A stretch of 64,000 bases of DNA from Alphaproteobacteria bacterium. Lineage in GTDB: Bacteria; Pseudomonadota; Alphaproteobacteria; Rhodospirillales; Rhodospirillaceae. Both the position numbers and the translations under genes were made by a program. The notes under the pieces are model-generated. The model saw only the letters and a program-made list of their open reading frames with translations, did no database searches and was not told the origin of the DNA. Location: contig QJZR01000014.1 in assembly GCA_003246625.1 (NCBI GenBank), forward strand, positions 133,219 to 197,218. The letters are read 5' to 3'. Positions 1-64,000 of this stretch are shown here, in pieces; the first letter of the stretch is position 1, and every line of letters begins with the position of its first letter.

Positions 1-1149
1 TTGTCCGTTCTGCCATCGGCTTCCATGGAAGTCGCCGCTGATGATCCGACGCAAACATGCACCGATTTGCCGTGAACGAGCCTCGACGGAGTGATTCTCT
101 CGGACCAGATTCCGACCCGCATCGGCGATCGATTGCGCTCGTGCCGGGTCTGAGGTTAACCAATCATGGGCGTCGAGAATGTTGCGCGCTTCGCAGGCGA
201 AGACGTTTCGACCGTGGGCGAAGCCCAGATGTCCAAAGCCTTCGCTGGGCTCGGCCACCAGGACGCAGCCGTTGGCCGGGATTTCGTAATATTTACGGAT
301 TGGCCAGCGTAGAATGCTGCCGCAACTGAAGCTGAAGCGCGATTGCCGCAAGGCATGGCGGAAGCCCCAGTGCAACAAATTCAGGGACCAATAGTGTGCA
401 TAGGGGTTAAGCCTCAGCTTATCGGCCGCGACGTAGGCATAGGGGAGATATTTGCCGGCTCGGGAAATGCCCGCGTGGTCGAGGATGTCGCGTGCTAGGA
501 CGCGGGCATCGTAGTTAGCCCCCAGCAGGCTCCAAGGATAGGGGCGCCGATCCAGTCGCCGGGTATGGAACTCGGGGGTGGACGCATATTGCGGGCAACT
601 GATGACGCGGTGTGCCTGCGAGATTGCGAAATCCCGGTAACGATCCGTCCAGTGGGTGAAGATGGAGGCGTTGACGCCGGGGGCATCGGGTGGCGTGGCG
701 CTCTCCTTGGGGGCGACGATTTCTTTCCCCCAAGTTATGAAGTAATCGGCGCACGCCTCGATCGCGTCGATTTTCTCGCTTGAGAAATTGTAGTAGTCGG
801 ATTGCATGAGAGCCATCAACCGCCGCCCCGGGTAGGCTTTCATGAAGCGCGCATATTCGCGTCCCAGTCGCATCAAGGTCCGGTCGAACGCACAGGCATG
901 ATTAATGAAATACAGCTTGCCGATTTTTTCTAGGCGGTCGAAATCCTGAATGGCGAATTCGTCCGCCATGATGAAGTCGAAGGGGCCGTTCAGGTCGACG
1001 AAGCGATCAAGCCCAATGTCGAGGTCGGTCTGACGGCTATAACCCGGGCCATATAGGGTCAGGTCGCCACATCCACCGAGAATGTCGCACAATAGCTCCC
1101 GTGTCGGGTCCATATAAGATACGTTGAAGGAGATATATAATATCTTCAT
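1..1149 (-). CDS. Glycosyltransferase-like protein (C-terminal glycosyltransferase family 1 / CgeB-like), partial, runs off window edge
   Basis: Manual minus-strand translation from ATG at 1149 is open for 383 codons to position 1: MKILYISFNVSYMDPTRELLCDILGGCGDLTLYGPGYSRQ...GCVLVAEPSEGFGHLGFAHGRNVFACE. Absent from the ORF track because it has no stop inside the window. Confidence 0.75.
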   Translation of the reverse strand, partial: MKILYISFNVSYMDPTRELLCDILGGCGDLTLYGPGYSRQTDLDIGLDRFVDLNGPFDFIMADEFAIQDFDRLEKIGKLYFINHACAFDRTLMRLGREYARFMKAYPGRRLMALMQSDYYNFSSEKIDAIEACADYFITWGKEIVAPKESATPPDAPGVNASIFTHWTDRYRDFAISQAHRVISCPQYASTPEFHTRRLDRRPYPWSLLGANYDARVLARDILDHAGISRAGKYLPYAYVAADKLRLNPYAHYWSLNLLHWGFRHALRQSRFSFSCGSILRWPIRKYYEIPANGCVLVAEPSEGFGHLGFAHGRNVFACEARNILDAHDWLTSDPARAQSIADAGRNLVRENHSVEARSRQIGACLRRIISGDFHGSRWQNGQ

Positions 1150-1150
1150 G

Positions 1151-2362
1151 TTAATGGCTTCTGATTTTGCGGCGGAGTCTTGCGTATCGCGCAACTAACT
1201 CGCTATAGACTTCTTGGTGCTGTTTCAGTAGAACTTCGCGGGAAAATTCCGTGCGAACGATTTCATTTGCGGCATCGGCCAATCGGTGGCACTCGTCCGG
1301 TTTAGATAATAAGCGCTCGATGGCGGTCGCCGTTGCCTGGATGTCCCGTGACGGGACAAGAAACCCGGTTCGGCCGTTCTGCACCAGCTCGGCTTGCCAT
1401 TCGGTGTCGTAGGCCACGGGGCAGACGCCATTCGCGCAGGCTTCGATCAGGCTGGCGCCGCTGAGTAGAGATAAGTAGATCGTGCTGCGCTGGTATAGGT
1501 CCCGGACCGCTTGGCCGTCGATGAACCCCAGCAGCGTGACACAATTTTCGAGGCCGTTTTCTTGTATCCGCCGTTCAAGGGTTTCTTTCTGGTCGCCGTC
1601 TCCGGCCAGCCTCATCTCGAAGGCGATGTCTCGGCTCCGCAAGGCGATGGCGATGTCGAGGGCGTCATGGATAAACTTTTGGGAACTCAGACGAGAGACG
1701 ATGGCGATGATTGGGCGTGCGGGGGATGGGCATGAAGACGGAGGGGCTTGTCCCGTTTTCGGGATTGGGACGATGTGGCGGAACAAGCGGAGGCATTCCG
1801 CCCGCGCGCCGTGCCGTCTTGCATACGCCGCGATATAATGACTGATGCAAAGGACCAGATCGGCGCGGCGTAATAGGCCTTTTTCGAGTTTTTGCGCCAA
1901 GGGGCGCGAACCGAACAGACGAGGGGCGCCACCTTCCGGGTCCAGTTCATACATCAGATCGTAGTCACAATGCAGGGACGTACAGAAAGGTCTCCCGCAT
2001 AATTTTGATGTAATAAACCCGATGAAGCCACAATAGTATGGGTCTTGGGATCTTATAAAATCGATGTTATTTGTCTTTGTTAATTTACAGCAGTGTCGGA
2101 TCACTACCAGTAAATGCCAAGCGAGCCGCAGCCACGACAGGGGGCGCCACGTTTCGGTCGTGGGGAGCGTGAACTCATCCAGACGAGCCGACGGAGAGAG
2201 AAACAGGGTTTGTTTCTGGCTGGCAAAAGGGTGAACGGTAATGGTTTCTTCCAGGAAACCATTCTCGTCCCTTTCGGAAATGTTATGAGCGACGCCCTTG
2301 CGGACCAGCGCTTCATAATCGGAGGGAACGATGAATAATCCCTTCAAACTGTTGCCCTTCAA
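1151..2362 (-). CDS. Glycosyltransferase family 4
   Basis: 403 aa; GT-B pattern with IAIVSRLSSQKFIHDALDIAIAL and SLLSGASLIEACANGVCPVAYDT. Confidence 0.85.
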   Translation of the reverse strand: MKGNSLKGLFIVPSDYEALVRKGVAHNISERDENGFLEETITVHPFASQKQTLFLSPSARLDEFTLPTTETWRPLSWLRLAWHLLVVIRHCCKLTKTNNIDFIRSQDPYYCGFIGFITSKLCGRPFCTSLHCDYDLMYELDPEGGAPRLFGSRPLAQKLEKGLLRRADLVLCISHYIAAYARRHGARAECLRLFRHIVPIPKTGQAPPSSCPSPARPIIAIVSRLSSQKFIHDALDIAIALRSRDIAFEMRLAGDGDQKETLERRIQENGLENCVTLLGFIDGQAVRDLYQRSTIYLSLLSGASLIEACANGVCPVAYDTEWQAELVQNGRTGFLVPSRDIQATATAIERLLSKPDECHRLADAANEIVRTEFSREVLLKQHQEVYSELVARYARLRRKIRSH

Positions 2363-2448
2363 TGGCTGGAAGCTATGAAAGTTCTTTCCGTGGCGTCATC
2401 GCTTGGGGCTTGTCCCCTTGTCGCGAAGGCGGTGTGGGAATTTGTCCG

Positions 2449-3642
2449 CTATTTATCCTGCGTCTTGGGTGAGGCCTGTGATGTCACGTTTCCCATTTGG
2501 GCCAAAGGAAAACAGAACTTTACATAAAAACTTTCCGGCACCCGCCCCATTTTCGTGAGTGCGTAGAAGAGCGGGCGTAATTTCTCGAAGGTTTTCTTAT
2601 AGGTTGGGAATTCGTGCCAGGTTCGGATGGGCTGGGTCATCACCCGTTCGAATTCGTCGTCCGAGAATCCCAGCCGTTTCTTGACCAACTGAAGAATTTC
2701 GTCTTCCAGAAATGGTGGCTGGCGCAGGGCCTCCAATGCTTCGGCGCGGTCCATTTGTCCCGAGCGCACCTGTGCGGCAAAGCCGTTCAGCCTGAGATCG
2801 ATCCCGAGACGGTGGGGGATGAAGTAGCTGTGATAGAAAGCCGTGAAGCGGTTTTCCAGATGGTGGCCGCCATACCATTCCCAGCCGTAGGTGTCGGCCA
2901 GCATGCGTTTCGTCGCCGCTTTGTCGTAGTCCATGTAGTAAAGAGGCCGGATCCGTTTGATGGCGCGGAGGCCGCTCCAACGCAGAAAACGGGAAAGCGT
3001 CATGTTCGGGTAGGTCTTCATCGGGACGCGGCCGTATTGCTTATGAACCGAGGAGATGTATTTCCCGTCCATATAAAGCCAGCCCAAGGGGGAGACGCCT
3101 TCGGTGCGGAAAGAGTGGCCCTCGACCACGTACTTCAGGCCGTGCTTTTCTGCCGCCAGATACAGGGCAGAGATGAAGGCGATATCTGTGGGGGCTTCGA
3201 TGTCCGCGACCCCCGAGAGCATGAAGGCGCGATAAATATCGTCGTATTCCCGGTTGTCGACCACGTAGGTGGATAACTCGACCCCTAGTTTGTTCACCAC
3301 CTTATAAATATTCTGCGTGGCGATGGGGGAGTTCCAGGTGTTGTCGAAGTGCACGGCCAATGGGCGGACGTCCATTTCCACCAGTTTATGAAGTAGGTAC
3401 GAGGAATCGCATCCCCCGGATACGCCGACGACACAGTCGTATTTCTTTCCGCGTCCGGCCTGGCGCATGGCGTCGATCATCTTCTGGAGATAAGGCATCC
3501 CCTCTGGCCCATTGGGGTATTGCCGTTCCAGGGCATCATGCAGCCCGCAATAATTGCAGACGCCATTTTCGTCGAAACGTATGTTGGGCACCGTTTCGTC
3601 GAAAATGCAGCGCGTACATATCCGGTGAGTGCCGTTGTCCAT
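2449..3642 (-). CDS. N-acetyl sugar amidotransferase (WbpG-like), copy 1
   Basis: CTRCIFDETVPNIRFDENGVCNYC plus PP-loop VGVSGGCDSSYLL; WYGGHHLENR. Confidence 0.9.
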   Translation of the reverse strand: MDNGTHRICTRCIFDETVPNIRFDENGVCNYCGLHDALERQYPNGPEGMPYLQKMIDAMRQAGRGKKYDCVVGVSGGCDSSYLLHKLVEMDVRPLAVHFDNTWNSPIATQNIYKVVNKLGVELSTYVVDNREYDDIYRAFMLSGVADIEAPTDIAFISALYLAAEKHGLKYVVEGHSFRTEGVSPLGWLYMDGKYISSVHKQYGRVPMKTYPNMTLSRFLRWSGLRAIKRIRPLYYMDYDKAATKRMLADTYGWEWYGGHHLENRFTAFYHSYFIPHRLGIDLRLNGFAAQVRSGQMDRAEALEALRQPPFLEDEILQLVKKRLGFSDDEFERVMTQPIRTWHEFPTYKKTFEKLRPLFYALTKMGRVPESFYVKFCFPLAQMGNVTSQASPKTQDK

Positions 3643-3675
3643 GTTGCCTCTGTTCGGCCAGGCGTTGCGTTGCCG

Positions 3676-5169
3676 TTATTCCGCAGGGTGGATACGGTAT
3701 AGGCTGTAGCGGCCCGCTGCCGCAAGGTAGTTCGAAGGAGGCAATCTCAACGCATCCGGCGAGACGTAATTTGTGTCCAGCAGCAGGCGATTGACGCTGT
3801 CATCCTTCGCGTAATCCGTCAGGTTCCGGCGGATGACCGGGAAGAACTGCTCCAGACGATCATCGAAGACATGGCTATGGGTTCCCCAATACACGGGACG
3901 GCCGGTGGCATAGGCGACCAGATCGCATAGGTGCACGGGAAGGCACATGACGATCGCTTCGGGGTCGTCCCGCAGGATCTTGAGCATGGTTTCCAGATCG
4001 GACGTGCGCAATCCCGCCTGCAGGGTTGCCTGGCTGCGCAGCAAGCGGGCAACCAGCCAATACTGGCGAACGGTCAACGCCAGTGCCAGGGCGGCGGCGG
4101 CCAGGACGATCGGTTCTCCGTATTGCGCCGCCACCCCCGTATAGGCCAGCGACGGTGCCAGGGCGAACTTAAAGTACTGACGTCCCTGGCCGATGCCTCG
4201 CAAGAACGGCAGCACATGAATGGCCGTTCCCCAGACGTAAACCGAGCCGACCCAGATCAGTAGGAAAGTTCCCCACGGAGCCGTGACCGGAGAGACCGTG
4301 GCGGCCCCCATTAACGGAAGGACGAAATAGTTCTGGTGCCCGACCTCCTTGACGAAGCTGAGGAGTGTCTTCGGCGTGCCGCCGGCATATGCCTCGGTAT
4401 GGGTTTCTCCGTCGCCATAGATCGGCGATTGCCGCACCATGTGGGCGCCCAGCAGGGGCCAGTTACGGTGCCAGAAGCGGATGATCGCGCGGTGGCCGTC
4501 CAGGATGCGCAGGAAACCTCGCGGCCACAGAATGAATGCTGCGGCATAGATGCCGATAAGCAGGTAGACCCAGCGCCACTCTCCGGTCGATGCGGCGAGA
4601 ACCGGCAGGGTGAACCACAATTGCTGCGCCGAGAGTTTGTGGCTGTAAAGCGTGATCACACCCACGATCACGGCCGCGACCATCCAGCCTTCGTGGTTCA
4701 TTGCCATCTGGGCGGAAATAAGAAAAGCGTTCAGCAGAAACAGCCCGAACGGACGAACGTTCAGGGCCGAGAATTCGTTCACCAAAGGGGGGGCCAAGGC
4801 ATAAGCGAGCATGGCGGCGGCGGCCAGGAGAGGCTGTCCTCCCAGGACGACAACCAGACCCCCGATCAACAGCGCGGAAAACAGATCGATGACGTGGTTG
4901 ATCAGCCAGTACCGTTTTTCCAGCCAAGCTTCCGGCAGAAGGGCGCATAAGATCAGGAAACCGGGGGGATACCATTGATCCTGTTCTTCCAGCAGAAAGA
5001 CCGGAGGCATGCGGATGGGAAGGCGTCGGCTTTTGCGGAGCTGTCGGGCGTTCATCAGAATGTTGAAGGCATCGCAGCCCTGGAAACGCCGCGGCCAGAT
5101 CGGGTACATGCGTGCGATCAGAAAGACGGCGACGGTAAAGACGGACACGACTGCCGATATCGCGATCAT
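3676..5169 (-). CDS. Polytopic membrane protein, putative GT39/ArnT-like glycosyltransferase
   Basis: Start trimmed to MIAISAVVSVFTVAVFLIARMYP (ATG 5169), 4-nt overlap with upstream HisF-like gene; many hydrophobic helices. Confidence 0.65.
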   Translation of the reverse strand: MIAISAVVSVFTVAVFLIARMYPIWPRRFQGCDAFNILMNARQLRKSRRLPIRMPPVFLLEEQDQWYPPGFLILCALLPEAWLEKRYWLINHVIDLFSALLIGGLVVVLGGQPLLAAAAMLAYALAPPLVNEFSALNVRPFGLFLLNAFLISAQMAMNHEGWMVAAVIVGVITLYSHKLSAQQLWFTLPVLAASTGEWRWVYLLIGIYAAAFILWPRGFLRILDGHRAIIRFWHRNWPLLGAHMVRQSPIYGDGETHTEAYAGGTPKTLLSFVKEVGHQNYFVLPLMGAATVSPVTAPWGTFLLIWVGSVYVWGTAIHVLPFLRGIGQGRQYFKFALAPSLAYTGVAAQYGEPIVLAAAALALALTVRQYWLVARLLRSQATLQAGLRTSDLETMLKILRDDPEAIVMCLPVHLCDLVAYATGRPVYWGTHSHVFDDRLEQFFPVIRRNLTDYAKDDSVNRLLLDTNYVSPDALRLPPSNYLAAAGRYSLYRIHPAE

Positions 5170-5939
5170 GGCGTGGAACGGGCCAGCATGTTTTCGAGGA
5201 ACTCGCGTGGCGGGAAGTTGATCAGAACCCCTCGCTCGGTTCCCGAATAGACGAACAAACTGCCCGCGGCGGCGGCGGATGCGCCGGCTTGCTTGATGGG
5301 GTCGGACAGGTCTAAGCGTTTGCCCGCGCCGCCGCAGGCAATGACGGGCAGGCTGGTCGCGGCGGTGACTTGGCGGATCAGGTCCAGGTCGTAGCCGCAC
5401 ATTTCACCGTCGCGGTCGATGGATTGCAGCAGGATTTCTCCGGCGCCGGCCTCGGTTAATTGGCGGGCTCGTTCTTGCGGGGTGATTTTCAGCGCGTGTT
5501 TTCCGTTGCGTACCTTGGTGTCGTAGCCGCCGAAGAGCGAGCGCTTGGCATCCAGGCTGCCGACCACGGCCTGTGCGCCGAATTCCCGGGCCGCGGCGGA
5601 AAGAAGGCTCAGGTCGCCACTCAAGACGGATCCGAGGACGACCTTCTCGACGCCCGAGCGGATGATCCGTTCGACCTGTTGCAGGTTGGTGATGCCGCCA
5701 CCATAGGCCAGCGGCACCCAGCATTCCTCGGCCAGGGTGGCGATGAGGTCGAAATCCGGCCCGTTTCCCGATGCGGTGGCGCCGATATCCAGCAAGGCGA
5801 TCTCGTCCACCTCGAACTGGTTGAACAGGTTGATGACGTTGACCGGGTCTCCGAGGTAGGTCTGCTTGCCGAAGCGGCGGGTTTTTACCATCGCTCCGCG
5901 GTTCAGCAGCAGGCACGGCATGATGCGGGGGATCAGCAT
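5166..5939 (-). CDS. hisF2: HisF-like cyclase subunit of acetamidino sugar modification (HisF2/WbuZ type)
   Basis: MLIPRIMPCLLLNRGAMVKTRRFGKQTYLGDPVNVINLFNQFEVDEIALLDIGAT...AYGGGI; HisF fold outside a his operon, beside WbpG-like genes. Confidence 0.85.
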   Translation of the reverse strand: MLIPRIMPCLLLNRGAMVKTRRFGKQTYLGDPVNVINLFNQFEVDEIALLDIGATASGNGPDFDLIATLAEECWVPLAYGGGITNLQQVERIIRSGVEKVVLGSVLSGDLSLLSAAAREFGAQAVVGSLDAKRSLFGGYDTKVRNGKHALKITPQERARQLTEAGAGEILLQSIDRDGEMCGYDLDLIRQVTAATSLPVIACGGAGKRLDLSDPIKQAGASAAAAGSLFVYSGTERGVLINFPPREFLENMLARSTP

Positions 5940-5949
5940 GGCGATTTCT

Positions 5950-7296
5950 TTAATTTGCTTGATGTGAGCATCGGCCGAACTTTCTTGCAAACGCGACGGC
6001 CCTCTTTTTTAGCTCCGGCTTATCGTCGAGTAAGAGGGCACCTTCCCCGTATGCGTCAATGAGCTTCTGGATGTTGGCGGCGATCCGCCGTTCCTCGCCC
6101 GCTGCGCCTTGAACATATTGTACGTCGTGAGGGTCGAAGAACCATTCTTCCGGCGCGTCTCCCGCGGCAAGGGTGAGCAGCCTGCGAGCGGTTGCGCGGC
6201 GGTCGCCGAATCCAATGAAGAAAGCCCGGGCGGCGGCCCCCATGCGATGACGGTATTCCGCATCGACGATCAATCGTTCAAGCGTGGGCTCGATTTCGTC
6301 GGGATGGGCGAAGACGGATGGCAGGGATGCCTCCTTGGGGATGAAACGGTCGAAAAAGTTCTTCCCATATCCGCAAACGACCACAGGTAGGCCAAAGCCG
6401 GCGGCCTCGGTGGCGAATACGGCGCCATGCATGTCGCTGTACAATTCGTCCACGACGATGTCGCTTCTTCCCAGTTCTTCCATGACCTCATGGTTCGGCC
6501 TGCCGGAGATTTCCACATAGTCTATTTTGTGGCCCTTTTGCTTGAGAGAGGCGATTGCGGCTCTGATTCGATCCGTTCCCTTCAGCAAGGGGGCCGATGG
6601 TGCATGCAGGATTCTGAGGGGGCGGTCAGAGGATTCGGGGTTGGCTTTCTCCGCGTCTCGGACGACCAGCCCGGGTTCAAGTTTTTTCTCGTCAACCACG
6701 ATCCCGATGATCTGGTAGATGCAGCACTTCCGGTCATGGTTCTGCCCGGAGAGGGGGTTATCAACGATGATGTCGGCGATCTGGTGGGCGTGGCGTACCC
6801 GTTCTTGCGTCGAGCGGACCAAACGCATCAGCTCTTCTGGGGATTCATGCGGTTTCTCGGGGCGGAAGAAGGGGGGGCGGGAGTCGCTGCCCTGAAAAAT
6901 CACGATGATTTTCTTGCCCAGTTTCCGGTAGAGCCAAATATCCAGATCCCGCGAGACGCCTGTCGACATTCCCGCCTTAAGAACGATGACGTCGTATCGA
7001 AGCGAGACCCAGGCCATCAGGAGAACCTGAGCGATCAGCCATTTCATGCGAAGGACAAGACGCTTAAGTGGCGTAAGCGCGTCGGGAGCCGCTTCAACCA
7101 TGGCTTCGTAGACGTCAATGTAGAAACGGACCGGCCAGTCGTTTTGCGAACGGTCCCAGCCGCCATTCAGGTCCGTTCCAAGACTCAGGAAGTCGGCCTT
7201 GCAGCCGATTTCCCGAAGGCCGCGCGTCAGGCACGAAAAGATCCCGGCGATGTCGATGGGGGCAATGAATACAGAGGGCTTTCTTTGCTTCTTCAC
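5950..7296 (-). CDS. Glycosyltransferase family protein
   Basis: 448 aa; GT-B-like C-terminal half: RILHAPSAPLLKGTDRIRAAIASLKQKGHKIDYVEISGRPNHEVMEELGRSDIVVDELY...GAVFATEAAGFGLPVV. Confidence 0.7.
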   Translation of the reverse strand: MKKQRKPSVFIAPIDIAGIFSCLTRGLREIGCKADFLSLGTDLNGGWDRSQNDWPVRFYIDVYEAMVEAAPDALTPLKRLVLRMKWLIAQVLLMAWVSLRYDVIVLKAGMSTGVSRDLDIWLYRKLGKKIIVIFQGSDSRPPFFRPEKPHESPEELMRLVRSTQERVRHAHQIADIIVDNPLSGQNHDRKCCIYQIIGIVVDEKKLEPGLVVRDAEKANPESSDRPLRILHAPSAPLLKGTDRIRAAIASLKQKGHKIDYVEISGRPNHEVMEELGRSDIVVDELYSDMHGAVFATEAAGFGLPVVVCGYGKNFFDRFIPKEASLPSVFAHPDEIEPTLERLIVDAEYRHRMGAAARAFFIGFGDRRATARRLLTLAAGDAPEEWFFDPHDVQYVQGAAGEERRIAANIQKLIDAYGEGALLLDDKPELKKRAVAFARKFGRCSHQAN

Positions 7297-7329
7297 GTAT
7301 TCATCTCCGGCAAAGGCGCTGGATCTCGT

Positions 7330-8475
7330 TCATTCGTTCGGGAAACAGAATTTAATGTAAAAGCTTTTGGGGACGCGCCCTGCCGCGACCAGCGGGGCGA
7401 AGAATGGGCGGAGAAGCTCGAACGTGGATTTGTAGTTCGGGAAATCCTTCCATGTTTTGAGCGGTTGATGCATGGCCGCATCGAACTGGTCGTCGTTAAG
7501 ATCCAGCCTCTTTTTCACAAGGTTAAGGATTTCCTCGGGGAAGTCGATGTCCTCACGGAGTTTGGCGAGACCTTCTTCGCGGCTGATTTGCTGGCTGCGG
7601 ACCATTGCCGCAGTGGATAGCTGGCGCAGATCGTTGCTCGTCCTGTGCGGCACGAAATAATCGACCCAGAAATTGCACGACCGGCTTTCGAGGTGATGCC
7701 CTCCGTACCACTCCCAGCCGTAGTCCTTGTTTAGGTCGTGCTTGACCTGTTCCTTGTTGTACGTGGTGTAATACAGAGGGCGTACGCGGCGGATGCCGTT
7801 CCATGCCACCCATTTTATGAATTTCCCGATGGTCATGAGCGGGTACGTCTTCATCGGCAATTTCCCATATTGCCGATGAACGGACTTAATGTATCGCCCG
7901 TCCATGTAATTCCAGTCGAGAGGGCATATCCCTTCCGTTCGGAAGGAGTGTCCCTCGAAAATATATTTCAGACCGTGCTTCGCCGCCGATCGGTAAAGAA
8001 CTGCCGCGAGGCCAAGGTCGTTCGGCGCTTCAAGGTTATAGGCTCCGGACACCAGAAAGGCCCGGAACATATCGTCGTATTCCTTCGAATCCACGACGTA
8101 CGTTTCCAGATCCACGCCGAGGCCGTTGACCATGCTGTATATGTTCTGTGTGGCGATCGGCCCATTCCAGGTGTTGTCAAAGTGTACGGCAAGTGGCTTC
8201 AGACCGAGTTCCACGGTTTTTTGGAGCAAGAACGACGAATCGCAGCCGCCGCTTACGCCGACGATGCAGTCGTATTTCTTTCCTTTTGCAGAGAGCCGGA
8301 CTTCGTCAGCCAGTTCACGCAATTTTACCATGCCCTCATCGCCGTCCGGATATATGGCGCAAAGTTCGTCATGCTGGTGGCAATAATTGCAGACGCCGTC
8401 TTTATCGAAGGTGATTCGAGGTACCGTGCTGTCATAGGTGCAACGCGTGCATATCTGCAAATTCTGGTCGGGCAT
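7330..8475 (-). CDS. N-acetyl sugar amidotransferase (WbpG-like), copy 2
   Basis: MPDQNLQICTRCTYDSTVPRITFDKDGVCNYC plus VGVSGGCDSSFLL; clearly paralogous to 2449..3642. Upstream residues in the track ORF look non-coding. Confidence 0.9.
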   Translation of the reverse strand: MPDQNLQICTRCTYDSTVPRITFDKDGVCNYCHQHDELCAIYPDGDEGMVKLRELADEVRLSAKGKKYDCIVGVSGGCDSSFLLQKTVELGLKPLAVHFDNTWNGPIATQNIYSMVNGLGVDLETYVVDSKEYDDMFRAFLVSGAYNLEAPNDLGLAAVLYRSAAKHGLKYIFEGHSFRTEGICPLDWNYMDGRYIKSVHRQYGKLPMKTYPLMTIGKFIKWVAWNGIRRVRPLYYTTYNKEQVKHDLNKDYGWEWYGGHHLESRSCNFWVDYFVPHRTSNDLRQLSTAAMVRSQQISREEGLAKLREDIDFPEEILNLVKKRLDLNDDQFDAAMHQPLKTWKDFPNYKSTFELLRPFFAPLVAAGRVPKSFYIKFCFPNE

Positions 8476-8510
8476 GGTGTCCTCAAATTGTGACCGCGTT
8501 CGGGGTCGTG

Positions 8511-9710
8511 CTAGATGATCTCGATGACGTCTAGATCCTTTGGGATTCTGTCGCGGATGGACGCAGAGTGAGTCGGCGCCAGATTGAGAACGCCTCGAAC
8601 CCGCGCATCCCGAAGCCGGTCGGGCGAGCATATGCGGGTTCCCAATCCCGCCAGGAACAGTCCGTGGAATTCCGCATTGTCGTCAACGGCTTCGGTGATC
8701 CGGTCGCCAAGTTGGTAGAGCGACAGGAGGTGCGGGCCTTTGGCCCCCGTGCCGTAGCCGATGATCTGTCCTGGTTCGTACCCGTCCAGCAGTCTGCGTA
8801 ATCTGGCCCCGTTTTCGTGCATCCGTTTCAGGAATTCTTCTATTTTGTCTGCGGACACGTGATCAAGGAGATCTTCGCGGTTTTCTACGCCGGGGCGGAG
8901 GACAGCCACGAACGATCCCCCATCGGTTTCGACTAATCGGGAATCGACAAGGCCCAAACCAGCATTCTTTCCCATCGTTGCGATGGACCTCAGTGTGAAA
9001 TGGTTGAGATGGGCATAGCTGATATTTTCGAAACGCCCTGCATTCAGCACGGTTGGCAGATAGGGAGATTCGATCACCAGAATTGAGGCGGGAGACATAA
9101 GGCCTGCAACGAGGTGGATGAATTCCTGTGGGTTTGCAATGTGCTCCAGGACATGGCGCACGACGATTATATCGAAGACCTGACCGGACAGCGTGTCAGA
9201 CAAGCGGCGGTCGAAGAAGCCGTTTATGACCTCCAAATCCCGTGCTTTCCATACGGCCTCGAAGCATAGGCTGGGTTCGATCCCTAGGGGGCGGTGCCCA
9301 AGGGCTCGGAACTCCTGTAGCAGAGCTCCATCGTTGCAGCCGATTTCAAGAACACGCCCCGCCGTGGATTGGCAGAGGGCGCTTGTCCGGGATGCAAAGT
9401 CTGCGATGTATGGGTTCTTCTTTGGAAGCAGGGCATAGGTTGACGATTGCTTCTGGTAGATTTCCGCCAGCAGACGATCCGCGCCGGCGATTCTCCGGTA
9501 CATGGTCGTGGTGCAATCGGGGCAATAGATGAGATCGAGAGGAAAGACCGGTGCCGTCAGGCTTTCTTCCCGCGTCGCGCACTTATGTCCCCCGATGACG
9601 GAGGTGCCGACATGGAAGATCCTGGTTTTCCCGCCGCACACGGGGCAAGGGGGCATCGTTTCGGTATGAGCGACGGCGTCTTGCGCCTTCATCGTTTGTC
9701 TCGGAAGCAT
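8511..9710 (-). CDS. Class I SAM-dependent methyltransferase, NovU/TylCIII-like sugar C-methyltransferase architecture
   Basis: N-terminal CPVCGG...YCPDC zinc-like motif, VLEIGCNDGALLQEF SAM motif, C-terminal IIGYGTGAKGPHLLSL domain. Confidence 0.8.
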   Translation of the reverse strand: MLPRQTMKAQDAVAHTETMPPCPVCGGKTRIFHVGTSVIGGHKCATREESLTAPVFPLDLIYCPDCTTTMYRRIAGADRLLAEIYQKQSSTYALLPKKNPYIADFASRTSALCQSTAGRVLEIGCNDGALLQEFRALGHRPLGIEPSLCFEAVWKARDLEVINGFFDRRLSDTLSGQVFDIIVVRHVLEHIANPQEFIHLVAGLMSPASILVIESPYLPTVLNAGRFENISYAHLNHFTLRSIATMGKNAGLGLVDSRLVETDGGSFVAVLRPGVENREDLLDHVSADKIEEFLKRMHENGARLRRLLDGYEPGQIIGYGTGAKGPHLLSLYQLGDRITEAVDDNAEFHGLFLAGLGTRICSPDRLRDARVRGVLNLAPTHSASIRDRIPKDLDVIEII

Positions 9711-9737
9711 GGGAACTCCATCGGCGGTCGACCGTCT

Positions 9738-10547
9738 TTATGCGGGACAGGTTCTGTCGTCTAACCAATCGATACGAAAGGGGCGCCATTCATAACCCGG
9801 ATAGGGTGCCGACAACACATCTCTTGCTCGCCCTTCTTTGCGAAGGTTGGGGGTAGTGCCCAGGCGGTCTCCGAGGGCTTTGGCAATTTCGGCGATGGAC
9901 ACGGCATGCCCAGAGGCGACGTTGTGAATGGACGAAGGGCGATCCTGCATGACGAAATCGCGGACGATGACCGCGGCAACGTCGTCTACGTGGGATAACG
10001 AGAGAAAAGGTCCGCCGCGGAGGTCGCAAGAAATCGTGCCTCCTTCCCCGATGATGCGCGTCAGACGAGGTATCAGGCGAGGCTCCTTTTGGTCGTGGCC
10101 GTACGGATAGTAAAGACGCAACGTGTTGACGCAGCCGGAGAAGTATTCATGGAACAAATGCTCCCCGACATATTTCGAGACGGCATAGTCCCCGGCGGGG
10201 GCGCAGGGGGTGTCCGGCGTCGTTGGCGTCTCCACCGGCCCATAAACGGCGCCGGTGGACAAGTTGATCAGCTTCTTTACCCCAACCTTATTAAGGTGCT
10301 GGGCGAGCTCGCATACGTGGGCCGTGTTTGTGCAGAAGATATCTAGGGTTTTGCCATCGATTTTTACGGCCGCGTTGATGACGCAATCCACACCTTCAAG
10401 TTTTCCGCCCCACGTGTCCGGTTGAGCAAGGTTGAAATCGTCGCGTCCGAGCGTGACGATTTCTTCGGATTCAGAGCTTTCTGCCAATCGGCGAAGCAAG
10501 GCTTGACCGACAAAACCACCAGCCCCCAGGACCGCGATACGAGACAT
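9738..10547 (-). CDS. NAD-dependent epimerase/dehydratase (SDR)
   Basis: MSRIAVLGAGGFVGQALLRRL Rossmann motif; YAVSKYVGEHL (YxxxK). Confidence 0.85.
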   Translation of the reverse strand: MSRIAVLGAGGFVGQALLRRLAESSESEEIVTLGRDDFNLAQPDTWGGKLEGVDCVINAAVKIDGKTLDIFCTNTAHVCELAQHLNKVGVKKLINLSTGAVYGPVETPTTPDTPCAPAGDYAVSKYVGEHLFHEYFSGCVNTLRLYYPYGHDQKEPRLIPRLTRIIGEGGTISCDLRGGPFLSLSHVDDVAAVIVRDFVMQDRPSSIHNVASGHAVSIAEIAKALGDRLGTTPNLRKEGRARDVLSAPYPGYEWRPFRIDWLDDRTCPA

Positions 10548-10583
10548 GTTTACGTCCTTCAGCCGACGCCGCTTCTTGGAAGC

Positions 10584-11579
10584 CTAGAATCTCAACGATC
10601 CCACGTCCTTGTACCATCGAACCGTACGTTCAATGCCGGAGTGCATATCCGTCGTCGCAATAGGGCCGATCAGGGCTTCGGCTTTTTCTACGGAGGCAAG
10701 ATGACGGCGGACATCGGCCTTCCGGCCCGGTTGCCAGTCATATTCCCCCGAGAATTCGAGCAGGGAGCTCAAGATGTCGATGATTTCTATCATCGATGTT
10801 TCCCGTCCGCTCGCCACGTTCAGAATGGCGCCTTTGGCGGCCTCATGGACGGCCAGTTTCAAGATCGCCTGGACCGTATCTTCAACGAAAATGAAGTCGC
10901 GGGTCTGTTTCCCGTCGCCCTGGACGATCGGACGCTGGCCCGAGAGAATGCGCCTAGCCGTCAGCGGCACGATCGCCGCCAACGCGCCGCTGTTTTGCCG
11001 TGGGCCGTAATTGTTGAACGGGCGAATGGTGGTGATGTCGAGATCGAACATCTTGACATAGGAAGCCAACAATGTGTCGGCGGCCGACTTTCCGGCCGCA
11101 TACGAGGTCTCGGCTAATTGGGGATGGTTTTCGTCCATCGGCACATGAACTGCAGACCCATATACCTCGGAAGTCGATACGTGCAGCAGCTTGCCGTACG
11201 CTCCCGCACGTAACAATTCGGCCAGGGTGATCGCGATGTCCAGGTTCACCCGGCAGGCACCGGCGGGATTGAAGAACGAATACAGCAGGGCCTTTGTCGC
11301 CAGATTGAAGACGAGGTCCGGCTTCTCCGCAGAGACGACCGATGCCATGGCGGTGGCTTCCGCGGCATCCTCGCGATAGACGCGCAGTCGATCTCCGTAG
11401 TTCTCTGCTGTTCGCAGGTTCTCCATGTTTCCGAGAAAGAAGTTATCGACCACGCCGACCCGTTCGCAACCGGCGGCGAATAGGGCGTCGACAAGATGCG
11501 AGCCGATGAAACCGGCACCTCCGGTTACGACAACCCGTTTTCCTGCATATGCGCGTTTCAGGTCACTCGGCATCGGCAT
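10584..11579 (-). CDS. NAD-dependent epimerase/dehydratase (extended SDR)
   Basis: VVVTGGAGFIGSHLVDAL, SYAAGKSAADTL, RPFNNYGPRQ. Confidence 0.9.
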   Translation of the reverse strand: MPMPSDLKRAYAGKRVVVTGGAGFIGSHLVDALFAAGCERVGVVDNFFLGNMENLRTAENYGDRLRVYREDAAEATAMASVVSAEKPDLVFNLATKALLYSFFNPAGACRVNLDIAITLAELLRAGAYGKLLHVSTSEVYGSAVHVPMDENHPQLAETSYAAGKSAADTLLASYVKMFDLDITTIRPFNNYGPRQNSGALAAIVPLTARRILSGQRPIVQGDGKQTRDFIFVEDTVQAILKLAVHEAAKGAILNVASGRETSMIEIIDILSSLLEFSGEYDWQPGRKADVRRHLASVEKAEALIGPIATTDMHSGIERTVRWYKDVGSLRF

Positions 11580-12585
11580 TCCTCGAATTTCTCACTTGGT
11601 CCTGAATCTGCCAGACTAGTCGTAGGGCGGACAGGCCATCCTCTCCGGAAACCAGGGGGACCCCGTCGGTCAGGATGACGTTGATGAAATGATCAAGCTC
11701 GGTTTGTAAGGGCTCTCGGCGTCGGACATGCAAACGTTCGACCACGGTGTCGATGGCATATTCGCGTTCCTTGGATTCATCGGCTCTCGGAAGTTCAACC
11801 CGATCCCGCAGGAAAATATCCACGCTCTGGTTCATGTAGTCCACATCGATAAGGCTGGTGTCGGTCGTCACCGAGAGTTTACGTACGGTTCTTTGGGTGA
11901 TGCGGCTGGCGGTCAGGCAGGCAATGGACTCGTCGGCGAAGCGCAACAGGGTGGTCACATGGTCCCCCCCCGGTGAACCAAAGGTCTTTACCCCGGCGGC
12001 AACGACGGAGACGACTTTCTTGCGAGCAAGAGAGGTCACGATATCGATATCGTGAACCATCAGGTCGGCAACGACATCCACATCGGTGATGCGTTTGCTG
12101 ACGGCACTGAGCCGGTGGGTTTCTATGGCCTGGATAGAGGCCCTTCCGTCCAGCAGTTTCGCCAGTTGGCGGACGGCCGGATTGAATCTTTCGATGTGGC
12201 CGACCAGAAGCTTCGCGCCCGAGCCCTTCGCCGCTGCGATTAAGTCCAGGCATTGTTCTTCCGTGACGGCCAGGGGCTTCTCGATTAGGCAGTGCACCCC
12301 GGCGTTCAGAAAGAACAAGCCGACTTCGCAATGCGTTGAAGACGGGGTGCAGATGCTGACTGCATCAACCGCCTTCAGGATATCTTCCAAGTTTTCAAAG
12401 GCATGGCAACCGTACTCGGCGGCACGGCATTGCGCCAGTTCCATATCCGCATCGTAGATTCCGACGAGGTCGACGTTTTTCAATGTGTCGTAGACACGAA
12501 GATGGTTGCTCCCCATGGAGCCAACGCCGATGACGGCGACCCTGACGGGAGCTTCGACCGCAGGTTTCCCGGATTTTTGTTCCAC
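11563..12585 (-). CDS. Gfo/Idh/MocA family oxidoreductase (WbpB/WlbA-like)
   Basis: VAVIGVGSMGSNHLRVY, CTPSSTH, IEKPLAVT, VGHIERFNPA. Confidence 0.88.
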   Translation of the reverse strand: MEQKSGKPAVEAPVRVAVIGVGSMGSNHLRVYDTLKNVDLVGIYDADMELAQCRAAEYGCHAFENLEDILKAVDAVSICTPSSTHCEVGLFFLNAGVHCLIEKPLAVTEEQCLDLIAAAKGSGAKLLVGHIERFNPAVRQLAKLLDGRASIQAIETHRLSAVSKRITDVDVVADLMVHDIDIVTSLARKKVVSVVAAGVKTFGSPGGDHVTTLLRFADESIACLTASRITQRTVRKLSVTTDTSLIDVDYMNQSVDIFLRDRVELPRADESKEREYAIDTVVERLHVRRREPLQTELDHFINVILTDGVPLVSGEDGLSALRLVWQIQDQVRNSRNADAE

Positions 12586-12588
12586 CTT

Positions 12589-13131
12589 CTACCCCTCCCC
12601 TCCTGCCAATAGAGCGGCATCTAGAATCCAGGTTGCAGGATCCACCTTCAGCCGTCGGCCCGATATCGTGACGTAATCCACGACCTTCGCGGGGCAGCCC
12701 ATGACCAGGGCATGCGCCGGGACGTCACGGGATACCACGGCCCCCGCCGCGATCATGCAATGGCTGCCCAACGTGACGCCACAGACCACGGTCGCATTGG
12801 CGCCTATGCTGACGCCGTCTTCCACGACCGTTTCGCTGACCTCCCAATCTTTGGAGTGAGCCCGTGGATAAAGGTCGTTGGTAAACGTGGCGTTCGGGCC
12901 GACAAAAACGTTCCGTCCAATCGAAACGCCGTGATAGACGGACACCCCATTCTGAATTTTGCAGCCGTCTCCGACAGTGCAGCCGAAATCGACATATACG
13001 CACTGTCCGATGTTGCAGTTTTTGCCGATCCGTACGTCTTCCCTGATTTTAGTCCAGTTCCATATTTTCGTCCCCTCTCCGACCTGGGCGCTGGCATCGA
13101 CGATGGCCGTCGCGTCGATATAAATCGTCAT
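12589..13131 (-). CDS. Left-handed beta-helix acetyltransferase (WbpD-like)
   Basis: Start trimmed to MTIYIDATAIVDASAQVGEGTKIWNWTKIREDVRIGKNCNIGQCVYVD; hexapeptide repeats; AGAVVSRDVPAHALVMGCPAKVV. Confidence 0.85.
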   Translation of the reverse strand: MTIYIDATAIVDASAQVGEGTKIWNWTKIREDVRIGKNCNIGQCVYVDFGCTVGDGCKIQNGVSVYHGVSIGRNVFVGPNATFTNDLYPRAHSKDWEVSETVVEDGVSIGANATVVCGVTLGSHCMIAAGAVVSRDVPAHALVMGCPAKVVDYVTISGRRLKVDPATWILDAALLAGGEG

Positions 13132-13138
13132 TCGCGGG

Positions 13139-14239
13139 TTATCCTTTGTCAGCGCTATCCTGGGGCGAGGGGGCCGAAGCGGAATCGATCTGGTGCCGTA
13201 CCACCGAGAACGAGGCAGGCAGGTCCCTAACCAATTCGGGCATCCCGTATCCAGAGCACAGGCGGCAGATGTCGACAGCCCCCTGACGTTCCAGAATGGA
13301 GTGGCGGAAGTTACGGGCGGGTTTCCCGTTGAATACCCTGAGGACGCCATCCTCGAAGACGTTTCCGAGGATATGGTGGCCGTTGGGGTCGCGGCAGCAG
13401 GGAACGGCGTCGCCGTTCCAATTGATCTGCATCGAGTTCCATATCCAGATGCATTCGTTCTGGGGGACGACCTTGGGGCGCAGCTCGCCGCGTTCGAAGG
13501 CATCCTCATCGTAGAACCAGTATTTCCGGTCGCGCGGCAGATAGGCGTACGCTTCCGTCATGTTCCGGGCGCAGGGGTCGATGATGTTGGCGGTATCGGC
13601 GCCGATTTCCTTGGCCCACTTCAGGAAGGAAGCCACTTCGTGTTCATTGTGGCGCATGACGATCAGCCCGACGTCGATCCGTACGTTGCTGCCGGGATGC
13701 TTGCGGCGCTCCTCGATGAGTTCCAGCAGATTGGCGTGCGCCTTCTCCAGGCTCGTCCCGACCCGGTAACGCTGGTGGGTCTTTTCGGTCATGCCGCCCA
13801 GTTGGAAGCTGATTCGGTTGATGTCGGAATAGATAACGCCTTTGGCATCGACGAAATCGCCGTTGGTGCAGGTGTCGACCCAGATTCCCTTCGCCCGGGC
13901 GTAACGGATCATCTCATAGGCGTTCTTGTTCAGAAACGGCTCGCCCATGAAGTAGAAGAACAGAGAGTTGGTCCATCGTGCCGAGCGGTCGATGAAACGT
14001 TGGAAATTCGTGAGGTCGAGCATGCCCTTTCGTCGGGTCATCTCTCCCTTTCCGGTTTCGCAGACTGGGCAGCGGGCATTGCAGGCATTGGTGGGTTCTA
14101 TGGCGATATGCACCGGCGGCAACAATGGGCCGACCCGGTGCATCCGAGCCATGGCGGTGTTCCAGACCAGGGATGGCCATCCGCGACCACCCGCTCGGGC
14201 CATGGAGACGACGGTCTTGATTTTGTTCAGCGCGCCCAA
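13139..14239 (-). CDS. Radical SAM/SPASM domain protein
   Basis: CNARCPVC (CxxxCxxC) motif, SPASM-like WIWNSMQINWNGDAVPCCRDPNGHHILGNVFED...CRLCSGYG. Confidence 0.9.
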   Translation of the reverse strand: MGALNKIKTVVSMARAGGRGWPSLVWNTAMARMHRVGPLLPPVHIAIEPTNACNARCPVCETGKGEMTRRKGMLDLTNFQRFIDRSARWTNSLFFYFMGEPFLNKNAYEMIRYARAKGIWVDTCTNGDFVDAKGVIYSDINRISFQLGGMTEKTHQRYRVGTSLEKAHANLLELIEERRKHPGSNVRIDVGLIVMRHNEHEVASFLKWAKEIGADTANIIDPCARNMTEAYAYLPRDRKYWFYDEDAFERGELRPKVVPQNECIWIWNSMQINWNGDAVPCCRDPNGHHILGNVFEDGVLRVFNGKPARNFRHSILERQGAVDICRLCSGYGMPELVRDLPASFSVVRHQIDSASAPSPQDSADKG

Positions 14240-14241
14240 AA

Positions 14242-14535
14242 TCAGGTGCTTTCCTTGAACCAGGTTTCATGCGTTGCCAACGCCGCACTTAAGGCGTCGG
14301 AAAGGATGGCAATGGCATCGTTTTCATAACGGACGTCATCCAAAGACCGCTCTTCGATGAGGTGTTCCGTGCCAGAACCGTCAACCGCAGCGACGTCGAT
14401 CCCGCCCTTCAGGCAGCCGTCTTCTTCCCGAGCGTCCGGCGTCAACCGAAGTCGAAGGATGCCTTCGGCGGAGACGATGGCCAATTTCTGCCGGAGAGAC
14501 TCTAAAAGAGCAGGCGGAGCCGCGGAAACGGTCAT
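14242..14535 (-). CDS. 97-aa protein of unknown function, directly upstream of the radical SAM/SPASM gene
   Basis: ORF packed between methyltransferase and radical SAM gene; MTVSAAPPALLESLRQKLAIVSAEGILRLRLTPDAREEDGCLKGGIDVAAVDGSGTEHL... Confidence 0.65.
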   Translation of the reverse strand: MTVSAAPPALLESLRQKLAIVSAEGILRLRLTPDAREEDGCLKGGIDVAAVDGSGTEHLIEERSLDDVRYENDAIAILSDALSAALATHETWFKEST

Positions 14536-14570
14536 GACGGCCTCCTATCGTGGTCCATGGGCAGGATGCC

Positions 14571-15581
14571 TTACTTTTTGTCTTTGCGGGCAATGATCGT
14601 GATCCCGGCATCTTCGACCACTTCGCGTTCGATGACGAGGCCTAATGCGTTGCTCCATTGCCGCACCTGGTCGGGGGTTTGACGGTGGGCATTCTGCGGC
14701 GTGTACCAGTCGTAATTCACGTGGTTCAGCTCATCCAGGTTCATGTCGGGATGGTGGAAGGCCTTGAATACGTGCCAGTAGACGAAACGCTGCAGGTCGA
14801 TGCGCCCCTTTGGAATTCCCAGAAGAGCAACGTCTTCGGGAACGTCGATTTCGACGTTCAACTTGCCCAGCGCCTGGCCCAGTTTGCTCAGGCTCATCAG
14901 AAGATCCCAGGCTTGCTCCGGAGGGACATCGCGTAGACGTTCCCGGATGTAGTCGTCGGTGAATTCGCGGATCGGTCCCTTGGTCTTGTAGACGTAGAAT
15001 AGAATGCGCCCCCCCGGACGCAGGTAGGAAACCACGGACGTCAGTGCGGTTCGTGTGTCGTCGCAGTGGTGCAGAACCCCTTCGGAGAAAATCAGGTCGA
15101 TGGATTCAGGGGCGAGCGGTAACCGTTGCAGGTCGGACTGGATGAAGGCGCCCTCCAGGCCGCGTTCGGCAAAGCGGGCACGGGCCACATCCACCGCCTC
15201 CGAGATGTCTGCACCCACATAGCGCAACCGCGGCAAGGCGTCCCCCCAGAGTTCGAGGGCGGAGAAGGCCGCGCCGCATCCCGCGTCTAGAAGCAAAGGC
15301 CGTTCCCCGTACTCGGAAAGCCATTCGGCGTGGGCAACGTCTCCATAGCGCTGAAGCAGCCAGGAATGCGCGGTGGCGGCCAGGGTTCCTTCATAGGTTT
15401 CCCGTTTCTGCCATTTGAACCCAAAGGTCTCGCGGGTTTGCCTTTGGGCCTCTGACGCCAGTTCTTCGGCGCGGAAGACGCCATTGCTTCTGACCAGAGT
15501 GACCCCATTGGCTTGGATGCACCCACCGTCATCGGGCAGCGGGCCGCCGAGAATGGAGGAGAACCAGGATGGTATCTTCAT
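14571..15581 (-). CDS. Class I SAM-dependent methyltransferase
   Basis: Start trimmed to MKIPSWFSSILGG (ATG 15581, ATGA overlap with HisH-like gene); LLLDAGCGAAFSALELWG, FSEGVLHHC. Confidence 0.82.
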   Translation of the reverse strand: MKIPSWFSSILGGPLPDDGGCIQANGVTLVRSNGVFRAEELASEAQRQTRETFGFKWQKRETYEGTLAATAHSWLLQRYGDVAHAEWLSEYGERPLLLDAGCGAAFSALELWGDALPRLRYVGADISEAVDVARARFAERGLEGAFIQSDLQRLPLAPESIDLIFSEGVLHHCDDTRTALTSVVSYLRPGGRILFYVYKTKGPIREFTDDYIRERLRDVPPEQAWDLLMSLSKLGQALGKLNVEIDVPEDVALLGIPKGRIDLQRFVYWHVFKAFHHPDMNLDELNHVNYDWYTPQNAHRQTPDQVRQWSNALGLVIEREVVEDAGITIIARKDKK

Positions 15582-16201
15582 CGACGGGCTTCCTTCAGAA
15601 AATTTTCCAATAGTTTCAGTCCGAAACGGTGGCTCTTCTCGGGATGGAACTGGACGCCGAACAGGTTGTCGCGCCGGATACCCGCGGCAAATCTTACGCC
15701 GTGTTCGGTGACGCCGTAGGCGTGTGCTGGGTTGTCCAGAGGGTAGTAGTAGGAATGGTTGAAATAGAAACGGCGTTCGGTCATTTCCGCATAGAGGGGG
15801 ATGTCCTCTGCCTCTTCGATGAGGTTCCACCCCATGTGCGGCACTCGGATCGGCTGGCCCCCCCCGTCTTCGGGGTGAAAACGGCGCAGTCGGCCGGGGA
15901 TCCAGCCGAACCCAGGCTCCAGGCCTTCTTCGCTGCCTTCGGTCATCAACTGCATGCCCAGACAAATCCCCAGCGTCGGGATGCCAGCACGGACACACTC
16001 GTCCAGGACCTGCCATAATCCGGCGTCTCGTATGGCGCGGACCACGGCATCGTAGCTTCCTACTCCGGGTAGGATCAGACATTCGGCCCGGGATATGGTT
16101 TCGGCGTCCGAGCCCACGGTCGCGCGGACCTGAAGCCGACGGAGCATGTTGGGAATGGCCCGGACGTTGCCGACGCCGGTGTTGACGACGACGATGTTCA
16201 T
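15578..16201 (-). CDS. hisH: HisH-like glutamine amidotransferase subunit
   Basis: MNIVVVNTGVGNVRAIPNMLRRL, LPGVGSYD, TLGICLGMQLM (catalytic Cys), QFHPEKSH. Confidence 0.9.
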   Translation of the reverse strand: MNIVVVNTGVGNVRAIPNMLRRLQVRATVGSDAETISRAECLILPGVGSYDAVVRAIRDAGLWQVLDECVRAGIPTLGICLGMQLMTEGSEEGLEPGFGWIPGRLRRFHPEDGGGQPIRVPHMGWNLIEEAEDIPLYAEMTERRFYFNHSYYYPLDNPAHAYGVTEHGVRFAAGIRRDNLFGVQFHPEKSHRFGLKLLENFLKEARR

Positions 16202-16794
16202 AAGGCCTTGCCAAATTGCAGGATGGGGGTATCGCCGTTGAATTCGACGTGGCCGAGAACCCGGGCGGGGGAGCCGCCGACGATGGTGAAATCGGGGACG
16301 TCCGCATTGACGAAGCTGTTGGCGGCCACCACGCAGCAGGTTCCGATCTCCGTTCCCGCGGCAATGATGCTTTGCGGGCCGATATAGCATTTATCGCCGA
16401 TGGAGACCGGGGCCTGTTTCATCCGGGACCTGCCACCGGAAAGGGCCCAGGTCACGGTATCGTGCGTATAGATGTGGACCCCGGCGGAGATCGAGCACCA
16501 GGCTCCTATGGTAAGGGGAGCGTGTGCGCCGTCCAGGATGACGTTGGGACCGACCCAGGTTTCGGGGCCCACGCGAACCGTTCCATAAACGAAGGCGCTG
16601 CCGTATATCGTGGCATTTTCGGCGAAGCCCAGGCTCCGTGCGCGATCTTTCCTGTCGGACAAGGCATCCTGAAGGGGGAGAGACCGGTCGAATTTCTCGC
16701 GCAGTTCCCGGGCCCGCGCGTCGAGGACCTCGCGCAGGCAATCCTGCCAGAGCCCCAGGGCTTCCGCATCGACGGCCATATTTTTTTCCGTCAT
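16198..16794 (-). CDS. Hexapeptide-repeat acyltransferase
   Basis: Start trimmed to MTEKNMAVDAEAL; ATIYGSAFVYGTVRVGPETWVGPNVILDG; VVAANSFVNADVPDFTIVGGSPARVLG. Confidence 0.82.
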   Translation of the reverse strand: MTEKNMAVDAEALGLWQDCLREVLDARARELREKFDRSLPLQDALSDRKDRARSLGFAENATIYGSAFVYGTVRVGPETWVGPNVILDGAHAPLTIGAWCSISAGVHIYTHDTVTWALSGGRSRMKQAPVSIGDKCYIGPQSIIAAGTEIGTCCVVAANSFVNADVPDFTIVGGSPARVLGHVEFNGDTPILQFGKAL

Positions 16795-18680
16795 GACAAG
16801 CGCTTCCATCCACCTTCGGCAAACAACGCCATCCACTCTTCCAGGACCAGTAAGGACCAGATCAGGAGACGGCGGTTCTCTCTTCCCTCCAGATGGTCCT
16901 CGACAAGATTATGGATCGTGGCGCGATCCAGGTAATCGTATATCAGCGCGGATTTCGAGAACAAGCGTTGGCGGACGTAATCGATGCTGGCTCCCTTGAA
17001 CCAGCTGGCGTCGGGGGCGGAGAAACCTTGTTTGGTGTCTTCTATGACCTGACGGGGGACATGCCGCTCCATTGCCATGCGGAGGGCCATTTTCCCGTCG
17101 CGGGTTTTTTCGAATTTCGGCGCGGTCTGCCCCTTGGAGCTCTGCTTATCGGGACGTGAGGTCTCGATGTTGTTGAGTTTCAGGCGGACAGGGATGCCCA
17201 TGGCAAAGTCGACAAGATCGTTGTCCAGGAAGGGAACCCGGCTTTCCAGGCTATGCGCCATCGACAGCTTGTCCTCCACGACAAGCAAGCCGTGAAGAAA
17301 AGTCTTGGCCTCGAAGTATAGAGAGTGGTTGATGTAATCGGCGGGTGTTTGGAACTGCTCGGCGTGGCGGGAGAAGACGTTGCGGAAAATATCCCTGGGG
17401 CCGACGTTGCGATAGGTCTCGGCGATCGGCGCGAACACATTGGGCATGGCATTCTGTGGCAGCAAGCGTTGCCAGAAGCCGAAGTACCGGTCGATGTAGT
17501 CGTCGAAATTCCGGTTGTCGGTGGCCCGGCAGTATCTCCAGGGATATCCACCGAAGATTTCGTCCCCCCCGGTTCCGGCCAGAACGACCTTGCAGAAACG
17601 GCTGGCCAAGTTGGCGGCATAATAGTTGGGGTAGGACTGACCGACGCGGGGTTCCTCCAAATGCCAAGTGACACGGGGCATCGCCTGTTCCATGTCGCCG
17701 GCCTTCAGGACCATTTCGTACTGTTGCGTCCCGAAGACGGAGGACATGTGCTCTGCCTTGCGCCGTTCGTCGAAGGCCAATTCAAGCCCCGAGGCGGAAC
17801 TCAGGTCGAAGCCTACGGTGAACGTCTTCATTCCCGGGAAGGTGCTGGCCGCCACCCCGGCGATGGAACCGGAGTCCAGCCCGCCGGAGAGATAGGCCCC
17901 GATTTCCACGTCGCTGATCATCTGCCGTTCGACGGCCTGAACGAACAGACGGTCGAGTTCCTCGATGTATTCCTCTTTTGCAAGCTGAACGGTGGGTTCG
18001 TGGAAATTATAGTCCCAATACCGGGTCAGCTTTTCTTCGCCGCCGAGCGGAATTTCCAGGATATGCCCGGCGGGCATGGTGAAAACTCCCTGGAAAAGGG
18101 TCCGTTCGGTAAAGAAATTCTGAAACGTCAGGTATTCGACCAGCGCTTCCTTGTTCACCTGAGGGCGGAAATCGGGCCGGGCCAGAAGGGCCTTGATCTC
18201 CGACATGGCGCAGAAGGAGTTGCCGATTCGGGCATAATATAAAGGTTTGACGCCATACCGATCACGGACCAGGAACAGGGTCTGCTTCTGTCGGTCCCAC
18301 AGGGCGAAGGCAAACATGCCGTTGAGACGGGGAATTAAGTCCGGTCCCCATGCCGCCCAGCCGTTCAGAACGACTTCCGTATCGGAGTGGGAGTTGAAGG
18401 CCATTCCCATGGCCTGTAGTTCCGCCTTGATTTCTTGGAAGCCGTAGATTTCGCCATTGTAGACCAGGACATATCGGCCATCACGGCTGCTCATCGGCTG
18501 ATGGGCAGCCGACGACAGATCGAGAATGGAAAGCCGTCGGTGGCCGAGCGCGACGGGGCCGTCCACGTGAAAGCCTTCGTCGTCGGGCCCGCGGTGGCTT
18601 AGCATCTCCGCCATCGCGCGCACCATCGGCGCCGAGCCGGGGCGTCCGTCGAGGTTGAGCGTGGCGACGAAACCGCACAT
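16791..18680 (-). CDS. asnB: Asparagine synthase (glutamine-hydrolysing) family
   Basis: MCGFVATLNLDGRPG (Cys2 nucleophile), YNGEIYGFQE, GAYLSGGLDSGSIAGVA. Confidence 0.93.
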   Translation of the reverse strand: MCGFVATLNLDGRPGSAPMVRAMAEMLSHRGPDDEGFHVDGPVALGHRRLSILDLSSAAHQPMSSRDGRYVLVYNGEIYGFQEIKAELQAMGMAFNSHSDTEVVLNGWAAWGPDLIPRLNGMFAFALWDRQKQTLFLVRDRYGVKPLYYARIGNSFCAMSEIKALLARPDFRPQVNKEALVEYLTFQNFFTERTLFQGVFTMPAGHILEIPLGGEEKLTRYWDYNFHEPTVQLAKEEYIEELDRLFVQAVERQMISDVEIGAYLSGGLDSGSIAGVAASTFPGMKTFTVGFDLSSASGLELAFDERRKAEHMSSVFGTQQYEMVLKAGDMEQAMPRVTWHLEEPRVGQSYPNYYAANLASRFCKVVLAGTGGDEIFGGYPWRYCRATDNRNFDDYIDRYFGFWQRLLPQNAMPNVFAPIAETYRNVGPRDIFRNVFSRHAEQFQTPADYINHSLYFEAKTFLHGLLVVEDKLSMAHSLESRVPFLDNDLVDFAMGIPVRLKLNNIETSRPDKQSSKGQTAPKFEKTRDGKMALRMAMERHVPRQVIEDTKQGFSAPDASWFKGASIDYVRQRLFSKSALIYDYLDRATIHNLVEDHLEGRENRRLLIWSLLVLEEWMALFAEGGWKRLS

Positions 18681-18682
18681 GC

Positions 18683-19837
18683 TTACAGTGCCAACGACAG
18701 GATTGCGTCGGCGACATAACGATAGTCGTCGGCGGTCATGCGGTTGTGCAGCGGAATGGCCATGGTGTTCCTTTCACAATCCCTGGCTCCGGGCAGATCT
18801 TCGGGATGATATCCGAAGCGGTCCCGATAATATCCCAGGGAATGAACGGCATGCGTCCCCGGGCGTGTCGCGACGCCCATGGTATGAAGCCGGGCCATCA
18901 ACTCGTTGCGGGGGAGCGGCGCGGTCTCGGGATCCACATAGGTGACGTAGGCCTGCCACGCATGGCGGCCCTCGTTTGGTTTCACCGGCAGGCGAAGCCA
19001 GGGGATTCCGGCCAAGGCGTCTTCATAGAAGGACGTCCAATGGTCGCGTTCGTCGATGAAGGCGTTGAGCTTGCCGAGCTGGACAAGCCCAATCGCGGCC
19101 TGAACATCCGTCATGCGATAGTTGAAACCCAACTCGTCGAACGAGGGCAACAGGTATGGCTGCGGCCCCGCATGGCGTTGTTCCTCCGAAAGGGAGGCGC
19201 CATGGCTGCGCAGGATTTGCGCGCGCTCGGCCAAGCCGTCGTCGTTGGTCGTGAGCATGCCGCCTTCGCCGGTGGTTATGGATTTGCGCGGATGAAACGA
19301 GAAACATCCGACATCTCCCAGTCCTCCGGCCGGGGTGCCGCAGTAGTCGGCGCCCGCGGCACAGGCGGCGTCCTCGACAATACGGACATGGGCGGGGATG
19401 ACCGCGCGCAACGCGTTCATGTCGGCGCATCGGCCGAACAGATGAACGGGAACGATGGCCTTCGTCCGTTCGGTCAATTTACTGGCTGCCGAGGCGGGGT
19501 CGATCGTATAGGTCGTGCGGTCGACGTCGCACAGGACCGGGGTCGCGCCGCAATAAAGAACGGCGTTGGCGGTCGCGATCCAGGTAAAGGACGGAACGAT
19601 GACCTCGTCGCCCGGTCCCACGCCGAGCGAGGCCAAGGCCAGATGCAGCGCCGTGGTGCACGACGTCGTGGCCAGGGCGTGACGGACTTGGTGCCGTTCG
19701 GCGAAAGCCGTCTCGAAGGCGGCGACCTGCGGCCCCTGCGTCAGCCACCCACTTTGCAGGGGTGCCCGGATGGCCTGCCACTCTTCGTCCCCGGTGGACG
19801 GCTGGGCGATTTGGATGATGCGTTTGGGAGCAGTCAT
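18683..19837 (-). CDS. DegT/DnrJ/EryC1/StrS family aminotransferase
   Basis: SGWLTQGPQVAAFE, VIVPSFTWIATANAV, EDAACAAGADY, SFHPRKSITTGEGG (PLP Lys). Confidence 0.93.
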   Translation of the reverse strand: MTAPKRIIQIAQPSTGDEEWQAIRAPLQSGWLTQGPQVAAFETAFAERHQVRHALATTSCTTALHLALASLGVGPGDEVIVPSFTWIATANAVLYCGATPVLCDVDRTTYTIDPASAASKLTERTKAIVPVHLFGRCADMNALRAVIPAHVRIVEDAACAAGADYCGTPAGGLGDVGCFSFHPRKSITTGEGGMLTTNDDGLAERAQILRSHGASLSEEQRHAGPQPYLLPSFDELGFNYRMTDVQAAIGLVQLGKLNAFIDERDHWTSFYEDALAGIPWLRLPVKPNEGRHAWQAYVTYVDPETAPLPRNELMARLHTMGVATRPGTHAVHSLGYYRDRFGYHPEDLPGARDCERNTMAIPLHNRMTADDYRYVADAILSLAL

Positions 19838-19839
19838 GA

Positions 19840-20832
19840 TCAGCGGACCTGTTGGCGGCGGGCTTCAACTTCGTGAATGTGGTTGGACCGCCATTCGATC
19901 AGGGCCTGGAGCCCCGCCCGCAAATCCTTCTGGGCGACAAAGCCGATTTCCTCGGCGGCGCGTTTGGGGCATCCGATCCGGTTGCGGACCAACGTGGCTT
20001 GGCTGCGCGGGGCGTATTTGATCGGGAGGCGGCAATCGGTCAGTTCGACCAGAAGTTCCGCCAGTTCCTTAAGCGAGGTGCGTTTGCCGGTGCCGACGTT
20101 GTAGAAACGGTCCGCCGTTTCCGCTTTCATGGCGCAGACGTTGGCGCGTCCGCAGTCCTCGACGGCAATGAAGTCGAAGGCCTCCGTTCCGTCGCCCAGG
20201 ATGGTCGGACCTTCGCCGCGGTCGATGGCATCCAGCATCTTCATGATCACGGCGATATAGGCGCCGTGATAGTCCTGGCGCGGGCCGTAGACGTTCATGT
20301 AGCGCAGCCCCACGTAGTTCAGTCCGTAACGGTAGTGCAGGGCGCGGGCCATCGCTTCGCCGGCGATTTTCGTGGCGCCGTAGAAGTTCTTGTTGTTGAA
20401 GGGATGTTCCTCGTCCATCGGTTCCCTGACGGCGTCCCCATAGACGGAGGCCGACGACGAATAGACCAAGCGAGAAACCTTCTTTTTTATGCAGGCCTCG
20501 AAGACATTGAAGGTGCCGCGGATGTTGACGTCGAAGGCCGAGCGGGGAAAATCGTGGCACTGCAAAAGCCATAAGGCGGCAAAATGAAACACGCCATCGA
20601 CGTCTTCCATGGCTTTTTCCAGGATGTCGGTTTGGCAGATATCTCCGCCGATGTCGAAGATTCTGGCGCGCGGATCTTTAAGCGCGTTGGCTAGGTTCTC
20701 GGTTCGTCCGCGGACGAAATTGTCATAGATGATGACCTCGCCGACGTCTTCTTTGAGCAGAAGATCGACGGTGTGGGAGCCGATCAAACCGGCGCCGCCG
20801 ATGACAAGAAGCTTTTTCCCTCGAATATCCAT
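19840..20832 (-). CDS. NAD-dependent epimerase/dehydratase (extended SDR)
   Basis: KLLVIGGAGLIGSHTVDLL, FYGATKIAGEAM, RYMNVYGPRQDY. Confidence 0.9.
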   Translation of the reverse strand: MDIRGKKLLVIGGAGLIGSHTVDLLLKEDVGEVIIYDNFVRGRTENLANALKDPRARIFDIGGDICQTDILEKAMEDVDGVFHFAALWLLQCHDFPRSAFDVNIRGTFNVFEACIKKKVSRLVYSSSASVYGDAVREPMDEEHPFNNKNFYGATKIAGEAMARALHYRYGLNYVGLRYMNVYGPRQDYHGAYIAVIMKMLDAIDRGEGPTILGDGTEAFDFIAVEDCGRANVCAMKAETADRFYNVGTGKRTSLKELAELLVELTDCRLPIKYAPRSQATLVRNRIGCPKRAAEEIGFVAQKDLRAGLQALIEWRSNHIHEVEARRQQVR

Positions 20833-20892
20833 GGTGTTACCCTTTTACGAGATGGTTTCCGTTTGTCCGGCGGCCGTTGGGGCGGCGCATGT

Positions 20893-21987
20893 CTATGACC
20901 AGAGTTCGGAAAAGGTAGAGATAATCGTCGGCAATGACCATTTGTCGATGATGCGGCATCGGGCTGCCGCGCCGAGTTTGGCTCGGGCTTTTCGTGGAAG
21001 CGTGGCGAGCTCACAGATCGCTTCCGCGAGGAGCCTTGGGGATTGGGTCGGAACGACGCGCCCGGTGTCGCCGATGATCAGGGCGGCATCCCCGGCATCC
21101 GTGGCGATGCAGGGAACACCCGTTGCCATGGCTTCGCCGAGGGCGTTGGAGAAACCTTCGCCATAGCGCGAACTCAACACCAGCAGGTCGATGCCGCGCA
21201 GCAAACGGGGAATGTCCGAACGTTCTCCTAACGCCGACAGGTGTCCACGCAAGGGGACCGGAATTCCCAGGTTTTCGGTGCCACGGCCGATCAGAACGAA
21301 GTGAGCCTTCGGACAGGCGGTTACGGCTTCGCTGGCCGCGGCGAAAAAGGTCGGAAAGTCCTTCTGCGGGCTGTAACGGGCGACCATGCCGATGATCACC
21401 TGATCATCGGCAATCCCCCATTCTGCACGCACGGCTTGCCGGTCCTCTTCGTCGGGGTGCCATTCGTCCGTGTCGAATCCGTTGGGGGTATAGATCCAGC
21501 GATGCGGACGATAGCCCAACCTTTCATGGGCTTCTCTCCCCGTATGAGAATTATGGGTGATCGCCCTGGGGCAATGGGACATGCGTGCAAGCAAATAGGC
21601 CAGCCAGCGGGTGGTGACGGCGTAGTCATGAAAATCGAGAGCCGAACAGCGTAGATTCCAGATGACGTTTCGGGTGCCCAGGCAGCAGGCTGCCGCCACG
21701 GTGCCCAGAAAGTCCGCATGGTAGAGCCAAGTCATGACCGTATCCGGATGGAGCCCGCGGATCAGCCTGACCAATCGCAGAAAGGCTCGCGGGGCGTCCC
21801 AAATCCGGTTCAGTCTGAGACAGTGGTATTCGACCCCGGCGTCGGTGAGGTCACGGTCGAAGAAGCCGCCGTCCATCAGGGAGACCACGACGTGCCGAGC
21901 ATCGCGGGATGAGGTGACGATGCGTGTCATCATCCGTTCGGCCCCGCCGGAACCTAGGCCGGTGATGATGTGAAGGACGGTGGTCAT
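20893..21987 (-). CDS. Glycosyltransferase family 4
   Basis: HIITGLGSGGAERMM, IIGMVARYSPQKDFPTFF, SSRYGEGFSNALGEAMATGVPCIATD. Confidence 0.92.
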   Translation of the reverse strand: MTTVLHIITGLGSGGAERMMTRIVTSSRDARHVVVSLMDGGFFDRDLTDAGVEYHCLRLNRIWDAPRAFLRLVRLIRGLHPDTVMTWLYHADFLGTVAAACCLGTRNVIWNLRCSALDFHDYAVTTRWLAYLLARMSHCPRAITHNSHTGREAHERLGYRPHRWIYTPNGFDTDEWHPDEEDRQAVRAEWGIADDQVIIGMVARYSPQKDFPTFFAAASEAVTACPKAHFVLIGRGTENLGIPVPLRGHLSALGERSDIPRLLRGIDLLVLSSRYGEGFSNALGEAMATGVPCIATDAGDAALIIGDTGRVVPTQSPRLLAEAICELATLPRKARAKLGAAARCRIIDKWSLPTIISTFSELWS

Positions 21988-22012
21988 TCTGGCCAGCCAA
22001 GTTAAATGGACT

Positions 22013-23914
22013 TCATCGGATTAGAGATAAAGCCTTTTCCATGAAGACGGTCAAGCGCCGGGAGAAGGCGGCGGCGTCGCCCACCGGTTCGCCCTCGACG
22101 ATGCGCGCCTGATCCAGCAGCAGCCAGGCCCAGTCGGCGAAGGTGTCGGGCTGGTCCGCCGCGCGTTTCGCCATCGCCCGGATCACCGGGTGGGTGGGGT
22201 TGATCTCCAGCACCCGCGCCGCCTGTGCGCCGGTGCGGTTGTGCGCCTTGAGCAGCCGTTCCAGGTGCAGCGACACCCCGGCGTCGCCCGCCACCAGACA
22301 GACCGGGCTGGCGGTCAGGCGGTCGGAGACCTTCACCGCCGCCACCTGGTCGCCATAGACCGCCTGCATCGCCGCGGCCAGGGCCTCGACCTCCGCCGCC
22401 GGGGCGGCCTCGGCCTCGGTCTTTTTCTCCGCATCCGGCTTGTCCGCCGCCGCGTCCTTGGCCTTGATCTTGGCCAGATCGCCGCCCGCCCCGGCGACCG
22501 AGGCGAAGGCGTGTTCCTTGTAGGGCGGCGCCATGCCGGTCCAGAACTCGTCGATGGCGTCGGTGAGCAGCAGGACGTTCACCCCCTTGGCGGTGAATCC
22601 CTCGATCTGCGGGTTGGCCTTGAGCGCTTCCGCCGAATCGCCGGTGAGGTAGTAGATCGCCTCCTGCCCCTCGGGCATGTCCGCCAGATAGTCGGCAAGG
22701 CTGATCCAGCCCTCTTTCAAAGAGGAGCGGAAACGGCAGAGATCGAGCAGGGTGGCGCGGCGTTCGAAGTCCTCGTAGACGCCTTCCTTCAGGACCGCGC
22801 CGAACGCCTCCCAGAAGGCGGCGTAGCGGTCCGCGTCCTCCGCCGTCTTGCCGATGTCGGACAGAACGCGGGAAACCAGGCCGCGCCCGATCTTGCGCAC
22901 CATCGGGTTGTCTTGCAGCATCTCGCGGCTGACGTTGAGCGGCAGGTCGGGGGTGTCGACCACGCCCTTGAGGAAGCGCAGATAGCTGGGCACCAGACCT
23001 TCGCAGTCGTCGGTGATGAACACCCGCTTGACGTAGAGCTTGAGGCGCTGCTTGCGGTCCGGGTCGAAAAGGTCGAAGGGCCGCTCGCTCGGCACGAAGA
23101 TCAGGCCGGTGTATTCGATGGCGCCCTCGGCGTGCATGTGCACGGTGAGCCAGGGGTCGTCGAAGGCATGGCCGACGTGGTGATAGAATTCCTTGTACTG
23201 CTCTTCCGTCACCTCGGCCTTGGGGCGGGTCCACAGGGCGGCGGCGGCGTTGAGGGTTTCCGTCTCCTCCCCCTGTTCCAGGACCACCGGCAGGTCGATG
23301 TGGTCGGAATAGGTCTTCACCACCCGCGCCAGGGTGCCCGCCTTCAGATAGTCGAGGGCGTCGTCCTTCAGGTGCAGCACGATGCGGGTGCCGCGCCGCG
23401 CCTCGTCGCAGGGTTCGACGGTGAAGTCGCCCGCGCCGGCGGAGGACCACTTCCAGCCCTGCGCTTCGCCCGCCTTCCTGGTGATCACGTCGACCCGTTC
23501 GGCGACCATGAACGCGGCGTAGAAGCCGACGCCGAACTGGCCGATCAGCGAAAGACCCTTTTCCGCGTCGGTCTTCCCCGCCTGCGCGGCCAGAGCCTCG
23601 ATCGCGGCGGCGGAACCGGAATGGGCGATGGTGCCGAGGTTCTCGATCAGGTCGTCGCGGTTCATGCCGATGCCGTTGTCGGCGACGGTCAGAAGCTTCG
23701 CCGTCTCGTCGGGGATCAGGCGCACCGCGAAGGCGGCGTCGCCCTCGGTCAGCGTGGGCTGGGTGATCGCGGCGTAACGCAGCCGGTCGCAGGCGTCCGA
23801 GGCGTTGGAGATCAATTCCCGCAGGAAGATGTCCTTCTGCGAATAAAGGGCATGCACCACGATGTCGAGGAGCTTCGTGACCTCGGCTTGAAAATGCAGG
23901 GTTTCCACAGACAT
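22013..23914 (-). CDS. htpG: Molecular chaperone HtpG (Hsp90)
   Basis: MSVETLHFQAEVTKLLDIVVHALYSQKDIFLRELISNASDACDRLRY; GTIAHSG; IGQFGVGFYAAFMVA. Confidence 0.97.
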   Translation of the reverse strand: MSVETLHFQAEVTKLLDIVVHALYSQKDIFLRELISNASDACDRLRYAAITQPTLTEGDAAFAVRLIPDETAKLLTVADNGIGMNRDDLIENLGTIAHSGSAAAIEALAAQAGKTDAEKGLSLIGQFGVGFYAAFMVAERVDVITRKAGEAQGWKWSSAGAGDFTVEPCDEARRGTRIVLHLKDDALDYLKAGTLARVVKTYSDHIDLPVVLEQGEETETLNAAAALWTRPKAEVTEEQYKEFYHHVGHAFDDPWLTVHMHAEGAIEYTGLIFVPSERPFDLFDPDRKQRLKLYVKRVFITDDCEGLVPSYLRFLKGVVDTPDLPLNVSREMLQDNPMVRKIGRGLVSRVLSDIGKTAEDADRYAAFWEAFGAVLKEGVYEDFERRATLLDLCRFRSSLKEGWISLADYLADMPEGQEAIYYLTGDSAEALKANPQIEGFTAKGVNVLLLTDAIDEFWTGMAPPYKEHAFASVAGAGGDLAKIKAKDAAADKPDAEKKTEAEAAPAAEVEALAAAMQAVYGDQVAAVKVSDRLTASPVCLVAGDAGVSLHLERLLKAHNRTGAQAARVLEINPTHPVIRAMAKRAADQPDTFADWAWLLLDQARIVEGEPVGDAAAFSRRLTVFMEKALSLIR

Positions 23915-24021
23915 GGCGTGAATCTCCCACCTGGCTATCAATGAAAAATCGTCGGTTCCGCATGTAAGGGCGGGGGGCGCGGCCTGTCAATAAGCGGGAC
24001 GTCGGGGAGGGGGCCGAGATA

Positions 24022-24163
24022 AAACTTTGCGAGGGGGCATGGACCCCTCGCGCTCCCCATTTCTTTTTTCGCCGCGTCGGCGGCAATCGGCCTTCACGCG
24101 GCGTGCGGAAACCAGAACGAATGGGAGGCGCGGAGGGCCCAAGGCCCTCCGCAAGGTTTTTCA
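24022..24163. repeat. Dispersed composite hairpin repeat, copy 1
   Basis: GCGAGGGG-7nt-CCCCTCGC, then TTTTCGCCGCGTCGGCGGCAATCGGCCTTCACGCGGCGTG, then GCGGAGGGCC-CAA-GGCCCTCCGC-AAGGTTTTTCA; same block order as 35729..35911. Confidence 0.8.
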
Positions 24164-24218
24164 TCCCGTGGTTTTTTGCCCTGGACAAGGGCGGCCGCAC
24201 CCCGCAGTCTGCCTTGCC

Positions 24219-27175
<2,957 letters not shown>

Positions 27176-27176
<1 letters not shown>

Positions 27177-27559
27177 TGGAGGCCGCCGCGCCGCGCCTGG
27201 ACCAGTGGCTGTGGTTCGCCCGCCTGGTCAAGACCCGTGGCGAGGCGCAGGCCCTGTGCGCCGGGGGCTGCGTGCGGCTGAACGGCGCCGCCGTCGGGCG
27301 CGGCCAGCGCCGGGTGCGGATCGGCGACCGGATCGAGGTCTTCCGCCGTTCGGCGTGGCGTTTCGTCACCGTTCGCGGATTCGCCGCCGCCCGCCTTTCC
27401 GCAGTGGCGGCGGTTGCCCTCTACGTCGAGTCGCGGCCGCCGTTGCGGCTGGCCCCCGGGGACGACCTGCCGTCGCCGGAAATCGCCGCCGTTGCCGCCC
27501 TGACGGGCAGTGCGCCGGGGGTGTCGGAAATCGCCGTTCTCAGCGATTTCTTCGATTGA
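27176..27559 (+). CDS. S4 domain RNA-binding protein (Hsp15-like)
   Basis: MEAAAPRLDQWLWFARLVKTRGEAQALCAGGCVRLNG; TGATG overlap with helicase stop. Confidence 0.85.
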
Positions 27560-27670
27560 ATACAAGATACTGGGCGCCCGCGCCGGGAGCTGTCGGAGGG
27601 TCTTGAGTTCCCCCGCCCGAAGGCGTAGGTTGGGCGCATCGTCGTTGGGCATAAGGGGAGGTTCCGAGTC

Positions 27671-28003
27671 ATGCCATACGTCGTCACCGACGGCTGCATC
27701 AAGTGCAAGTTCATGGATTGCGTCGAGGTTTGCCCGGTGGATTGCTTCTACGAGGGCGAGAACTTCGTGGTGATCAATCCCGCCGAATGCATCGACTGCG
27801 GCGTTTGCGAACCCGAATGCCCGGCCGAGGCGATCTTCCCCGACAGCGAGGAAATCGCCGCCAAGTGGCTGCCGATCAACCGCGAATATGCGGAAAAATG
27901 GCCGAACGTCACCGCCAAGGGCGACACCCCCGCCGACGCCGACGAGTGGAAGGGCAAGCCCGACAAGGAGGCCCTGCTCAGCCCCAATCCGGCGGCGCGC
28001 TGA
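27671..28003 (+). CDS. fdxA: Ferredoxin FdxA (7Fe/8Fe type)
   Basis: [55 protein letters not shown]. Confidence 0.95.
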
Positions 28004-28066
28004 GCCTCTGTCTTCCGGGGCCGCCTTCGGTCCTAATGTCTTGAAACTGTCGCCTTTCCACGGTTG

Positions 28067-28121
28067 ACGCGCGAAAACCCGGATTTCCGGTGGTTTTCGC
28101 GCGTGCTTCGTGCTATATAAT
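28067..28121 (+). promoter_or_regulatory. 13-bp perfect inverted repeat followed by TATAAT-like -10 element upstream of carD
   Basis: ACGCGCGAAAACC (28067-28079) / GGTTTTCGCGCGT (28092-28104); TATAAT at 28116-28121. Confidence 0.5.
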
Positions 28122-28356
28122 CCCGCGTTGCGTCGCGATGACTTCTTCCCTGCATGGATTGTGGAAGTCCGGGCGCGCATTTTTTTGATACCGACAAGAC
28201 GGCACGGCTCGCCGCAAGCGGGTGTCACGGTTGGATCGCTCTGATCGTGCACGGGGTCCGTTCGCGTCGGTTGAAACGGCGGGGTGTCCCGGCGTTGGGC
28301 ACATGGGCGCGGGCGATTTCGAAACCGCCCGTCCGGCAGACGGAAGAGAGAGACCA

Positions 28357-28851
28357 ATGATGAAGGAACAGTTCAAGGCCGGCGATCACGTGGTGTACCC
28401 GACGCACGGCGTCGGGAACGTTCTGGCGGTGGAAAGCCAGAGGATCGGCGGCATGGAATTGGAACTGATCGTGATTGCGTTCGAACAGAACCGCATGACC
28501 CTGAAGGTGCCGGTGACCAAGGCGCAGGCGTCGGGCCTGCGCAAGCTGTCGAACCGCAAGATCATGCAGAACGCGCTGACCACCCTGAAGGGCCGCGCCG
28601 CGGTGCGCCGCGCCATGTGGTCGCGCCGCGCCCAGGAGTACGAGGCGAAGATCAACTCCGGCGACCCGGTGTCGATCGCCGAGGTGGTGCGCGACCTGCA
28701 TCGCAACGCCCGCAACGCCGAGCAGTCCTACAGCGAGCGTCAGATCTACGAGCAGGCGCTGGAGCGCTTGGCGCACGAGGTGGCGGCGGTCGAGAAGATC
28801 GGCCACGACGAAGCCACCCGCCGTCTGGAGACCCTGCTCGAAGCCGCCTGA
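28357..28851 (+). CDS. carD: CarD family transcriptional regulator
   Basis: MMKEQFKAGDHVVYPTHGVGNVLAVESQRIGGMELELIVIAFEQNRMTLKVPV. Confidence 0.93.
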   Translation: MMKEQFKAGDHVVYPTHGVGNVLAVESQRIGGMELELIVIAFEQNRMTLKVPVTKAQASGLRKLSNRKIMQNALTTLKGRAAVRRAMWSRRAQEYEAKINSGDPVSIAEVVRDLHRNARNAEQSYSERQIYEQALERLAHEVAAVEKIGHDEATRRLETLLEAA

Positions 28852-28880
28852 GCCGCAACTCTTGCGCAGCCTTTCTTGAA

Positions 28881-28914
28881 AACCCCCGCGACACGCGTTG
28901 TCGCGGGGGTTTTT
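28881..28914 (+). terminator. Rho-independent terminator downstream of carD
   Basis: AACCCCCGCGACA-CGCGT-TGTCGCGGGGGTT followed by TTT. Confidence 0.9.
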
Positions 28915-28959
28915 GCAGTGTAAAACCTGTGGGGTGAAGCGAAAAAAGAGAAGGGTTGA

Positions 28960-29760
28960 ATGGCGCAGCCGGAAGTCTGGCGTACTTTCGAACAGCCGGG
29001 GCGGACCTGGGTGGTGGGCGCGGTTCATGGGGAATCGGACCGTCTGCGCCAGGTCCATGATCAGATTTCCCGGCAGTTCCGGCTCGGCGACCGCCTGATC
29101 TATGCCGGCGATTTGATGGGCTATGGCTCCGACGTGGTCGGGGCGCTCAACGAACTGCTGCTGTTCCGCCGCGCCCTGATGGCGCGTTTCGACGCCGAAA
29201 GCGACGACATCGTCATCCTGCGCGGCGCGCAGGAGGAAATGTGGCGCAAGTTGCTGCAACTGCACTTCGCCCCCGACCCCGCCGACGTTCTGGAATGGAT
29301 GCTGTCCCGTGGGCTGAAGGCCAGCCTGGACGCCTATGGCCTGTCGGCGCAGGCCGCCCTGGACGCGGCGCGCGACGGCCGCGCCAGCCTGTCGCGCTGG
29401 ACCGGCCACGCCGCCGACGCGATCGACGCCCACGACGGCCATCGCCCGTTGATGGCCCGCCTGCTGCACGCGGCGGTGGTCGCCGACGGCTCGCTTTTGG
29501 TGGTCAACGCCGGGTTCGAGCGTGGCGTCGGCCTGGACAAGCAGCTCGATTCCTTCTGGTGGGGCGGCGCGGATTTCGAGACCCTGACCCCCGAGGCCAC
29601 CGGCTATCGTCTGGTGGTGCGCGGCGCCACCCACGGCGCGCCGGGGGTGCGTTTCGGCCGCCACGTGGTCACCCTGGACGGCGGTTCGGGGCGTGGCGGC
29701 TCGGTGTGCGCCGCCCTCTTCGGGCCGGAAGGCAACACCGTGCAGGTGGTCGAGGCCTAG
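28960..29760 (+). CDS. Metallophosphoesterase-like protein with altered catalytic motifs
   Basis: MAQPEVWRTFEQPGRTWVVGAVHGESDRL...LIYAGDLMGYG...IVILRGAQEEMW in the positions of GDIHG / GDYIDRG / LRGNHE. Confidence 0.6.
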   Translation: MAQPEVWRTFEQPGRTWVVGAVHGESDRLRQVHDQISRQFRLGDRLIYAGDLMGYGSDVVGALNELLLFRRALMARFDAESDDIVILRGAQEEMWRKLLQLHFAPDPADVLEWMLSRGLKASLDAYGLSAQAALDAARDGRASLSRWTGHAADAIDAHDGHRPLMARLLHAAVVADGSLLVVNAGFERGVGLDKQLDSFWWGGADFETLTPEATGYRLVVRGATHGAPGVRFGRHVVTLDGGSGRGGSVCAALFGPEGNTVQVVEA

Positions 29761-30713
29761 GCCGGAACCCCGGCCGCCTTCGGCCGGAAATGCAGGGCAT
29801 AGCGCAACGCGACATAGCCCACCACCGCGCTGGCCACCAGCAGTTCCACGCTTCCCCATTGCCGCAGCGCCGCCACGGTGCCCGGGTTGGCGCCGTTCGC
29901 CGCCAGGAAGGCCGCCGCCTTGAAGCTGGCGGAGGCGGCGATCACCACCGGAAAGGTGAAGGCGGCGTAGGCCGGCGAGAACGGCAGGCGCAACAGATCC
30001 CAGAAAGCCAGATAGACCACCACCGCCATCAGGATGCCGAGGCCGAGCAGCACTACCGTCAGCACCGGGTCGGGCGTCGCCGCGAAGGACAGGTATCCGG
30101 CCAGGCAGAGGTTGGGCGGCGCCGCCAGGATGGCGATGGTCGGGCGGGCGGCCAGCGGTACCGCCTCGCGGAAGATCAGGCGATAGAGCATCAGGGGCAG
30201 CATCACCGCGTAGGAGAGGATGCCGAACCACAGGATGCCCTGGGCCAGATCGTGGAAGGCCGGGCCAGGGACGGTCAGCACCGCCACCACCGGGCCGATC
30301 GGCGGCACGAACCAGCTGGGCACCATGTGGGCGAGGCGCGGTTCGCGCGCGCGGTGCAGGGCGAAGGCGAACAGGAAACCGGCGTGCGCCGCCACCGCGG
30401 TCAGCCACAGGGCGGTGCCCAGGGCGGGGGAAACCCGCGCCAGGCTGGCGCTGATCAGCATGCTTGCCATCGCCAGGGTGGGAACCACCGAACCGACCAC
30501 CGGGTGCGACAGCTCCACCATCAGGGTGCGGGGGGCGGCGGCGAACTTCAGCACCAGCAGCAGGGCGATCGCCCCCGCCAGCGCCGCGCCGCAGGCCTGG
30601 ATCAGCCCGCCCGAGGGAACCTGCGATTCCCACAGCACGCCCAGGCTGGCGATGCCCAGCGCCAGGCCGCCGATCGGGGTGGGGACGGCGTTCAGGCGGG
30701 ATTGCAGCGGCAT
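29757..30713 (-). CDS. SLAC1/TehA (TDT) family transporter
   Basis: Start trimmed to MPLQSRLNAVPTPIGGLALGIASLGVLWE; polytopic TehA-like sequence. Confidence 0.78.
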   Translation of the reverse strand: MPLQSRLNAVPTPIGGLALGIASLGVLWESQVPSGGLIQACGAALAGAIALLLVLKFAAAPRTLMVELSHPVVGSVVPTLAMASMLISASLARVSPALGTALWLTAVAAHAGFLFAFALHRAREPRLAHMVPSWFVPPIGPVVAVLTVPGPAFHDLAQGILWFGILSYAVMLPLMLYRLIFREAVPLAARPTIAILAAPPNLCLAGYLSFAATPDPVLTVVLLGLGILMAVVVYLAFWDLLRLPFSPAYAAFTFPVVIAASASFKAAAFLAANGANPGTVAALRQWGSVELLVASAVVGYVALRYALHFRPKAAGVPA

Positions 30714-30794
30714 GACGGCTCCTTCGCGGATGGGAAACGGTCCGCGGACCCTAGTGCATTGCATATGGAAATTGAAACGAAACATCTTCAACGG

Positions 30795-30817
30795 TATGTT
30801 CGGAAAATATGAACATA
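30795..30817. promoter_or_regulatory. Palindromic LysR-type operator candidate overlapping the lysR start codon
   Basis: TATGTTC-N9-GAACATA, fits T-N11-A; between divergent SLAC1 and lysR genes. Confidence 0.55.
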
Positions 30818-31702
30818 TCGGCGATCACATTCCGGCAGCTTCGGGTTTTCGACGCGGTGGCGCGGCACGGTTCGCTGACCCGCGCCGCGGCGGCGCTGTT
30901 CCTCAGCAAGGCGGCGCTTTCGGTGGCGCTGCGCGATCTGGAGGCGCAGTTGGGCGGGCCGTTGTTCGACCGGATCGGCAACCGGCTGATCCTCAACGCC
31001 TGCGGCGCGCAGTTGCGGCCGATGGCCGACGACATGCTGCAACGGCTGGCGGCGATGGAACGTCTGTTCAAGGGCGAGACCCTGGGCGGGCGGCTGCGCA
31101 TCGGCGCCAGCGTCACCATCGGCAACCATCTTTTGCCGCCGCTGCTGGCGGCGTTCATGGCGCAAGTGGAGATGCCGCGCCCGGAAATCGCCGTCGCCAA
31201 CACCGCGCGGCTGTGCCGCATGATCGAGGGGTTCGAGATCGACGCCGCCTTCGTCGAGGGCGGCGTGCACGGGGCGCCGCTCGACGTCGAGCCGTTGTGG
31301 CGGGACCGTCTGCTGGTGGTCGCCGCGCCCGGCGATGCGCTGGCCGACGGACGGCGGCGGACGGCGGCCGAGCTTTCCGGCCGTACCTGGGTGCTGCGCG
31401 AGGCGGAATCCGGCACCCGCGAGCAGTTCGCCCTGCGCCTGGAACCGGAACTGAAATCCTGGACCCTGGGGTTGGAGTTCGGCAGCAACGAGGCGATCGT
31501 CAACGCGGTGGCGGCGGGGATCGGCCTGGGCTTCCTGTCCGAACACGCCTTGGCCGACGCCCTGGCGGCGGGGCGGGTGGCGCCCGTCCGCTTGACGGCG
31601 CGCCACGACCGCAGTCTCGACCTGGTGACCGCGCCGGGGAAATATCAAAGCCCGCTGTTGCGCCGCTTCCTGGATTTCTGCCGGACGTGGTCGCCGGGCT
31701 AA
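30809..31702 (+). CDS. LysR family transcriptional regulator
   Basis: MNISAITFRQLRVFDAVARHGSLTRAAAALFLSKAALSVALRDLEAQLGGPLFDRIGNRLILN. Confidence 0.95.
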   Translation: MNISAITFRQLRVFDAVARHGSLTRAAAALFLSKAALSVALRDLEAQLGGPLFDRIGNRLILNACGAQLRPMADDMLQRLAAMERLFKGETLGGRLRIGASVTIGNHLLPPLLAAFMAQVEMPRPEIAVANTARLCRMIEGFEIDAAFVEGGVHGAPLDVEPLWRDRLLVVAAPGDALADGRRRTAAELSGRTWVLREAESGTREQFALRLEPELKSWTLGLEFGSNEAIVNAVAAGIGLGFLSEHALADALAAGRVAPVRLTARHDRSLDLVTAPGKYQSPLLRRFLDFCRTWSPG

Positions 31703-32421
31703 AGGCGCATCTGGAAGTTCGACGCGGCGATGTCGCGGGCGAACGCCTGCACCCCTTCCAGGGAATAGGCGGTCAGGTCCTTGCCCAGCATCGGCAGCTT
31801 GTCCAGGACGTCCGGCGGCACGGTGATGATGTGGCAGCCGATTTCGTCCGCCTGCACCAGATGCAGCAGGCCGCGCGTGCTGGCCCAGATCAGCCGCGCC
31901 TTGGGATTGGGGGCGAGGATGGCCAGCGCTTCCTTCATGATCGGCAGGGGGTCGACGCCGGTGTCGGCGACGCGCCCGGCGAAGACCGAGACGATCGACG
32001 GGGTGTCCGGCGACAGGCAGGCGGCGACCGCGCGCACCTGTTCGACGGTGAAGAGCACGGTGACGTTGACCTGCACCCCGGCGGCGGCCAGGCGCTTGAT
32101 CACCGGGCCGGTGAATTCGCCCTTGGCGTTGGTCACCGGAATTTTGACGTTGACGTTCTTGCCCCAGGTGGCGATGACGCGGGCCTGCGCCTCCATTTCG
32201 TCCAGGTCGTCGGAAATCACCTCGACCGCGACCTCGTGGTTCGGCACCGCGGCCAGGATCTTGCGCGCGTAGTCCTCGTAGTCGGCGGCGCCCGCCTTGC
32301 GCATCAGGCTGGGATTGGTGGTGAAGCCGGCGATCTGCGGAACCTTGGCGAATTTCTGGATGCTGGCGAAATCGGCGGAGTCGACGAAGAGTTTGACCTT
32401 AAGCGAGTCGAGGGATTTCAT
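31699..32421 (-). CDS. Transaldolase family protein
   Basis: MKSLDSLKVKLFVDSADFASIQKFAKVPQIAGFTTNPSLMRKAG; VKIPVT; NVTVLFTVEQ; ASTRG. Confidence 0.88.
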   Translation of the reverse strand: MKSLDSLKVKLFVDSADFASIQKFAKVPQIAGFTTNPSLMRKAGAADYEDYARKILAAVPNHEVAVEVISDDLDEMEAQARVIATWGKNVNVKIPVTNAKGEFTGPVIKRLAAAGVQVNVTVLFTVEQVRAVAACLSPDTPSIVSVFAGRVADTGVDPLPIMKEALAILAPNPKARLIWASTRGLLHLVQADEIGCHIITVPPDVLDKLPMLGKDLTAYSLEGVQAFARDIAASNFQMRL

Positions 32422-32509
32422 CGGGCGGATTCCATGGGTGTGAACGGGCGCGCCGTCCCATTGGGACGGCGCGGCAAAGTATAAACCGGATACCCGGGGG
32501 AGTTCCAGG

Positions 32510-32689
32510 TTAAGCGGCGAGACGCCGTTGCGCGTTGGCCACCACCGCCTTGAGGGCGTCGAGGTCGATGCCGTCGCGGTGCAGGATCGCTTGCAGGATC
32601 GGGTCGCCATAGAGCTCGTCCAGGGGCGGTTCGCACGAACCGGCGAAAATGGCGGGGTCGAGGCGGAGAGTCGGCGGTTGGTTCGACAT
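32510..32689 (-). CDS. 59-aa hypothetical protein
   Basis: MSNQPPTLRLDPAIFAGSCEPPLDELYGDPILQAILHRDGIDLDALKAVVANAQRRLAA; purine-rich AAGGAGG 6 nt upstream of ATG. Confidence 0.6.
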   Translation of the reverse strand: MSNQPPTLRLDPAIFAGSCEPPLDELYGDPILQAILHRDGIDLDALKAVVANAQRRLAA

Positions 32690-32831
32690 TGCGGCCTCCT
32701 TCAGGGGGGGACGTGCGGGCGTTGGGCCTCTGCGGTTACCCTGTATCATCTGGGGGCGGCTGGCCGTGATGTCCATCACGGTTCCGGTGCATTTCACGTA
32801 ACGCCAATAAAACCCATGGTTTTTTGTCATG

Positions 32832-32865
32832 AAAAAACGCGGCGGAGGGGGCTGCCTCCGCCGCG
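32832..32865 (-). terminator. Rho-independent terminator downstream of acnA
   Basis: CGCGGCGGAGG-N6-CCTCCGCCGCG; followed on minus strand by TTTTTT. Confidence 0.85.
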
Positions 32866-32885
32866 CTTCGTAAGCGGTTACGTGG

Positions 32886-35564
<2,679 letters not shown>

Positions 35565-35728
35565 GAAGTATCCTCCGATCTTCGTTTCGGGTTGGAATGC
35601 GCGATGACAGGACGTGCGAAACACCGGGGACCCCCGGTGGCGAGTGGCGACTCCGATCGGCACGTCGGATCGGTCTAGATTTAACCCTTCCACCGGCAAG
35701 GACAAGAACCTGTCGGCGGCGGCGGGCA

Positions 35729-35911
35729 AAAAACCAGGCCGGGCTCTGCCCGGACCCGCAAAGGGGCTTGGCCCCTTTGATCCCATAACGTGTTTTCGCC
35801 GCGTCAGCGGCAATCGACCTTCACGCCGCGTGACGGTTTTATCGCGCTGCGCGCAAGAACCTTAAGGAATGGGAGGCGCGGAGGGGCCTAGCCCCTCCGC
35901 AAGGTTTTTCA
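35729..35911. repeat. Dispersed composite hairpin repeat, copy 2
   Basis: CAAAGGGGC-TTG-GCCCCTTTG, TTTTCGCCGCGTCAGCGGCAATCGACCTTCACGCCGCGTG, GCGGAGGGGC-CTA-GCCCCTCCGC-AAGGTTTTTCA. Confidence 0.8.
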
Positions 35912-36484
35912 CTTCTCCGGCAGGCCGTCGAAATCGGCGCCGAGGTCGGCTTGCCAGGGGCGGGCCTTTTCCAGCGCCACCATCCCGGCGACCAGCGCCG
36001 CGGCGAGGGCCAGGGCCACCGCCCAGAACGGCAGGCCGATCAGCTTGTCCAGGGTCAGCTTGCCCGGCCCGCCCGAGATCAGGGGCTTGAGCGCCGGTTC
36101 GGCGTAGCCGAAGGAAATCGCCCCGGCCAGGCCGCCCGCCAGGGCGAACCAGGCGTCGCGGTAGCCGACGCCCACCTGCGCGAGAAGGGTGCCCGGGCAG
36201 GCCCCGGCAAGGACGATGCCGACGCCGAGCAACACGCCGCCCACCGCGTCGGCGACGTATTCCGTGCCCTTGGGGTGCAGCTTCACCCCCCAGATGCCGT
36301 TGAGGGCGGCGAGGACGATCAGGCCGGTGGCGGTGGCGGCCAGGAACATCTTCAGCATGGTGAAGGTGCGGAACTGCATCTGGCCGACGATCACGCCGGG
36401 CTCGAAGACGCGGCCCTTTTCCAGCGCGAAGCCGAACGCCGCGCCCATCACCAAGCCAAGAACGATCATGCGATAGGTTTCCAT
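35909..36484 (-). CDS. YeeE/YedE family (DUF6691-like) membrane protein
   Basis: METYRMIVLGLVMGAAFGFALEKGRVFEPGVIVGQM; GVGIVLAGACPGTLLAQVG. Confidence 0.85.
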   Translation of the reverse strand: METYRMIVLGLVMGAAFGFALEKGRVFEPGVIVGQMQFRTFTMLKMFLAATATGLIVLAALNGIWGVKLHPKGTEYVADAVGGVLLGVGIVLAGACPGTLLAQVGVGYRDAWFALAGGLAGAISFGYAEPALKPLISGGPGKLTLDKLIGLPFWAVALALAAALVAGMVALEKARPWQADLGADFDGLPEK

Positions 36485-36496
36485 GGCGGCGGCTCC

Positions 36497-37072
36497 TTAA
36501 ACCTTACGGAAGAAAAGGGCGGTGACGATGCCGCCGGCGAACATCGCGGCGACCGCGATCGACGATCCGACCGCCAACTGGGCGAGGCCCGAGATGCCGT
36601 GGCCGCTGGTGCAGCCGCCCGCGATGCGCGCGCCGAACAGCAGCACGAAACCACCGACGAAGGCCATCGCGGCGCGGGCGGGGAAGCCCTTAACCCCCGC
36701 CGCCTTTGCCCAGACCGGCGACATCGCGCCGCGCAGCGAGCCCGAGGCCTTCGCCGAAAGGAAGGCGCCGAGGGCGATGCCGACGACCAGGGCGACCTGC
36801 CACCAGTTCTTGCCGCCCGCCGCGTGCTTGGCGAAATAGGCGATGTTCATCGCGCTTTCGTCGAACAGGGCGGCGATGTGGCCGCCGACGGTGACGAACG
36901 ACGACGAGGCGCCGAGCGCGGTGTTGACCAGCAGGAAGGCGGGAATCTGCAACAGGCCGATCAGGATGCCCGCGGCATAGGGCGACCACGCCTGACGCCG
37001 CAGCAGAGAACGGCTTTTGCGCCAGGGGCAGTGCGGCGACAGGCCGTTTTCGTCATAGGTGGGTTCGGACAT
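36497..37072 (-). CDS. YeeE/YedE family thiosulfate-transporter-like membrane protein
   Basis: LLFGARIAGGCTSGHGISGLAQLAVGS signature. Confidence 0.87.
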   Translation of the reverse strand: MSEPTYDENGLSPHCPWRKSRSLLRRQAWSPYAAGILIGLLQIPAFLLVNTALGASSSFVTVGGHIAALFDESAMNIAYFAKHAAGGKNWWQVALVVGIALGAFLSAKASGSLRGAMSPVWAKAAGVKGFPARAAMAFVGGFVLLFGARIAGGCTSGHGISGLAQLAVGSSIAVAAMFAGGIVTALFFRKV

Positions 37073-37096
37073 GGGGATGTCTCTCCGTTTCAGGGG

Positions 37097-37122
37097 TATC
37101 TAATATAAGCAATATCTAATAT
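37097..37122 (-). promoter_or_regulatory. Direct repeat TATCTAATAT x2 (16-bp period), candidate operator of the YeeE/YedE pair
   Basis: Identical decamers at 37097-37106 and 37113-37122, about 25 bp upstream of the ATG at 37072, AT-rich island in GC-rich DNA. Confidence 0.5.
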
Positions 37123-37194
37123 TAATGCCGCCACGTCAAGGGGGGAGGTTCCGGCGCGGCGAATTCGGATGTAAAACCGGCGGGTTCGGGTATC

Positions 37195-37851
37195 ATGCGG
37201 AATATGCACGAGAATCCGTTTTCCGCGCCGCTGACGTCCGGTTTCTTCCCGCTGATTCTGCGGGGAGTGGGGTATGCGCGCGGCGAGGCGGCGGTGCTGG
37301 GCGGCGTCGACATGGTGGTCGAGGCGGGCAGCCTGTCGATCCTGCGCGGCGCCAACGGCGCGGGCAAGACGACGCTTTTGCGCCTGTTGGCCGGACTGGT
37401 GCGCCCGGCGGCGGGGGCGGCGGCCTGGGCCGACGGCGCGCGGCCCGCCCGGGTGCCGGAACGCGCCATCCTGATCGGCCATCAGGATGCCTTGAAGTCC
37501 GCCTTGACGGTGGCCGAGAACCTGGATTTCTGGAGCGGCTTTTCCGGCCTGGCGGAGACTCCCTGGCCGCGCGGCAGCGACCCGTTTTCGGTGTGGGCGC
37601 ACGCCGACGTGCCGGTGCGGGCGCTGTCCGCCGGGCAAAGGCGCCGCGCCGCGCTGACCCGGCTGGCGTTTTCCTCGGCGCCCTTGTGGCTGCTCGACGA
37701 GCCGACCACCGCGCTCGACGCGGCGGCGCGGCGGATCGTTTGGGAACTGGTTGCGGCGCATCGGCGGCGCGGCGGCGCGGTGGTGGTGGCGATGCACGGC
37801 GAGACGACGCCCGAGGGGGCCGCCGAACTCACCCTGGGAGGCGGCGGATGA
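37195..37851 (+). CDS. ccmA: Heme ABC exporter ATP-binding protein CcmA
   Basis: LRGANGAGKTTLLRLLAGLVRP; LSAGQRRRAALTRL; WLLDEPTTALD; first gene of ccm operon. Confidence 0.95.
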   Translation: MRNMHENPFSAPLTSGFFPLILRGVGYARGEAAVLGGVDMVVEAGSLSILRGANGAGKTTLLRLLAGLVRPAAGAAAWADGARPARVPERAILIGHQDALKSALTVAENLDFWSGFSGLAETPWPRGSDPFSVWAHADVPVRALSAGQRRRAALTRLAFSSAPLWLLDEPTTALDAAARRIVWELVAAHRRRGGAVVVAMHGETTPEGAAELTLGGGG

Positions 37852-38513
37852 ACGCGTTCCTGTCGGTGCTCGGCCGCGACCTGCGCCTGGCCTGCCGCGA
37901 CGGCGCGGGGGCCTGGATGGTGCTGGGGTTCTTCGCCGTCGGCGTCGCGGTGTTTCCGCTGGGCATCGGGCCGGAGCCGCAGGTGCTGGCCCGCGTCGCC
38001 CCCGGCGTGCTGTGGGCGATGGCGCTGCTTTCCGCGATGCTGTCCTTCGACGCGCTGTTCGAGGACGATTTCCGCGACGGCAGCCTGGAGCCGATGCTGA
38101 CCGGCGCCCTGGCGCCGGAGACCCTGGTCCTGGCCAAGGCCCTGTCGCACTGGCTGGTGACCGGCCTGCCGTTGTGCCTGGCGGCGCCGTTGCTGGGCTT
38201 CCTGTTGCATCTGCCGCACGCGGCGATGCCGGTGCTGTTCGTCTCGCTGCTGCTCGGCACCCCGGCGCTGTCGCTGTTGGGGACGCTGGGTGCGGCGTTG
38301 GCCCTGGGGGCGCGGCGCGCCACCGTGCTGTTGGCCCTGATGGTGCTGCCGCTGGCCGCGCCGGTGCTGATTTTCGGCGCGGGGGCGGTGGATTTGGCGG
38401 TCGCGGGGTTGGCGCCGGGGTCGCCGCTTCTCATCTTGGGGGGCATGGCGCTGGCGTTGCTGGCGGTGTGTCCGGTGGCCGCTGCGGCGGCGTTGCGGCA
38501 GGCGGTGGAGTAG
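37848..38513 (+). CDS. ccmB: Heme exporter protein CcmB
   Basis: MNAFLSVLGRDLRLACRDGAGAW...FEDDFRDGSLEPMLTG; ATGA overlap with ccmA. Confidence 0.95.
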   Translation: MNAFLSVLGRDLRLACRDGAGAWMVLGFFAVGVAVFPLGIGPEPQVLARVAPGVLWAMALLSAMLSFDALFEDDFRDGSLEPMLTGALAPETLVLAKALSHWLVTGLPLCLAAPLLGFLLHLPHAAMPVLFVSLLLGTPALSLLGTLGAALALGARRATVLLALMVLPLAAPVLIFGAGAVDLAVAGLAPGSPLLILGGMALALLAVCPVAAAAALRQAVE

Positions 38514-38516
38514 GAC

Positions 38517-39275
38517 GTGGCAGGGGGTTCGGCGGTAAAGGCGGTTCGGCAGGCGGCGCTGCGGGCGATGGAGCCCGCGCGGTTCGTCGCCCTGTGCGGC
38601 CGGGTGCTGCCCTTCGCCGTGGCGCTGGCGGTGGCGATGCTGGCCGCCGGGCTGCTGTTCTCCCTGGCGTTGTCCCCCGCCGACTATCAGCAGGGGGAGA
38701 GCGTGCGCATCATGTACGTGCACGTGCCCGCCGCCTGGATGGCGCTGTTCGTCTATGCCCTGGTCGCGGTGCTGGGCGGCGTCGGACTGGCCTTCGGGCA
38801 CGCGCTGGCCTTTCACGCGGCGCGCGCCGCCGCCCCCCTGGGCGCCGCCTTCGCCTTGCTGTGTCTGGTCAGCGGGTCCTTGTGGGGCAAGCCGATGTGG
38901 GGCGCCTGGTGGGTGTGGGACGCGCGCCTGACCTCGATGCTGCTGCTGTTCTTCCTTTATCTCGGCCAGATCGCGCTCTCCGGCGCCTTCGACCGTCAGG
39001 CGCGCGGCGACCGGGCGGCGGCGGTGCTGGCCCTGGTGGGGTGCGTCAACCTGCCGGTGGTGAAGTTCTCGGTGGACTGGTGGCACACCCTGCATCAGCC
39101 GGCCAGCGTGTTCAAATTCGGCGGGCCGAGCATCGATCCCTCGATGCTGTTGCCGCTGCTGTTGATGGCGGGGGCGTTCAAGGCGGTCTTCTTCGCGTTG
39201 TGGCTGATCCGGACCCGCACCGCGGTGGCGGCGTCGCGCGTTGCCGCGGCAAGGCTGGCGGGAGGGGCGCGATGA
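38517..39275 (+). CDS. ccmC: Heme exporter protein CcmC (GTG start)
   Basis: RIMYVHVPAAWMALFVY; SLWGKPMWGAWWVWDARLTSML; SVDWWHTLHQPAS. Confidence 0.97.
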   Translation: MAGGSAVKAVRQAALRAMEPARFVALCGRVLPFAVALAVAMLAAGLLFSLALSPADYQQGESVRIMYVHVPAAWMALFVYALVAVLGGVGLAFGHALAFHAARAAAPLGAAFALLCLVSGSLWGKPMWGAWWVWDARLTSMLLLFFLYLGQIALSGAFDRQARGDRAAAVLALVGCVNLPVVKFSVDWWHTLHQPASVFKFGGPSIDPSMLLPLLLMAGAFKAVFFALWLIRTRTAVAASRVAAARLAGGAR

Positions 39276-39424
39276 TCGATCCGGCGTCTCCCTATCTGTC
39301 CTACGTCGCCGCCGCCTATGGCGCCTGCGCCGTGGTGTTGGGCGGCATGACGTGGCGGGCGTGGCGCGGCTGGCGCCGGGTGCGCGACGCCTGGGACCGC
39401 GTGCAGCGGAGGGACCGTCCGTGA
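39272..39424 (+). CDS. ccmD: Heme exporter protein CcmD (50 aa)
   Basis: MIDPASPYLSYVAAAYGACAVVLGGMTWRAWRGWRRVRDAWDRVQRRDRP; overlaps ccmC and ccmE. Confidence 0.85.
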   Translation: MIDPASPYLSYVAAAYGACAVVLGGMTWRAWRGWRRVRDAWDRVQRRDRP

Positions 39425-39855
39425 GCCGCAGGCGGCAGAGGCTGGTTTGGCTGGGGGTGGGCCTGGGCGCGGTGTTCGCCGCCGGGGCCCTGGTGCTGAG
39501 CGCGCTGGACGACAGCCTGACCTTCTTCTATGGCCCCGCCGATCTGGTGGAGCGTCCCGACGCCTTTTCCCGCCGGGTGCGGCTGGGCGGCCTGGTCGAA
39601 CCGGGCAGCCTGGTGCGCGAGGGCGCGGCGGTGCGTTTCACCGTCACCGACGGCCAGGTCAGCCTGCCGGTGACCTTTTCCGGCGTGCTGCCCGACCTGT
39701 TCCGCGAGGGGCAGGGGGTGGTGGCGGAAGGCCGCCTGAGCCAGGACGGCCACTTCGCCGCCGAGACGGTGCTGGCCAAGCATGACGAAAACTACATGCC
39801 GCGCGAGGTCGCCGAGGTGCTGAAGCAGAACGGCGAGTGGCGGGCGGCGCGATGA
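39421..39855 (+). CDS. ccmE: Cytochrome c maturation protein CcmE (GTG start)
   Basis: SRRRQRLVWLGVGLGAVFAAGALVLSALDDSLTFFYGPADL...LAKHDENYMPREV with heme-binding His motif. Confidence 0.95.
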   Translation: MSRRRQRLVWLGVGLGAVFAAGALVLSALDDSLTFFYGPADLVERPDAFSRRVRLGGLVEPGSLVREGAAVRFTVTDGQVSLPVTFSGVLPDLFREGQGVVAEGRLSQDGHFAAETVLAKHDENYMPREVAEVLKQNGEWRAAR

Positions 39856-41735
39856 CCGTCGAGGCCGGCCACTTCGCCCTGCTGCTGGCCCTGGCCTTCG
39901 CCCTGGTGCAGGCGCTGGCCCTGCCCGTGGCGCGTCTGGCCGCGCGGCCGGGGCTGGCCGGGGTGGCGCCCGCCGCCGCCGCCGCGCAGGCGGTGGCGAT
40001 GGCGGTGGCGATGGCGGCGCTGGTTCACGCCTTCGCGGGATCCGACTTCTCGGTGCGGGTGGTGGCGGAGAACTCCCACACCGCCAAGCCGATGCTCTAC
40101 AAGGTGGCGGCGGCCTGGGGGCACCACGAGGGCTCGCTGTTGTTGTGGGCGACCCTGCTGGCCGCCTTCGGCGGGGTCTTCGCCCTGTGGCGGCAGGGGC
40201 TGCCCGCCGCGACGAGGCTTTACACCCTGGCGGCGCTGGGCGTCGTCGGCGTCGGCGTGCTGGCCTTCGTCGCCCTTGCCTCCAACCCCTTCGACCGCCT
40301 GTCCCCGGCACCGATCGAGGGACGCGGCCTCAACCCGCTGCTGCAGGACCCCGGCCTCGCCTTTCACCCGCCGTTGCTCTATGTCGGCAGCGTCGGCGTC
40401 TCGGTGGCCTTCGCCCTGGCGGTGGCCGCCCTGCTGCGCGGCAATCTGGGGCCGGGCTGGGCGCGGGCGACGCGCTTCTGGACCCTGGTCGCCTGGATCT
40501 TCCTGACCGTCGGCATCGCGCTTGGCGCCGCCTGGGCCTATGCCGAGCTCGGCTGGGGGGGCTGGTGGTTCTGGGACCCGGTGGAGAATTCCGCCCTGTT
40601 GCCCTGGCTGTCCGCCGCCGCCCTGTTGCATGCCCTGGGCGGGGTGGAGCGGCGTGGCGGCGCCGAGGCCTGGGCGGTGATTCTGGCCATCCTCGGTTTT
40701 TCCTTCAGCCTGCTCGGCATGTTCCTGGTGCGCTCCGGCGTGTTGACCTCGGTGCACGCCTTTGCCGCCGACCCCTTGCGCGGGGTGTTCATCCTGGCCC
40801 TGTTCGCGGCGATCGCGGGTGGCGCCTTGGTTCTGTTCGCGCTGCGCGGCGGCAGGCTTTCCCGCCACGTCGCCTTTGCCCCCCTGTCGCGCGACGGGGC
40901 GCGGTTGCTCGGCACCGTGCTGTTGATCGTCGCCGCCGGGGTGGTGCTGTTCGGCACCGTCTATCCCCTGCTGGCCGAGGCCCTGAACCTCGGGCGGCTG
41001 TCGGTGGGCGCGCCCTTCTTCGACGCCACGGTGCTGCCCCTGTTGGCGCCGGTGGTGGCGCTGATGGCGGTGGGGCCGCTGCTCCGGCCCGGACGCGACG
41101 CGGCACGGCGGATTTGGCCGACCTTCGTGGCGGTGGCGGCGGTGGGGCTGGCGGCGGCGGGACTTTCGGCGCGCTGGGGCGGCTGGGCGGCGGCGGGGTT
41201 CGGTCTTGCCGCGATGCTGGCGGCGGGGTGCGCGGCGGTCCTGTGGGCGGAGCGCCGTACCCTTTCCCGGCGGCGGCTGGGGATGGTCGTCGCGCATCTG
41301 GGGCTGGCGGTCGGCCTGGCCGGGATCACCGGCGGCAGCCGTCTGGCGGCGGAAGGCATCGCCGCCCTGCCCGAGGGCGGCGCGCTGAGCGTGGCGGGGC
41401 GCGACTTCGTGCTGGCGTCGGTGATCGAGGTGCCGGGTCCGAACTATCTGGCCCGCCGCGCCGAAATCGTCGAGGCGGGTGGCGTCGTGCTGCGTCCCGA
41501 GGCGCGGCTGTACGAAACGCCGCGTCAGGCGACCAGCGAGGCGGCGATCGTCTCTTCCCCGTGGGGCGACACCTACGCGGTAATCGGCGAGTCCGACGCC
41601 AGCGGCCGTTGGGTGGTGCGGATGTTCGTCAAGCCGCTGCTGCCCTGGCTGTGGGCGGGCGCGGTGTTGATGGCGGCGGGCGGGGCGTTGGCCCTGACCG
41701 CGCGGACGGCCCCGTCGGCGCGGAGGCAACCATGA
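39852..41735 (+). CDS. ccmF: Heme lyase CcmF
   Basis: AAWGHHEGSLLLWA; WGGWWFWDPVENSALLPWL; SLLGMFLVRSGVLTSVHAFA. Confidence 0.97.
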   Translation: MTVEAGHFALLLALAFALVQALALPVARLAARPGLAGVAPAAAAAQAVAMAVAMAALVHAFAGSDFSVRVVAENSHTAKPMLYKVAAAWGHHEGSLLLWATLLAAFGGVFALWRQGLPAATRLYTLAALGVVGVGVLAFVALASNPFDRLSPAPIEGRGLNPLLQDPGLAFHPPLLYVGSVGVSVAFALAVAALLRGNLGPGWARATRFWTLVAWIFLTVGIALGAAWAYAELGWGGWWFWDPVENSALLPWLSAAALLHALGGVERRGGAEAWAVILAILGFSFSLLGMFLVRSGVLTSVHAFAADPLRGVFILALFAAIAGGALVLFALRGGRLSRHVAFAPLSRDGARLLGTVLLIVAAGVVLFGTVYPLLAEALNLGRLSVGAPFFDATVLPLLAPVVALMAVGPLLRPGRDAARRIWPTFVAVAAVGLAAAGLSARWGGWAAAGFGLAAMLAAGCAAVLWAERRTLSRRRLGMVVAHLGLAVGLAGITGGSRLAAEGIAALPEGGALSVAGRDFVLASVIEVPGPNYLARRAEIVEAGGVVLRPEARLYETPRQATSEAAIVSSPWGDTYAVIGESDASGRWVVRMFVKPLLPWLWAGAVLMAAGGALALTARTAPSARRQP

Positions 41736-42256
41736 CGGCGCGGCGGATGATTTTGTGGCTGCCCCTGGCGGCGCTGCTTCTGTTGCTGGCGGTGGCGGGG
41801 GTGCGCCTCTCCCGGCCGGAGGCGCCCTTGCCCTCGCCCCTGGTCGGCAAGCCGGTGCCGGACTTCGCCCTGCCGCTGCTGGGCGGCGACGGCGTGCTTG
41901 CCGCCGCCGCGCTGCGCGGACGGCCGGTGGTGGTCAACGTCTTCGCCTCGTGGTGCGTCGCCTGCGCCGCCGAGCATCCGGTGTGGCTGGCGGCGGCGCA
42001 GGAGGCGGAGATCGTCGGCATCGCCTGGATGGACGATCCGGAAAAGACCCGCGCCTGGCTGGCCGAACGCGGCGACCCCTATCGCGCCGTCGGCGTCGAC
42101 CGCGACAGCCGCGCCGCGCTGGACCTGGGCGTCACCGGCGCGCCGGAAACCTATGTCCTGGCCGCCGACGGGCGGATCGTCTTCAAGTTCGCCGGAGTGG
42201 TGACGCCGGAAATCTGGCGGCGGCGCATCCGCCCCCTGTTGGGGGGCGGCTCATGA
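41732..42256 (+). CDS. ccmG: DsbE/CcmG thiol:disulfide interchange protein
   Basis: LVGKPVPDFALPLL...VVNVFASWCVACAAEHP; GVTGAPETYV. Confidence 0.94.
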   Translation: MTARRMILWLPLAALLLLLAVAGVRLSRPEAPLPSPLVGKPVPDFALPLLGGDGVLAAAALRGRPVVVNVFASWCVACAAEHPVWLAAAQEAEIVGIAWMDDPEKTRAWLAERGDPYRAVGVDRDSRAALDLGVTGAPETYVLAADGRIVFKFAGVVTPEIWRRRIRPLLGGGS

Positions 42257-43290
42257 GACGCGGCGCGATCCTCGCCTTGCTGCTGGCGCTGTTGCTGGCG
42301 CCGTTTCCGGCGGCGGCCTTCGGCCCCGACGAGCCCCTTGCCGACCCGGCGCTGGAGGCGCGCGCCCGCGCCCTTTCCAAGGAACTGCGCTGCGTCGTCT
42401 GCCAGAACCAGTCGATCGACGAATCCGACGCCGAACTCGCCCGCGCTATGCGCGGCCTGGTGCGCGAACGCCTGGCGGCGGGCGACACCGATCAGCGGGT
42501 GGTGGCGGCGCTGACCGCGCGCTACGGCGATTTCATCCGTCTGATGCCGCCGGTGAAACCCGCCACCCTGCCGCTGTGGGCGGCGCCGCTGCTGTTCCTG
42601 CTTTTCGGCGGCGCGGCCTGGGTGGGGGCGTTCCGCCGCCGTGGCGGCGACGCGTCGGCCGCCGCCGGGGACGCCGACGCGGCGGCCCTGCCGCGCGCCG
42701 GGGCGGTGCCATTGCTGGCCGCCCTCGCCGTCGCCCTGGGGGTGGCGGGCACGGCCTATCTGGTTCTGGGGCGGCCCGGTTTGCCCGACCAGCCGGTGCG
42801 CCCGCGTCTGGCCGAGCGTCAGGGGGTGGAGGTGGCGGCGATCGCCGAAATGGAAGGGATGGCCACCCGTCTGGAGGCGCGTCTGGCCACCCATCCCGGC
42901 GAGGCGCGCGCCTGGGCGATGCTGGGGCGCGCCTATCTGTTCCTGGGGCGTCCGGCGCAGGCGGCTGCGGCGCTGCGGCGCGGCGTCGACCTGGGGGAAA
43001 CCGACGCCGCCACCCAGGGCGACCTGGCCGAGGCGATGGTGCAGCGCGACCAGTGGGTGGACGCGGCGGCGGAGGACATCTTCCTGGCGGTTTTGGCATT
43101 GGCCCCCGACGATCCGCGCGCCGGGTACTATCTGGGGGTGGCGGCGTTGCAGCGGCGCGACGTGGCACGGGCCCTGGCGCGCTGGCGGCGCGCGGCGGCG
43201 GCGGAACCCGAGGGCTCGCCCTGGCGGCGCAGGCTCGAATTCCATATCGCCCGACTGGCGGAGATGAAAGGCCTCCCCCCTGCCCCTTGA
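42253..43290 (+). CDS. ccmH: CcmH with fused CcmI-like TPR domain
   Basis: EARARALSKELRCVVCQNQSIDESDAELARAMR followed by second TM and TPR-like region. Confidence 0.92.
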   Translation: MRRGAILALLLALLLAPFPAAAFGPDEPLADPALEARARALSKELRCVVCQNQSIDESDAELARAMRGLVRERLAAGDTDQRVVAALTARYGDFIRLMPPVKPATLPLWAAPLLFLLFGGAAWVGAFRRRGGDASAAAGDADAAALPRAGAVPLLAALAVALGVAGTAYLVLGRPGLPDQPVRPRLAERQGVEVAAIAEMEGMATRLEARLATHPGEARAWAMLGRAYLFLGRPAQAAAALRRGVDLGETDAATQGDLAEAMVQRDQWVDAAAEDIFLAVLALAPDDPRAGYYLGVAALQRRDVARALARWRRAAAAEPEGSPWRRRLEFHIARLAEMKGLPPAP

Positions 43291-43353
43291 CGGACGGGGG
43301 ATATGCTCTCACCTTGCGGATGGAATTCTTCCAAACTTAAGGAGCGGCGGACA

Positions 43354-44031
43354 ATGCTGGGCAATTCGAGCAACGGCTATGGGTGCGTGTCGCGGGTGGT
43401 GCACTGGTTGGCGGTGATTCTGGTCGCCAGCGCCTTCGGCCTGGCCTGGGTGATGACCGAGATGGCCAGCTCGCCCGAGAAATTCCGCCTGTATGGCATT
43501 CACAAGTCGATCGGCGCGCTGATCGTCGCCCTCGGCCTGGCGCGTATCGCCTGGACGGCGGCGCAACCCGCGCCGCCGCCGCTGGGCGAGCTTGCCCCCT
43601 GGCAGCGTGCCGCGGCCAAGGCGGTGCACGGCCTGCTGCTGCTGTGGCTGGTGGCGATGCCGTTGTCGGGCTGGCTGATGTCGTCCGCCGCCGGGCGTCC
43701 GGTTTCGGTGTTCGGCTGGTTCGCCCTGCCCGCCCTGATCGGGCCGGACAGGCCGACGGCGCACGCCCTCGGCGAGGTGCACGAGATGCTGGCCAGCCTG
43801 GGCCTGCTGCTGATCGGGCTGCATGTCGCGGCGGCGTTGTGGCACCACTTCGTGCTGAAGGATGGCACTCTGCGTCGGATGCTGCCTTGCCGCCTGGGCG
43901 GCTGCGGCTGCGACGATGGGGCCTGCGGCGGCCCGCCGGAAGGCCGTTCCTGCGGCTGCGGCGGTCATGGCGGCGGTTCTGGCGATGGCTCGGGTTCCTG
44001 CGGTTGCGGCGGCAAGGGCAAGGACGCCTGA
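43354..44031 (+). CDS. Cytochrome b561 family protein with Cys/Gly-rich C-terminal tail
   Basis: YGCVSRVVHWLAVILVASAFGLAWVM; KSIGALIVALGLARI; tail CRLGGCGCDDGACGGPPEGRSCGCGGHGGGSGDGSGSCGCGGKGKDA. Confidence 0.88.
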   Translation: MLGNSSNGYGCVSRVVHWLAVILVASAFGLAWVMTEMASSPEKFRLYGIHKSIGALIVALGLARIAWTAAQPAPPPLGELAPWQRAAAKAVHGLLLLWLVAMPLSGWLMSSAAGRPVSVFGWFALPALIGPDRPTAHALGEVHEMLASLGLLLIGLHVAAALWHHFVLKDGTLRRMLPCRLGGCGCDDGACGGPPEGRSCGCGGHGGGSGDGSGSCGCGGKGKDA

Positions 44032-44115
44032 CCCGGAATTTCGTTCCGAATCGTACAAGATCGGCCTCCCTTCCCCCGCCTATCCTGGCGGCCCGGCGAA
44101 AGGAGGCCGGTTTTC

Positions 44116-44499
44116 ATGACGCAGGATTTCGATATCGACCGTGGCCGTCTGGCCCTCGCGGCGGAGGATCGTCCCCTCGCTGCGGCGGAGTGGACGCCGC
44201 ACCCCAAGTTTCCCGGCGTCGCCATGCGCGCCGTCGCCCTGGCGGCGGAGACCGGCGGCACCTTTAGCCAGCATCAGGTGCGGGTCGACCCCGGCTGCGC
44301 GATCGGCGACCACACCCATCCCGACCATTGGGAATCCCATCTGGTGCTGTCCGGCGGCGGCGAGGCGGAAATCGCCGGACGGCGCGCCGTCTATGCCCCC
44401 GGTACCCTGGGCGTGATGCCGCGCGGCGCGTTGCATCGCGTTGGCGCGGGAACGGAAACCCTTTATATTCTGGCGACGTTCGTTCCCGCGCTCGCCTGA
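44116..44499 (+). CDS. Cupin domain protein
   Basis: VDPGCAIGDHTHPDHWESHLVLSGGGEAEIAGRRAVYAPGTLGVMPRGALHRV. Confidence 0.82.
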   Translation: MTQDFDIDRGRLALAAEDRPLAAAEWTPHPKFPGVAMRAVALAAETGGTFSQHQVRVDPGCAIGDHTHPDHWESHLVLSGGGEAEIAGRRAVYAPGTLGVMPRGALHRVGAGTETLYILATFVPALA

Positions 44500-44514
44500 A
44501 GAGGTTCCCGCCCC

Positions 44515-45261
44515 GTGTCCGGCCGTGCCCGCCATGCCGCGACCCTGATCCGCCTGCCGCTCGGTTGCGCGGTCTGCGTCGGCGCGGCGGGCGGCCGGAC
44601 CCTGGCCGCCCACGCCCATCGTTCCCTGACCGCGACCGTCGCCCTGGCCGCGCCGCGCCGCCTCGACCTCGGCGGCGGCCGCGTCGTGGTTCTGCCGCCG
44701 GGCGCGGTGCTGACGATCCCCGCCGGGTTCCCCCATGCCGAGGCGCGCGGCGGCCGGGCGGTTTCGCTCAGCCTGCCGCCCTCGCTGCTGCCGCAGGCGG
44801 CGCGCGGCGTCTGTCTGCTCGACGCGCCGGAATTGGCCGCGGCGGTCGCCGCCCTGGCCGGTCTGGGCGGGCCGCCGCCGTCCCTGCGCGCGCTATTGCG
44901 GTGGTTGGCCGAGGCACCGTTCCTGGTGCTGGCGCCACTTCTCGCGCCGCCCCCCGCCGACATCCGCCAGGCGCGCGCCTGCCTCGGCGAAGGGGAGGCG
45001 GCGTCCCCCCGGGGCGGCGGTTTCGGCCATCGTTTCCGGCGCCATGTCGGATTGTCGCCGACCGCCTGGCGCGGCCTTGCCCGGGTGCGCCGCGCCTGCG
45101 CCCTGCTTGCCGCCGGGGAAGCCCCGGCCGCCGCCGCCGCCGAGGCCGGCTTTTTCGACCAGAGCCATATGTCGCGTCAGTTCCTGCGTTTCCTGGGAAT
45201 GACGCCGGGCGAATACCGCGCCGGGATTGGCACGGCAATGGGCGATTCCCTCCAGGACTGA
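44515..45261 (+). CDS. AraC family transcriptional regulator (GTG start)
   Basis: C-terminal HTH: VGLSPTAWRGLARVRRACALLAAGEAPAAAAAEAGFFDQSHMSRQFLRFLGMTPGEYR. Confidence 0.88.
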   Translation: MSGRARHAATLIRLPLGCAVCVGAAGGRTLAAHAHRSLTATVALAAPRRLDLGGGRVVVLPPGAVLTIPAGFPHAEARGGRAVSLSLPPSLLPQAARGVCLLDAPELAAAVAALAGLGGPPPSLRALLRWLAEAPFLVLAPLLAPPPADIRQARACLGEGEAASPRGGGFGHRFRRHVGLSPTAWRGLARVRRACALLAAGEAPAAAAAEAGFFDQSHMSRQFLRFLGMTPGEYRAGIGTAMGDSLQD

Positions 45262-45362
45262 TCGGATTCGCGCCATTGTCGCGGAGCCGACACCTCCTTG
45301 CGCCGAAGATGGCCTTGGGAATGCTGGATTTTTCCGCTGGCACGAACCTTGCTGTGGTGTTG

Positions 45363-45393
45363 GCCTACATAACGCGTCCGCCGTTATGTAGGC
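45363..45393. promoter_or_regulatory. Perfect 12-bp inverted repeat upstream of modE, candidate Mo-box
   Basis: GCCTACATAACG-CGTCCGC-CGTTATGTAGGC, 32 bp before modE ATG. Confidence 0.65.
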
Positions 45394-45425
45394 AGACAAC
45401 CGAACGCCGCCCGACGGAGGTTCCC

Positions 45426-46229
45426 ATGCCGCGTACCGCCCTGATCCCCCAGTTCACCATCGAAGGCGATGGATTGAGCCGTGTCGGCGCGGACCGTATC
45501 GGTCTGTTGGAGGCGGTGCGCGACCAGGGGTCGATCTCCGCCGCGGGGCGGTCGCTCGGCCTGAGCTACAAGGCGGCGTGGGACGGCGTCAACGCCCTCA
45601 ACAACCTGTTTCCCCAGCCCCTGGTCGTCGCGCAGCCGGGCGGACGCCATGGCGGCGGCGCGGCGTTGACCGCCGAAGGGGCCGAGGTGATAGCCGCCTT
45701 CCACGTCCTGGAACGGGACCTTGCCCAGGCGATGGCCGACCTGCGCGCCCGCCTGGCCGAACAGGGCGGCCCCCGTGCCTCCCGCCTGCTGAGGAGCCTT
45801 GCCATGAGAACCAGCGCCCGCAACGCCCTTCTGGGCGTCGTCGAAACCGTCATCCCCGGCGCGGTGAACGCCGAGGTGGTGCTGCGCCTGTCCGACGGTG
45901 TGCACCTGACCGCGGTGCTGACCGCGCGTAGCGTCGCCGACCTGGGGCTCGCCCCCGGGGTGGAGGCGACGGCGCTGATCAAGTCCAGTTTCGTCATCCT
46001 GGCCCCGGCAGGCGAGGTGGGGCGCATCTCCGCCCGCAACCGCCTGGAGGGGACGGTCGCCGCCCGCGACGACGGCGCGGTGAACAGCGAGATCGTCCTC
46101 GACATCGGCGGCGGCAAGACCATCGCCGCCATCGTCACCAAGGACGGCGCCGAGGATCTGGGGTTGCGGCCGGGCGACCGCGCCTGCGCCCTGATCAAGG
46201 CGTCGCACATCATTCTTGCCGTCGCGTGA
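45426..46229 (+). CDS. modE: Molybdate-responsive regulator ModE (HTH + TOBE domains)
   Basis: GADRIGLLEAVRDQGSISAAGRSLGLSYKAAWDGVNALNNLFPQPLV; two TOBE/Mop repeats; followed by modABC. Confidence 0.95.
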   Translation: MPRTALIPQFTIEGDGLSRVGADRIGLLEAVRDQGSISAAGRSLGLSYKAAWDGVNALNNLFPQPLVVAQPGGRHGGGAALTAEGAEVIAAFHVLERDLAQAMADLRARLAEQGGPRASRLLRSLAMRTSARNALLGVVETVIPGAVNAEVVLRLSDGVHLTAVLTARSVADLGLAPGVEATALIKSSFVILAPAGEVGRISARNRLEGTVAARDDGAVNSEIVLDIGGGKTIAAIVTKDGAEDLGLRPGDRACALIKASHIILAVA

Positions 46230-46270
46230 GTACGGTTGGTTTTTCCCCCGATCCGCAAAGGAGTTCCCCG

Positions 46271-47023
46271 ATGAAACGTTCCTGGTTGTCCGCCGCCGTC
46301 CTGGCCGTCGGCTTGTTGCTTTCCCCCCACGCCGCCCGTGCCGGACAGGCGCTGATCGCGGTGGCCGCCAACTTCACCGCGCCGGTGCAGGAAATCGGCA
46401 AGGCCTTCACCGCCAAGACCGGCCACACCGTGGAGTTCAGCTTCGGCGCCACCGGCAAGCTCTATACCCAGATCACCCAGGGCGCGCCCTTCGATGCCTT
46501 CTTCGCCGCCGACGACAAGCGGCCGCTGAAGGCGGAGCAGGAAGGCTATGGCGTGCCCGGCTCCTCGTTCACCTATGCGGTGGGCAAGCTGGTGCTGTGG
46601 AGCAAGACGCCGGGCCTGGTCGACGCCAAGGGCGAGGTGCTGAAAAAGGGCGCTTTCGCCAAGATCGCCATCGCCAATCCGAAGACCGCCCCCTATGGCG
46701 CGGCGGCGGTGGAGACGATGACCAAGCTGGGCGTGTTCGACGCCTTGAAGCCGAAGGTCGTCGAGGGCAACAACATCTCGCAGACGCATCAGTTCGTCGC
46801 CTCCGGCGCCGCCGAACTGGGCTTCGTCGCGTTTTCCCAGGTGGCTCTCGATCCGACCGGATCGCGTTGGCCGGTGCCGCAGGAGTTCTATACTCCGATC
46901 CATCAGGACGTGGTCCTGCTGAAGAAGGGTGCCGCCAATCCCGTCGCCAGCACCTTCCTGGACTTCATGAAAAGCCCGGAAGCGTTGGCGGTGCTGAAGA
47001 AGTACGGATACGGCGCGCTGTAA
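46271..47023 (+). CDS. modA: Molybdate ABC transporter substrate-binding protein ModA
   Basis: Signal peptide, [42 protein letters not shown]. Confidence 0.95.
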
Positions 47024-47045
47024 ACCGGGCCGGGGAGAAGCCGGG

Positions 47046-47711
47046 ATGTGGGAGACCGTCGGACTGACCGTGAAACTGGCCGCGACCAGCACCACACTGC
47101 TGTTGCTGCTGGGGACGCCCTTGGCCTGGTGGCTGGCGCGTAGCCGCCACTGGGCGAAGGAGGTGGTGGCGACGGTGATCGCCCTGCCGCTGGTGTTGCC
47201 GCCGACGGTTCTCGGCTTCTACCTTCTCGTCGCCATGGCGCCGGGCGGGCCGCTCAACGCGATGCTGAAGCCGTTCGGCATCGCGTCCTTGGCCTTCACT
47301 TTCCCCGGGCTGGTGGTGGGCTCGGTGGTCTATTCCCTGCCTTTCGTCGTCAATCCCATCCGCAACGCCTTCGAGGCCTTCGGCGACCGCCCTATGGAGG
47401 CGGCGGCGACCCTGCGGGCGCGGCCTTTCGACGCCTTCGTCACCGTTGCCCTGCCGCTGGCCAGCCCGGGCATCCTGACCGGCGCCATCTTGGGCTTCGC
47501 CCATACCGTCGGCGAGTTCGGCGTGGTGCTGATGATCGGCGGCAACATTCCCGGCCAGACCAAGGTGCTGTCGATGACCGTCCTCGACTATGTCGAGACC
47601 CTGGATTGGGCGCCGGCGCACCTGCTGTCCGGGATGATGCTGGGGTTCTCGTTCTGCGTCATCCTGACGATGACGGTGTTGGAGAAACGCTTGCGGAGGC
47701 ATCTGCGATGA
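47046..47711 (+). CDS. modB: Molybdate ABC transporter permease ModB
   Basis: [48 protein letters not shown]. Confidence 0.95.
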
Positions 47712-48820
47712 GCCGCATCGAGGCCCGCTTCTCCGGCCGCGTCGGCGGTTTCTCCCTGGATGCCGCCTTCACCGCGCCGGATCAGGGCGTCACCGCCCTG
47801 TTCGGCCCCTCGGGGTGCGGCAAGACCACGGTGCTGCGTTGCATCGCCGGGCTGGAGCGAATGGACGGCGGGTATTTCTCTCTGGGCGACGGCGAGGTCT
47901 GGCAGGACGGGCGGGTCTTCCTGCCGCCCTATCGCCGCGCCGTCGGCTATGTCTTCCAGGAGGCGAGCCTGTTCCCCCACCTGTCGGTGACCGCCAACCT
48001 GCGCTACGGCATGCGCCGCGCCGCCGACCGCGGCGTTGCCTTCGACGAGGTGACGGAGCTTCTGGGACTTTCCCGCCTGCTCGGCCGCTCCCCCGCCAGG
48101 CTGTCGGGCGGCGAGCGCCAGCGCGTCGCCATCGGCCGCGCCCTGCTTTCCCAGCCGCGCCTGCTGTTGATGGACGAACCGCTGGCCGCCCTCGACCGCA
48201 TCAGCAAGGACGAGATCCTTCCCTATCTGGAGCGCCTGCACGACGCGCTGTCGATTCCGGTGATCTACGTCAGCCACGATTTTTCCGAGGTCGAGCGCCT
48301 GGCCGACCATCTGGTGTTGCTGGCGGCGGGGCGGGTGACGGCGGCGGGCCCCCTGGCCGAGGTTCTGGCCGACCCGGCGCAGCCCTTCTGCCGCCGCGCC
48401 GACGCGGCGGTGGTGATCGACGGCCGGGTCGAGGCGGTGGACGTCGCCTATGGCCTGTCGCGGGTGTCGGTGGCGGGGGCCGACCTGCTGGTGCCGGACG
48501 CCGATCCGGTTTCCGGCGCGCGCCGCCGCCTGCGCATCGCCGCGGGCGACGTCAGCCTGTGCCGCGAAGCGCCGCGCGAGACTTCGATCCTCAATGTTCT
48601 TCCCGCACGGGTGGAAGAAATCATCCCCGGAGACGCCGGACAGTGCGGCGTTCGCCTGCGTCTGGGGACGGACGGCGCGGGTGCCGTTCTTTTCGCCCGG
48701 ATCAGCGAGAAATCGCGCGACGCCCTGGCCTTGAGCGTGGGCGAGGCGCTGTACGCCCAGGTCAAGGGCGTGGCGATGGTGGATTTCCGGTTGCCTCGGC
48801 CGGATGGGGCCGCGCTCTAG
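47708..48820 (+). CDS. modC: Molybdenum ABC transporter ATP-binding protein ModC
   Basis: [58 protein letters not shown]-terminal TOBE. Confidence 0.95.
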
Positions 48821-48828
48821 GGTTGTTT

Positions 48829-48864
48829 ATCCCCAAGCGCTCTCTCTTCCCGATGGGGATTTTT
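48829..48864 (+). terminator. Possible terminator after modC
   Basis: ATCCCCA-N18-TGGGGAT followed by TTTT; long loop makes it weak. Confidence 0.35.
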
Positions 48865-49126
48865 CATCCCGCAAAACGCGAGTCGCCGAAGCCCGCTTTC
48901 GGGGCATCCCGGGCGGCGCATATCAACCTGGAATTTATAAATCTCGACAAAAAAAGTTTATTATTCCGATCAATGATATACCTAGGGTTGACGTAACCGG
49001 GTACGCGCACCCACGATTCCACAGTTGTGGTTGGTGCAATCCTCACTACCATATGTCTCATCACGAGTTCTGAAAGTTTCATCCGGGAGGCGATATTCGT
49101 TCCCCGGAAACGGAGGAGGCTTGTCG

Positions 49127-51562
49127 ATGCTGAAGATGTCCAACATCAAGATCGGCACCAGGGTTTTGACTGGTTTCTCGATGCTGATTCTTTTGATCGC
49201 AGTGGTCTCCGGAACCGCGTACATGAACGGCCAGAGCTTTGGGGGGGCTATCGCTGAATATGCCCGTGTTTCCGGTAACAGCGCCAAGGTTGCGACGATG
49301 GGGGAAAACGTCGCCGACCTGGAACGCGACGTGCAACTTTTCCTGTCCAGCGGGGCCCAGGGCAACGCGGAATCGGCCCAAAAGAGCCTGTCCACGTTGA
49401 AGGCCGCCGCCGACGCGTTGATCGCCGCGACGAAGAATCCGACGCGCCGCGAACGCATCGAACAGGCCGCGCAGCAGTTGGCCGGTCTGACCTCCGAGTT
49501 CGACAAGCAGGTGAAGCTTGAGGCGGAACGCGCCGCCGCGCAGCAGTCGGTGGAGGCTCTGGGGCCGCAGATGCGGATGACCCTGACTCAGGTCACCGAA
49601 CGCCTGATCGCCGCCCGCGACTACGAACTGGCCAGTCAGGCCGGGGTGACGCAGGAAGGGCTGATGCTGGCGCGGATCGACGCGCTGCGCTTCCTCAAGG
49701 CGCCGAGCGCCGAGGCGGCGGCGGTGCTGAAGAAGCGCATGGCCGACTATGTCGAACGGACCGGGCGTCTGGCCCGTGCCCTGCCGCCGGGCGAACAGCG
49801 CAGGATGGTGGAGAGCCTGTTGCGCGACGCCGACCTTTATCAGAAGACCTTCGACCGCATCGGCGACCTCAGCGTCGCGGTGCGCGCCCAGGCCGACAAG
49901 AGCATGGCGCAATCCGCCCTGTTCCAGAAGCAGATGGGCGCAATCCGCCAGGCGCAGGACGCCAATCTGGCCGAGACCGTTGCCAATACCAACAGCCGCA
50001 TCGCCTCGTCCAACGCCCTGGTCTTGGGTTTGGCGGCAATGGCGCTGGTCCTGGGCATCGGTTCGGCGTTCGTCATCGGGCGCGGCATTTCCGGGCCGGT
50101 GAAGGGGATGACCGCGGCGATGGAGAAGTTGGCGCGCGGCGACCTGGAAACCGAGGTTCCGGCGCGCGGCAACAAGGATGAGATCGGCTCCATGGCCGCC
50201 GCGGTGCAGGTGTTCAAGGACAATGCCATCCGGGTCCGCAAGCTCGAGGCCGAGGCCGAGGAACAGAAGCGCCGGGCGGAAGCCGAACGCCATGCCGCGA
50301 TGCTGAAGATGGCGGACGAGTTCGAACAGAGCGTCGGCCACGTCATCGAGCGGGTGGCCGCGGCGGTTTCCGAATTGCAGGCGGCGTCGGGGCAGATGGC
50401 CTCCACCGCGGCGGAAACCTCGGCCCAGGCGACCAGCGTCGCCAGCGCGGCGGAGGAGGCTTCCTCCAACGTGCAGACGGTGGCCTCCGCCACCGAGGAA
50501 CTGGCCGCCTCGATCAACGAGATCGGCAAGCAGGTGGCGCACTCCGCCCAGGTGGCGGAAAAGGCCACCCATCAGGCCGAAGCCGCCAGCACCTCGATCC
50601 GCAGCCTGGCCGAAAACGCCAACCGTATCGGCGAGATCATCGGCCTGATCAACGACATCGCCAGCCAGACCAACCTTCTCGCGCTCAACGCCACGATCGA
50701 GGCAGCGCGCGCCGGGGATGCGGGCAAGGGCTTCGCGGTGGTGGCGGGCGAGGTGAAGAACCTGGCCAACCAGACCGCCAAGGCGACCGAGGAGATCACC
50801 CAGCAGATCGGCGCGGTGCAGGAAGGCACCACGGTGGTGGTCGGCGCGGTCGAGGCGATCACCGGCGTGATCGGCGACATGGGCGAAATCGCCGCGGCGG
50901 TGGCCTCGGCGGTGCAGCAACAGAACGCCGCGACCTCGGAAATCGCCCGCAACGTCGAACAGGCGGCGGCGGGGACGCAGGAGGTCTCGGCCAACATCCA
51001 GGCGGTGGAAAGCGCGGCGCAGGAAACCGGCGCGGCGGCGGCGCAGATCAACGCCTCGGCGACCGAGCTGTCGCAGCAGGCGGAGTATCTGCGCAACGAG
51101 GTCGGCCGTTTCCTCGACCAGGTGCGCGCCGAAAAGGACCAGATGAAGCTGATGTCCTGGGATCGGGACGTGGAATGCGGCGTCGATGCCATCGACGACG
51201 ACCACCGGCAACTGATGGACCTGATGAACGCCACCTACGCGGAAATGATGTCGGGGGAGGGTCTGGGGAATCCCGAACCACTGCTCGACAAGGTTCAGGC
51301 CCTGCTGGAAACCCACTGCGCGGCGGAAGAACAGATGATGGTCAAGAGCGCCTATCCGCAGACCACCAACCACCAGCGGACGCACCGCGAACTCCTTGAA
51401 CGCCTGACCTTGTTGCGGCGCAGCCTGCAAAGCGGCCGTGCCGACGTCGGCAAGGAGATCTTCGAGCATCTGAGCGCCTATCTGCGGGAGCACATGCTCA
51501 ATGCCGATATCGCTCTCGCCGATCACGTCATGGGTCGTGATCGGCAGGCCAAGGTCGCCTGA
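49127..51562 (+). CDS. Methyl-accepting chemotaxis protein with C-terminal bacteriohemerythrin domain
   Basis: [54 protein letters not shown]-terminal DDDHRQLMD...[10 protein letters not shown]...HQRTHREL...[14 protein letters not shown]. Confidence 0.93.
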
Positions 51563-51620
51563 CCCGGGCGGCCGAAGGACCCAAGAAACGGCAAGATCCC
51601 CCGAACGGGACCCTGAGAGG

Positions 51621-51653
51621 CCGGCCCTCGCGAAAAGCGGGGGCCGGTTTTTT
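51621..51653 (+). terminator. Rho-independent terminator downstream of the MCP-hemerythrin gene
   Basis: CCGGCCCTCGC-GAAAA-GCGGGGGCCGG (one G-U type pair) followed by TTTTTT. Confidence 0.9.
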
Positions 51654-52146
51654 ATGCGCTCAGCCGCGCCGCCAGGGCGTCGATTTCGTCCTCGGCGTAG
51701 ACGGCGACGCCGTGCCGCCGCAACAGCGCGGCGGTCAGCCCCATGCCGGGCTGCTTGCGGCCTTGGAAGCGCCCGTCATAGATCAGGCGGCTGCCGCAAC
51801 TGGGGCTGCCGTCGGCCAGCAGGGCGAAGGCGCACCCCTGGCGGCGGGCGATGTCGAGGGCCTTCCGCGCCCCGGCCAGGAACGGCGCGGTGACGTCGCC
51901 GCCGTCGCGGTCGAAGACCCCCGCCGCGCCGTCCAGCACCGCCTCCGCCGCGACGTCCGGGGCGATTTCCGCCGGAGTGCGCGGCGCGGGCATGCCGGCC
52001 GCCATTTCCGGGCACAGGGGCACCAGGCGGCCTTCCGCCGCCCATCGTTCCAGCAGGGGGTGGGCGAAGGGTTTGGCGCGGCCGTCATAGCGCACCGGCT
52101 GGCCGAGCAGGCAGGCGCTGACGAGAATCCGGGCGGGCGGGGTCAT
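51652..52146 (-). CDS. DUF523 family protein
   Basis: ARILVSACLLGQPVRYDGRAK; LVPLCPEMAAGMPAPR; ALLADGSPSCGS. Confidence 0.9.
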   Translation of the reverse strand: MTPPARILVSACLLGQPVRYDGRAKPFAHPLLERWAAEGRLVPLCPEMAAGMPAPRTPAEIAPDVAAEAVLDGAAGVFDRDGGDVTAPFLAGARKALDIARRQGCAFALLADGSPSCGSRLIYDGRFQGRKQPGMGLTAALLRRHGVAVYAEDEIDALAARLSA

Positions 52147-53180
52147 TTCGGCGTCATTCTGGCCTTGAGGGCGCGGAACGACGATTGCACGAAGGCGCGT
52201 TCGTCGGCGCGCATCGGGATCAGGCCGGACCGGAACAGGCGGCCCTCGTCGCCGATCATCCCGTCGGAAAGGAACGCCTCGACGAAGGGCAGCAGGCCGG
52301 GAATGCGCCCGACGTGGGCGGTCTTGACATAGAGATAAAGCGGCCGCGACAGGGGATAGTTGCCGTCCTCCAGCGCCTCGTCGGAGGGGGCGACGCCTTC
52401 CACCGGCAGGCCGCGCAGGCGGTGCGCGTGGCGCTTCAACGCGCCGTAGCCGACGATGCCCAGGGCCTGCGGATCGTCGAGCAGGCGCTTGACGATCATT
52501 TCGTCGTCCTCGCCCGCGTCGATGAAGACGCCGTCCTCGCGGATGTGGCCGCAGACCTCGCGCACCTTGGCGTCCGACGCCGAAACCGGCAGGTCGGCGC
52601 AGCCCGCGTTCATCACCAGGTGGACGAAGACGTCGCGGGTGCCCGAGGTCAGCGGCGGGCCGTAGATGCGGATCGGCATGCCGGGCAGGCTGGGCGAGAT
52701 GTCGGACCATTGGCGATAGGGGTTGGCGACGGATTTCCCCTTGGCCTTCACCGTGCGCGCCAGCGCCCGCCACAGGGTGGCGCGGGTCACCGGAAAGGCG
52801 GGTGCGGCCAGGCTGCGGGCAAGGACGATGCCGTCGTAGCCGACCTTGAACTCGGCGACGTCGGCGACGCTGTTGGACAGGCAGTGCTCTTCCTCGATCG
52901 GGGTGATCCGGCGCGAAGCAGCGATGATGTCCGGCGAATTCAGGCCGACGTCGGAACAGAAAATCTTGAAGCCGCCGACGGTGCCGGTGGCCTCGATCAC
53001 CGGGCCACGGAAGGGCGTGCCGCGGCCGAAGGTCTCGGCGACCTCGGCGAGGAAGGGATACATGGTCGAGGAGCCGACGATGCGCACGGTCTCGCGTTCC
53101 GCGGCGAAGGCGGCGGGAAACGGAGCGAACAACAGCGTGGCGAACGCGGCAAGGGCGAGAAGGCGCGGCGGCATCGGCAT
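52143..53180 (-). CDS. PstS-like phosphate substrate-binding protein
   Basis: Signal peptide; VRIVGSSTMYPFLAEVAETFGRG; GPPLTSGTRDVFVHLVMNAGC. Confidence 0.85.
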   Translation of the reverse strand: MPMPPRLLALAAFATLLFAPFPAAFAAERETVRIVGSSTMYPFLAEVAETFGRGTPFRGPVIEATGTVGGFKIFCSDVGLNSPDIIAASRRITPIEEEHCLSNSVADVAEFKVGYDGIVLARSLAAPAFPVTRATLWRALARTVKAKGKSVANPYRQWSDISPSLPGMPIRIYGPPLTSGTRDVFVHLVMNAGCADLPVSASDAKVREVCGHIREDGVFIDAGEDDEMIVKRLLDDPQALGIVGYGALKRHAHRLRGLPVEGVAPSDEALEDGNYPLSRPLYLYVKTAHVGRIPGLLPFVEAFLSDGMIGDEGRLFRSGLIPMRADERAFVQSSFRALKARMTPK

Positions 53181-53209
53181 CTCCCGGCAGGGGCGACGGC
53201 CCCGCGGCG

Positions 53210-54727
53210 TCAGGAGACGGCGACCAGGACCCTCAGTCCGAGAAAGATACCGGCGGCCAGGACCGCAGACAAGGGAACGGTGATCAGCCAGGCGGCGACG
53301 ATCGTTTGCAAATGGCGGCGGCGCACCAGACGGCGCTTGTTGGACTTGTGCGTCTTGGTCGCGGCCACGGCGGCGGGAAGAATTCCAGGCTCCTCGACCG
53401 GGAGGGGGGCGGGCGCCGCGTCCTCGGCCGACTGCGGCAGATGGCGCCGCATCACGTTGGTCCAGTACTCGCGCAGGAAACCGACGCCGAAGACGCCGCC
53501 CACCGCGATGTGGGTGGAACTGACCGGCAGTCCCAGGGCGGAGGCCACCAGAACCGTCACCGCCGCCGACAGGGCGATGCAGAAGGCGCGGGTCTGGTCC
53601 AGCTTGGTGATCTTCTCGCCGACGGTGCGGATCAGCTTCGGTCCGAACAGTACCAGGCCGAACGAAATGCCGAGAGCGCCGACCACCAGCACCCACAACG
53701 GCAGCGTCACCTTGCCCGCGATGCCGCCGCCCCCGGCGGCATGGACGATGGCGGCCAGCGGCCCCACCGCGTTGGCGACGTCGTTGGCACCGTGCGCGAA
53801 GGACAGCAGCGCGGCGGAAAAGATCAGCGGCATGGTGAACAGGGAGCTGACCGCCTTGCGGCGGTTTTCCAGGAACGCCGACTGCCGGGCGATCAACGGG
53901 CGCATCGCCGTCAGGGTGACGGCGAAGGCGGCGACCCCCAGGCCCAGGGTCAGCAGCATCGGCGGACGCCAGACGTGCGACAGGCCCTTGAGAATCAGGT
54001 AGACGACGAAACTGGCCGCCAGCATCGCGATCAGCGGCGGGATCCAGCGCCGCGCCGCCGCCAGACGGTCCGGTTGATACAGGATGGCGATCTTGATGAA
54101 GGCGAGGAAGGCGCAGGCGACCACCCCGCCCAGCACCGGCGAAAGCACCCAGCTGGCGACGATGGTCTGCATGGTGTCCCAGGCCACCGCGCCGGGTCCG
54201 GCGGCGATCAGGCCCGCGCCCATCACCCCGCCGACCACCGAGTGGGTGGTGGAAACCGGCGCGCCGATCGCGGTGGCGATGTTGATCCACAGCGCGGCGG
54301 CCAGCAGGGCGGCCAGCATCGCCAGGACGAAGGTGTCGGGGTCGCCCACCTGGGCGGGGTCGACGATGCCCTTCGAAATGGTGGAGACCACGTCGCCGCC
54401 GGCGATCACCGCGCCCCCCGCCTCGCACACCGCGGCGATGGCCAAGGCTCCCATCATCGACAGCGCGCGCGAACCGACCGCCGGGCCGACGTTGTTGGCG
54501 ACGTCGTTGGCGCCGATGTTGAGCGCCATGTAGCCGCCGATCACCCCGGCCAGGACGACGAACCAATAGCGGTCGCCGTCGCCGTTCAGGGTCAGGGTGA
54601 ACAAGAGGACGCCGATCAGGAACAGACCGCCCAGGCCCACTGCGGTCTTGAAGGTGCCCAGACGGTGGGTCGCATCCTCGATCAGGGAGATGCGCTTCAG
54701 GTCCTTGTCGAGGGTGCTGTCGGCCAA
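53210..54727 (-). CDS. PiT family inorganic phosphate transporter
   Basis: MALNIGANDVANNVGPAVGSRAL and FAHGANDVANAVGPLAAI duplicated GANDVAN signature. Confidence 0.95.
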   Translation of the reverse strand: MADSTLDKDLKRISLIEDATHRLGTFKTAVGLGGLFLIGVLLFTLTLNGDGDRYWFVVLAGVIGGYMALNIGANDVANNVGPAVGSRALSMMGALAIAAVCEAGGAVIAGGDVVSTISKGIVDPAQVGDPDTFVLAMLAALLAAALWINIATAIGAPVSTTHSVVGGVMGAGLIAAGPGAVAWDTMQTIVASWVLSPVLGGVVACAFLAFIKIAILYQPDRLAAARRWIPPLIAMLAASFVVYLILKGLSHVWRPPMLLTLGLGVAAFAVTLTAMRPLIARQSAFLENRRKAVSSLFTMPLIFSAALLSFAHGANDVANAVGPLAAIVHAAGGGGIAGKVTLPLWVLVVGALGISFGLVLFGPKLIRTVGEKITKLDQTRAFCIALSAAVTVLVASALGLPVSSTHIAVGGVFGVGFLREYWTNVMRRHLPQSAEDAAPAPLPVEEPGILPAAVAATKTHKSNKRRLVRRRHLQTIVAAWLITVPLSAVLAAGIFLGLRVLVAVS

Positions 54728-54831
54728 CGAATTCCGCCTTTGGACTATCCCGGGCAGGGGCGCCCGAGCGTCATATTAGTTTCGCGGAAGTGTCATAATG
54801 GCTTTGACGCGGCCTGTCATCAGCCGCATTG

Positions 54832-54860
54832 CACGCGCACCGTGTGCGCGTGTGTTTTTA
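54832..54860 (+). terminator. Terminator-like hairpin on + strand with no + strand gene upstream
   Basis: CACGCGCAC-CGT-GTGCGCGTG followed by TGTTTTTA. Confidence 0.45.
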
Positions 54861-54890
54861 TTTTATATCAATGCGTTATGCGGATTTCTG

Positions 54891-54927
54891 AAAATCCGGG
54901 AAGCGCCCGGGCGGGGGCGCTTCCCGG
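54891..54927 (-). terminator. Rho-independent terminator downstream of sulP-like gene
   Basis: 13-bp perfect stem CCGGGAAGCGCCC-N6-GGGCGCTTCCCGG; on minus strand followed by ATTTT. Confidence 0.75.
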
Positions 54928-54937
54928 CGAATCGGGG

Positions 54938-56584
54938 TCACGCGGCGATTTCCGCGGCGCGTTTCAGGGCCTCGATGCGGGTCGGCAGGCGGTTTTCGGC
55001 GGCAATGCCGTCAAGAACCCGCATCCGTTCCAGCAGGTCGGTCGCCTCGCGTCCCTCGCCCGCGACGACCACCGCGATGCCAAGAGCGAGGGAACGTTGC
55101 ACCAGGGCGTCGATGGTCATCACCGTGCTGGTGTCGAAGCTGGTCGCCTCGGAACAGTCGAGAACCACGGCGCGTTCGTCGCCGAATTCCGGCACCGCGC
55201 GGGAAATCGCCTTGGCCGAGCAGAAGCTGAAGGCGCCGGTGAAGCGGATCAGCATGATGCGGCCCTTGCCCTTGGCGAGGAGGGCGTTTTCCTCGTTGTC
55301 CATGGGCAGGCTTTCCCAGTCCTTGCCGACCACCGAGAACTGCTTCAACTGCACGTTCGACATTTTGCTGGCGGAAATCAGCGCCGCCATGACGATGCCG
55401 ATCTCCACCGCCATGATCAGGTCGACCAGGACGGTCAGCAGCAGCACCGTGGTCATGATCAGGATGCCGGTGCGGTGCGCGCCGCGCAGGCGCTTCAGAT
55501 AGTCCCAGTCGATGATGTCCCAGCCGACCTTGAGCAGAATTCCCGCCAGCACCGCCAGCGGAATGTGCTCGGCCAGGGGGGCCAGACCGGCGACCAGGGC
55601 CAGCAGGATCAGCGCGTGCAGCACGCCCGACAGCGGGGTACGCCCGCCGGCGCGGATGTTGACCATGGTGCGCATCGTCGCGCCCGCGCCGGGAATGCCG
55701 CCGAACAGGCCCGCCATCATGTTGCCGATGCCCTGGCCGATCAGTTCCTTGTCGGAACGGTGGTGGGTACCGGTAACGGCGTCGGCGATCAGCGAGGTGA
55801 GCAGGGTGTCGATGGTCCCCAGAAGCGCCAGCACGAAGGCCGAGCCCAGAACCTGCGACAGGGAATCGAGGGTCAGGTGCGGCAGGATCGGCTGCGGCAG
55901 GCCGGTGGGGATCTCGCCGATCACCGGCGCGGCGGGCAGGAACCACAGCGCGCCCAGGGTGCCGACGACCAGGGCGATCAGGGGCGGCGGCACCAGGCGG
56001 GCGACGACGCGGGGGGTGAAGACGACGATGGCCAGGGTGATCAGGCCGATCGCCAGGGCGTCCATCACCGGATGGCCGGCGGCCTGGGGGATTTCGGTAA
56101 TCGCCTGCAGCACGCCGTGTTTCGAGGCGGGGTGGCCGAACAAGGGCGCGATCTCGATGGTGATGATGATGCAGCCGATGCCGCTCATGAAGCCGGAGAT
56201 CACGGTGAACGGCACGAAGGCGACGAAGCGCCCGAGCTTGAGCACGCCGAACAATACCTGCAACGCGCCGCCCAGGATGACGGTGGTGAAGGCCAGCGCC
56301 GGACGGTCGGCGAAGTGGGTGAAGATCGAGGCCATGACCACGGTCATCGGGCCGGTGGGGCCGGAGACCTGGGTGTGGGTGCCGCCGAAGAAGGAGGCGA
56401 AAAGGCCGACGAAAATCGCGCCGTAGAGCCCGGCGATGGCGCCCGCGCCGGAGGCGACGCCGAAGGCGAGGGCCAGCGGCAGGGCGATGATCGCGGCGGT
56501 GACGCCGCCATAGAAGTCGCCGCGCAGGTTGGTGAAGCGCACGTCGGTGATGGCCCCGAGCAGGGAGCCCTTTGCGGTATCCAT
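54938..56584 (-). CDS. SulP family anion transporter with STAS domain
   Basis: Start trimmed to MDTAKGSLLGAITDVRFTNLRGDFYGGVTAAIIALPLALAFGVASG; GPTGPMTVV; STAS AVVLDCSEATSFDTSTV. Confidence 0.92.
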   Translation of the reverse strand: MDTAKGSLLGAITDVRFTNLRGDFYGGVTAAIIALPLALAFGVASGAGAIAGLYGAIFVGLFASFFGGTHTQVSGPTGPMTVVMASIFTHFADRPALAFTTVILGGALQVLFGVLKLGRFVAFVPFTVISGFMSGIGCIIITIEIAPLFGHPASKHGVLQAITEIPQAAGHPVMDALAIGLITLAIVVFTPRVVARLVPPPLIALVVGTLGALWFLPAAPVIGEIPTGLPQPILPHLTLDSLSQVLGSAFVLALLGTIDTLLTSLIADAVTGTHHRSDKELIGQGIGNMMAGLFGGIPGAGATMRTMVNIRAGGRTPLSGVLHALILLALVAGLAPLAEHIPLAVLAGILLKVGWDIIDWDYLKRLRGAHRTGILIMTTVLLLTVLVDLIMAVEIGIVMAALISASKMSNVQLKQFSVVGKDWESLPMDNEENALLAKGKGRIMLIRFTGAFSFCSAKAISRAVPEFGDERAVVLDCSEATSFDTSTVMTIDALVQRSLALGIAVVVAGEGREATDLLERMRVLDGIAAENRLPTRIEALKRAAEIAA

Positions 56585-56958
56585 CAAGAACCACCTTGCA
56601 TCAATGGTCGGACGGCCGCAGGGGCGGGCGGACGGGACGGGGCCGTTCGCGGGTCCACCGCCGCGGGAAGGTCGCGGGCGGCCGGGACAGCGTACATAAC
56701 ACATCGGTAAGGGAAAACCTCTGCAAAATTCGCGCAGGCGGTCCGCGCCGCTTGACGCGGCGCGGCGCAGCCGCGACATTTTGCAGACAGGGGCGGGAAG
56801 CCCCGGACCGAGGCCGCCGTACAAGGGCTTCGCGCCGTCCGGGCCTCCGCCGATCGGGACGCCGCATTCGCGGGTCCGCCAACCGATCGGTCCGCCGCCG
56901 TCGACCGCGCCCGTGGGCGGTCGCAAGGCGCCGGTCCGATCCGACAGGAAAAGGAAAG

Positions 56959-57411
56959 ATGGCGCGCATGTCCGGCACCTTCAACAGCCCGCTGCTTCTC
57001 GGCTTCGACCACTTCGAACGGATGCTCGACCGCATCTCGAAGAGTTCGGCGGAGGGGTATCCCCCCTACAACATCGAGCAGACCTCGGAAAACGGCCTGC
57101 GCATCACCCTGGCGGTGGCCGGGTTCTCGGAAACCGACCTTTCGGTGACGCTGGAGGCCAACCAGCTGACCGTCGCCGGGCGCATCGCCGGGGACGAGGG
57201 CGAGCGCATCTATCTGCATCGTGGCATCGCCGCGCGTCAGTTCCAGCGGAGCTTCGTTCTCGCGGAGGGGATCGAGGTGGTCGGCGCTTCCCTGGACAGG
57301 GGGCTTTTGCATATCGACCTGATGCGCCCGCCGCCGGAAACCCAGGTGCGCGAAATCAAGATCGGCAAGGGCGCGCCGAAACCCGCCCGCATGGCGATCG
57401 ACGGCAAATAG
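56959..57411 (+). CDS. Small heat shock protein Hsp20/IbpA family
   Basis: GFDHFERMLDRISKSSAEGYPPYNIEQTSENGLRITLAVAGFSETDLSVTLEANQLTVAGR. Confidence 0.95.
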   Translation: MARMSGTFNSPLLLGFDHFERMLDRISKSSAEGYPPYNIEQTSENGLRITLAVAGFSETDLSVTLEANQLTVAGRIAGDEGERIYLHRGIAARQFQRSFVLAEGIEVVGASLDRGLLHIDLMRPPPETQVREIKIGKGAPKPARMAIDGK

Positions 57412-57414
57412 CCG

Positions 57415-58290
57415 TCAGTCGGCGGCTTCGCCCGCCAGGGCGGCGCGCCGGTCGCGGAAGATTTCTGCGATCCAGTCCGCGACCCGCCGCACGGCGGGGT
57501 CGCGGCGCAGGGCCTCCGGCATGACCAGCCATGCCGGACGCCGGGGCGCGTCCGGCCATTCCGTCAGCCGCCGCAGCCGGGGGTCGGCGTCGCCGAGGAA
57601 ACAGGGCAGAACCCCGATCCCCGCGCCCTGGGCGACCGCTTCCTTCAGGACTGTGGCATGGCTGCTGCGCAGGGCGACGGGGGCGTCCTGGCGAAGCGTC
57701 CGGCTCCATTGTTCTTCCGGCAGGTCGGCCAGGTCGTCGTCATAGGCGACCCACGGCAGGTTCCGGGCATCCGTCCCGGACGGGGCGTAGGCCGCGAAGC
57801 CGATCTCGCCGACGCGGCGGGAAACGGTGGCGGCATCCCGCGGGCGGGCCAGACGCAGGGCGAGGTCGGCCTCGCGCCGGAAGGCGAGGTCGAGGCGGAC
57901 CGCGGTGGGAATAAGGTCGATGCCGATGTCCGGCGCCACGGCATGCAAGCGGCCGATGGCGGGAACCAGAACCAGTTCGGCCAGGCTTTCGGTGGCGGTC
58001 ACCCGCACGCGGCGGCGCAGGTGCGCGGCGTCGCGGCCGGAGAGAAGCGCCGCCGCGCCCGCCTCTTCCATGCGCGCGGCCTGGGCGACGGTGGCCTCGC
58101 CGAGAGGCGTCGGCCGCCAGCGGCCGTCCTGGCGGACGAACAGGCTTCCCCCCAGGTCTCCTTCCAGGCGGGCCAGACGGCGCCCGACGGTGGCGGCATC
58201 GGTGCGGAGCGAACGCGCCGCCGCCGCGTGGCTGCCCTCGCGCGCCACGGCCAGGGCGAAACGGAAGTTGTCCCAGTCCATCGCTTCCAT
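57415..58290 (-). CDS. LysR family transcriptional regulator
   Basis: MDWDNFRFALAVAREGSHAAAARSLRTDAATVGRRLARLEGDLGGSLFVR. Confidence 0.92.
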   Translation of the reverse strand: MEAMDWDNFRFALAVAREGSHAAAARSLRTDAATVGRRLARLEGDLGGSLFVRQDGRWRPTPLGEATVAQAARMEEAGAAALLSGRDAAHLRRRVRVTATESLAELVLVPAIGRLHAVAPDIGIDLIPTAVRLDLAFRREADLALRLARPRDAATVSRRVGEIGFAAYAPSGTDARNLPWVAYDDDLADLPEEQWSRTLRQDAPVALRSSHATVLKEAVAQGAGIGVLPCFLGDADPRLRRLTEWPDAPRRPAWLVMPEALRRDPAVRRVADWIAEIFRDRRAALAGEAAD

Positions 58291-58379
58291 TGCATTTTTG
58301 TCGGTATCTTTGGCGATAATGCCTGTTTCGCGGTGTTTTTTGCAATGCCAAGTTTGGTCGTCAATCGAGGGAGACGACC

Positions 58380-58991
58380 ATGACGAACGGAACGAAGACC
58401 CCGCCGACCCTGCGGGCCCTGGCGGGACAGTCCGACACCCCGGCGGCCTGGAGCGAGAGCGTGCTGCTGGTGATCGACGCGCAGCGCGCCTACGAGGACG
58501 GCGTCCTGAAGCTGCCGCAGCTGGCGGCGGCGCGGCACCACCTGGCGGAAACCCTGGCGGCCGCCCGGCGCCGGGGGGTGCCGGTGATCCACGTCTGGCA
58601 CGAAGGCGGCGCGGGCGGGCCGTTCGATCCCGAAGCCGTCGGCTTCGCCCCCCTGGCCGAAGCCGTGCCCTTGGCGGGGGAGCGCGCGGTACGCAAGCGG
58701 CTGCCGGATTCCTTCGCCGGGACCGACCTGGAGGCGGCACTGGTCGCCGCCGGACGTTCCGCCTTGGTCGTCGTCGGCTTCATGACTCACATGTGCGTGG
58801 ACGCGACGGTGCGCTCGGCCCTTAACCGCGGCTATCCCTGTTGCGTGGTGGCCAACGCCTGCGCCAGCCGCGACCTGCCGGGACCGGACGGCGGCACGAT
58901 CGCCGCCGGGGCGATGCACGCGGCGGCGCTGGCGGCGTTGGGCGACCGTTTCGCGGTGGTGGTCGGCGACGTCTCGGCGATTCCGGGGTAA
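58380..58991 (+). CDS. Isochorismatase-like cysteine hydrolase
   Basis: VLLVIDAQRAYEDG; VIHVWHEGGAGGPFDP; VVVGFMTHMCVDATVRSA (catalytic Cys). Confidence 0.92.
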   Translation: MTNGTKTPPTLRALAGQSDTPAAWSESVLLVIDAQRAYEDGVLKLPQLAAARHHLAETLAAARRRGVPVIHVWHEGGAGGPFDPEAVGFAPLAEAVPLAGERAVRKRLPDSFAGTDLEAALVAAGRSALVVVGFMTHMCVDATVRSALNRGYPCCVVANACASRDLPGPDGGTIAAGAMHAAALAALGDRFAVVVGDVSAIPG

Positions 58992-59007
58992 GGCCGCCGG
59001 GCGGTCC

Positions 59008-59430
59008 TCAGTCGGAGGGCAGCGAGGGCAGGGGCAGGAAGCGGGCGACGATGTCGCGCGCCAGCCTGACCGGGCGCTTGCTCACCGAATCGAGGCAGCA
59101 CCAGCAGCTTTTGATTTCCGCCAGAGTCTGGTCGCCCCGGTCGATGCGTGCCCGGTAGAAGGCCTTGGCCCCGTCCAGTTTCTCCAGCAGCAGCCGTACC
59201 ACCACGTGGTCGTGCGGCAGGGCCGGGCGGCGATAGCGGATGTCGTGCCCCAACGCCACCCAGAGGCGGGTCGCCACCGCTTCCCTCGGCGCGAAGCGGC
59301 GCCAATGGCGCAACACGGCGGTCTGTACCCAGCGCAGGTAGACGGCGTTGTTGACGTGTCCCATGTCGTCGATGTCGCCGTCGGCGACGTCGATCGGGAA
59401 GTCGAAGCGGGAATGGGGTTGTGTCGGCAT
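59008..59430 (-). CDS. Acyl-CoA thioesterase, 4HBT/YbgC-like hot-dog fold
   Basis: FPIDVADGDIDDMGHVNNAVYLRWVQTAVLRHW. Confidence 0.87.
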   Translation of the reverse strand: MPTQPHSRFDFPIDVADGDIDDMGHVNNAVYLRWVQTAVLRHWRRFAPREAVATRLWVALGHDIRYRRPALPHDHVVVRLLLEKLDGAKAFYRARIDRGDQTLAEIKSCWCCLDSVSKRPVRLARDIVARFLPLPSLPSD

Positions 59431-59518
59431 GGCCGGGCTCCTCCGTGGGTGCAACGGCGGGAGGAACCATAGGCGCATTTCCGGTGCGGGAAAAACCGGT
59501 TTTTCCGAAAACCGGGAT

Positions 59519-59983
59519 TTAGGCGGCGCGGGAGCGTTCGGAATCGAGAAGCAGGGCGTAAAGCGCGTCGGATTCGGTGGCGCCGCGCAGTTTTTCGCAG
59601 GTGCCCTTGTCGCGCAAAAGGCGGGAGACGCGGGCCAGCGCCTTCAGGTGGTCGGCGCCCGCGCCCTCGGGGGCGATCAGCAGGCAGATCAGGTCGACCG
59701 GCATGTCGTCCACCGAGTCGAAGTCCACCGGCTGGTCGAGACGGGCGAACACGCCGTACAGGCGGTCGATGCCGGTCAGCTTGGCATGGGGAATGGCGAT
59801 GCCGTTGCCGACGCCGGTGGAACCCAGGCGCTCGCGTTCGAGCAGGCCTTCCAGCACCTCGCCCTCGTCGAGTCCGATCACCTCGGCCGCCTTCTGGGCA
59901 AGAAGCTGCAACGCCTGTTTCTTACTGTTCGCCTTAAGGGCGGGGATCACGGCGTTCGGTGCGATCAGGTCTGCAAGGGTCAT
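59519..59983 (-). CDS. ptsN: PTS IIA-like nitrogen regulatory protein PtsN
   Basis: LLERERLGSTGVGNGIAIPHAKL with phospho-His; next to hpf and rpoN. Confidence 0.95.
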   Translation of the reverse strand: MTLADLIAPNAVIPALKANSKKQALQLLAQKAAEVIGLDEGEVLEGLLERERLGSTGVGNGIAIPHAKLTGIDRLYGVFARLDQPVDFDSVDDMPVDLICLLIAPEGAGADHLKALARVSRLLRDKGTCEKLRGATESDALYALLLDSERSRAA

Positions 59984-60125
59984 TGTCTTCCTCGATCCAT
60001 CCACGCAGGCCCGAACGAAGGGTCGGGCCGCGTTGGCCGCCTTTTTCTCAAGGCGACGGAGCCGCGGTTTGGCGGCTCCGGTCGGCCTTTCAGCGATTCT
60101 GTCGTCGCTTGCGGCGTGTGGCGGT

Positions 60126-60704
60126 TCAGCCTTTGCTGTTGGTTGCCTCGGGATCTACCCAGCCGATATTTCCGTCCTGCCGACGGTACACCATGTTCAG
60201 GCGACCGTGGGAGCTGTTCCGGAACAGAATGGCGTTTGCGTCGGAAAGGTCAAGTCGCATTACCGCGCCGGAAACGGTGCAGGTGGGGATCGACTGGCTG
60301 ACCTCGGCGACGATCACCGGGTTGGATTCCTCCTCGGGCAGTTCGGCGTCGGCGGGTTCGGGCCGGATGATGAACTGCTGCGCGAGGATACCCTCCTCGG
60401 CCTTGGGCTTGTTGTGGTCGGTCAGGCGACGTTTGTAGCGGCGAAGCTGCTTGGCGATTTTCTCGCTGGCGGCATCGAAAGCGGCATAAGGATCGGCGCC
60501 AGCGGCGGCGGACTGCAGGGTCAAGCCGCGAATCGGATGCACCGAAATGTCGGCCCGGATCAGGTGCGCGTCCTTCGAGACGATCACGGCCGCGTCGATG
60601 GCGCGGTCGAAATACTTCTCGACGAGCTGCGTCAGGGTCTGGTCGGCATGTGCGCGGAACGAGTCCCCAAGGTCGATCTGTTTGCCTTTGACGGTAATTT
60701 CCAT
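60126..60704 (-). CDS. hpf: Ribosome hibernation promoting factor (long form)
   Basis: MEITVKGKQIDLGDSFRAHADQTLTQLVEKYFDRAIDAAVIVSKD; C-terminal domain with NAILFRNSSHGRLNMVYRRQDGNIGWVDP. Confidence 0.95.
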   Translation of the reverse strand: MEITVKGKQIDLGDSFRAHADQTLTQLVEKYFDRAIDAAVIVSKDAHLIRADISVHPIRGLTLQSAAAGADPYAAFDAASEKIAKQLRRYKRRLTDHNKPKAEEGILAQQFIIRPEPADAELPEEESNPVIVAEVSQSIPTCTVSGAVMRLDLSDANAILFRNSSHGRLNMVYRRQDGNIGWVDPEATNSKG

Positions 60705-60945
60705 GGCGTTCGTCCTACCTGACTGGGGTGGCGCCGGAAAGGCGTCTCCCGATGAACACGATCAAGTTCGGAGGGGGGCGATGGCGTCCGCGTCCTCCGG
60801 GAGCCCCGGTCGTGCCGTGGCGGCGGAGGCGGGAAGCTAAAGTGCCCTCCCGTTTTCGTCAAGTCATCCGTGCTGCCTCGTCGGTTGTTGATCCCCATGA
60901 TTCAGATATGGGGAGGCATCGGCGGGTTGTCGCGGGGGGCGAGGA

Positions 60946-62457
60946 TTACGGAAGGTGGATTTTCAATTCGCGGCGGCGCTGCGAGGACGAGGCGATTTTC
61001 ATCGCCTCGCGGTACTTGGCGACGGTGCGGCGCGCGATGTCGATGCCGTCTTCCTTCAGGATTTCGGCGATGCGGTCGTCGGAGAGGACGGCATCCGAGG
61101 TTTCGGCGTCGATCAGGGTCTTGATCTTGTGGCGCACCGCCTCGGCGGAGTGGGCCTCGCCGCCCTCGGTGGAGGCGAGCGCCTGGGTGAAGAAGAACTT
61201 GAGCTCGAACACCCCGCGCGGCGAGGACAGATACTTGTTGGTGGTGACCCGCGATACCGTGCTTTCGTGCATGCCGATCGCCTCGGCGATGTCGCGCAGG
61301 ATCAGGGGTTTCAACGAGCCGATGCCGTGCAGGAAGAAACCCGACTGCTGACGGACGATTTCGCTCGCCACCTTGAGGATGGTGGTGGCGCGCTGGTGCA
61401 GCGACTTGACCAGCCAGTTGGCGGACTGGAACTGCTCGTTGAGGAAGGTGCGGGTGGCGCGGTCGGCCTTGGCGTTGACCTCGGCATAGTAGCGGTTGGC
61501 GACGAGGACGCGCGGCAGGGTGTCGGTGTTAAGCTCGATGATCCAGCCGCCCGCGGCGTCGGGGCGCATCAGGATGTCGGGTTCCACCGGCTGCTCGTGG
61601 CCGGGTTCGAAGCTGGACGCGGGCTTGGGGTCGAGAGCGCGGATCTCGGCGATCATTTCCGCCAGGTCCTCGTCGTCGACGCCGCAGGCCTTCTTCAGGC
61701 GGGGCAGGTCGCGCTTGGCCAAAAGGTCGAGGTTGTCGAGCAATGCCGCCATCGCCGGGTCCAGGCGGTCGCGGTCGGCCAGTTGCAGGGCCAGGCATTC
61801 CTTGAGCGAGCGGGCGAACACCCCGACCGGGTCGAACCCCTGCACCAGGGCGAGCACCCGTTCCACCTGGGCGGCGTCGCAGCCGAGGGCGGCGGCGGCG
61901 GCCTCGACGCTGCCCGAGAGGTAGCCCGCGTCGTCCAGCATGTCGATCAGATAGGCGCCGATCATCCGTTCCTGCGGGTCGGCGGAGGACAAACCCAGCT
62001 GCGTCGTCAGATGCTGCCGCAGGGTGACGGTTTCGCCCACCGTCTGTTCCAGGATGTTGCCGTCGCCGTCGTGCGCGCCGCCGCCATAGCGGCCCAGGTT
62101 GTCGGTGCCGCCGAAACCCGCCTCGGCGCCGGCGAAGGCGTCGCCGTCCTCGGAGCGGCCGTCGTTGGTGAAGGTGTTGTCGACCTCGACGTCGAGCGGG
62201 GTCTCTCCGCCGCTTTCGGGGCGGTCCAGCAGGGCGGTTTCCGGCGGCGGTTCCGCCTCGGTCTCGCGCGTCGGCTCGGGGTCGTCGTGGACGCTGTCGT
62301 CCTCGCGCTCCAGCAGCGGGTTCTTTTCCAGTTCCAGCTCGATGAACGAGGTAAGCTCCAGGTTCGACATCTGCAACAGCTTGATCGCCTGTTGCAGTTG
62401 CGGCGTCATCACCAGGGACTGGGTCTGCCGGAGTTCGAGCCTAGGGGAAATCGCCAT
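60946..62457 (-). CDS. rpoN: RNA polymerase sigma-54 factor RpoN
   Basis: MAISPRLELRQTQSLVMTPQLQQAIKLLQMSNLELTSFI; ARRTVAKYREAMKIASSSQRR (RpoN box). Confidence 0.97.
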   Translation of the reverse strand: MAISPRLELRQTQSLVMTPQLQQAIKLLQMSNLELTSFIELELEKNPLLEREDDSVHDDPEPTRETEAEPPPETALLDRPESGGETPLDVEVDNTFTNDGRSEDGDAFAGAEAGFGGTDNLGRYGGGAHDGDGNILEQTVGETVTLRQHLTTQLGLSSADPQERMIGAYLIDMLDDAGYLSGSVEAAAAALGCDAAQVERVLALVQGFDPVGVFARSLKECLALQLADRDRLDPAMAALLDNLDLLAKRDLPRLKKACGVDDEDLAEMIAEIRALDPKPASSFEPGHEQPVEPDILMRPDAAGGWIIELNTDTLPRVLVANRYYAEVNAKADRATRTFLNEQFQSANWLVKSLHQRATTILKVASEIVRQQSGFFLHGIGSLKPLILRDIAEAIGMHESTVSRVTTNKYLSSPRGVFELKFFFTQALASTEGGEAHSAEAVRHKIKTLIDAETSDAVLSDDRIAEILKEDGIDIARRTVAKYREAMKIASSSQRRRELKIHLP

Positions 62458-62472
62458 TGCCTCGCCCTCGTT

Positions 62473-63258
62473 CTACAGGCTGAAGCTGTCGCCCAGATAG
62501 ACGCGGCGGACCCCTTCGTGCGCGACGATCTCGGCGGGAGCCCCCTCCATCATCACCGTGCCGTCGTAAAGGATGTAGGCGCGGTCGATGATGTCCAGGG
62601 TCTCGCGGACGTTGTGGTCGGTAATCAGCACGCCGATGCCGCGGTCCTTCAGGTGGGCGACCAGATTGCGGATTTCCCCCACCGCGATCGGGTCGATACC
62701 GGCCAGCGGCTCGTCGAGCAGGATGAAGCTGGGGCGCGAGGCGAGCGCCCGGGCGATTTCGACGCGGCGGCGTTCGCCGCCGGACAGCGACAGGGCGGAG
62801 GCGCGGCGCAGATGGCTGACCGAGAACTCGGCGAGAAGCGCTTCCAACTGCGCCTCGCGCGCGTCGGCGTCGGGCTCCACCACCTCCAGCACCGCCATCA
62901 CGTTCTCTTCCACCGAAAGCCCGCGGAAGATCGACGCTTCCTGCGGCAGATAGCCGATGCCCAGGCGGGCGCGGCGGTACATCGGCAGGCCGGTGATCAC
63001 CATGCCGTCCAGCAGGATCGAGCCGACGTCGGGGGAGATCAGGCCGGTGATGCAGTAAAAGCAGGTGGTCTTGCCCGCGCCGTTGGGGCCCAACAGGCCG
63101 ACCGCCTCGCCTCGCTTCACCGAAAGGGAAACGTCGCGCAGAACCGGACGGCGCTTGAAGGTCTTGCCCAGGGACTTAACCTCCAGGCCGCGCAGCGGCA
63201 GGGGCTGCGGCGCGTCGGCTTCGGCGGGTTCGGCCGTCTTGGCTTTGGTCCTGGTCAT
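62473..63258 (-). CDS. lptB: LPS export ABC transporter ATP-binding protein LptB
   Basis: [67 protein letters not shown]. Confidence 0.97.
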
Positions 63259-63409
63259 GCGTCTGCTTTCCCGTGGCGTTCGAGGAGCCGCGCCTGTTGT
63301 TGCCGGAGGACCGGGTTTCGGCGCTTTACGTCCCGATTATCCGATACCGGACGAACGGTGCAACGCTTTTTCGCGATTTGGCCGGATTTTTGCTAAGGAA
63401 AGCGGCGGT

Positions 63410-64000
63410 TTAGGGTTTCCGCGCGCCGCGTTCCTCGGGCAGGGGTTCGGCCTTTTTCGGGATGAACTTGCCGCGCACCGGCTTCGGCTTGTCGGTCTTC
63501 GCGCCGGGAACCTGGGAATAGAGGGTGCTGACCCCGGTGTTCATGTTGACCACCGCGTAGGCGCCGTTCAGGGTGTCGCCGCCGCGGGTCAGGGTGACGT
63601 TGTCGAGCAGGGTGGCGATGCCGGTCTTGACGTTGTAGCGGCCGCGGTCGCCGGTCGCCACCTCGGTCTTGCTGGTGATGGTGACGTGGCCGTGGGCGTC
63701 CACCGCGTCGATGTCGCCGCCCTTGGCCTTGCCTTTTTGCGGCTTCTGCGCGGATTTCGGGGCGAAATAGGCGGTGACGATGTCGGCCTTCAGGGTGCGG
63801 CCGTCGCGCACCACCACGGCGTCGCCGCGCGCCACGGCGAAGCGTTTGGCGTCCCAGTATTCCAGTTCGTCGCGGGCGGTGACCACGGTGTCGGGGGTGA
63901 CCAGCTTGGCCACCGGCTCGCCGCGCAGCACCAGCACCGCCGAGCCGATGTCGTAGACGGCGACGTCGCCGGAAGCGGTCTCGGTGGGCGAGGCGATGCG
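63410..64000 (-). CDS. lptA: LptA/OstA-like LPS transport protein, partial (runs off window edge)
   Basis: In-frame extension RIASPTETASGDVAVYDIGSAVLVLRGEPVAKL... to window end with no stop; VDAHGHVTITSKTEVATGDRGRYNVKTGIATLLDNVTLTRGGDTLNGAYAVVNMNTG. Confidence 0.9.
   Translation of the reverse strand, partial: RIASPTETASGDVAVYDIGSAVLVLRGEPVAKLVTPDTVVTARDELEYWDAKRFAVARGDAVVVRDGRTLKADIVTAYFAPKSAQKPQKGKAKGGDIDAVDAHGHVTITSKTEVATGDRGRYNVKTGIATLLDNVTLTRGGDTLNGAYAVVNMNTGVSTLYSQVPGAKTDKPKPVRGKFIPKKAEPLPEERGARKP

Follow-up and report, generated by a model that had tools for sequence, protein, structure and literature searches.

The locus that enters the window (the whole 64,000-nucleotide stretch of DNA that was analysed) is a bacterial gene cluster for a surface polysaccharide that has been exchanged horizontally. 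Very probably it makes sugars bearing acetamidino and carboxamide groups, the acetamidino modification being well supported by the sequence. In the preferred model, to which we give a probability of about 0.6 and whose chemistry is predicted from the genes, this exchangeable locus carries two amino-sugar cassettes, each with its own WbpG amidotransferase, and a single HisH-HisF2 pair. Other bacteria are known to make sugars of this acetamidino/carboxamide kind; unusual here are the merging of two amino-sugar cassettes and the sharing of one HisH-HisF pair by two WbpGs.

Extent of the locus and its genomic slot

From position 1 to 21,987, 20 genes lie head to tail on the minus strand, together with one possible 97-aa ORF. 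Overlaps of 4 nt occur at three gene junctions (g04/g05, g14/g15 and g15/g16), the remaining overlaps in the run are 17, 44 and 46 nt, and the gaps are mostly shorter than 40 nt, which agrees with the first-pass annotation of about 21 consecutive minus-strand genes with several 4-nt overlaps. The run between these bounds is real, but the extent of 22 kb that had been given to the locus is too small, since the run extends about 9.6 kb past position 1 with seven more genes in the same direction (sulfotransferase, ABC flippase, LpxD-like protein, methyltransferase fusion, two GT4 proteins and a second AsnB), up to the divergent cysD/cysNC. The complete locus is a 31.6-kb slot bounded by cysNC and htpG, about two thirds of which is covered by the window. 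In a congener, the cysNC-htpG slot is filled by different, glycan-type genes, and the G+C content of the locus is 58.6% versus 68.9% in the remaining window.

That the substrate of these genes is a nucleotide or some secondary metabolite instead of a glycan is extremely improbable: HisF/HisH, AsnB and radical SAM folds are also used in other pathways, but the same run contains genes for glycosyltransferases, a flippase, a sulfotransferase and sugar-nucleotide SDRs, the congener slot is polysaccharide-like, and both the HisF2 and the WbuX model take their names from sugar modification. The features of the run within the window are as follows.

1..1194, minus strand: g01, glycosyltransferase-like (Glyco_trans_1_2; PF13524, 35.4 bits), frame open at the window edge
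1151..2362, minus strand: g02, GT4 glycosyltransferase (PF00534, 93.7 bits)
2449..3642, minus strand: g03, WbpG1, N-acetyl sugar amidotransferase of the cassette A type (TIGR03573, 216.6 bits)
3676..5169, minus strand: g04, multi-helix protein
5166..5939, minus strand: g05, HisF2/AglZ-type ammonia-channel partner (NF038364, 311.1 bits; cut-off 310)
5950..7296, minus strand: g06, glycosyltransferase (weak PF00534, 18.2 bits, below cut-off)
7330..8475, minus strand: g07, WbpG2, second N-acetyl sugar amidotransferase (TIGR03573, 211.4 bits)
8511..9710, minus strand: g08, C-methyltransferase with Methyltransf_23/14 architecture (PF13489, PF08484)
9738..10547, minus strand: g09, extended SDR, RmlD-like reductase/epimerase (PF01370, 82.3 bits; TIGR01214, 49.6 bits)
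10584..11579, minus strand: g10, LegB-like SDR of cassette B (TIGR04180, 190 bits, below the cut-off of 475; STSEVYG motif)
11563..12585, minus strand: g11, Gfo/Idh/MocA protein of the UDP-GlcNAc 3-dehydrogenase type, cassette B (NF040723, 247 bits, below the cut-off of 450)
12589..13131, minus strand: g12, WbpD/WlbB-type 3-N-acetyltransferase, cassette B (PDB 3mqg, 135.5 bits)
13139..14239, minus strand: g13, radical SAM/SPASM protein with CxxxCxxC (PF04055, PF13186)
14242..14535, minus strand: possible small gene of 97 aa, ORF only
14571..15581, minus strand: g14, SAM methyltransferase (PF08241, 66.6 bits)
15578..16201, minus strand: g15, HisH-like glutaminase (TIGR01855, 196.8 bits)
16198..16836, minus strand: g16, hexapeptide acyltransferase (PF00132)
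16791..18680, minus strand: g17, AsnB-like amidotransferase of the WbpS/eps_aminotran_1 type (TIGR03108, TIGR01536)
18683..19837, minus strand: g18, DegT aminotransferase, ArnB/perosamine synthase-like (PDB matches)
19840..20832, minus strand: g19, SDR with the 4-epimerase-type motif SSSASVYG (PDB 6dnt, WbgU, WbpP)
20893..21987, minus strand: g20, GT4 glycosyltransferase (PF13692, 81.7 bits), opening the run and adjoining htpG

In the syntenic locus L054, homologues of g01 (52%), g04 (54%) and g13 (70%) were found and g08 has no counterpart. The family search of g04 against Pfam gave no match, and its predicted structure is nearly all helix at low confidence (AlphaFold pLDDT 40 from a two-row alignment); it is probably a polymerase or a GT-C glycosyltransferase. 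In 29 of the 79 surveyed loci, WbpG is followed by a g06-like gene no more than 3 kb downstream. For the 97-aa ORF, neither a family match nor a homologue in any fetched locus was found.

Two WbpG amidotransferases and one HisH-HisF2 pair

The two WbpG-like amidotransferases named in the first-pass annotation were both recovered above the curated cut-off of TIGR03573 (WbuX/WbpG; 203.2 bits), and the HisF2 above that of NF038364, so that an acetamidino-forming system within a surface-glycan locus is upheld. g05 scored only 176.1 bits against the canonical HisF model (cut-off 294.55), and its HisF N-terminus, MLIPRIMPCLLLN, has Leu at position 11, which we take to be the position of the catalytic Asp of the HisF cyclase by T. 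maritima HisF numbering. The cyclase Asp is lost, and g05 thus lacks the catalytic Asp11 of HisF by which an IGP synthase of histidine biosynthesis is recognised. In the HisH protein g15, the catalytic Cys and HPE are retained. Since a canonical HisF/HisA pair is present on another contig (C1), the HisF and HisH of the locus are extra copies, located outside a his operon as had been described. WbpG, a dedicated HisF2 and a HisH with intact residues, the members of the WbpG/HisH2/HisF2 system, are all encoded here. Methanococcus AglX/Y/Z is likewise an acetamidino modification system, which the locus resembles in that g05 exceeds the AglZ/HisF2 cut-off and g11 resembles the archaeal UDP-GlcNAc 3-dehydrogenase model NF040723, whereas AglX/Y/Z belongs to an N-glycan pathway and the present locus to a bacterial surface polysaccharide.

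It is quite possible, at somewhat less than even odds, that only one acetamidino sugar is made, WbpG1 and WbpG2 being redundant or acting on the same residue with the remaining model unchanged. The two proteins share 59% identity and fall within one 21-row clade of the tree, L054 manages with a single WbpG, which means that a second WbpG is not needed for the L054-type glycan, and there is just one HisH/HisF2 pair. Against this, the SGGCDS PP-loop and the paired CxxC motifs are retained in both proteins, and two WbpGs with one HisH/HisF pair are found again in L095 and L196. In addition, WbpG2 is the sister of the L054 WbpG (100/86) and groups apart from WbpG1, indicating that the pair is not a fresh duplication. 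The clade of WbpG1 and WbpG2 is shared with L096 and L052, so the placement of WbpG2 with cassette B rests on the synteny with L054.

The sugar cassettes and their precursor pathways

Cassette A is defined in this analysis as SDR19-DegT18-AsnB17 with WbpG/HisHF. A WbpS-type AsnB has been demonstrated to produce a uronamide, and WbpS is assigned to the TIGR03108 family (PMC7468200). The AsnB reported for the locus, g17, retains Cys2 (glutaminase) and the SGGLDS (synthetase) motif and exceeds the cut-off of TIGR01536 (433.3 bits; cut-off 267). Like the uronamide synthases WbpS, WbqG and PGN_1234, it has a full-length AsnB fold with TIGR03108 as best match, but unlike them it scores below the curated cut-off of that model (433.9 bits; cut-off 816.9) and its function is a predicted one; it is likely a WbpS-type synthase forming a uronamide.

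The first-pass annotation had assigned to the DegT aminotransferase a WbpE-type role and to one dehydrogenase a WbpB-like identity, neither of which was borne out. g18 matched WbpE at only 147 bits, as compared with 265 bits for 8sng and 257 bits for 3bn1 (ArnB/perosamine-synthase type) and with 354 bits for the genome's own WbpE (C13:48,054-49,178), the positive control. For g11, the best PDB match was 7bvj (150 bits) and WbpB was not among the matches to 1e-12, while the genome's own WbpB, as control, scored 364 bits. These true WbpB and WbpE genes, together with WbpD, are located about 75 kb from the locus on the same contig, and a TviB/WbpA-like dehydrogenase is encoded on another contig. 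The WbpD-like gene, g12, was confirmed as a WbpD-type hexapeptide transferase, and the one DegT and three extended SDRs (g09, g10 and g19) are all present. No enzyme for the 3-amination that g12 requires was found within the locus. Because g19 resembles an epimerase, it does not account for the keto substrate that g18 would need in cassette A. The triacetamido-arabinose pathway of Psychrobacter was considered on account of the ArnB-like DegT but not adopted: the Glu expected in a decarboxylase motif is missing from g19 (read by eye), and the paper found on this pathway describes no decarboxylase step.

In P. aeruginosa O5, the WbpG/HisH2/HisF2 acetamidino system acts together with WbpA/B/E/D/I. 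A similar pathway here, leading to a 3-acetamidino sugar of the acidic ManNAc3NAcA type, is improbable. The locus shares with O5 a WbpD-type acetyltransferase and an amidotransferase of the WbpG family that is accompanied by dedicated HisH and HisF homologues, and WbpA/B/D/E-like genes are present elsewhere in the genome. Unlike O5, however, it has two WbpGs per HisH/HisF pair, an AsnB and an ArnB-like DegT, and the WbpA/B/D/E-like genes are outside the locus. The WbpA and WbpI homologues that were to be looked for just past position 1 were not found among the genes there, and the WbpI-type 2-epimerase (PF02350) was not detected in the whole genome, which is rated 100% complete, whereas 11 of 14 control genomes matched. 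Without a PF02350 gene, and with g18 and g11 differing from WbpE and WbpB, the proposed ManNAc3NAcA-type residue is not expected. The prediction of an acidic polysaccharide is also unsupported: a carboxylate is lost on amidation and a positive charge is gained on amidination, which leaves unamidated uronates or sulfate as the sources of any acidity.

About as improbable is a nonulosonic acid (legionaminic/pseudaminic, 5-acetamidino) as the amidinated residue, whose 4-amino precursor would be made by g10, g18 and g16. g10 is LegB-like, the top NCBIfam match of g18 is PseC, and a NeuB homologue is encoded on another contig, but this sole NeuB belongs to a separate glycan locus on contig C12. Besides NeuB (LegI), the legionaminic route (LegB/C/H/G/I) requires the PF02350 2-epimerase (LegG), which is absent from the genome.

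Distribution of the cassettes and proposed mechanism

The comparison of the whole locus across genomes, advised at first pass, revealed synteny across almost the entire locus in L145, L054 and L146 and cassettes recurring over phyla. Of the 79 loci, 12 carry cassette A, spread over 7 phyla, and 26 carry the SDR of cassette B. SDR19 and AsnB17 co-occur strongly by Fisher test (p 1.6e-5, 65 loci); independent pairs on the WbpG tree show the same direction but fall short of significance (median p 0.0625). Cassettes A and B tend not to co-occur, a trend that is short of significance after tree correction, and both in one locus were not seen among the 79 surveyed loci. In L194, the gene order is WbpB-WbpD-WbpE-SDR19-AsnB-DegT-WbpG-HisH-HisF.

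The combination of genes, at first not recognised, proved to be widespread, with AsnB, WbpG, HisH, HisF and DegT recurring together in at least seven phyla, and published counterparts are known. The surface-polysaccharide cluster of Sphingomonas sp. LM7 (RS19205-RS19310; PMC11340318) likewise brings together an AsnB-type amidotransferase, aminotransferase, acetyltransferase, MviM dehydrogenase, SDR, WbuX, HisF2 and HisH, but lists one WbuX and includes its own nucleotide sugar dehydrogenase. In Vibrio vulnificus YJ016 / CECT 5198 and Pseudoalteromonas rubra, acetamidino L-GalNAmA and a 2,3-diamino glucuronamide are chemically proven in one polymer (PMC3210612); the likeness lies in both groups occurring in one polymer, by chemistry there and as predicted from the genes here. 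None of the papers searched contains both terms, 'acetamidino' and 'uronamide', PMC3210612 covering the two groups in other wording.

In the preferred two-cassette model, HisH (g15) would split glutamine on HisF2 (g05), which lost the cyclase Asp11, and the ammonia would be handed to both WbpGs, by which N-acetyl groups of nucleotide sugars would be converted to acetamidino groups. WbpG1 is proposed to be paired with cassette A (g19 SDR, g18 C4-type aminotransferase and g17 AsnB), giving a uronamide-bearing amino sugar whose precursor, UDP-GlcNAc3NAcA, may be supplied by the WbpA-like gene and the WbpB/D/E genes that lie outside the locus, and WbpG2 with cassette B (g10, g11, g12 and g13). The unit would be built by the glycosyltransferases and flipped by the ABC transporter just past position 1, and the sulfotransferase may add sulfate. 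That the locus is a fusion of two separately widespread cassettes in which the one HisH-HisF pair feeds two WbpGs amidinating two different sugars, one of them also a C6 uronamide produced by the WbpS-like AsnB, in a cationic or zwitterionic polymer with two distinct acetamidino residues, is possible but rather doubtful.

Acetamidino and uronamide groups alter the charge of the bacterial surface. The occurrence of the AsnB-SDR-DegT-HisH-HisF-WbpG cassette over at least seven phyla, tending apart from the LegB-like cassette, offers a testable rule to predict acetamidino-uronamide sugars from genomes, and the window, where both cassettes occur with a pair of amidotransferases and a single ammonia donor, is well suited to testing it.

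Extent of the locus and its slot

The window corresponds to C13:133219-197218, on one of the 20 contigs of a 2.69-Mb genome (completeness 100%). The unidirectional minus-strand run described in the first-pass annotation was confirmed with three 4-nt overlaps between gene pairs, but it does not end at position 1, since seven further genes extend it up to the divergent cysD and cysNC.

Window 1-21,987, minus strand: 20 genes and a possible 97-aa ORF
Window 14242-14535: the 97-aa ORF, a possible gene
Window 22,013-23,941: htpG, the boundary on the other side
Beyond position 1: sulfotransferase, ABC flippase, LpxD-like acyltransferase, methyltransferase fusion, two GT4 genes and a second AsnB

No homologue of the 97-aa ORF was found in any fetched locus, and the N-terminus of the methyltransferase past position 1 reads as deacetylase-like.

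The slot between cysNC and htpG measures 31.6 kb. In the congener G208, cysNC and htpG likewise flank a single region, of 44 kb, but its gene content differs: it has multiple AsnB and methyltransferase genes along with an ABC transporter and further genes of glycan type, no WbpG, and no gene close to those of the window's locus. A WbpG search of four congeners gave no match, and the G+C content of the locus is 58.6%, compared to 68.9% in the remainder of the window. The variable slot content, the lack of WbpG matches in the four congeners and the low G+C content are as expected for a surface-polysaccharide locus that is exchanged horizontally.

Elsewhere in the window, 38000-42000 showed strong negative AT skew at about 73% G+C, and no repeat array accounting for the skew was found there.

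Probable amidine system and identity of the sugar

Both WbpG proteins exceeded the TIGR03573 cut-off and HisF exceeded the AglZ/HisF2 cut-off. The HisF N-terminus (MLIPRIMPCLLLN) has Leu in place of the cyclase Asp at position 11 (T. maritima HisF numbering). The catalytic residues of HisH and the PP-loops of both WbpGs are intact, and a canonical HisF/HisA pair is located separately on contig C1. Together, these features favour acetamidino formation on a sugar as the best reading of the WbpG/HisH/HisF genes, in agreement with the amidino modification proposed earlier.

The proposed WbpB and WbpE assignments were compared with the genome's own copies as positive controls (364 bits to PDB WbpB and 354 bits, respectively), which form an operon on the same contig, roughly 75 kb away from the closer end of the locus.

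C13:46,489-49,178 (7490-10179 of the fetched locus L147, C13:39000-58500): WbpB, WbpD-like gene and WbpE side by side

Both assignments were rejected: the DegT protein g18 scored 265 bits with an ArnB-type enzyme, 257 with perosamine synthetase and only 147 with WbpE, and the Gfo protein g11 matched 7bvj (150 bits) and an archaeal UDP-GlcNAc 3-dehydrogenase model (247 bits) rather than WbpB. Neither WbpA nor WbpI, suggested as possible neighbours just past position 1, is among the seven genes there; a TviB-like UDP-GlcNAc 6-dehydrogenase (462.9 bits, under the equivalog cut-off of 592) lies on contig C11, and the PF02350 epimerase is absent from the whole genome but present in 11 of 14 control genomes. 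Judging from these genes, the cell can make gluco-type UDP-GlcNAc3NAcA through genes outside the locus, and ManNAc3NAcA is not expected.

A second glycan locus occurs at 4225-12654 of L148 (C12:148000-167500), where a NeuB homologue and DegT were confirmed by search and Gfo, SDR and methyltransferase genes were read from the sequence; it possibly serves flagellin glycosylation.

Two cassettes among WbpG loci

Scanning GTDB genomes with a WbpG alignment yielded 79 loci, with HisH (72), HisF (70), DegT (65) and AsnB (27) near WbpG, and two arrangements recurred. Cassette A (12 loci, 7 phyla) consists of SDR19, DegT, AsnB, HisH, HisF and WbpG, often with a hexapeptide transferase; WbpB, WbpD and WbpE lie directly upstream in one such locus (L194), and one or two of them in several others. 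Cassette B consists of WbpD, Gfo, the LegB-like SDR10 (26 loci), DegT, HisH, HisF and WbpG. Among the 65 loci that were 14 kb or longer, SDR10 was found in 0/17 with SDR19 and 24/48 without it (Fisher p 9e-5), and AsnB17 was associated with SDR19 (Fisher p 1.6e-5). Both are regarded as trends, since independent pairs on the WbpG tree had the same direction without significance. The exclusion might arise because a 4,6-dehydratase strips the C6 oxygen required by a uronamide.

In the window, cassette A (g19, g18, g17) and cassette B (g10, g11, g12) occur together, alongside two amidotransferases, WbpG1 and WbpG2. Among the loci found, just one more combines both cassettes, that of G297 (L145, L054, L146; MAG Alphaproteobacteria OFTM110). 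Its synteny with the window covers almost all of the locus, but it has only one WbpG, nearest to WbpG2, no counterpart of the C-methyltransferase g08 or the RmlD-like g09, extra DegT genes, and formyltransferase-like and WbpI-like genes read from the sequence. The WbpG tree groups WbpG2 and the G297 protein as sisters (100/86); L086 joins this pair next, and WbpG1 branches outside all of these (97/79). Having two WbpGs for a single HisH/HisF pair is uncommon, not unique, since L095 and L196 share this arrangement. In L195 (8704-11055), a full-length WbpG has two partial WbpG frames beside it, which look like a decayed tandem copy.

Homologues of the radical SAM gene g13 (54-59%) occur in three other alphaproteobacterial loci, none with WbpG in the fetched stretch and two with MT14, AsnB17, hexapeptide transferase and ABC genes, so g13 appears to be tied to the glycan backbone rather than to amidination. 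In L190 (1334-2371; G018, same family), a TAG stop interrupts the radical SAM homologue, which suggests a decaying copy.

Probable uronamide, charge and known precedents

In P. gingivalis, deletion of WbpS, an AsnB of the same family as g17, showed that it is needed for a uronamide (PMC7468200). Among family models g17 matches TIGR03108 best, but below the curated cut-off, so formation of a uronamide is likely rather than established. With both an amide and an amidine group, a residue would have a neutral to positive charge, leaving the term "acidic" unsupported; the sulfotransferase and cysDNC could be a source of sulfate.

The first-pass annotation holds as an observation and in part as an interpretation; the combination that it did not recognise is not unique. 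An acetamidino sugar occurs together with a diamino glucuronamide in the polysaccharides of V. vulnificus YJ016 and P. rubra (PMC3210612); T. forsythia has asnB in its glycan cluster and acetamidino pseudaminic acid in the glycan (PMC6120980); and a published Sphingomonas LM7 cluster has the same gene types as the window's locus (PMC11340318). The chemistry is therefore already known, and the new part is the merged architecture with two amidotransferases.
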